The notes under the pieces are model-generated. The model was not told the DNA's origin. It did no database searches and saw nothing but the letters and a program-made list of their open reading frames with translations. Positions 1 to 28,695 of a stretch of 28,695 bases of DNA are shown in pieces. Numbering within the stretch: the stretch's first letter is position 1; every line of letters starts with the position of its first letter. Made by a program: the position numbers and the translations under genes. Source of the DNA: a virus; IMG/VR virus record IMGVR_UViG_3300030450_002828, positions 1-28,695 of that record; one strand, 5' to 3'.

Positions 1-590
1 ATCATTGAGTTACCAGAGTATAGACCTAATTTAACTCTATCTGGTCTACCATCTATTTCTATGCCTGAGAACTTCTTCTCTGACCATTTGATAGTCATTT
101 TAGTGTTATCAACAAATGCTCTAGTAAATTCTAGGTCATGGTTGTTACTTCCACTAAGGAAATGTTCTAAAAAGCTATGGTTTGAGTACCTAAGATAAGT
201 CTTACTAACCATCCCAACTATAGGATTATTAGGTTTACGGCTATCTACAATAAACTGCTGATTACTCAAGTTTCTTTTTATACTTGATTCATCTAATAGT
301 TTATTCAAATAATTTGTGGCAACATCTGTCTCATTTGGAGCCATCATGCATGGGAATAAGCCCGGTACTCCCATTTTAGTGAAAACTGCCTTAATACCGG
401 GTTCGGTAAAAGTACAACCTTCATGTGGTAATGTATTGCCTGTAGAGTATATTCTATCGTCTTCTGCGAAATAGAAAGTATCTCCATCATTAGGTAGATA
501 GTAGACATTTTCATGTTCCTCCTTGCAATAATCGACTAATTCATCTAGTTCATCAAATCTTTTAACATAGTTGTTTTGTATTGTTAGCAT
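1..590 (-). CDS. Partial phage protein, possibly DUF932-like
   Basis: This leftward gene begins at an ATG at 590 and runs off the left edge, giving about 196 residues without a stop. The ribosome site GGAGGATAAC directly precedes the ATG and lies inside the last codons of the upstream 51-residue gene, so the two are probably translationally coupled. The protein starts MLTIQNNYVKRFDEL and is acidic at its N-terminus. Its middle part (around residues 115-140, with IVDSRKPNNPIVGMVSKTYL) resembles the segment of DUF932 phage/plasmid proteins in which an arginine-aspartate strand precedes a 'GxVSxxY' stretch. That likeness is by eye and weak. DUF932 proteins are common in phage early regions and their biochemical role is not established. 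The coding call is firm; the family call is tentative. Confidence 0.6.
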   Translation of the reverse strand, partial: MLTIQNNYVKRFDELDELVDYCKEEHENVYYLPNDGDTFYFAEDDRIYSTGNTLPHEGCTFTEPGIKAVFTKMGVPGLFPCMMAPNETDVATNYLNKLLDESSIKRNLSNQQFIVDSRKPNNPIVGMVSKTYLRYSNHSFLEHFLSGSNNHDLEFTRAFVDNTKMTIKWSEKKFSGIEIDGRPDRVKLGLYSGNSM

Positions 591-591
591 G

Positions 592-747
592 TTATCCTCC
601 AGTTATTTCTTTTAAACGTGGTTCTTGAGTTACACGGTAAGATGCCGCACATGTGGGATTACAGAACGATTTACCGCTTTCTTTATGAAGTGGCCCGGGT
701 TGCAGGGTTAAATCTGCTCCGCACCATTTACACTTTCCTTTTTGCAT
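592..747 (-). CDS. 51-residue zinc-ribbon protein
   Basis: A short ORF starting MQKGKCKWCGADLTL. Two cysteine pairs, CKWC at residues 6-9 and CNPTC at 29-33, have the spacing of a small zinc-binding ribbon or treble-clef knuckle. Residues such as KSGKSFCNPTC suggest a domain like those that recognise unmodified 'short' zinc sites in phage and ribosomal proteins. The start at 747 lies inside the end of the 74-residue gene (20-nt overlap). The stop at 592-594 is one base from the ATG of the next gene, whose ribosome site is formed by this gene's own Gly-Gly-stop codons. Function is unknown; small zinc ribbons in phage early operons often bind nucleic acid or a host protein, but nothing here shows which. 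Confidence 0.7.
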   Translation of the reverse strand: MQKGKCKWCGADLTLQPGPLHKESGKSFCNPTCAASYRVTQEPRLKEITGG

Positions 748-952
748 GGTTATCCTTGATTTGGTCAATTTCTAATGTGAAATATTGATCTAATAAGTTC
801 TTCAATATTGATACTTGTTTTTGTAATGTTTGTATTTCTACATTTCTCTCTCCATCTTTAATTTGTAATAGTTTTATTTCATCAAAGATTTTATCTACTT
901 TATTTTCTAAATTAATTAACCTAATATCTAATTGGTCATTCATCTTTGACAT
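728..952 (-). CDS. 74-residue coiled-coil protein
   Basis: Nearly the whole protein is predicted helix with heptad-like spacing of Ile and Leu (for example LDIRLINLENKVDKIFDEI), so it should form a parallel or antiparallel coiled coil. The start at 952 is preferred over the internal Met at 943 because AGGAGG sits six bases before it. The gene overlaps its upstream neighbour by 17 nt and its downstream neighbour by 20 nt, so it sits in a tightly coupled leftward operon. No known family was recognised. Short coiled-coil proteins of this sort in phage early regions are often oligomerising accessory factors, but that is only a possibility. Confidence 0.7.
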   Translation of the reverse strand: MSKMNDQLDIRLINLENKVDKIFDEIKLLQIKDGERNVEIQTLQKQVSILKNLLDQYFTLEIDQIKDNHAKRKV

Positions 953-1154
953 AAGGTTCCTCCTGTGGTTTGTTGATAATTGTATAATGTGATACTTTAT
1001 GGTGTTCTACCCAAGTTGCATTGCATTCTAAACAAGTATGAGTTTCCTGTAATCTTGTAAGTGAATCATCTACATATGATGTATTAGGATCATAGCAGAA
1101 TGGGCAAAACCATCCGTGATTAAGTGCAAAGTCTTTTTTTGTCATTCTATTCAT
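936..1154 (-). CDS. 72-residue zinc-ribbon protein
   Basis: Cysteines 17 and 20 (CPFC) and 41 and 44 (CLEC) make a classic four-cysteine zinc ribbon. Aromatic residues flank it (GWF before the first pair, TWVEHH after the second). The fold is shared with zinc-ribbon domains of transcription factors and phage single-domain DNA- or RNA-binding proteins. A GGGAG ribosome site lies upstream of the ATG at 1154. The upstream gene stops one base before this start (TAA, T, ATG), so the two are likely coupled. The C-terminus overlaps the coiled-coil gene by 17 nt. The exact role cannot be read from the sequence, but with the 51-residue protein it gives this small operon two zinc-ribbon products. Confidence 0.75.
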   Translation of the reverse strand: MNRMTKKDFALNHGWFCPFCYDPNTSYVDDSLTRLQETHTCLECNATWVEHHKVSHYTIINKPQEEPYVKDE

Positions 1155-1155
1155 A

Positions 1156-1353
1156 TTAGAACTCCCTATGGTTACGAGATTCTAGTTGTATATTAATATG
1201 TTTTTCTAAAAATGGTTCTACACATTCACAATGGAAATCATTATGAACAGCATCTATAATCTTTTCAATTTCACTTGTATCTAGAACATCATCTTCTCCT
1301 AGAAAATCATCTGCAAAACTTCTAAGAGCAGTTTCTTCTATATATATTATCAT
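1156..1353 (-). CDS. 65-residue acidic protein of unknown function
   Basis: A short acidic protein that starts MIIYIEETALRSFADDFLG and contains many Asp and Glu residues (for example FLGEDDVLDTSEIEKIID). A pair of cysteines (CEC) sits near residue 43. No family was recognised. The ribosome site is a modest AAGG about seven bases before the ATG. The gene sits between the 59-residue and 72-residue genes with short spacers of nine bases and one base. Small acidic phage proteins sometimes mimic DNA to block host proteins; the charge pattern would fit, but there is no direct support. Confidence 0.6.
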   Translation of the reverse strand: MIIYIEETALRSFADDFLGEDDVLDTSEIEKIIDAVHNDFHCECVEPFLEKHINIQLESRNHREF

Positions 1354-1362
1354 TTTGCCTTT

Positions 1363-1542
1363 TTAATTTTTGCGGTTTGGTACAAATTCTTCTATCTCTC
1401 TAATTACTCTTTTTAATTCTATTATATCTTCAGCATTCTCATTTGATTGAGATAAGTGTAATAGGTAGAAATTTATAGAATCTTTTACCAAATTAAGTTT
1501 TAGGTATTGATTTTGATTAATTAGATGTAATATTTTAGCCAT
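1363..1542 (-). CDS. 59-residue helical protein, first gene after the A-tract element
   Basis: The ORF starts MAKILHLINQNQYLKLN and ends VPNRKN. It is preceded by GGAGGATAA placed directly before the ATG, a very good ribosome site. The protein looks like two helices with a charged linker and has no cysteine or membrane segment. It is the first gene downstream of the A-tract/CGTCGG element and the long hairpin at 1584-1646, so it may head its own transcript. A 14-nt direct repeat lies just upstream of its ribosome site and again inside its last codons. No family was recognised. Confidence 0.65.
   Translation of the reverse strand: MAKILHLINQNQYLKLNLVKDSINFYLLHLSQSNENAEDIIELKRVIREIEEFVPNRKN
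1371..1384. repeat. Direct repeat copy 1 (TGCGGTTTGGTACA)
   Basis: This 14-nt stretch matches 1570-1583 at 13 of 14 positions. Here it lies within the last codons of the 59-residue gene. Confidence 0.5.
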
Positions 1543-1569
1543 TTATCCTCCATGATAGTGTTTAAAAAA

Positions 1570-1583
1570 TGTGGTTTGGTACA
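1570..1583. repeat. Direct repeat copy 2 (TGTGGTTTGGTACA)
   Basis: Second copy of the 14-nt repeat, 199 bases from the first. It lies between the A-tract element and the ribosome site of the 59-residue gene, so the two copies flank that gene almost exactly. Confidence 0.5.
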
Positions 1584-1608
1584 GACGAGCCTCGCCGACG
1601 TTTTTTTT
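1584..1608 (-). promoter_or_regulatory. A-tract/CGTCGG element, leftward copy
   Basis: Read on the minus strand this is eight A residues, CGTCGG, CGAGGC and TCGTC. The rightward copy at 3419-3451 has the same blocks in the same order, with one extra base and an eight-base insertion. Its 3' part can fold as GGCGA-GGC-TCGTC. It lies about 40 bases upstream of the 59-residue gene and points toward it, as the other copy points toward the late genes. Similarity and placement suggest a phage-specific promoter or regulator-binding site. Alternatively, read on the opposite strand, the T run could serve a terminator, but no genes run into it from that side. Confidence 0.45.
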
Positions 1609-1610
1609 AC

Positions 1611-1646
1611 TTCCTCTGCACCGATTTTTATGTCGATGCAAAGGAA
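1611..1646. other. Strong 14-bp hairpin between small leftward genes
   Basis: TTCCTCTGCACCGA (1611-1624) pairs with TCGATGCAAAGGAA (1633-1646) around an eight-base loop; two of the 14 pairs are G-U on one strand. It falls between the stop of the 86-residue membrane gene and the A-tract element. For leftward RNA it is followed by A residues rather than U, so it is not a standard intrinsic terminator in that direction. On the plus strand it is followed by TTTATTAGTTTT. It could be a processing site, a pausing site or a terminator for stray rightward RNA. Confidence 0.5.
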
Positions 1647-1656
1647 TTTATTAGTT

Positions 1657-1917
1657 TTACAGCTTTATAAGTCCTGCTTTGTTTTTACCAGTTATTACTG
1701 CAAGAGACTTTTTCCATAGATGAATCAGATAGTTAGGCAATGCAAATATTGGTGTTGTAAGTAGATATACAACAAACATGCCAAATACTGACATATAGAT
1801 GCCAATTTGTTTGGGAGTTACTGGAATTCCCATCTTGGATTTCAAGTTCTGTATCTTATTGTATAAGAATTTTGAACCTGCAATGAATGTGTTTTCGACT
1901 GTGAATTGATTACTCAT
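1657..1917 (-). CDS. 86-residue small membrane protein
   Basis: The start at 1917 is preferred over the ATG twelve bases upstream because GGAGGATAAC lies directly before it, the same ribosome-site layout used at 590 and 1542. The protein has a polar N-terminal half (MSNQFTVENTFIAGSKF) and a central hydrophobic stretch of about 25 residues (IGIYMSVFGMFVVYLLTTP) ending in Trp-Lys-Lys, so one or two membrane passes with a basic cytoplasmic tail are likely. Size and layout would permit a holin or a superinfection-exclusion protein, but there is no nearby endolysin and no family match was recognised. It is coupled to the 40-residue membrane gene (TAA, C, ATG). Confidence 0.65.
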   Translation of the reverse strand: MSNQFTVENTFIAGSKFLYNKIQNLKSKMGIPVTPKQIGIYMSVFGMFVVYLLTTPIFALPNYLIHLWKKSLAVITGKNKAGLIKL

Positions 1918-1918
1918 G

Positions 1919-2041
1919 TTATCCTCCATATACGATGATTAAAGTTAATGCAATATTCGTAGCTAATTGCAAGAATATAGCAATGTCAAGTATCTTAGAT
2001 CCTGTGATCCATTCTTTTTGTTGTAAAAATTTTGTAATCAT
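1919..2041 (-). CDS. 40-residue membrane peptide
   Basis: A tiny ORF, MITKFLQQKEWITGSKILDI followed by a hydrophobic helix (IAIFLQLATNIALTLIIVYGG) that can span a membrane once. The ribosome site GAGGG lies just before the ATG at 2041, within the end of the upstream gene. Its own last codons and stop (GGA-GGA-TAA) form the ribosome site of the 86-residue gene. This interlocking on both sides is the main evidence that it is a true gene. Function is unknown; a one-helix peptide next to two other small membrane proteins could be a holin-like or antiholin-like partner. Confidence 0.6.
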   Translation of the reverse strand: MITKFLQQKEWITGSKILDIAIFLQLATNIALTLIIVYGG

Positions 2042-2042
2042 A

Positions 2043-2231
2043 TTACCCTCTCTTATTTTTATTTTGACTTGAAAACCAATGTCCCCATAAAAAAGCAATT
2101 ACAATGGGAATCAATGGTATGAATGCAAAGCAAAAACCTACTACAAGTATTGAAAGTAGTAAGTTAGGTTTATGAGAAATCGAGTGGTCTATTTCCTTCG
2201 ATAACGAACTCTTCGGGGTCTCCATCTTCAT
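2043..2231 (-). CDS. 62-residue membrane protein, start uncertain
   Basis: The clear part is a hydrophobic stretch, NLLLSILVVGFCFAFIPLIP and following residues, ending WGHW and then a basic tail with SQNKNKRG, typical of a one-pass or hairpin membrane protein. The frame stays open upstream to an ATG at 2303, but that upstream portion overlaps the better-supported 45-residue ORF in another frame and reads as an off-frame shadow. The ATG at 2231 (MKMETPKSSLS) is a reasonable start with a weak GAGAG before it. The gene would overlap the 45-residue gene by 62 nt. It stops two bases before the 40-residue gene. Function is unknown. Confidence 0.5.
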   Translation of the reverse strand: MKMETPKSSLSKEIDHSISHKPNLLLSILVVGFCFAFIPLIPIVIAFLWGHWFSSQNKNKRG

Positions 2232-2307
2232 AGACTCTCTCTGTTGTATCGTATGAAATGTTTTGTTCTGAACTTTCTGTGTACTCGATCCAATTTTCCA
2301 CATACAT
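2170..2307 (-). CDS. 45-residue acidic protein overlapping the membrane gene
   Basis: The ORF starts MYVENWIEYTESSEQNISYD and ends RPLDFS. Its ATG at 2307 has GGAG six bases upstream, better spaced than for the competing ATG at 2303 in the next frame. The composition (many Glu and Asp, few Lys) is like that of real phage proteins here, while the competing frame over the same bases is basic and unstructured. It overlaps the start of the 62-residue membrane gene, so both frames are read across 2170-2231. No family was recognised. It is the first gene after the terminator at 2343-2370. Confidence 0.5.
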   Translation of the reverse strand: MYVENWIEYTESSEQNISYDTTERVYEDGDPEEFVIEGNRPLDFS

Positions 2308-2342
2308 ATTATTCTCCAGTTAAACTATTTGGGTTAAAATTA

Positions 2343-2370
2343 AAAGGAGACAGATCCCTCTGCCCCCTTT
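2343..2370 (-). terminator. Intrinsic terminator after the 170-residue gene
   Basis: In leftward RNA a 12-bp stem, AAAGGGGGCAGA with TCTGTCTCCTTT, closes a GGGA tetraloop and is followed by a U-rich tail (TTAATTTT). Two pairs are G-U. It begins eight bases after the stop codon of the 170-residue gene. It should cut most transcription there, leaving the downstream small genes to read-through or to another promoter such as the element at 1584-1608. Confidence 0.75.
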
Positions 2371-2378
2371 GTTATGGT

Positions 2379-2891
2379 TTAGGCACTTTTGCGTAATGCC
2401 TTAGGAATGTAAACCTGACGACCATCGTGCATCATAGAATGTCTACGATTACGATATTTTATGCCTTTACTCTCTTTATCGGCATTATCTTGTTCGTAAG
2501 TTCTACAGTATGCTCTGTAAACTTGGAAGGATAGATCAGCACCAGTTGTCTGATTAGGTGCAGTTTCAAATGATAAGGCACGATCTGCAATACCATCACC
2601 ATTCTCTGCATCAACAACTATTTGTTGTGCCTCTTCCAAAGTTATTTCCAAGCGTAAAGTGGCATTCTGGAATATAGTGCCATCTTTCTTTTTACCCTCA
2701 GGCCAAACATCGAGGAACCCTATTGGACAAGCATTATATTTTACTTGTGAATTAAGGGTTTCGATCTCGTCTGCTTGAGCTTTATTTTGCTTTTCTAATT
2801 TAGCATTTTTAGCTCGTTCTTTTGCAAGGCCTTCTTGGAGTTTTTTGAAGGCTTCTTGATCTATGTTTGCTTCAACTAATTTCTTTTCCAT
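2379..2891 (-). CDS. 170-residue protein, first gene of the leftward block
   Basis: Residues 1-50 are a Lys/Glu-rich coiled coil (AFKKLQEGLAKERAKNAKLE). Residues 55-170 look like a small mixed alpha/beta domain with strands such as CPIGFLDVWPEG and LRLEITLEEAQQIV, and the C-terminus is basic (YRNRRHSMMHDGR). No family was recognised. Its place at the head of the leftward block, with a strong terminator behind it, suggests an abundant early product. A DNA-binding protein is conceivable given the basic tail, but single-stranded DNA-binding proteins of T7 type usually end in an acidic tail, which is absent. The ribosome site is weak (GAG about ten bases before ATG). The gene call is firm; the role is open. 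Confidence 0.75.
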   Translation of the reverse strand: MEKKLVEANIDQEAFKKLQEGLAKERAKNAKLEKQNKAQADEIETLNSQVKYNACPIGFLDVWPEGKKKDGTIFQNATLRLEITLEEAQQIVVDAENGDGIADRALSFETAPNQTTGADLSFQVYRAYCRTYEQDNADKESKGIKYRNRRHSMMHDGRQVYIPKALRKSA

Positions 2892-2999
2892 TGTACTATC
2901 TCGTTAGAATGTTAAAAAAAACAATAAAGAAAAGGAAAGATAATAAACCAGACAAGATCCCTGAGAACGCCTCAGAGCATCTAAATCAAACAACCCACC

Positions 3000-3019
3000 T
3001 TCCCTTCACCCAAAGGGAA
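3000..3019. other. Hairpin TTCCCTT / AAGGGAA
   Basis: A 7-bp perfect stem with a six-base loop, followed on the plus strand by TTCTTT. It lies about 110 bases in front of the 170-residue gene. It may be a structured leader or a weak terminator. Confidence 0.4.
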
Positions 3020-3097
3020 TTCTTTAAATGCACTGGCTTTGATAGCTCGTCTGATCGAAGGTATCTGGATAATTAAGATAGATGCGAAGCACCCGAA

Positions 3098-3120
3098 GGG
3101 TTCATCAATTAGATGAATCT
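3098..3120. other. Hairpin GGGTTCATC / GATGAATCT
   Basis: A nine-pair stem (two G-U) with loop AATTA in the divergent control region. There is no U tail. It could be a leader structure or a protein-binding site. Confidence 0.4.
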
Positions 3121-3167
3121 ATCGTCATCTTTAGATGGAATTATCAGGATACGAGATCATTATGATT

Positions 3168-3275
3168 TGAACTATATATATATATAATATATATCTTGTT
3201 TATATAATTATTATATATTATTTATATTATCTATATTGTTTGTAATAATAATATATATGTTTATTGTTTAAATAG
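3168..3275. other. Very AT-rich block
   Basis: About 108 bases consisting almost only of A and T, with alternating TATATA runs. It stands out even in this low-G+C genome. Its place in the divergent region makes it a candidate for DNA unwinding (origin) or for host RNA polymerase promoters in both directions. Confidence 0.5.
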
Positions 3276-3418
3276 ATTAACAGTATCCACGTTTTTTCTC
3301 CATGTATGGACATGATGATAAAGTTTTTTCACCCACCTATATTTTATATTTCCACTAATATCTTGTGTTACTTTTCTGCCACAGAATACAACAGCTCTTG
3401 AAGGGGCATGGGGGGGTC

Positions 3419-3451
3419 AAAAAAACGTCGGTCGAGGCGATCATAATCGTC
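3419..3451 (+). promoter_or_regulatory. A-tract/CGTCGG element, rightward copy
   Basis: Seven A residues, CGTCGG, T, CGAGGC, an eight-base insert and TCGTC. This matches the leftward copy at 1584-1608 block for block. The 3' half folds as AGGCGAT-CATA-ATCGTCCT with one bulged base. It points toward the late operon, whose first ATG is 136 bases downstream. It is probably a phage promoter or regulator site. Confidence 0.45.
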
Positions 3452-3479
3452 CTAATACTCTACACGGAGGAAAATAAGG

Positions 3480-3497
3480 TGTTAAGTGCATTTAACA
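3480..3497. promoter_or_regulatory. Inverted repeat TGTTAA-N6-TTAACA
   Basis: A perfect 6+6 inverted repeat with a six-base centre lies between the A-tract element and the first late gene. Its dyad form and spacing suit a dimeric repressor or activator, and it could also be a small RNA hairpin. A GGAGG stands just before it with a GTG in reach, but the resulting ORF is only about eleven codons. Confidence 0.35.
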
Positions 3498-3586
3498 GAA
3501 AACAAAAAAATTAAATTTATATATTGCAATTTAAGAATTATGAATATATTTTAGGAATTAATTAAAATGATTTTTTAGGAGGAACT

Positions 3587-3823
3587 ATGCTCAAGGAGCG
3601 TTCAACGACCTCGAAGTCTGCAAGGGATGAGCGGATGGACAGGGGCTTATTATGGGAAAAAGGAGGTACAATGTCTGGATATGGTAAAACTTCAAGATTA
3701 ACTGAAAGATCACACAAGAGGGCTGAACATGCTGACAAGATTGCTCCAGCACAGACATGGATGGAGGGCTTGAAAGACAATGAGACTCTGAAGAAGCAGA
3801 GAGGTATTGTATCATCAGGGTAA
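3587..3823 (+). CDS. Small basic protein at the head of the late operon, two possible starts
   Basis: The 78-codon frame has a strong site, AGGAGG four bases before the ATG at 3587, and a second equally strong site, AAAGGAGG before the in-frame ATG at 3671. The short form of 50 residues begins MSGYGKTSRLTERSHKRAEH and is basic and helical. The 28 extra residues of the long form are also charged and come from a locally G+C-rich stretch. The stop overlaps the TerS start (TAATG), so the two are coupled. No family was recognised. Being directly in front of the terminase genes, it may help packaging; whether both forms are made is open. Confidence 0.6.
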   Translation: MLKERSTTSKSARDERMDRGLLWEKGGTMSGYGKTSRLTERSHKRAEHADKIAPAQTWMEGLKDNETLKKQRGIVSSG

Positions 3824-4251
3824 TGGATAAATCTAAGTTTATAGACACATTTGTTGAAACAGGCGATTATCTGTTGTCAATCCGTGAAGCTGGGCTAAAA
3901 GATGAGAAGAATCCTTTTAAGTTGAAGTTAAAGGCAAAGGAACTTGTTGTAGAGAACAAAGACGAGATCAACAAGAAATTCCAGCAGAGGATGAAAGAAG
4001 GTGGACCACAAGCCTTGACAGTTATCGAGCAATTGTTGCATAGTGATAGCGATACTGTGAAGCTCAATGCCGCTAAAGAAATACTAGATAGGGGTGGATA
4101 CAAAGGTTTTAGCGAAGAAGAGCAGGGAAGGACTGTGGAGGAGCTTAACGCACAATTAGTTGCACTTGTTGGTAAAGATGGTGCTAAGATGCTTGTAGGC
4201 GCATTTAGAAGCAGGAAAACTATAACTGGACCTCAACTGACTGATGGCTAA
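3823..4251 (+). CDS. terS: Terminase small subunit
   Basis: A 142-residue protein in the usual size range for phage small terminases, which recognise the packaging start on the concatemer and load the large subunit. The N-terminal part (KFIDTFVETGDYLLSIREAGL) looks like a small helical DNA-binding unit. The middle (ALTVIEQLLHSDSDTVKLNA followed by AKEILDRGGYK) carries the helical 'vk..AakeiLdr.G' pattern often seen in small terminase subunits. It starts one base inside the stop of the previous gene and overlaps the next gene by eight bases. The identification rests on this pattern and on TerL lying two genes downstream. Confidence is moderate to good. Confidence 0.65.
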   Translation: MDKSKFIDTFVETGDYLLSIREAGLKDEKNPFKLKLKAKELVVENKDEINKKFQQRMKEGGPQALTVIEQLLHSDSDTVKLNAAKEILDRGGYKGFSEEEQGRTVEELNAQLVALVGKDGAKMLVGAFRSRKTITGPQLTDG

Positions 4252-7036
4252 AAAATACAGTGGACCAGAAGGATTATGGTATCTTAAAGGGAGGCTATCT
4301 CGTCAGAAAGGTAGAGTAAATATTTTATCATCTGGCCCTGAATATATTGCCAAAAAAGCAGAAGAAAGAGGATTAAGTTCAAAAGAATACAAAGAACTAT
4401 TGAGAGGCAATTACCAGAATAACCCAAGAATTAGTGAGTTAAAAAAATCTATTGCTGAAATAGAGTCAAAGCCTAAAAAACCTTTTAGTGGGAAATGGGT
4501 AGACAAATCTAACGATGCTATGAAAAATCCCCCAACACGCAAATCTGCAAGTACTCCAAGTAGAAAAGGCATATTTATTCAGACTCCTTCTGAGGGTATT
4601 GACGATCCCGATCTCTTTAAAAAGAACATAACTAAAATATATCGTGAAGCTAAGCAGAGACATGGAGATGTTACTGTCTTGTTCCGTGATATTAGTAAAA
4701 AAGATAGTGGTGACCTCTTACTCAGACAATGGGCTGGTCAGGGTCTTACTGAGATTGAGAAAGCTCCCTATAAAACAAAGGCTGGAAGAGTGTGGAGAGC
4801 AAAGGTAGATAAAACAGGCAAGCCAAATATAACAAAAAGCAGGATACCTCTCCACAAAATTGGTGCTAATTTTAGGGATAAAGATAAAGTTGTACTTCAG
4901 AAGAGAATACAAGATCAATTAAAACATTGGGAATCTCAAGGTACTGTTCAAAGTATCTCAGTTAATACTTCAGGAGAGATAGTATATCCCGGGAAAGATA
5001 CCAAGCCTCATTTTGAACGATTTGAAGAACTTACCAAAGAAGTATATACACCAGAAGGGGGTAAGAAAAAGTCTAGTATAGGATTAGGTTACGATAAAGG
5101 TGTCGAAGCATATCTTGATGAACTGGAAGATTTTGGATCACTTAATACAGCTGAAGGTAATAAAAAGATGCTTGCAGGAATACAAGTAATCGAAGAGAAA
5201 ACAAAATCTTTTAAAAAGAATATAGCTAAAAATAAAACAACGGAACTTTATTCTGATAAGGTCTTGCAAAGAATACATAATATTAAAAAAGATTCCCCTC
5301 ATCCTTTGCATTCCTTAGATAGATTGTCTACTGATATTGATACTGGTAAAGAATTTGTAGATACAGAAGGTAAGGGTATTGATACTGATATTGGTAAATA
5401 TTATAAAAAGAAGCCCCCTACAGTTTCAGTTGATCCAAATGATGCCAGAAACATTCCTGATAGAAATAAACTCCAAAAAGGTAATGTAAAAGGTTCGAGG
5501 TTACAAAGTTTTAGTGACTTTCTTGATAGTAGCCAAAGGGTAGAAACTATTACTGCTACAGATAATATCTTAGTAAATGAAGAAGGTATAGCAAGAAGAG
5601 AAACAAAAACAGAATTAGTCAGGAAAGACCTTAAAAAATCAACAATTAAACGAAAGGGTATTACAAAACCCTATGATAACCCTGATGCCTTAGTACAAAA
5701 TTACCAGCTTGCAGAAGTAACATCTACAGATGTGAATGCCTACGAGGGTAGTGATCACGAGGATATTAAGCAATTAACAGAAGTTTCTGAAACTGAACTT
5801 GATGAAAAAGAAGTAAAACTTAAAAAACAAGATGAAGCAGTCAAAAGTATGAAAAAGTTCAGGAGATACAAAAATCCAACAAGAGCATTAAAAGCAGAAA
5901 CAGAGTTTAGGAAAGAGTATTATGCTATTGATAATGAATATGCAAAAGAAAGTGATACATTATTTGATGTTACTGCCCATACTGATAAAGAAGCTAAAGA
6001 AAAACAAGTAAAAAAAGCTAGAGTTAAAACTACTGAAGTAGAGGATTGGCAAAGTCCTAAACAGTATAGTGAACAAACAAAGACAGATAAGAGAAAAATT
6101 AATAAAAAATCCAATCCACTAGGTTTAATTGCTCCTACCAGTTCAACTCTCAGAAGACTTACAAAAGATGAGAAAGATAAAAAAATAATTGAAAAAATTA
6201 TTGAAGGAAGAAGAGAAAGAGTAGAAGGTTCTTATCAAATGGAAGGGTTTTATATAACAAGACCAGAAGATACAACACCAGATTTAAAAACAAGTACTGG
6301 TTGGGTTTCATCGCAGTTTGGGATACAAAAGGCTAGACATCCAGTAGAAAGTAATATCAAAAGACTACCCGGTGGTGGATGGACATTTGAGAATAAATTT
6401 AAGGAATTTAGTAATAAAGCATCTAGGAGTATTCCTGCTCCTGAACCTGTTGTTGCTAAAGTTACTACAGAGGTCACTCCTCCATTAAAGAAAGCTACCA
6501 CAACGAGAGCTTCTATTGAACAAAATTTAGCAACTAGAGCTAGTAATAAACAAAAGAAACTAACATTGTCTGCTCAAGAAGCTAGAACTGTTACAAAGAA
6601 AGTTCAAGAGCAATTATCTCCGGAGAAAACTAAGACAAAAGTAACAGCAAAGAAATCAACATTCGGTGCTGTTAAGTATTTGTCAAGATTTATGGTAGGT
6701 ATTCCTCCTCTTGCGGCTTATTATTCGCTATCAGCGAAAAAAGCTGAAGCAAAACCAAAAGATAAAGATAAAGTAATAACTCCATCAAATCTAGCTAAAG
6801 AAACTACCTCAATCTTATTTGGTAGCCATAGAGTATTTAGTGGTTATGGAGAAAAACCGGGGTATATCAATAAGTTAGGGGTTGGTGGGGAATATGATCG
6901 TAAAGGATTACTAAAACATTTTAATAGACCAAGAAATAAACCAATTAAAGGTGCTGGTGGCCCAGATACTCCATTTGCTAAATTTATGAACTATCGTAAG
7001 AAAAATCAGGCCATAACTAAGCAAATTAAGTATTAA
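4244..7036 (+). CDS. 930-residue lysine-rich protein of unknown function between terminase genes
   Basis: A very long, highly charged protein that starts MAKKYSGPEGLWYLKGRLSR. Residues about 100-250 look most like a folded domain (for example KKNITKIYREAKQRHGDVTV and LLRQWAGQGLTEIEKAPYK). Residues about 250-800 are rich in Lys, Glu, Thr and Asp with repeated short acidic and basic runs and are probably extended or helical. A hydrophobic stretch at about 806-830 (FMVGIPPLAAYYSLSA) could touch a membrane. The tail ends in NYRKKNQAITKQIKY. It overlaps TerS by eight bases and TerL by one base, so it is made together with the terminase. No family was recognised. It could be an ejected virion protein or a packaging-linked factor, but no motif decides this. 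Confidence 0.85.
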   Translation: MAKKYSGPEGLWYLKGRLSRQKGRVNILSSGPEYIAKKAEERGLSSKEYKELLRGNYQNNPRISELKKSIAEIESKPKKPFSGKWVDKSNDAMKNPPTRKSASTPSRKGIFIQTPSEGIDDPDLFKKNITKIYREAKQRHGDVTVLFRDISKKDSGDLLLRQWAGQGLTEIEKAPYKTKAGRVWRAKVDKTGKPNITKSRIPLHKIGANFRDKDKVVLQKRIQDQLKHWESQGTVQSISVNTSGEIVYPGKDTKPHFERFEELTKEVYTPEGGKKKSSIGLGYDKGVEAYLDELEDFGSLNTAEGNKKMLAGIQVIEEKTKSFKKNIAKNKTTELYSDKVLQRIHNIKKDSPHPLHSLDRLSTDIDTGKEFVDTEGKGIDTDIGKYYKKKPPTVSVDPNDARNIPDRNKLQKGNVKGSRLQSFSDFLDSSQRVETITATDNILVNEEGIARRETKTELVRKDLKKSTIKRKGITKPYDNPDALVQNYQLAEVTSTDVNAYEGSDHEDIKQLTEVSETELDEKEVKLKKQDEAVKSMKKFRRYKNPTRALKAETEFRKEYYAIDNEYAKESDTLFDVTAHTDKEAKEKQVKKARVKTTEVEDWQSPKQYSEQTKTDKRKINKKSNPLGLIAPTSSTLRRLTKDEKDKKIIEKIIEGRRERVEGSYQMEGFYITRPEDTTPDLKTSTGWVSSQFGIQKARHPVESNIKRLPGGGWTFENKFKEFSNKASRSIPAPEPVVAKVTTEVTPPLKKATTTRASIEQNLATRASNKQKKLTLSAQEARTVTKKVQEQLSPEKTKTKVTAKKSTFGAVKYLSRFMVGIPPLAAYYSLSAKKAEAKPKDKDKVITPSNLAKETTSILFGSHRVFSGYGEKPGYINKLGVGGEYDRKGLLKHFNRPRNKPIKGAGGPDTPFAKFMNYRKKNQAITKQIKY

Positions 7037-8475
7037 TGGTAGATAAAACAGAAATAGCAATTGACATTGCTGAAAAAATTTCAGATATTTATGAGACTTC
7101 TAGATTATTAGAATATGATCCATATGATTACCAGAAACGTTTCCATAGTGCTAAAGATGCACAAGGTAGATTAGCAAGACAACGCCTTTTGATGGCGGCT
7201 AACAAAACAGGGAAAACATTTTGTGGTGCATGTGAAATGGCTTACCACTTAACAGGGAGATACCCTAAATGGTGGACAGGAGCTAAGTTTAGTAGACCTA
7301 TTACTGCATGGGCGGCTGGAAATACTACTGCTAATACAAGAGATATTGTCCAAGCAGAATTATTAGGTGAACCCGGTGATGAAGACGAATTTGGTAAAGG
7401 TGCAATACCAAAAGAATATATTGTTGGCACTCCTTTACGGATGCCCGGTGTACCAAATGCATATCAAAGTTTGCAAGTTAAGCATGTATCTGGTAAAAAC
7501 TCTAAATTGATATTCAAGTCCTATGAACAGGGCAAGATGCAATGGATGGGTAAGGCCGTAGATGTTACATGGTTAGACGAAGAACCGCCACAAGATATAT
7601 ATTCACAGGCTCTTCGAGCGGCACTTAAAAGTGGTGGTATAGTTTACATGACATTTACACCAGAATCAGGTATGACTGATGTTGTTACTCAGTTTATGAC
7701 AAAACTAGGACAATCTCAGGCTTTATATCATGCTACTTGGGATGATGCAAAACATCTAAATGAAGATGTAAAGAAAGAAATATTAGCGGCTCTTCCTCCA
7801 CATGAGAGAGATATGAGATCAAAAGGGATTCCAATTTTGGGGTCAGGTCTTGTATTTCCTGTAAGTGAAGAAGACTTAGAAATTGAACCATTCCCATTAC
7901 CTGATTACTGGCCTAAAATATGTGGTTTGGATTTTGGATGGGATCACCCTACTGCGGCTGTCTGGATTGCTTGGGATAGAGATACCGATACAGTATATGT
8001 TTATGATTGTTACAGAAAATCGGCAGAAACTCCAGTAGTGCATTCAGCGGCAATAAGGGAACGTGGGGATTGGATTCCTGTAGTTTGGCCTCACGATGGT
8101 TCACAACATGATAAAGGATCAGGTAAGCCGTTAGCAGAATTGTATAGAAAGCAAGGTTTAAATATGATACATAAGCATTTTGAAAATAAAGAAGGAGGTA
8201 TTGCAGTAGAACCGGGTATCATGGACTTGTTACAAAGAATGCAAACTGGTAGATTTAAAGTCTTTAAGTATTTAAGAGAATGGTTCGAAGAATTGAGAAT
8301 GTATCATAGAAAAGATGGTAAAATAATAAAAGTACATGATGACTTAATGAGTGCAACACGGTATGCTTCTCAATCGTTGCAATATGCTTCATTAGGTAAG
8401 AAAAAGAAACGGCAGAGGAGAGCTATTACAGATTACGATTATTATGGTGCTTCACAGCAAAGGGCTTATTTATGA
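7036..8475 (+). CDS. terL: Terminase large subunit (ATPase-nuclease)
   Basis: This is the motor that pumps DNA into the prohead and cuts it. At 479 residues it is somewhat shorter than T7 gp19. The ATPase part has a Walker A-type loop AANKTGKT at residues 54-61 and a Walker B strand VDVTWLDEEPP at 176-185, with Glu182/Glu183 available for catalysis. The RNase H-like nuclease part shows GLDFGWDHP at 297-305 (Asp299), a strand with YVYDCY near 321, PHDGSQ at 352-357, and HDDLMSATRYA near 434 with the last metal-binding acidic residues. The C-terminus is basic. It starts within the stop of the 930-residue gene (TAATG) and overlaps the next ORF by about 30 bases. All key motifs are intact. Confidence 0.95.
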   Translation: MVDKTEIAIDIAEKISDIYETSRLLEYDPYDYQKRFHSAKDAQGRLARQRLLMAANKTGKTFCGACEMAYHLTGRYPKWWTGAKFSRPITAWAAGNTTANTRDIVQAELLGEPGDEDEFGKGAIPKEYIVGTPLRMPGVPNAYQSLQVKHVSGKNSKLIFKSYEQGKMQWMGKAVDVTWLDEEPPQDIYSQALRAALKSGGIVYMTFTPESGMTDVVTQFMTKLGQSQALYHATWDDAKHLNEDVKKEILAALPPHERDMRSKGIPILGSGLVFPVSEEDLEIEPFPLPDYWPKICGLDFGWDHPTAAVWIAWDRDTDTVYVYDCYRKSAETPVVHSAAIRERGDWIPVVWPHDGSQHDKGSGKPLAELYRKQGLNMIHKHFENKEGGIAVEPGIMDLLQRMQTGRFKVFKYLREWFEELRMYHRKDGKIIKVHDDLMSATRYASQSLQYASLGKKKKRQRRAITDYDYYGASQQRAYL

Positions 8476-8869
8476 TTTCTATTTATATGGAAAAGATGAA
8501 ATAGATAATATTTGGGAATCTATAGAAGACCAAGTTGGTAGAACAGATGATGAGTTCTTAAATAAAGATGATATAAAAAAGTATTTAAAAGAAGGATACT
8601 ATCTTTTATGTACAATTAATGATAAAACTAATAATATAGTTGCTGTAATTACTATTGAATTTGCCTACTATCCATCTCATAAGATGTGTAGAATAGTAAC
8701 AATATCTGGTAAAGATATGGATAAATGGATAGATAAAGGAATTGCTTTATTGGAAGAATTTGCAATAAAACACGAATGTACACATATTGATATGTGTGGA
8801 AGACGAGGTTGGAAAAAAATATTGAAAGATTATAAAGAAGATTGTATTTTATTAAGAAAAAGGTTATAA
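8444..8869 (+). CDS. GNAT-like acetyltransferase fold protein
   Basis: The frame runs to 8869. The first ATG at 8444 lies inside terL and has no clear ribosome site, so the start is uncertain and may be slightly downstream. The body matches the small phage GNAT-like proteins found next to terminase or head genes in marine podoviruses: YLKEGYYLLCTINDKTNNIV, then an IVAVITIEF strand, then KWIDKGIALLEEFAIKHECT, and a final GRRGWKKILKDYKE with a closing strand. The Arg/Gly-rich acetyl-CoA loop of active GNAT enzymes is not obvious, so it may be a degenerate fold used structurally or to modify a host protein. The family call is by eye. Confidence 0.6.
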   Translation: MVLHSKGLIYDFYLYGKDEIDNIWESIEDQVGRTDDEFLNKDDIKKYLKEGYYLLCTINDKTNNIVAVITIEFAYYPSHKMCRIVTISGKDMDKWIDKGIALLEEFAIKHECTHIDMCGRRGWKKILKDYKEDCILLRKRL

Positions 8870-8888
8870 CCCAAACAAAAAGGTAAAT

Positions 8889-9395
8889 ATGAAAATATAT
8901 ACAGAAGTAACATATAAATGGGAAAATGATTCCCTAAAACAAGAATCATCTAAATCATTTGATTATTCTGGTGAAGTTTCATTATGTAAAGGAATCGGTG
9001 TAGGTGGCGGAGGAGGAGGCGGTGGGAATCCGCTGGATAATCTTGCCGGAGCAGTAACAGAAGGAATTAGTAATACAGCAGAAGCTGTAACAGATACTAC
9101 AGAAATTATAAAAGATCCTGCAGGAACAATCGAAGCTGGCCCGGGTGGTACATTAGGGGATGCAGTTGATACTGTTTATGGCGGTACTACAAAAGATCTA
9201 ATGGATCAAGCACAAGGTAAAACAAATGAAGGTCCTGCAGTAGTAGCGGCTACTGAAGAGCCAGAAGATTATATTGCTCAAGAAGGAACAGGAACAGTTG
9301 CTATGGGTGGAAGAAAGGAAACAAGGGCTAGAAGTATGACTAATACTGGTTCTACTGGAGCAACTAGATTAACAAGTTCTATGCCTGTTACTTAA
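8889..9395 (+). CDS. 168-residue glycine-rich protein upstream of portal
   Basis: The N-terminus (MKIYTEVTYKWENDSLKQES) forms short strands ending at a cysteine (LCKG). Eight glycines in a row at residues 39-46 then lead into an Ala/Thr/Gly-rich, probably flexible region (AGAVTEGISNTAEAVTDTTE) that continues to the C-terminus. AAAGG lies before the ATG. Proteins with this kind of start and glycine-rich tail occur just before the portal gene in related podoviruses and are annotated only as hypothetical or structural. The low complexity suggests a flexible virion or head-tail linker part. There is no enzymatic motif. Confidence 0.65.
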   Translation: MKIYTEVTYKWENDSLKQESSKSFDYSGEVSLCKGIGVGGGGGGGGNPLDNLAGAVTEGISNTAEAVTDTTEIIKDPAGTIEAGPGGTLGDAVDTVYGGTTKDLMDQAQGKTNEGPAVVAATEEPEDYIAQEGTGTVAMGGRKETRARSMTNTGSTGATRLTSSMPVT

Positions 9396-9413
9396 TAACT
9401 CACGAGTTAATAC

Positions 9414-11063
9414 ATGGATTACCAAAATAATGAACTTGGTTCAGTTATAGATCGGCAACATGAGAAATTAAAAAATAATAGAAGGAATTGGGAAAGACAA
9501 TGGCAAGAAATGGCTGAATATGTCCTCCCACATAGAGCCGATTTTACAACCACACATTCAAAAGGTGATGAAAGAAGAGGTATGGCATTTGAAGGTACTG
9601 CCATGCGTTTGCTTAAAAGATTTGCCTCAAATATACATAATGTCTTTACTCCTATGGGGGCTGAATGGTTTAAATTAACCACAGGCATACCTCAACTGGA
9701 TAAAGAACGTAATGTTGCATTATGGCTACAAGAAGCATCTAAAATAATAAAACACCATGTATCAAGACCAGTTTCTAACTTCCAAAGTGCTGTATTCCAA
9801 TATTATTTGGAAGCTGGTACATTTGGTACTGGCATCATATTTGTGGAGGATGTTCCCGGCTTTGGTACTAGGTATCGTAATTTCCCTCTTTCGGATTGTG
9901 TACTTGGTTCTGGGAGTGAAATGGAGATTGACACAGTATTTAGGAATTACAAACAAACATATAAAGACCTTGTATCTAAATTTCCTCCAGAAACGCTACC
10001 TCCACAAGTAGTAGAAAGAGGAATGAGTGAAAGAATGTTGGATGAAGTAGATGTTGTTCATTGCGTATATCCTGCATGGACTATGCAACAATATCTACCA
10101 AATTTCCCTAAACCATTTGTATCATTACATTATCTTAAAGATAAAAAAAGTATATTAAAAATAGGTGGTTATGATGAAATGCCTTACATATGTGCAAGAT
10201 GGGAAAGATCAGATCGTGAAATATATGGTAGAGGTCCAACTTGGGAAATAATGCCTGATGTCAGATTAATTACTGAAATAGATCGTACCTATTTAAAAGC
10301 AGTTCAGAAAGCGGTCTCACCGCCTCTGTTTGTACCGGATTCTGGACTTCTTGACCCCCTAGATACCACTCCCGATGCAATTAATTACTACTCTGTCGGT
10401 CTAGGGGGAAAAGATCAAATATTTGAAGCACCTTCTAATGCAAGGCCAGATTATGCTGAAAGATTAAGTGGCAAATGTACTGCGGCAATTAGGGAAGGAT
10501 ATTTCTTAGATTTACTAGAATTACCGGGTCCAATAGCTCCAGATGGGGATGTAATGCGGTTTTCTGCAACAGAAGTTTCTGTAAGAATGAGACAGAAAAT
10601 GCCTGTTCTTGGACCAATTTTAGCGAGACAGGAAGCGGAGTTTCTTGATCCTATTATTAAAAGAACAGCTAATATTCTAATGAGATCATATTTAATCCCT
10701 CCAATGCCAGAAGAAATGCAGGGACAGTATAGAATTGAATATCTTAATCCTATATCTGTTTCAATGAGATCTGGTGAGATTAGTTCTATGTCTCAATTAT
10801 TCGAAACTATAATGCCACTTGCTCAAATAGATCCTACTATACCTATGTATTTCAATACTCAGCAAATACTAGAAAATACTGCTGAAGTATTGCAAGTACC
10901 TCAATCTAATATTAGGACTAAAGAGGAAGTAGAAGCAATTGTAGCAGAACAACAAAGACAACGACAAGAACAAGAACAAATGCAACAAGCACAAGTAGCG
11001 AGTCAAATTAATGAACAATCTGCAAACGCAGAAGCACAAAGAGCTAAAGCGGAGGCCGCATGA
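9414..11063 (+). CDS. Portal (head-tail connector) protein
   Basis: A 549-residue protein of the podovirus head-to-tail connector family (Pfam Head-tail_con). Twelve copies form the channel through which DNA enters and leaves and to which the tail binds. Recognisable parts are the N-terminal helix with NRRNWERQWQEMAEYVLPHR, the segment FASNIHNVFTPMGAEWFKL, the GTGIIFVEDVPG strand, the RGPTWEIMPDVRLITEIDRT wing/stem region and the LELPGPIAPDGDVMRFSATE region. The last 50 residues are a Gln/Glu/Ala-rich helix, as is common in this family. It starts 18 bases after the glycine-rich gene and ends overlapping the HNH-like gene by ATGA. Length is normal for the family. Confidence 0.93.
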   Translation: MDYQNNELGSVIDRQHEKLKNNRRNWERQWQEMAEYVLPHRADFTTTHSKGDERRGMAFEGTAMRLLKRFASNIHNVFTPMGAEWFKLTTGIPQLDKERNVALWLQEASKIIKHHVSRPVSNFQSAVFQYYLEAGTFGTGIIFVEDVPGFGTRYRNFPLSDCVLGSGSEMEIDTVFRNYKQTYKDLVSKFPPETLPPQVVERGMSERMLDEVDVVHCVYPAWTMQQYLPNFPKPFVSLHYLKDKKSILKIGGYDEMPYICARWERSDREIYGRGPTWEIMPDVRLITEIDRTYLKAVQKAVSPPLFVPDSGLLDPLDTTPDAINYYSVGLGGKDQIFEAPSNARPDYAERLSGKCTAAIREGYFLDLLELPGPIAPDGDVMRFSATEVSVRMRQKMPVLGPILARQEAEFLDPIIKRTANILMRSYLIPPMPEEMQGQYRIEYLNPISVSMRSGEISSMSQLFETIMPLAQIDPTIPMYFNTQQILENTAEVLQVPQSNIRTKEEVEAIVAEQQRQRQEQEQMQQAQVASQINEQSANAEAQRAKAEAA

Positions 11064-11662
11064 GTGACTTAAAAACTGGTAAAAACTTCCCCTTAAATAA
11101 AAGGGGCAGAATGGTTAAAAGTGTAGGCGGTACAAAACAAAATATTGTTAATACTAAAGGTGCTAGAATACATTATTTTGGTGATGATTATACTGATCCA
11201 AAAGCATGGAAGCATGATAGACAAGTTTTTATAGCAAAAAATAAAAAGTATGGGCAACTTAGAGGTTGGGAAAAACCATATGCAAATACTTTTACAACAA
11301 CTATGAGAGGTGAACAAGTAGAACATCCTTTATCAAAATATGATGCCTTTATGCAAGGTGGTGTAGAAAAATCTGTTAAAGAAAGAAGGGCGGTAGGGCA
11401 TGATTTAGATAATTTAGTTATTGCAAGTAGAAAAACTAATATAGAAAAAGGTACAAAAAGTTTAGCAGATTGGACACCTTCACATAATGTCAAATGGTTT
11501 GCTGAACATATTGAAAAGATTAATGTTAAACATGATTTATCATTTTCTCCAAAATCGGCAGTTAAATTTAAGTCGATTACTGGTAGAGATACAAAAGCTA
11601 AAATTAAAGCTCCGGCATATCAAACATTATTATGTCAGAGTTGTCATACACCAAGTAGATGA
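11060..11662 (+). CDS. HNH-like nuclease (DUF1524/GmrSD C-terminal type)
   Basis: A 200-residue protein with the residue order of the DUF1524-like HNH nucleases. A histidine follows an acidic strand (QVEHPLS, His89). It is followed by GHDLDNLVIASRKTN (residues 113-127) and KGTKSLADWTP (130-140), then WFAEHIEKINVKHDLSFSP, where that family carries its conserved Trp and Leu. His89, Asn118, Asn127 and Lys130 would be the metal and phosphate ligands. HNH enzymes beside terminase and portal genes can assist packaging; others are homing endonucleases. Here the gene is locked into the operon by ATGA overlaps on both sides, which argues for a phage function over a recent invader. A short cysteine pair (CQSC) ends the protein. 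The match is by eye. Confidence 0.55.
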   Translation: MSDLKTGKNFPLNKRGRMVKSVGGTKQNIVNTKGARIHYFGDDYTDPKAWKHDRQVFIAKNKKYGQLRGWEKPYANTFTTTMRGEQVEHPLSKYDAFMQGGVEKSVKERRAVGHDLDNLVIASRKTNIEKGTKSLADWTPSHNVKWFAEHIEKINVKHDLSFSPKSAVKFKSITGRDTKAKIKAPAYQTLLCQSCHTPSR

Positions 11663-11928
11663 TTTCACGTTGGTTACAAGAAAAAGGTAAAAGATCAAGT
11701 TTTAAAGAGGTCTTTAGTGGAGAAGAAGGACAAGATGTATTAGCAATGCTTTCTAATGCACATTTTGTTTTCCAAACTTCTCATGCTAATGATCCATATA
11801 CCTCTGCATGGCAAGAAGGTAGAAGAACTGTAGTAATGGAGATAATAAATCTCGTTGGTGCAGATTTGGAAGCCATTAGGAAACGAATTGACTTGCAGGA
11901 ACAGGCTCGAGTTCAAAATCGGGCATAA
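11659..11928 (+). CDS. Bbp19-like structural protein
   Basis: An 89-residue protein with the pattern of the Bbp19 family first noted in Bordetella phage BPP-1. An N-terminal segment ends in a helix (EEGQDVLAMLSNAHFVFQTS), followed by 'tsaWqeGrR' (SAWQEGRRTVVMEIINLVG) and a charged helix. In that family the gene lies between portal and scaffold, exactly as here. Its precise role is not settled; it is regarded as a head-assembly or virion component. The start overlaps the HNH-like gene's stop (ATGA). Length is typical. Confidence 0.75.
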   Translation: MISRWLQEKGKRSSFKEVFSGEEGQDVLAMLSNAHFVFQTSHANDPYTSAWQEGRRTVVMEIINLVGADLEAIRKRIDLQEQARVQNRA

Positions 11929-11946
11929 CTCTAACCTAAAATAACT

Positions 11947-12780
11947 ATGTCAGAAGAAGCACAAGCCCCTGTGGAAACAGGGCAAGCAGATAGTGGCGAA
12001 ACTTCGGCTTTACAATTTGACCCAACATCTTTGCCTGAAGGATTGAGGGAAGAACCAAGTCTCCAGACTTTTGATTCCGTAGATAAACTTGCAAAGTCCT
12101 ACGTTAATGCAGTAAAAAAGATAGGAGGTGATCCTAATACTTTAGTACGAATCCCACAAGAAGGTGAAGATAAGAATGGATTTTACAATCAAATAGGCAG
12201 ACCAGAACAAGCAAATGGTTACAATTTTGATGAAATTGTAGGAGAAGATCCAGAAGGTACACTAGATGGATATAAAGAATTTGCTCATCATCATGGTCTA
12301 ACACAGACTCAAGCTGAAAGTATCTTAAACCTTTATGGAGAGATAAAAGAAGATGAAGCTAGAGAATATCAAGAAGCACAACGTCAATTAGATATAGATG
12401 GACAGATTGAGCTTCAAAAAGAATGGGGGAAAAATTTTGATGGCAAAATGGACATGGCATCGAGAGCTTTCGCTGAATTTTCTACACCAGAATTACAAAA
12501 ATTAATGGATGAAACAGGATTGGGCAACCATCCTGAGTTACTTCGTATTTTTGCTAAAGTTGGTGAGAGATTAGGTGAAGATTCATTGGTTGTCGGTACA
12601 GGTCTTGGAGCTAATCAAATGTCTCCTGAACAGGCTCGTGCAGAAATTCAGAATTTGTATTCTGATAAGGAATTTTCTAAATCTTATCGTGATAATAGAG
12701 AACCCGGTCATAAGGCGGCAATGTCTAAAATGGGTAGGCTCTTTAGTATAGGATATCCTAGTCAGCAACGAGCTAGGTAA
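11947..12780 (+). CDS. Head scaffolding protein
   Basis: A 277-residue acidic, helix-rich protein placed directly before the major capsid gene, as podovirus scaffolds are. The N-terminus is unstructured and acidic (MSEEAQAPVETGQADSGETS). A 'FDSVDKLAKSYVNAVKKIGG' segment and 'RIPQEGEDKNGFYNQIGRPE' follow, both hallmark stretches of marine T7-like scaffolds. Long helices occupy the rest. The C-terminal end contains a helix with basic residues (SKSYRDNREPGHKAAMSKMG), which in scaffolds contacts the capsid protein. It would drive prohead assembly and leave before or during packaging. No protease motif is seen. Confidence 0.85.
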   Translation: MSEEAQAPVETGQADSGETSALQFDPTSLPEGLREEPSLQTFDSVDKLAKSYVNAVKKIGGDPNTLVRIPQEGEDKNGFYNQIGRPEQANGYNFDEIVGEDPEGTLDGYKEFAHHHGLTQTQAESILNLYGEIKEDEAREYQEAQRQLDIDGQIELQKEWGKNFDGKMDMASRAFAEFSTPELQKLMDETGLGNHPELLRIFAKVGERLGEDSLVVGTGLGANQMSPEQARAEIQNLYSDKEFSKSYRDNREPGHKAAMSKMGRLFSIGYPSQQRAR

Positions 12781-12923
12781 TAGTACAACTCCATAGTGGA
12801 GTAAAACCGAAATAAAGACAATAAGGCAGATAAGCTATTAGCCCTGTTGGAAAGTCTGTTGTGATCCTTTAATGGATAATCACTAGGTTTAGTGTATTCA
12901 ATTTTTCATAACGGAAAAACAAC
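12781..12923 (+). promoter_or_regulatory. 143-nt leader before the major capsid gene
   Basis: This is the longest gap inside the late operon. It contains a perfect hairpin ACTCCA-TAG-TGGAGT (12788-12802) and a second one CACTA-GGTT-TAGTG (12881-12894) that is followed by a U-rich stretch (TATTCAATTTTT). The capsid ribosome site is weak (ATAACGGAAA). The structures may attenuate upstream read-through, protect the capsid mRNA end, or hide a promoter giving extra capsid transcript. No clear -35/-10 pair was found. Confidence 0.45.
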
Positions 12924-13910
12924 ATGGCTAATTTTTATGACATTGAAACGTCGTATATACATCGCTATTCTGCTGATGTATTACATGCGCTTCAACAAAA
13001 AACATCAAGGTTACGTAATTTCGTAACTAACAAACCAGACTGTCAAGGTGTAGCCGAGTTCATTGATAAGATCGGAACTAACGAAGCACTTGACAAGGTA
13101 GCAAGGTTTGCTGATTCACCAGTACAAGCCATTTCCCATAAACGTAGGAGAGTATCCGCACAACCTAAAAATGCGGGATTCTTTGTAGAAGGTTTTGACA
13201 CTCGTAGAATGAACTATGATGTGTTCCAGCCTTATGCAGAAGCTACGTCAATGGCAATGGCAAGGAAAATGGATGCAGTAATCGTTGATGCCGCATTTGG
13301 TTCAGCATATGAATCAGATGGTGGAGCAATGGATGGAGCAACGGAGATTGTATGGAATAGTACAAACTTCCCTAAATCCTTCATTGACAAAACTTATGTC
13401 CATAACAGTACAACTCCTAATGCAGAAACAGCAGGGATAATCAGTTCTACATCGGCTACTGGTCGTACATTATCAATCGACAAGTTGTTGAATGCTCGTA
13501 GACTGTTATCTGAGCAAGAAGCAGATCAGTATGATGAAGGTGGTAATCCACTTTATTTTATAGTATGTTCTGCCGCTCAAATAGAAGCTCTGTTGCATTC
13601 TACAAGGGTACAAAGTGCTGATTATAATAATATTCGTGCTTTGGTTGAAGGACAGACCAACTACTTTGCTGGATTTCAGTTCATCAGGTATGAAAATATG
13701 CCTACTACTGGTAGCGGTGCTACACAAGTAGAAAGTGTATTAGCATTCCATCCTCAAGGACTAGCATTTTGTTCTTGGGAAGAGCCTGTGACTGAGATTG
13801 AGCGTCGTGCCGATAAAAGTTTTGTACCATATGCATATTTTGAAATGGATATTGGTGCAACTCGAGTATGGGAAGAGATGGTCATTCAAATTGACTGTTA
13901 TAAACCTTAA
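12924..13910 (+). CDS. Major capsid protein
   Basis: A 328-residue HK97-fold capsid protein of the BPP-1/Bbp17-like type, which forms the hexamers and pentamers of the head. Landmarks are the N-terminal YSADVLHALQQKTSRLRNFV and the FIDKIGTNEA and RRRVSAQPKNAGFFVEGFDT segments (the loop and spine region). MARKMDAVIVDAAFGSAY follows in the spine helix, and the C-terminal domain has LLSEQEADQYDEGGNPLYFI and WEEMVIQIDCYKP. There is no separate protease domain, so maturation would depend on scaffold release. The position after the scaffold and before the decoration protein matches the family's synteny. Length is typical. Confidence 0.93.
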   Translation: MANFYDIETSYIHRYSADVLHALQQKTSRLRNFVTNKPDCQGVAEFIDKIGTNEALDKVARFADSPVQAISHKRRRVSAQPKNAGFFVEGFDTRRMNYDVFQPYAEATSMAMARKMDAVIVDAAFGSAYESDGGAMDGATEIVWNSTNFPKSFIDKTYVHNSTTPNAETAGIISSTSATGRTLSIDKLLNARRLLSEQEADQYDEGGNPLYFIVCSAAQIEALLHSTRVQSADYNNIRALVEGQTNYFAGFQFIRYENMPTTGSGATQVESVLAFHPQGLAFCSWEEPVTEIERRADKSFVPYAYFEMDIGATRVWEEMVIQIDCYKP

Positions 13911-13931
13911 CCCATAACTTGAAAGGAAAAT

Positions 13932-14405
13932 ATGGCTGATATATATGGAGTAGATTACAAAAAACGATTTGTTACACTCCCTGCAAAGCTAACTAATGTA
14001 GCTACACAGGGTGGGCGGATGCGTGTTTTGTATGATACGTTTACAACAAGTTCCACAGGTAGTGGTGATAAACTTTACATGGGCAGACTTCCTGCTGATT
14101 GTAAGGTATGGGAAGTGGCAGTAGGTTTTTCTGCTGATCTCACTAATAGCACAACTGTTGATGTTGGTTGGGAAGCTGTTTTATCAAGCGGATCAAGTGA
14201 TTTAGATGGTTGGCATGATGGTGTTGCGGCAAGTGGAGCAATTTCTTATTGGAAAATGGGAGGTGCTTCAACTGCGGCAGGAAATAAAGGGATTTCCCTT
14301 ACACCTACATCATTAGCTGATGAATGTAGTGTAGTAGTTACATTTAATGCGGCTCCTGCTGATAGCAAGGTAGTTAGTATTTATGTAGCATATACAATTG
14401 ATTAA
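13932..14405 (+). CDS. Capsid decoration/cement protein
   Basis: A 157-residue protein made almost wholly of strand-forming and small residues (Ser, Thr, Gly, Ala, Val), starting MADIYGVDYKKRFVTLPAKL. Its place right after the major capsid gene matches the cement protein gene (Bbp16) of BPP-1. Such proteins bind at two- or three-fold sites and lock the shell. The pattern of alternating hydrophobic residues (VWEVAVGFSADLTNSTTVDV) agrees with a jelly-roll. AAAGG precedes the ATG. Identification rests on position and composition and not on a specific motif. Confidence 0.65.
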   Translation: MADIYGVDYKKRFVTLPAKLTNVATQGGRMRVLYDTFTTSSTGSGDKLYMGRLPADCKVWEVAVGFSADLTNSTTVDVGWEAVLSSGSSDLDGWHDGVAASGAISYWKMGGASTAAGNKGISLTPTSLADECSVVVTFNAAPADSKVVSIYVAYTID

Positions 14406-14413
14406 TTTCAATC

Positions 14414-14435
14414 GGGGGTTGGGTAACTGACCCCC
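14414..14435 (+). other. Hairpin GGGGGT / ACCCCC after the decoration gene
   Basis: A 6-bp G+C-rich stem with a ten-base loop sits between the decoration gene and the first tail gene. There is no U run after it. It may stabilise or process the abundant capsid mRNA segment or act as a weak pause. Confidence 0.5.
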
Positions 14436-14452
14436 ATTACTAACAGTTTATT

Positions 14453-15100
14453 ATGGATAAAACTGGTATAGCTAACCTTGCCTTGAGTAATCTAGGCGAA
14501 TCAAGTATTCAAAGTTTAACAGATAATAATGCTAGAGCAAGAGCTTGTAATGGCAGGATAGATGATGTTATTACAACTGTTCTACGAATGCATGTCTGGA
14601 ATAGTGCATTAGAAAGAAAAGAATTAACACAAATTGGTGCGCCTGTTTTTGGTTGGAATTATATGTTTCAACTTCCTGCTGATTGCATCAAAGTAGTTGA
14701 AGTTAATCCAGTATCAAAATTTCAGGTAGAAAAACGGAACCTTCTATCGAATGAAACTTCTTTATATCTATTATATGTTGCAGTTCCAACAGATATTAAT
14801 AATTTAGATTCCTTATTATCCGAAGCTATTGCAATGAAATTAGCTTTAGAGATTGCAGAAACTTTAACAAGTAAAGCAGGATTAAAGGATGAGATGATGA
14901 GGAAGTATGTTATAGCTTTACAAGAAGCTAGATCTGCTAATTCTAAAGATAGGACACCTGATCATAGAGAAAGATCATCTTACTTTAATTCAAAACGTGG
15001 ACAGTATCATGTTATTCATAGAACCTTTAATACACCATCTTTAGGTTATGAAGTTGATATGGAAGCATGGAAGACTAAAAGTTCCGCAGAGCAGACGTAA
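14453..15100 (+). CDS. Tail tubular protein A (T7 gp11-like adaptor)
   Basis: A 215-residue protein with the family start: MDKTGIANLALSNLGESSIQ, then a conserved alanine/cysteine helix (ARARACNGRIDDVITTVLRM), the HVWNSALER motif and the FGWNYMFQLPADCIKVVEV stretch. T7 gp11-type proteins form a ring under the portal and close the filled head while providing the binding surface for the nozzle. Ala/Lys-rich helices follow, as in relatives. The next gene is the nozzle protein. There is no strong ribosome site; the hairpin upstream and an AT-rich leader precede it. Confidence 0.9.
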   Translation: MDKTGIANLALSNLGESSIQSLTDNNARARACNGRIDDVITTVLRMHVWNSALERKELTQIGAPVFGWNYMFQLPADCIKVVEVNPVSKFQVEKRNLLSNETSLYLLYVAVPTDINNLDSLLSEAIAMKLALEIAETLTSKAGLKDEMMRKYVIALQEARSANSKDRTPDHRERSSYFNSKRGQYHVIHRTFNTPSLGYEVDMEAWKTKSSAEQT

Positions 15101-15108
15101 AGTTTACT

Positions 15109-17880
15109 ATGGCAAAGTATGAGTTTTTGCAACCAAAATTTACTGAAGGTGTTTTAGCTAAAGCATTTCATGGTAGATCGAGTGAAGAATTTTATAGTTA
15201 TGGGTTAAAATCATGTAAGAATATGATCCCTACGCTTTCTGGCCCTTGTGTAAAGAGACCGGGAACAAATTATATAGATTTAGCAAAAAACTCTTCTGCT
15301 ACTCTGCATCCATTTTTTAAAGATAAAGATAATACTTATATTTTAGAAATTGGTTATGCTAGTGGCTCCTCCTATTTGAGAGTATGGTCACAGGACAGAC
15401 TCTTAAAAAACAAAGACTCCACTCCAGCAACATTCGAAATAGATGGTCTAGCGTGGTCATCAACAGAAATAAATAATCTTAAAACTACACAAAGTGGAGA
15501 TTATATATTTGTTTGTTGCCCCACAAGGAAACCATATACTATTATCCGTACAGTTGATCTAACTGATACTGGTGATGATGTATGTGAAGATGGTAGTAAA
15601 TGGTCTGTCCAAGAATATGTTATGGAGGATGGTCCTTATGATTCTATTAATATTTACAAAGAAGAAGGAAGTGTTTCTGATAAAAATCAATATACTATTA
15701 AATTAAAAACTGAACCTACTAGCTTTAAAGAAATTGCAAATGTAGAATTTGATGTATCAACTAATAGTATTGTTTTAATGAATCATGGCCTTCAAACAGG
15801 GATGAAGGTTCGTTTAGTAGGTACTGGTGATTGGGGTAATCTTGTTAATACTGCTAGTACACCAGTTGCATATAATGGTACTAAAGATTGGTATGTTGTA
15901 TCTACTACTTCTAGCACATTTAAAGTATCTTCATCCGATGCCGGACAAGCACTAGAATTTGCTATTGCAAGTGGTCAAACATATGCTAATGCTTCTGTTA
16001 AATTATCTAGACCAAGATATGAATCAGGGTCAGAAGTTGTATTTAAAGAGTATTTAGGTGGGAATACGGAAACTACTACAAGTAATAGTATGTTTACAAG
16101 TGCAGATGAGGGGAGGTTAATTAGAGTTAATCCATTATCAAGACCTTTAGAAGCAATTGGTGGAATAAGATGGGCTTGGGGAATTATTAAAAGTGGTAGT
16201 GTAACAACATCAGGAGGTAAAAGAGAATTTACTGTTATACTTAAAACAGAAATTTGTAATACAAGAGAAAATACTACTGACAATACAAAAGGTACATCAG
16301 AATTTCGTTTAGGAATATTTAGTGATGCAAGAGGATGGCCTCAAGTAGCTCAAATATATCAGCAAAGAATGGTATTAGCCGCTACTACAACTAATCCTTC
16401 TACAATATGGCTCTCTAAATCTGCGGATTTCTTTTCTTTTGCACCTACAGAAATTGCGGCTCAAGATGCTGGTTCATCAGTTACAGACGGATTAGCAAGA
16501 GAAATAATAACAGATTCAAATGGATTAAGTTTTACATTAGATTCAGATACATTAGATGAAATAAAATGGTTAGCAGAATCAAAGAAACTAGCAATGGGTA
16601 CATCTGCTGGTGTTTATATGCTTTATGGATCAGAAACTAATCTAGTAGTTACACCATTTAGATATACAATTAATAGAGAAACAACATTTTCTGCAACTGA
16701 TACACCTCCTATTGTAGTATCTAATACTTTAATTTATCCCCAAATTGGAGGCAAAGATGTACAGGCATTAATATTTGAAGGTCAACAAGGACAATGGTTT
16801 TCGAGTAAAATATCATTAAAAGGTTATGATATTATTAAATCGTCTGAAATTAAAAAAATGATTTGGCAAGAAAGACCGAATAATATTATTTGGGTAATGA
16901 TGAATGATGGTAGACTTTTATCATTAAGTTATGATAGACAAGCAGAATTTCAAGCATGGGCAGAACATACATTAGGAGGGGCAGATACTAAAGTAACAGA
17001 TATAGAAATGATACCAACTGCAAGTCACGATCAATTATGGCTAAAAGTTGAAAGAACAATTAATGGTAGTCCAACATATTATGTTGAGACAATGGGTAGA
17101 TTCCCAAAAGAAGGAGCATTAGCAAGGAATCATTATGTTTTCTCAGATAGTGCTTTAACAAAATCTATTAGTGGTAAATCATTTACAGTATCTAGTAGTT
17201 CTGGAATGTTAGTTACATCTAGTGGTCATGGATTAATTGATACACAAGTTATCCGTGTGTCAAATACTGGTGGTTCATTGCCAACAGGATTAGTAGCAGA
17301 TCAAGATTATTATGTAAAATATGTTGATGCAAATACATTCAGGCTTGCATTAGCATCAGGAGGAACCGCAATAGCATATACAAATGCTGGATCACCTACT
17401 CATAATTGGGTAACTTCAACTGTTAATGGATTAACTCACTTAGTAGGACAAGAAGTACAAATATATTATGGTGGGATGCAACATATTAATAAAACTGTAG
17501 CAACTAATGGATCTGTAGTTCTTAATAATTATGAAGCTACTGATGTTGTATTAGGGTTGCCTTATTCTGGAATAATGGAAACATTAGAACCAGCATCACC
17601 TAAAAATCAGTATTCATATTCTAAAAGATTATTAACTTTAGTTTTATTAATAGAAGAATCTTTAGGTATTCAAATTGAATATAACGATTTATCAGAAGAG
17701 ATACTATTTAGATCAATGCAAAATCAAATGGGTAATCAAATTGATCTTTTTTCTGGTAAAAGGGAATTATCATTATCTGGAATAGGTTGGGATGTACATA
17801 ATTTAGAAATAATTTCAAATGGTCCTTTCCCTATGCAAATAAATGCTCTTGTAATAGAATCAGAAACAGGAGGTACATAG
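15109..17880 (+). CDS. Tail tubular protein B (T7 gp12-like nozzle), enlarged by inserted modules
   Basis: A 923-residue nozzle protein. The family start is plain: YEFLQPKFTEGVLAKAFHGR, then CKNMIPTLSGPCVKRPGTNY and strands typical of the beta-propeller. Later WPQVAQIYQQRMVLAATTTN and the FSFAPTEIAAQDAGSSVTDG region are hallmarks of the group. It is longer than T7 gp12 (794 residues), partly because of two inserted strand-rich modules at about residues 211-302 and 684-767. The second one closely resembles a module in the tail fibre. The product forms the tail tip through which DNA passes and to which fibres bind. It ends overlapping the cupin-like gene start (TAGTG). Confidence 0.92.
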   Translation: MAKYEFLQPKFTEGVLAKAFHGRSSEEFYSYGLKSCKNMIPTLSGPCVKRPGTNYIDLAKNSSATLHPFFKDKDNTYILEIGYASGSSYLRVWSQDRLLKNKDSTPATFEIDGLAWSSTEINNLKTTQSGDYIFVCCPTRKPYTIIRTVDLTDTGDDVCEDGSKWSVQEYVMEDGPYDSINIYKEEGSVSDKNQYTIKLKTEPTSFKEIANVEFDVSTNSIVLMNHGLQTGMKVRLVGTGDWGNLVNTASTPVAYNGTKDWYVVSTTSSTFKVSSSDAGQALEFAIASGQTYANASVKLSRPRYESGSEVVFKEYLGGNTETTTSNSMFTSADEGRLIRVNPLSRPLEAIGGIRWAWGIIKSGSVTTSGGKREFTVILKTEICNTRENTTDNTKGTSEFRLGIFSDARGWPQVAQIYQQRMVLAATTTNPSTIWLSKSADFFSFAPTEIAAQDAGSSVTDGLAREIITDSNGLSFTLDSDTLDEIKWLAESKKLAMGTSAGVYMLYGSETNLVVTPFRYTINRETTFSATDTPPIVVSNTLIYPQIGGKDVQALIFEGQQGQWFSSKISLKGYDIIKSSEIKKMIWQERPNNIIWVMMNDGRLLSLSYDRQAEFQAWAEHTLGGADTKVTDIEMIPTASHDQLWLKVERTINGSPTYYVETMGRFPKEGALARNHYVFSDSALTKSISGKSFTVSSSSGMLVTSSGHGLIDTQVIRVSNTGGSLPTGLVADQDYYVKYVDANTFRLALASGGTAIAYTNAGSPTHNWVTSTVNGLTHLVGQEVQIYYGGMQHINKTVATNGSVVLNNYEATDVVLGLPYSGIMETLEPASPKNQYSYSKRLLTLVLLIEESLGIQIEYNDLSEEILFRSMQNQMGNQIDLFSGKRELSLSGIGWDVHNLEIISNGPFPMQINALVIESETGGT
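15743..16014 (+). other. Inserted immunoglobulin-like module 1 in the nozzle protein
   Basis: Residues about 211-302 of the nozzle protein: 'NHGLQTGMKVRLVGTG', then 'KDWYVVSTTSSTFKVSSSDA'. The order of hydrophobic strands matches the 'HGL..GD.V.V' / 'YYV..v...tFkL' module seen again at 17161-17412 and in the fibre. Confidence 0.5.
17161..17412 (+). other. Inserted immunoglobulin-like module 2 in the nozzle protein
   Basis: Residues about 684-767: 'SGHGLIDTQVIRVSNTGG', 'SLPTGLVADQDYYVKYV', 'NTFRLALASGG'. It shares VIRVS, SLPTGL and DYY in the same order with the module at 26721-26980 in the fibre gene. Confidence 0.6.
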
Positions 17881-18449
17881 TGGATCGGGAATCAGCAAGA
17901 CTCCAGTTTGATGATATGAATAAAAAATTTAATATCGAACATACATTTCCTTTTGATGAAGCATGGGATTTCGTAGAATATAAAAGATTCCAAGCAACTA
18001 TTAATACACCAGATGAGTTTTTTCCTACAAATTATACAAAAGAACAATATAGAAAAGGAATAATTGCATTACAGAATAAAATGTTGGAAGATGAAAAGAC
18101 ATATACACCAGAAAAAAATCCAGATTTTAGTCCTGTAAAGCATACATTTTGTAAACATCAGTATGTAAGGGAGATATTTAACCCTGCTGGTGCAATGTTA
18201 GTAACAAAGATACATAAAGTTGAACATCCTTTTTTCCTTTTAAAAGGAGAAATGTCCATATTATCAGAAGAAGGTGAAATGCGTATTTCTGCTCCTTATT
18301 ATGGTGTTACTCCAGTAGGTACAAAAAGAGTAATATTAGCTCATACAGATTGTACATTTGTAACAGTACATCCAACTAATAAAACAACTCTTGATCAAAT
18401 TGAAAATGAGCTTATTGCAAAAGATTATGAAGAATTGGAGGTAGCATGA
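17880..18449 (+). CDS. Cupin-like protein in the tail cluster
   Basis: A 189-residue protein with a GTG start; the GTG shares its first G with the upstream TAG stop, and GGAGG lies eight bases before it. The second half has a small double-stranded beta-barrel (cupin) pattern. HKVEHPFFLLKGEMSILSEE (residues 112-131) gives His112, His116 and the 'l.Ge' turn, and a later strand ends at His164 (TVHPTNKTTLDQIENELIAK). A 'NPAGAMLVTKIHKVEHP' lead-in and a 'YEELEVA' end are typical of cupin-like proteins found in marine podovirus structural operons. Whether it is an enzyme, binds a sugar or is a structural part is not known. The gene couples to the next by ATGA. Confidence 0.7.
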   Translation: MDRESARLQFDDMNKKFNIEHTFPFDEAWDFVEYKRFQATINTPDEFFPTNYTKEQYRKGIIALQNKMLEDEKTYTPEKNPDFSPVKHTFCKHQYVREIFNPAGAMLVTKIHKVEHPFFLLKGEMSILSEEGEMRISAPYYGVTPVGTKRVILAHTDCTFVTVHPTNKTTLDQIENELIAKDYEELEVA

Positions 18450-19495
18450 GTTGGTGGTTTGTAGGATCAACAGTAGCCTTGAAAGGTAGAGAGGGTATTC
18501 TAGCCGCAAAAAAAGGTGATCGTATTGGAGACAAATTAGATGCACAAGCGGCAAAAGTAGAACAACAGGCAAAAGAGGATGTAAGAGGATTAAAAAAATC
18601 TAGCTACTCTAACTATCTTGGAATGAAAAGCCAGAGTGGTGATGCAATAGAAAATATTAGAATAGATGGAGCATTAAATAGAGAATCTGCTAAAGCGGAA
18701 ACAGGAGGTAGTGGTGTTGTATCAGGTGAGGGAACTGCTGTAGATGTACAAATGGCATTGGTAAATAATGCTAGATTAGACGAAGCTAATGTCAGAGCTG
18801 TTATGGATATAAATATTGAAAGAAATAAATATGAAACTAATTTAGAATCAGAAAGAATTACAAGGGAAGCAAAAGCGCAAGCAGAAGCTATTAGAGATGG
18901 TGCTTCTGATGCTAGACAAGCAGGAAGAGATGCTAAATTGGAAGCTGGTATTAGTGCTGTTACCTCAGTAGTAACTGCTGGATTTGGATCAGGTGATTTC
19001 CAAAAATGGTTTTCTGGTGCAAGTGCTGTTGCTGGTCAAGTAAAAGGAGGTAGAGGAGAGCATACAGCTTCATCTGATACAAGAGGTCAAGAATCTAAAC
19101 CTCACTCATATATAGGTCGTAGTGGAGGGCATTTTGATAATACTCCTAAGAGTCCTGATGCTTATTCTCCAAGTCGATTTACTAAATTAGGTCAAATGAC
19201 TAATGACCAATTGAGGCAAAAGGCAAAAGCAAGTGGTGCTTTTATGGGTCCAGCAAATATGTCACAACAAGAAAAATGGGCGCCAATAGTTAGAGGTCAT
19301 TCACAACGTCAAAGTAACAAAGCTATGGGTATTCTTAATAAAAGTGGTGGATATCAATATAAAAGACCACCGGGGTTGTTACCACCACAGTTAATGAGAA
19401 AAAGTGGTGGTTCTGTTTGGAAACCAAAAGCCAGATATACCAATCCTTTTAAAGCATCTTGGTCCAAAAGTGGTGAAAGATTCGTACGTCCTTAA
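18446..19495 (+). CDS. Internal virion protein, T7 gp14-like
   Basis: A 349-residue protein with a hydrophobic start (MSWWFVGSTVALKGREGILA), then long Ala/Lys/Glu-rich helices to about residue 170 (KLDAQAAKVEQQAKEDVRGL, ARLDEANVRAVMDINIERNK). A glycine/serine-rich hydrophobic segment follows (GISAVTSVVTAGFGSGDF), and the end is basic and rich in Gly, Ser and Pro. This is the usual make-up of the small ejection protein that, in T7, lines the pore in the outer membrane. It is first in a run of five internal virion genes. Overlap with the cupin gene is ATGA. The family call rests on architecture and order. Confidence 0.75.
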   Translation: MSWWFVGSTVALKGREGILAAKKGDRIGDKLDAQAAKVEQQAKEDVRGLKKSSYSNYLGMKSQSGDAIENIRIDGALNRESAKAETGGSGVVSGEGTAVDVQMALVNNARLDEANVRAVMDINIERNKYETNLESERITREAKAQAEAIRDGASDARQAGRDAKLEAGISAVTSVVTAGFGSGDFQKWFSGASAVAGQVKGGRGEHTASSDTRGQESKPHSYIGRSGGHFDNTPKSPDAYSPSRFTKLGQMTNDQLRQKAKASGAFMGPANMSQQEKWAPIVRGHSQRQSNKAMGILNKSGGYQYKRPPGLLPPQLMRKSGGSVWKPKARYTNPFKASWSKSGERFVRP

Positions 19496-19508
19496 ATAAA
19501 GAGTTAAA

Positions 19509-21653
19509 ATGGAAATAGCAAGACCTAATTATAAAAAAACTAGAATAAATACTAAACCATTATCTATGGGTGGGCGTAGTGCTGTCCCTGAAGCTCAAGT
19601 TAATGATATAGGTAGTGACCATCATATAAGGGTTACAAAACTTCTAGAGCAAGGTGCTGTTGATCTATTTAATGCATGGGATAAAGTTGAACAAAATCGT
19701 ATTAGGCAAGAAATCCATGAAGAAAAGTTAAAAATGGATACCCATTTTCTAAAGCAAGAAGCACTTAGAGATAGTAACTTAAATCAAATAAGTTCTAAAT
19801 ATCTAAGTCCAAAAAATATGGAACAAGATTATTTAGATGATGAATATGCATATGGTAAAAATAAATTATCACCTTATACAATGTCTGAAGATATATCAGA
19901 AGATGCAAAAAAGCAATTAGAGCCAGCAGTAAAATATGGAAATGAAGCATTTATGATAAAATCTCAAACTGTTTTTGCTAAAGAATTAGTAAATAGAGGC
20001 AAAAAAATGTTAGAGACTGATCGTGTTAAGAGCCTTAATAGCTTTAATAGTGGTTTAACAGCTATGTCTAGGGGGGATGATTTACCTAAAACATTTTGGA
20101 AACCAAATAGTAATGAATTAGCTGAAAAAGCGGCTAAAGATTTTGAAGCACGTTTAGGAGAAGAAATAAAACATCAAACTTTGAGACAAAGTGAGGCAGA
20201 TACATTATTGATGAATTTTAAACAAGATTTAGCAGGAATGGTTTTCGCAAGGCATTTATCTCAGAATCCAAAAGAAGCATTAGATCAGATTAAAAAAGGA
20301 TTTAAGCAAAATATTTCAACACCACATCAACCAGATCCAATGGGTAAGGGTGATTCAAAATATGGATCAAAGTCTGGTTTATCTGTCCGTACTATTGAAA
20401 CTTATTCTGTTGGAGGTGTATCGGTTGATCCTTCTAAAGTTGCAAAATATTTAGATACAGCAATAAGCAAGGAAGCTGAAAATGCTGAAAGAGCTGAAAG
20501 AAATAATTTTAATATGTCCCAAAAACTTTTTGCCGCTCAGAATCCAGAACTGTTTTTACAAACATTTGCCGATTTTAAGAAGAGTCCTCCTCCAAGTTCT
20601 CAAAATAATCAAATTAATTTAGGTGAAACAGAAGATGATATTGAGACAGAAAGATATGTTATTAAAGATGGTATATTAGAAAATTATCCTAATTATGATC
20701 CTGCTAAATTACAAGAACATATATTAATTGCTTGGAGAGGAGAAGATGCTATAAATAAAAAAGAAAAAGCAAGAAATTTTAATAATCAAATGGGTGATTT
20801 AGAATTAAATATAAGTTCGAAAGATTTGCATATACAACGTAAACATATTAGAGATAATTATACATATGTAAAAGGTAAAGGATTTAGACCAAAAGACTAC
20901 ATAATTAATAAAATAAGTAATAAATATGATTTGAATTTTGATGATGTTCAAACAAAAATGAGAGATATTATTAAACCTCATACACATAAATATTGGCTTA
21001 CAGGTAATGAAGTAAAACTAAGACCAGCCCAATTTAATCAAATTGTAAACAGTGTTATAAAGTATCATAATACTCGAATGTTTTCATCTGGTACCGCAGA
21101 AATTATAAATCCTATTACGGATACAGATAATGAAGTATATATGTTATATAATAGTTCCCATGAGGAGCAAAAAGAAAAAATTGATGAATTAATAACTGAT
21201 TTTAATCTTTTACACCATGATAAAGAAACTTATTTAAAAATGTCTCCACAGAAATTAAATGAAACTCGTGAAAATTGGAAAGAAAAAACTATTGATAAAG
21301 AAGGTAAAAGGAATGATATCTATGGTGCATATGAATTTGCAGATAATAATTTCTTTAGACCAAGACAACAAAGTCTTATAAATTTCCCAAATGCAACAGC
21401 ACTTTCTGATATAGGATTATTAGAAAAAGTTAGTAAGGCAGGTTCTGATCCATCGGGAGGTTTGCTTAGCAGGGAAGAAAAGAAGGATCTTTTTAATCAT
21501 ATGAAGTCATTACAATTATTAAATCCATATTTAAAATTGGATGATTTTAAATGGAGTCATTATGCACCAAAACCAGCACTTGACGGAGCAAGGATATTAC
21601 ATGGTTATGATACATTTAAGACAAAAAAATTTGATAAAGAGAAATTACAATGA
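19509..21653 (+). CDS. Internal virion protein, T7 gp15-like
   Basis: A 714-residue, largely helical, hydrophilic protein, close to T7 gp15 (747 residues) in size and in gene position. It begins MEIARPNYKKTRINTKPLSM and soon enters long charged helices (NAWDKVEQNRIRQEIHEEKL). Later it contains the typical 'ALTAMSRGDDLP' and 'ADTLLMNFKQDLAGMVFARH' helices of such proteins. In T7 the gp15 ring forms part of the core stack in the head and is ejected into the cell to help build the trans-envelope channel. It ends in ATGA overlap with the next gene. There is no enzymatic motif. Confidence 0.75.
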   Translation: MEIARPNYKKTRINTKPLSMGGRSAVPEAQVNDIGSDHHIRVTKLLEQGAVDLFNAWDKVEQNRIRQEIHEEKLKMDTHFLKQEALRDSNLNQISSKYLSPKNMEQDYLDDEYAYGKNKLSPYTMSEDISEDAKKQLEPAVKYGNEAFMIKSQTVFAKELVNRGKKMLETDRVKSLNSFNSGLTAMSRGDDLPKTFWKPNSNELAEKAAKDFEARLGEEIKHQTLRQSEADTLLMNFKQDLAGMVFARHLSQNPKEALDQIKKGFKQNISTPHQPDPMGKGDSKYGSKSGLSVRTIETYSVGGVSVDPSKVAKYLDTAISKEAENAERAERNNFNMSQKLFAAQNPELFLQTFADFKKSPPPSSQNNQINLGETEDDIETERYVIKDGILENYPNYDPAKLQEHILIAWRGEDAINKKEKARNFNNQMGDLELNISSKDLHIQRKHIRDNYTYVKGKGFRPKDYIINKISNKYDLNFDDVQTKMRDIIKPHTHKYWLTGNEVKLRPAQFNQIVNSVIKYHNTRMFSSGTAEIINPITDTDNEVYMLYNSSHEEQKEKIDELITDFNLLHHDKETYLKMSPQKLNETRENWKEKTIDKEGKRNDIYGAYEFADNNFFRPRQQSLINFPNATALSDIGLLEKVSKAGSDPSGGLLSREEKKDLFNHMKSLQLLNPYLKLDDFKWSHYAPKPALDGARILHGYDTFKTKKFDKEKLQ

Positions 21654-23065
21654 ATCCGTTTGAAAATTTTGAGGAATTTAGTATTTGGATGGATAAAGTG
21701 AAAAACCGTCCAGATTCCGAAGATTATATAAGATGGCATCAAGGAACTGTTCTTGGTTTAGATCAACAAAATCCGGGTAAATTGAATATGGCTAAATCTG
21801 CATTTGTTGATTTATATGATGAATTAGATATAAATGATAGGAAAGCTATATTTGATACTTTATATAAAGATGATATAAGTGGTGTGCCAGTACAATTAGG
21901 AGGTAATGGAGATAATGCTAAGTATGAATATCGTGATATTTTTACTCAATATATGCCAGCAATGATTCAAAAAGGTAATAGAAGGAATGCTCATGGTCAT
22001 TTAATAGATATTTTAAAGCATAATTCTACCTTCAGAGATGGTACTATGATGTGGGAAGATGATAGAATTTCTATAGCACAACATATTTATAGAAATTATA
22101 GAGTCATTGATACAGGTGGTACTGAAAATTTAGTTTTTTCTACTTTAGAATTAGATAGAGAACAAATAGATATAACAGATGTAGAAAAAGGAATCCCATA
22201 TATGCTCATGTATTTTGATAAAAAGAAAGGACATAAAATTGTACCAATACCTGATGATGCTAACTTATCAGGAAAAAATGTTATTGATACAGTACAAAGA
22301 ATGAATGATGAAATTAAAGCAGAATATGGTCCAGAAGGTACTATGTGGATTTCTTTTAGACGAAATAATAATAGTACAGGAATGGAAGCTGTTATAATGG
22401 GTGGCATACACTCACAGGGTCGTTATAGACCTGTAGGGAGACCAAAAATAATCCAAGACGATGGCCCTTTTTCAAAACAGTTAAATAAAAAAACAATTCA
22501 AGATATGATTATTCCTAATAAAGTAGCATTTCAGATAATAAAAGATGCTAAATCATATTATTTTATGGAAGCACAGAATGATTGGTATGAAACTAATGCT
22601 GTTTGGCAACAAGAGCAACTTGAAAAAGGTATTAAACAAAGACCTAAGGAATATGGTGGTGCAACTGAAATTCCTGAAGATCATGATTATAGTTTTCTTG
22701 GTCAAGATACATTAAAAACTAAGATAGGTGATTATTATAAAAAATTTGGGAAGATGGTTGAGAATCCTGATACTGGTAAAAAATCTATGGAGTTCACCCA
22801 AGAAAATTCAGCTCCATTGTTTTCTAGTTGGAAGAGTGTACCACATTGGGCTATAGAAATGGCTGATCCAAGAAAATTTGAATATGATAATATTATTAAA
22901 AAATTTTGGGAAGAACACAAAGATAAATCAGAACCCGAATTTGAAAAAGCGTGGAATTTACATATAACTGAACATACTTATAATTGGAAAGATAGATGGT
23001 GGAATCAAATGTGGGGGGAACTAGCCACAGCGATATCACCTCCAAGAGTTTTTCAAAGGTATTGA
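21650..23065 (+). CDS. 471-residue internal virion protein
   Basis: This protein starts MNPFENFEEFSIWMDKVKNR and reads as an alpha/beta protein with several aromatic-rich stretches (WKSVPHWAIEMADPRKFEYD, WKDRWWNQMWGELATAISPP at the C-terminus). It sits between gp15-like and gp16-like genes and is coupled to both (ATGA on the left, a two-base gap on the right), so a virion-core role is likely. No peptidoglycan hydrolase motif was found. No named family was recognised. Confidence 0.65.
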   Translation: MNPFENFEEFSIWMDKVKNRPDSEDYIRWHQGTVLGLDQQNPGKLNMAKSAFVDLYDELDINDRKAIFDTLYKDDISGVPVQLGGNGDNAKYEYRDIFTQYMPAMIQKGNRRNAHGHLIDILKHNSTFRDGTMMWEDDRISIAQHIYRNYRVIDTGGTENLVFSTLELDREQIDITDVEKGIPYMLMYFDKKKGHKIVPIPDDANLSGKNVIDTVQRMNDEIKAEYGPEGTMWISFRRNNNSTGMEAVIMGGIHSQGRYRPVGRPKIIQDDGPFSKQLNKKTIQDMIIPNKVAFQIIKDAKSYYFMEAQNDWYETNAVWQQEQLEKGIKQRPKEYGGATEIPEDHDYSFLGQDTLKTKIGDYYKKFGKMVENPDTGKKSMEFTQENSAPLFSSWKSVPHWAIEMADPRKFEYDNIIKKFWEEHKDKSEPEFEKAWNLHITEHTYNWKDRWWNQMWGELATAISPPRVFQRY

Positions 23066-23067
23066 TT

Positions 23068-24099
23068 ATGGTAATACAAGATTACGATATAGATCAAGGT
23101 AGCGGATGGTATAGGAATCAAGTATTTGGTAATGCTATAAAAAAGTATCAACCATCAATGGAGCAACAAATAAATGCTCAACTTGAGAGATTTTTAATTG
23201 CAGGACAAAGTAATCCCATCCATTACGCTGGAAGAATAGTTGCTAATGCCTTAGATGAATCAGCAGAAATAAGTAAAGATGAATGGGAAACGCATCCTGC
23301 AAAAAGAGATGGATTAGATTGGTTTGAAGGAATGACTGAACTGCAAGCTGAGTTAGATGCGGATCAAATTGACAGAGAAGTATATTATAGTGAGTATATG
23401 AAGAATACTGACCAATGGGCGGCTCATAATGTAGCTACAATGGTTGGTACAGCATTATTTGATCCATTAACATATGTACCATTTATGGGGATAACATCTA
23501 AACTTGGTGCTATGGGTTCAAAATTAACAAAAAGATTTCAATCTGTTTCAACTTTATCTCAAACTGCTGTATCTCCAGCTAATAGTAGTTTTATTAGTAA
23601 GACTCTAACAACAATATCTTCGCCATTAAAACCAGTAGCAATTTATGCAGGAGAAGCAGGATTTGCAGAAGCGACTTTCCAAATGGTTAAAGGTGCGGCT
23701 GAAAATAATAAAGATTCAGATTATATAGCGGCTATGACAGATATAGGTATTGCTACTTTAGCTGGAGGTATCTTAGGTACAGTCCCAATGGCTAGGAAAT
23801 TAAAATCACAGTTTACCGACACACAATTGGGAGAATTTTTGGGTAAAAATATTAATGACTTTAAACAATGGGGTGAATCTAGATGGAATGGAACTGGATC
23901 TAAATCACCTAAACAATTTACTAAAGAAGAAGCAGAAGCAGAATGGAACCAAAAACAAGGTGATGTAGAGGCGGCAATAAAAGCAGAACAGAATAAAGCA
24001 TTACATCCTATTACAGAATATGTTAAAGAGTTAGGTGGTGATGTATATACAGGAACAAGTAAACTTTTAGATAAATTCTTTGGGTGTAAATTCAAATGA
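23068..24099 (+). CDS. Internal virion protein, N-terminal part of a gp16-like protein
   Basis: The frame is open from 22996, but the start chosen is the ATG at 23068, with AAAGG ten bases before it, two bases after the preceding stop; the earlier ATG would lie inside the previous gene. The 343 residues contain a long helix, then ALFDPLTYVPFMG (a 'DPLTYVP' stretch common in large ejection proteins). A glycine-rich hydrophobic segment follows (DIGIATLAGGILGTVPMARK) that could insert into membrane. It ends in ATGA overlap with the 831-residue gene. In related phages these parts are usually seen in one longer protein. Confidence 0.7.
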   Translation: MVIQDYDIDQGSGWYRNQVFGNAIKKYQPSMEQQINAQLERFLIAGQSNPIHYAGRIVANALDESAEISKDEWETHPAKRDGLDWFEGMTELQAELDADQIDREVYYSEYMKNTDQWAAHNVATMVGTALFDPLTYVPFMGITSKLGAMGSKLTKRFQSVSTLSQTAVSPANSSFISKTLTTISSPLKPVAIYAGEAGFAEATFQMVKGAAENNKDSDYIAAMTDIGIATLAGGILGTVPMARKLKSQFTDTQLGEFLGKNINDFKQWGESRWNGTGSKSPKQFTKEEAEAEWNQKQGDVEAAIKAEQNKALHPITEYVKELGGDVYTGTSKLLDKFFGCKFK

Positions 24100-26591
24100 G
24101 CCAAAAGTGTTTCGATATATTATCTAAAGCTGGATTTAGTGAAAAAGAACAAAGGTTCATTGATTCTCTTGCAGAACAAGGTAAAAGTGCCAATGAAGTG
24201 CGTGATATCATCGTTAAAGCGATGGAGGATGGTTCTTTACCAGATATTAGTGATATTATATCAAGAAAAAAAACAGATGATTATTTAGACATTTTAAAGA
24301 CAATTGTATTTGAAAGTGATAAACCTTATAAAGAGTTATTTAACTTGTTGGTAGGTGATGCAAAAGGAATTACATCTCGAGCATTAACGAGAGCGCAGTC
24401 AAGATTCGGGTATATGGCTTCTATACTAGGAGATAATAACAATAGTATTAAACGTCTTTTAAATAAACCTCAGTTTGTAGCTCATCTTTTAGAAGAATTA
24501 GATGGATGGACACCAAAATCCAAAACAGGTAACAAAAGAGCGCATAAATTTGCTAAAGCTATTAATGATTGGCAAATTGGTCAAGTAGGAGAAATGAATA
24601 CTTTTGGTGCTGGAGTTAGTATAAGAGATGATTATATTACTAAACAATGGCATGATACCTTTAGAATGATGGAAGCAGGAGAAGATGGTTGGGTAGATGA
24701 TATCTTTGTTAGATTAGATTATGAAAAAACTAAAGAACAAATGATTAATGCATTAGCAGAAAGAGGTATCGAATTATCAGAAGAATTTGATATGAAAAAG
24801 TATCTAAGATCTGCATATAAGCAAATGACAGGAGAAGGTTCAGATGAAGGTATGTTAGTACAATATCTTAGAATGAGAAGAACATTTTCTTTTAAGAGTA
24901 CTGCTGATTTGATGGCTTATAATACCAAATATGGGCATGAAAATATGGCTCATGCAATTATGGAAAATATGACCTTAATTGATAATAATATAGCTTTAGG
25001 TGAAGCAATGGGCTATGGTTACAGAATTAGTAAAACGCCTGATGAAAAAACACTAAAGAAATTACAAGATGAATTAGGAGAAGCAAAAAAATCAGAAGAA
25101 CCAGAAGCAATAAAAGAAGCACAAAAGAATTTAAAGTTAGCTACAGAAGAAGATGTTAATCCCATTACAAAAACTAAAATAGCAATGGAAATGCTACATG
25201 AACATGGGAAAATAAGTGATGGTCAACTTAGGAGATTGAGAGGTGCATTAGCACAAGTATCTGGAGATGCATATATGATTGCGAGACCAACTTTTGCTAA
25301 ATTTGTAATGGGCTTTCAATTTATGGAATATCTAACCAAATTAGGGAAAGCAACACTTACCTCTGTTAATGACCAATGGACAAGCGCATTAGTTCTTCAT
25401 TTTCAAGGAACAGGAGTAGGTAAAGGATATATGGGATTAGCAAACCATATGCTTAGGAGAGCATTTCAAAAGGTTAGCAAAGAAGAAAGAGATATCTTTT
25501 TAAGACAATTAAATGTAGGAGTTGATGGCATATTTGAAAGTTATTCAAGAAATTTTATAAATAATCCAAAAATGGGGTTATTAAATGATATGACAGATAA
25601 AATGTTTGATTGGAATCTCTTGAATTGGTGGACAAATGCAAGTAGAGAAGGATTAGCAAAAATGATGTCTAATAATTTTGCTAATAAAATGAAATTATCA
25701 TATGCAGATCTTTTAAAAAGTGAAGATGGGAAAAGATTTAGGAAATTAATTGGTGAATATGGTATAAATGAGAAAGAATGGAAAGAATTAACAGATATAG
25801 GTTCATTTGATGAAACTTTATTTAAAGGTAAGAAAGGATCAAAAAAAATTAAATATATTACATCAGATTGGGTTAAAGATCATGGCGGTTCTAAAAAGTT
25901 AAGAGAAAGCCTGAATAGGTTTTTTGTTATGGAAAGTAGATTAGGTGTGCCAGAAGCAGGAGCGGCAGACAGGGCATGGATGTATGGTGATACAAAAAGA
26001 GGATCAGTTCCAGAAACATTATCAAGATTATTCTTTCAATTTAGAACACATCAAGTAAAATTCATAAGAGCTTTAATGCCTAGAATGTACGATATGGGGT
26101 TACCATCTTTAATGCATGTATTACCAGCCTTGACATTTGGATATGCTTCTATTAGTCTAAAAAACATGGTAGCAGGGAAGCAACCTCCAGCATTTGATGA
26201 CCCAAAAACATTAACAGATGCTTTAGTATATAGTGGTTTGGCTGGATTTATAGGTGATTTTATAGCAGGACAATATGGAAGGTATCAGCATGAAGTAGAT
26301 GAAGTAATAGGAGGAAGTGCATATTCTACCATTAAAAATTGGGGTGGATTAGTTACAGGATTAGTAAATGGTGATACAAATGCACAAGAATTATGGAAAA
26401 ACTTGCGTTATAGTATTCCATACGGTAATTTATTTTGGACAGAGGCCGTTTTAAACTATGCTTTACATTATGGTGTAATGGAAACAATGACTCCGGGATA
26501 CCTAAAAAGAATGGAAGCAAGAGAAGAAGGAACTAATAATGGATTTTTAGTTAATCCTTCTAGTTTCTGGTCATATGGGGGTTTTTCATGA
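24096..26591 (+). CDS. Large internal virion protein, C-terminal part of a gp16-like protein
   Basis: An 831-residue helical protein. Segments such as KFAKAINDWQIGQVGEMNTF and YITKQWHDTFRMMEAGEDGW match the order seen in large podovirus ejection proteins ('ig.l..wg..q.Hd...m..ag...W'). The middle is rich in Lys/Glu helices, and the last third has hydrophobic pieces (LPALTFGYASISLKNMVAG, YSGLAGFIGDFIAGQYGR), as expected for a part that forms a channel across the inner membrane. No lytic transglycosylase motif was seen at the N-terminus. It ends in ATGA overlap with the fibre gene. Together with the 343-residue protein it gives 1,174 residues, near the 1,318 of T7 gp16. Confidence 0.75.
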   Translation: MSQKCFDILSKAGFSEKEQRFIDSLAEQGKSANEVRDIIVKAMEDGSLPDISDIISRKKTDDYLDILKTIVFESDKPYKELFNLLVGDAKGITSRALTRAQSRFGYMASILGDNNNSIKRLLNKPQFVAHLLEELDGWTPKSKTGNKRAHKFAKAINDWQIGQVGEMNTFGAGVSIRDDYITKQWHDTFRMMEAGEDGWVDDIFVRLDYEKTKEQMINALAERGIELSEEFDMKKYLRSAYKQMTGEGSDEGMLVQYLRMRRTFSFKSTADLMAYNTKYGHENMAHAIMENMTLIDNNIALGEAMGYGYRISKTPDEKTLKKLQDELGEAKKSEEPEAIKEAQKNLKLATEEDVNPITKTKIAMEMLHEHGKISDGQLRRLRGALAQVSGDAYMIARPTFAKFVMGFQFMEYLTKLGKATLTSVNDQWTSALVLHFQGTGVGKGYMGLANHMLRRAFQKVSKEERDIFLRQLNVGVDGIFESYSRNFINNPKMGLLNDMTDKMFDWNLLNWWTNASREGLAKMMSNNFANKMKLSYADLLKSEDGKRFRKLIGEYGINEKEWKELTDIGSFDETLFKGKKGSKKIKYITSDWVKDHGGSKKLRESLNRFFVMESRLGVPEAGAADRAWMYGDTKRGSVPETLSRLFFQFRTHQVKFIRALMPRMYDMGLPSLMHVLPALTFGYASISLKNMVAGKQPPAFDDPKTLTDALVYSGLAGFIGDFIAGQYGRYQHEVDEVIGGSAYSTIKNWGGLVTGLVNGDTNAQELWKNLRYSIPYGNLFWTEAVLNYALHYGVMETMTPGYLKRMEAREEGTNNGFLVNPSSFWSYGGFS

Positions 26592-28429
26592 TTACAACGG
26601 ATCTAAATAGAGCAGAATTTACTGGAAATAATAGTTCAACTGAGTATGTATTTGCTTCTAGTGGGACTAATATTCCTGTTAAAGATGCATCCCATATTAA
26701 AGTTTATTTAACAAATACTGGTACATTTACTGCTGATAAAGATAATAACTCAACATTTACAAATGTAACTCTTAATGGTTCAGCAAATACTTCACATGGA
26801 CATATAAATGGAGAAGTTATAAGGGTTTCAGCCGCAACTTCGTTACCTACTGGCTTATTAGCTAATACTGATTATTATATTAGAGAAAAACAAGCAACAA
26901 CTTGGAAATTAGAAACTGCGGTAGGTGCTGGTGTATCAGCTATTACAACTAATGGTGAAGGTACTCTTACTTGGAATAAAACCTTACTAAAAGCTATAAC
27001 TACTGATTATACAGTTACAATCTCAGGAACAACAGCAACAGTTAAATTTTTAGTTGCTCCTCCAACCAATGTAAAAATACTTCTACTTAGAGAAGTTCCT
27101 TTTCAACAAAATACTGATTTATTAAATAACTCTTTAATTGATGCAGAATCACTTGAAAGTCAATTAGATTTAATTGTAAATCAAGTCCAACAGCTTAAAA
27201 ATACTACTGAAAGAGATATTAGATTCTCTGACACATTACTTGCTTCTGATGCAACTGAAACACAAGCTGTTTTAAATGTAACTGCTTCAGATAGAGCAAA
27301 TAAATCAGTTAAATTTGATGCTAGTGGTAATGTAACTGTTTCATCAATAGATTTAGATAAAGCAGAAGATTATGTATTAGATTCTAAATCGTATGCAACA
27401 GAAACAGGAGCAGTAGTAAATGAATATGATGGTGGTGTTGCTACTCCACAAACAGGAAGTGGAGGTGTTTATTCTGCAAAAGAACATGCAGTAGGTACAG
27501 CAGTAACAACTGGTTCAGCTAAAGATTGGGCTAGTAAAGCACATGGAAGTGCTGTTACTTCTGGCGCATATTCAGCTTTACACCATGCTACAGATGCTCT
27601 TAATAGTGCAACAGCGGCAAATGCTTCAGCAGATGCAGTAGCGGCCTTTTTTGATGCATTTAATGATAAGTATCTAGGTGCGATGTCCAATTCGGGCGCA
27701 CAGGGTACTAATCCTACTCCTACTGGTACATGGGCTAAAAACTCATCAAGTATTACAGTTAGTAGTGCTTCAAATATTAAAGTAGGCCAAGTAGTTACTG
27801 GTACTGGTATCCCAGCAGGAGCAAACGTAATATCAATAAATAGTACAACAGTAGTTATCTCAGATAATATGGATGCGGCTGGTTCAGGAGTTACACTTAC
27901 ATTTACTGGATATGGTGTATATGGAACTTATGATGCTTCTAAGTTAGGCCCATCTACAGATAACGATAATGGTGCATTATCAGACGGATTGCTGTATTTC
28001 AATACGACTAATGATGTAATCATGGTCTATGATGAAACTACATCGAAGTGGAAACAAATTACACCAACAAGTGCTAGTCAGACAGCGATTGATACTTTAG
28101 TTAATGGAACAGATGGAACTACAGGAACAGGTGGAACAACAAAAAATATTGCATTAGTTAATACTTTAGTACCTGATTTAGATCATGTAGCACTTTTAGG
28201 TATAGATACAGTTGTTGCAAATATGGCATTATTAGGTATAGCTGGAACTGGTCAGCCGATATCTAACATGTCAATATTAGCTACTGGACATGATGGTACT
28301 GCAAATACATCAGGAACAAAAACAAATTTAGAACAAATTGATACTTGTGCAGATAATATTGGAGCATTAAACACAGTTGCGAGTAATGCAGAAGGTAATG
28401 CCATTTCGATGGCGATTGCGTTGGGCTAG
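26588..28429 (+). CDS. Tail fibre protein with T7-like N-terminal attachment domain
   Basis: A 613-residue fibre. The start (MITTDLNRAEFTGNNSSTEY) and the later segment VKILLLREVPFQQNTDLLNN with LESQLDLIVNQVQQLKNTTE are the T7 gp17-type N-terminal domain and following coiled coil that anchor the fibre to the tail. Two modules interrupt it: one at residues about 44-131 inside the N-terminal domain and another at about 367-450, which splits the usual 'kYLGa..' and 'DNDNGALSDGLLYFNTTNDV' parts. The C-terminus has repeats of 'ALLGIDTVVANMALLGIAG' style, probably a trimeric rod. It lacks an obvious receptor-binding head, so adhesion may need a further protein. It overlaps the previous gene by ATGA. 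Confidence 0.88.
   Translation: MITTDLNRAEFTGNNSSTEYVFASSGTNIPVKDASHIKVYLTNTGTFTADKDNNSTFTNVTLNGSANTSHGHINGEVIRVSAATSLPTGLLANTDYYIREKQATTWKLETAVGAGVSAITTNGEGTLTWNKTLLKAITTDYTVTISGTTATVKFLVAPPTNVKILLLREVPFQQNTDLLNNSLIDAESLESQLDLIVNQVQQLKNTTERDIRFSDTLLASDATETQAVLNVTASDRANKSVKFDASGNVTVSSIDLDKAEDYVLDSKSYATETGAVVNEYDGGVATPQTGSGGVYSAKEHAVGTAVTTGSAKDWASKAHGSAVTSGAYSALHHATDALNSATAANASADAVAAFFDAFNDKYLGAMSNSGAQGTNPTPTGTWAKNSSSITVSSASNIKVGQVVTGTGIPAGANVISINSTTVVISDNMDAAGSGVTLTFTGYGVYGTYDASKLGPSTDNDNGALSDGLLYFNTTNDVIMVYDETTSKWKQITPTSASQTAIDTLVNGTDGTTGTGGTTKNIALVNTLVPDLDHVALLGIDTVVANMALLGIAGTGQPISNMSILATGHDGTANTSGTKTNLEQIDTCADNIGALNTVASNAEGNAISMAIALG
26721..26980 (+). other. Inserted immunoglobulin-like module in the fibre N-terminus
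   Basis: Residues about 44-131 of the fibre: 'HGHINGEVIRVSAATSLPTG', 'LLANTDYYIREKQATTWKLE'. It is inserted within the T7-type attachment domain and closely parallels nozzle module 2 (17161-17412). Confidence 0.6.
27690..27935 (+). other. Second inserted module in the fibre ('GTGIPAG' type)
   Basis: About 80 residues containing SSASNIKVGQVVTGTGIPAG and ISINSTTVVISDNMDAAGSG lie between the 'KYLGAMSN' and 'GPSTDNDNGALSDGLLYF' halves of a segment that is normally continuous in marine phage fibres. The 'GTGIP.G..V..I....v.iS' pattern is a common add-on in phage tail proteins. Confidence 0.55.
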
Positions 28430-28456
28430 TAACTAACTGAATATAAAGGATAAAAC

Positions 28457-28695
28457 ATGGCAAATGCATTTAAAAACGTAACCATTCAAGGAAGTTTAGC
28501 GGCAGATACAGATCATACAATTGGTGCGGCTGTCGGTTCTGCTTCTACTACACAAACTATTATAGGAATGACTGTAGCAAATGTAAGTGCTGAAGTAATA
28601 AATGTTTCAGTTAAAATGTTTCTCAATACAACAGAAACTTACATAGTTAAAGATGCACCAATTCCTGTAGGTGGTAGTTTAGTAGTAGTTGGAGG
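28457..28695 (+). CDS. Small virion-associated protein, cut by window edge
   Basis: The start is the ATG at 28457, with AAAGGA six bases before it. The 79 visible residues (MANAFKNVTIQGSLAADTDH, continuing IIGMTVANVSAEVINVSVKM) are strand-forming and look like the small 'MANAFKN...' proteins often found beside fibre genes in marine phages. These are annotated as hypothetical or structural. Its position right after the fibre suggests a tail or fibre accessory. It has no stop within the window. Confidence 0.6.
   Translation, partial: MANAFKNVTIQGSLAADTDHTIGAAVGSASTTQTIIGMTVANVSAEVINVSVKMFLNTTETYIVKDAPIPVGGSLVVVG

What the first reader, a model, noticed from the sequence alone, without database searches (positions are those of the whole stretch)
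1..28695. GCWGC sites appear absent, and Ala-Ala pairs are recoded to avoid them
Scanning by eye for GCAG and GCTG (well over 100 hits), I found none followed by C. A rough base-composition estimate would be of the order of 15-20 GCWGC sites. GCGGC and GCCGC are common. In the roughly 35 Ala-Ala pairs checked, the first alanine is GCG or GCC (for example MAANK, LAALP and SAAIR in TerL), although GCA and GCT dominate elsewhere. This codon-context shift argues for selection against GCWGC, most simply to escape a restriction or methylation-based defence (BbvI recognises GCAGC; TseI and ApeKI recognise GCWGC). It may point to the host.
Basis: partly seen in the sequence, partly recalled or inferred. 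Interest (0 to 1): 0.75.

Follow-up and report, generated by a model that had tools for sequence, protein, structure and literature searches.

The report
Phage genome purged of GCWGC sites
A marine phage and its close kin have removed every GCWGC and CCWGG from their DNA, most likely to escape restriction enzymes in their hosts, and in some related phages the same pressure has gone on to remove whole amino-acid pairs such as Ala-Ala or Pro-Gly from the proteins.

Summary
Confirmed and extended. The window has 0 GCWGC (29.4±2.4 expected from a codon shuffle that keeps the proteins) and also 0 CCWGG (18.5±2.5). These are the two most avoided of all 5-mers. All 32 Ala codons before a GC codon are GCG/GCC, against 11% elsewhere. 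Across 55 related loci (416 kb) there are 6 GCWGC against about 641 expected. They are missing out of frame and between genes too, so selection acts on DNA, not on codons or dipeptides. At homologous Ala-Ala positions in TerL, tolerant lineages use GCA/GCT (83 of 85) and avoiding lineages GCG/GCC (333 of 333). The TerL tree needs at least 8 switches of state. The phages carry no C5 methyltransferase (0 of 50). Palindromes are over-represented among lost words. The best explanation is escape from Type II restriction by hosts; the enzyme and host were not found (SAR86 is a weak lead). Restriction-site avoidance is a known kind. What I could not find described is its protein-level reach. Relatives that shun all GCNGC have almost no Ala-Ala (10 vs 95). 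Cultured pelagiphage HTVC011P has Ala-Ala 2 vs 54 and Pro-Gly and Gly-Pro 0 vs 21. T7, known to lack CCWGG, has Pro-Gly 7 vs 29.

The parts
1..28695 (.). Whole record: 0 GCWGC and 0 CCWGG on either strand (both motifs are palindromic)
   Evidence: expected 28.8-29.4 GCWGC and 18.5-26.9 CCWGG
7036..8475 (+). Terminase large subunit (TerL), reference gene for the tree; six Ala-Ala pairs, all GCSGC (7195, 7312, 7618, 7786, 7954, 8047)
   Evidence: (phrog_2, 3e-35)
3823..4251 (+). Likely terminase small subunit
   Evidence: phrog_2538, 4e-5
9414..11063 (+). Head-tail connector (portal) protein
   Evidence: phrog_332, 1e-125
12924..13910 (+). Major head protein; Ala-Ala codon pairs at 13290 and 13572 written GCCGC
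   Evidence: phrog_3437, 4e-53
15109..17880 (+). Tail tubular protein B-like; GCSGC at 16378 and 16456, CCSGG at 15259
7195..7199 (+). Example of recoding: Ala54-Ala55 of TerL (MAANK) written GCGGC; tolerant relatives have GCAGC or GCTGC at the same codon pair (21 of 21)
4244..28429 (+). Late structural region where most Ala-Ala pairs (all written GCSGC) and Pro-Gly pairs (CCSGG) lie

Best explanation
This is restriction-site avoidance. The phage lineage has lived long enough in hosts carrying Type II restriction systems (or equivalent sequence-specific nucleases) for GCWGC and CCWGG that every site has been lost, mostly by synonymous change of the third base of the first codon (Ala GCA/GCT to GCG/GCC; Pro CCA/CCT to CCC/CCG). 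The phage has no known methyltransferase of its own to protect sites. Lineages that leave such hosts slowly regain sites, and lineages facing GCNGC or CCNGG specificities cannot escape synonymously and lose the dipeptides Ala-Ala or Pro-Gly. Shown: the absence, the recoding, the DNA level of selection, the lineage switching. Inferred: that the agent is a host Type II enzyme; its identity and the host are unknown.
For: 0 GCWGC vs 29.4 and 0 CCWGG vs 18.5 with proteins held constant. In 55 W-avoiding loci by codon frame: GCWGC 5/0/1 vs 559/11/71 expected, CCWGG 8/0/1 vs 385/73/73; in 29.7 kb of non-coding DNA 0 vs 15.9 and 1 vs 21.4. Homologous TerL Ala-Ala sites: 83 of 85 GCW in tolerant lineages, 333 of 333 GCS in avoiding ones. 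At least 8 changes of state on the TerL tree. Words missing altogether are enriched in palindromes: window 3 of 28 palindromic vs 4 of 1322 other 6-mers, Fisher p = 2.6e-4; HTVC011P 13 of 31 vs 55 of 1385, p = 2e-10. No C5 methyltransferase in 50 records; one clear N4/N6 methyltransferase. A 38.5-kb relative avoids GCWGC genome-wide (2 vs 52) while keeping CCWGG (68 vs 58), so the motifs are selected separately. Partial lineages have 31 GCWGC vs about 97 expected but still an excess of GCSGC (77 vs about 24), a relic of past avoidance. T7, a known avoider, shows the same picture for CCWGG, 2 vs 51. GCWGC and CCWGG are known Type II specificities (PMC10734518, PMC6329791, PMC4081073).
Against: No GCWGC or CCWGG nuclease was found in a demonstrated host. 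Complete Type II systems are reported as scarce in marine MAGs and absent from SAR11 (PMC9516812), yet cultured pelagiphages lack many such sites. The SAR86 MAG that holds a relative's contig has no C5 methyltransferase, though 51 of 199 genomes drawn from its order have a match.
Confidence: 0.82

Rival explanations
1. The phage (or a co-resident phage) encodes its own GCWGC/CCWGG nuclease that degrades host or competitor DNA, and its genome lacks the sites to be immune to it.
For: The phages lack C5 methyltransferases, so passive immunity would be needed; relatives such as Baldr carry a small HNH nuclease and PD-(D/E)XK proteins. The early region is not in the window.
Against: Two or more motifs are purged at once, and cultured pelagiphages lack many, which would need many nucleases in 35-42 kb genomes. 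T7 purges CCWGG without encoding such an enzyme (established knowledge).
Confidence: 0.07
2. Methyl-dependent (Type IV-like) restriction: a host orphan methyltransferase marks GCWGC/CCWGG and a second system attacks DNA methylated there (BisI-like enzymes cut Gm5CNGC).
For: Orphan Type II methyltransferases are reported as common in marine genomes (PMC9516812); BisI-like enzymes exist (PMC8281217); 51 of 199 SAR86-order genomes match the C5 methyltransferase family.
Against: A host cannot carry both halves with the same mark; it needs two host types. The large survey of phage genomes found elimination almost only for orthodox Type II sites (PMC6286503).
Confidence: 0.06
3. Codon-pair or translation effect: GCA-GCN and GCT-GCN (or the dipeptides) are bad for translation.
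For: Most sites would lie in frame (26.9 of 29 expected in the window).
Against: Out-of-frame sites (GCWGC 1 vs 82.5, CCWGG 1 vs 146) and non-coding sites (0 vs 15.9, 1 vs 21.4) are purged as well. The dipeptides persist when written with S, and sister phages use GCA-GCN freely.
Confidence: 0.02
4. Mutation bias (for example deamination at a methylated cytosine) or an assembly or library artefact.
For: Metagenome contigs; GCWGC can carry methylcytosine.
Against: The change seen at homologous sites is the middle W to S, against the genome's A+T preference, not C to T. The same metagenomes yield GCWGC-rich contigs (3300030382: L014 has 0 and L171 has 41; 3300020472: L046 has 1 and L170 has 12), and the isolate Baldr shows the same absence.
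Confidence: 0.02

Closest known systems
Recognition-site avoidance in phages (Rusinov et al. 2018, PMC6286503); T7 and EcoRII/Dcm sites (CCWGG)
   Same: Near-complete loss of short palindromic Type II sites from a dsDNA phage genome; T7 shows CCWGG 2 vs 51 and GATC 6 vs 123 here.
   Different: There the host enzymes are known. Here host and enzyme are unknown, the W form is fully removed while the S form is enriched about fivefold, and the state can be followed through more than a hundred relatives.
GANTC depletion in pelagiphages (Seong et al. 2022, PMC9516812)
   Same: Marine phages, lineage-dependent depletion of a methylation motif, no restriction system found in the host.
   Different: That paper treats one motif by density and its main text does not mention GCWGC. 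Here GANTC is normal in the window (77 sites, as expected) and the purged motifs are GCWGC and CCWGG.
GCWGC methyltransferases such as M.AbaBS3I of Lake Biwa Chloroflexi (PMC6329791) and M.LmoJ2I, M.EfaRFI and others (listed in PMC10734518)
   Same: Show that GCWGC is a natural methylation specificity, including in uncultured plankton.
   Different: None is linked to this phage or its host.

Membership tests
Restriction-site avoidance (anti-restriction by site loss) | Motif far below expectation under a null that keeps protein and codon usage | tested here: met
   0 vs 29.4 (sd 2.4) and 0 vs 18.5 (sd 2.5)
Restriction-site avoidance (anti-restriction by site loss) | Acts on DNA: all frames and non-coding DNA affected | tested here: met
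Restriction-site avoidance (anti-restriction by site loss) | Avoided words are of Type II kind (short palindromes) | tested here: met
   GCWGC, CCWGG; palindromes enriched among absent 6-mers, p = 2.6e-4
Restriction-site avoidance (anti-restriction by site loss) | Phage does not protect the sites by its own methylation | tested here: inconclusive
   0 of 50 records with a C5 methyltransferase, 1 of 50 over the cut-off for N4/N6; many records, the window included, are fragments
Restriction-site avoidance (anti-restriction by site loss) | Host encodes a restriction enzyme of that specificity | tested here: inconclusive
   Host unknown; SAR86-order genomes carry C5 methyltransferases, some about 42% identical to Dcm, specificity not established, no cognate nuclease recognised
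Restriction-site avoidance (anti-restriction by site loss) | Plating efficiency falls when sites are present | not testable with these tools
   needs culture

The most novel reading that the evidence does not exclude
Restriction pressure in the ocean is strong and varied enough to set rules on phage protein sequence. When a host specificity leaves no synonymous escape (GCNGC, CCNGG, GGNCC), phages lose the corresponding dipeptides (Ala-Ala, Pro-Gly, Gly-Pro) from the whole proteome, as in cultured pelagiphages HTVC011P and HTVC019P. SAR11 and similar streamlined hosts must then wield, or their phages must otherwise meet, a large Type II repertoire that genome surveys have not seen.
Probability: 0.55. 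Interest if true: 0.78.

Novelty: new variant of a known kind. Interest (0 to 1): 0.58.

Why it matters
Site avoidance by phages is known, but here one can watch it switch on and off along a tree and see three stages: synonymous recoding (W to S), relic signatures after release, and loss of amino-acid pairs when no synonymous escape exists. It gives a sequence-only read-out of which restriction specificities uncultured marine hosts wield. It also sharpens an open puzzle that cultures can test: SAR11 genomes are reported to lack restriction systems, yet their phages behave as if they meet dozens.

Tried and rejected
Mutual exclusion of GCWGC and GCSGC: in the sister clade L060-L064 GCWGC and CCWGG are normal and CCSGG is zero, but CCSGG always contains CCGG, which that clade avoids (2 vs 27.9), so it is a separate motif and not an exclusion rule. 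Host from tRNAs: none in the window or nine long relatives. Host from genome bins: one SAR86 MAG contig at 89% TerL identity, weak because pelagiphage-like contigs sit in a Verrucomicrobia bin. That SAR86 MAG has no C5 methyltransferase. Genes next to Dcm-like methyltransferases in the SAR86 order gave RmuC, ATPase, WYL and metabolic genes but no recognisable restriction nuclease. L197 was first counted among the GCNGC-less phages; it covers only upstream genes, and its near-identical relative L196 (downstream genes) uses GCSGC, so L197 is doubtful; without it the group total is 10 Ala-Ala vs about 86. CRISPR PAM avoidance (PMC4246573) considered and set aside: PAMs are not palindromic and total absence is not expected. 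A literature search for dipeptide effects of site avoidance found nothing, in an open-access library only; the survey PMC6286503 does not contain the words 'amino acid' or 'dipeptide'.

Full report
The observation. The 28,695-base window (34.5% G+C) is an IMG/VR virus record holding the structural half of a marine podovirus: terminase, connector, major head protein, tail tubular proteins and large virion proteins. An exact count gives no GCAGC and no GCTGC, with 99 GCAG and 76 GCTG, while GCGGC occurs 26 times and GCCGC 9 times. A maximal-order Markov model expects 28.8. A shuffle that keeps every protein and the codon usage expects 29.4 with standard deviation 2.4, and none of 300 shuffles fell below 23. 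Both S-centred forms are raised: GCSGC 32 against 6.3 and CCSGG 18 against 3.7. Of 32 Ala codons followed by a GC codon, 24 are GCG and 8 GCC, whereas 543 of the 610 other Ala codons are GCA or GCT (Fisher p = 8e-29).

DNA, not codons. Most potential sites are codon-aligned, so the window alone cannot separate DNA from codon effects well. I therefore pooled 55 related loci (416 kb) found through TerL that share the state. By codon frame they have 5, 0 and 1 GCWGC against 559, 11 and 71 expected, and 8, 0 and 1 CCWGG against 385, 73 and 73. In 29.7 kb of non-coding DNA they have 0 GCWGC and 1 CCWGG against 15.9 and 21.4. The loci are related, so these are not independent draws, but the lack in every frame and between genes rules out codon-pair or translational causes. 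Pro-Gly and Ala-Ala persist in the window when written with S, so the dipeptides themselves are tolerated.

History. Among 137 relatives with enough TerL, 83 lack GCWGC but keep GCSGC, 36 are tolerant, 11 are partial and 7 have nearly no GCNGC. On the TerL tree an avoid/tolerate character needs at least 8 changes. At six aligned Ala-Ala positions tolerant lineages write the first codon GCA or GCT in 83 of 85 cases, avoiding lineages GCG or GCC in 333 of 333, and the GCNGC-poor lineages have mostly replaced the pair by Ala-Cys, Ser-Ala, His-Ala and the like. Partial lineages have about a third of the expected GCWGC but still three times the expected GCSGC (31 vs 97 and 77 vs 24, summed), as expected if they descend from avoiders and the pressure has eased. 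A complete-looking relative (38.5 kb, L187 record) has 2 GCWGC against 52 across the genome but 68 CCWGG against 58, so the two motifs are purged independently. Its tolerant cousin (38.4 kb) has 60 against 54.

Artefacts. Avoiding and tolerant contigs come from the same metagenomes (3300030382: L014 and L171; 3300020472: L046 and L170), and the cultured phage Baldr shows the same absence (0 vs 38.8). The apparent mirror image in the sister clade (CCSGG zero) is a consequence of CCGG avoidance, since every CCSGG contains CCGG.

Mechanism. Words absent from the window are enriched in palindromes (3 of 28 palindromic 6-mers expected at least five times, against 4 of 1322 others, p = 2.6e-4), which is the mark of orthodox Type II systems in the survey of Rusinov et al. 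(PMC6286503). No C5 methyltransferase was found in 50 records of the group and only one clear N4/N6 methyltransferase, so passive escape fits. The recoding goes against the A+T preference of the genome, which argues against mutation bias. The agent itself is inferred. The host is unknown: a relative at 89% TerL identity sits in a SAR86 MAG, but bins mislead. In the order of that MAG 51 of 199 genomes match the C5 methyltransferase family (47 over the cut-off); six of the proteins are 39-42% identical to Dcm over its catalytic and target-recognition part, yet I could not establish a specificity or a cognate nuclease. GCWGC methylation is known from freshwater Chloroflexi (PMC6329791).

Beyond the window. 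When the avoided motif has an N in the middle there is no synonymous escape: Ala-Ala is always GCNGC, Pro-Gly always CCNGG, Gly-Pro always GGNCC. Nine GCNGC-poor relatives have 10 Ala-Ala against 95 expected from residue content, the most depleted of all dipeptides; one of them (L197) is doubtful because it covers other genes. Cultured pelagiphages show the same for other pairs: HTVC011P Ala-Ala 2 vs 54, Pro-Gly 0 vs 21, Gly-Pro 0 vs 21; HTVC019P Pro-Gly 0 vs 21 and Gly-Pro 0 vs 21; HTVC031P Gly-Pro 0 vs 23 and Pro-Gly 2 vs 23; Baldr Pro-Gly 0 vs 23; roseophage CRP-804 Pro-Gly 1 vs 38. T7, the textbook CCWGG avoider, has Pro-Gly 7 vs 29. Phages that keep the motifs have ratios between about 0.6 and 1.2 in most cases, so part of any single deficit may be ordinary protein preference (HTVC100P Pro-Gly 7 vs 18 with 15 CCWGG is a caution), but zeros against 21-23 are not. 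The same isolates lack many further short words, such as GATC, TCGA, CTNAG, GANTC and GGNCC, in phage-specific sets. SAR11 genomes are reported to lack restriction systems (PMC9516812), which leaves the source of this pressure open. I found no report of the dipeptide effect in the open-access library searched, which is not proof of novelty.

Verdict. Real, strong, and of a known kind (restriction-site avoidance), with a graded protein-level consequence that appears undescribed. The missing piece is the host and its enzyme.

Noticed in passing
L085 (HTVC011P), L086 (HTVC019P), L258 (HTVC031P), L082 (Baldr): Cultured pelagiphages lack the dipeptides Pro-Gly and/or Gly-Pro (and Ala-Ala in HTVC011P) because they avoid CCNGG, GGNCC or GCNGC altogether.
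   Followed up: partly
L057, L071, L173, L174, L179, L180, L185, L189: Uncultured TerL relatives with almost no GCNGC and almost no Ala-Ala dipeptides; homologous Ala-Ala pairs in TerL replaced by Ala-Cys, Ser-Ala, His-Ala and others.
   Followed up: yes
L082-L088: Each pelagiphage lacks dozens of short words, including non-palindromic 5-mers such as CCTGA, CATCG, CATCC (GGATG) and ACTGG, as if facing many Type II and IIS specificities.
   Followed up: partly
L261 (T7): T7 is depleted in Pro-Gly (7 vs 29) and Gly-Pro (11 vs 29) along with CCWGG (2 vs 51).
   Followed up: no
window 1-28695: CAGGT is at a third of expectation (22 vs 65) and CCCAG at a quarter (4 vs 15) although not absent; CAGTG 2 vs 18; cause not clear.
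   Followed up: no
L224, L230 (SAR86-order genomes): Dcm-like cytosine methyltransferase genes next to rmuC-like genes in two genomes.
   Followed up: no
L090, L123: Pelagiphage-like terminase contigs binned in a Verrucomicrobia MAG (TMED56), evidently a binning error.
   Followed up: no
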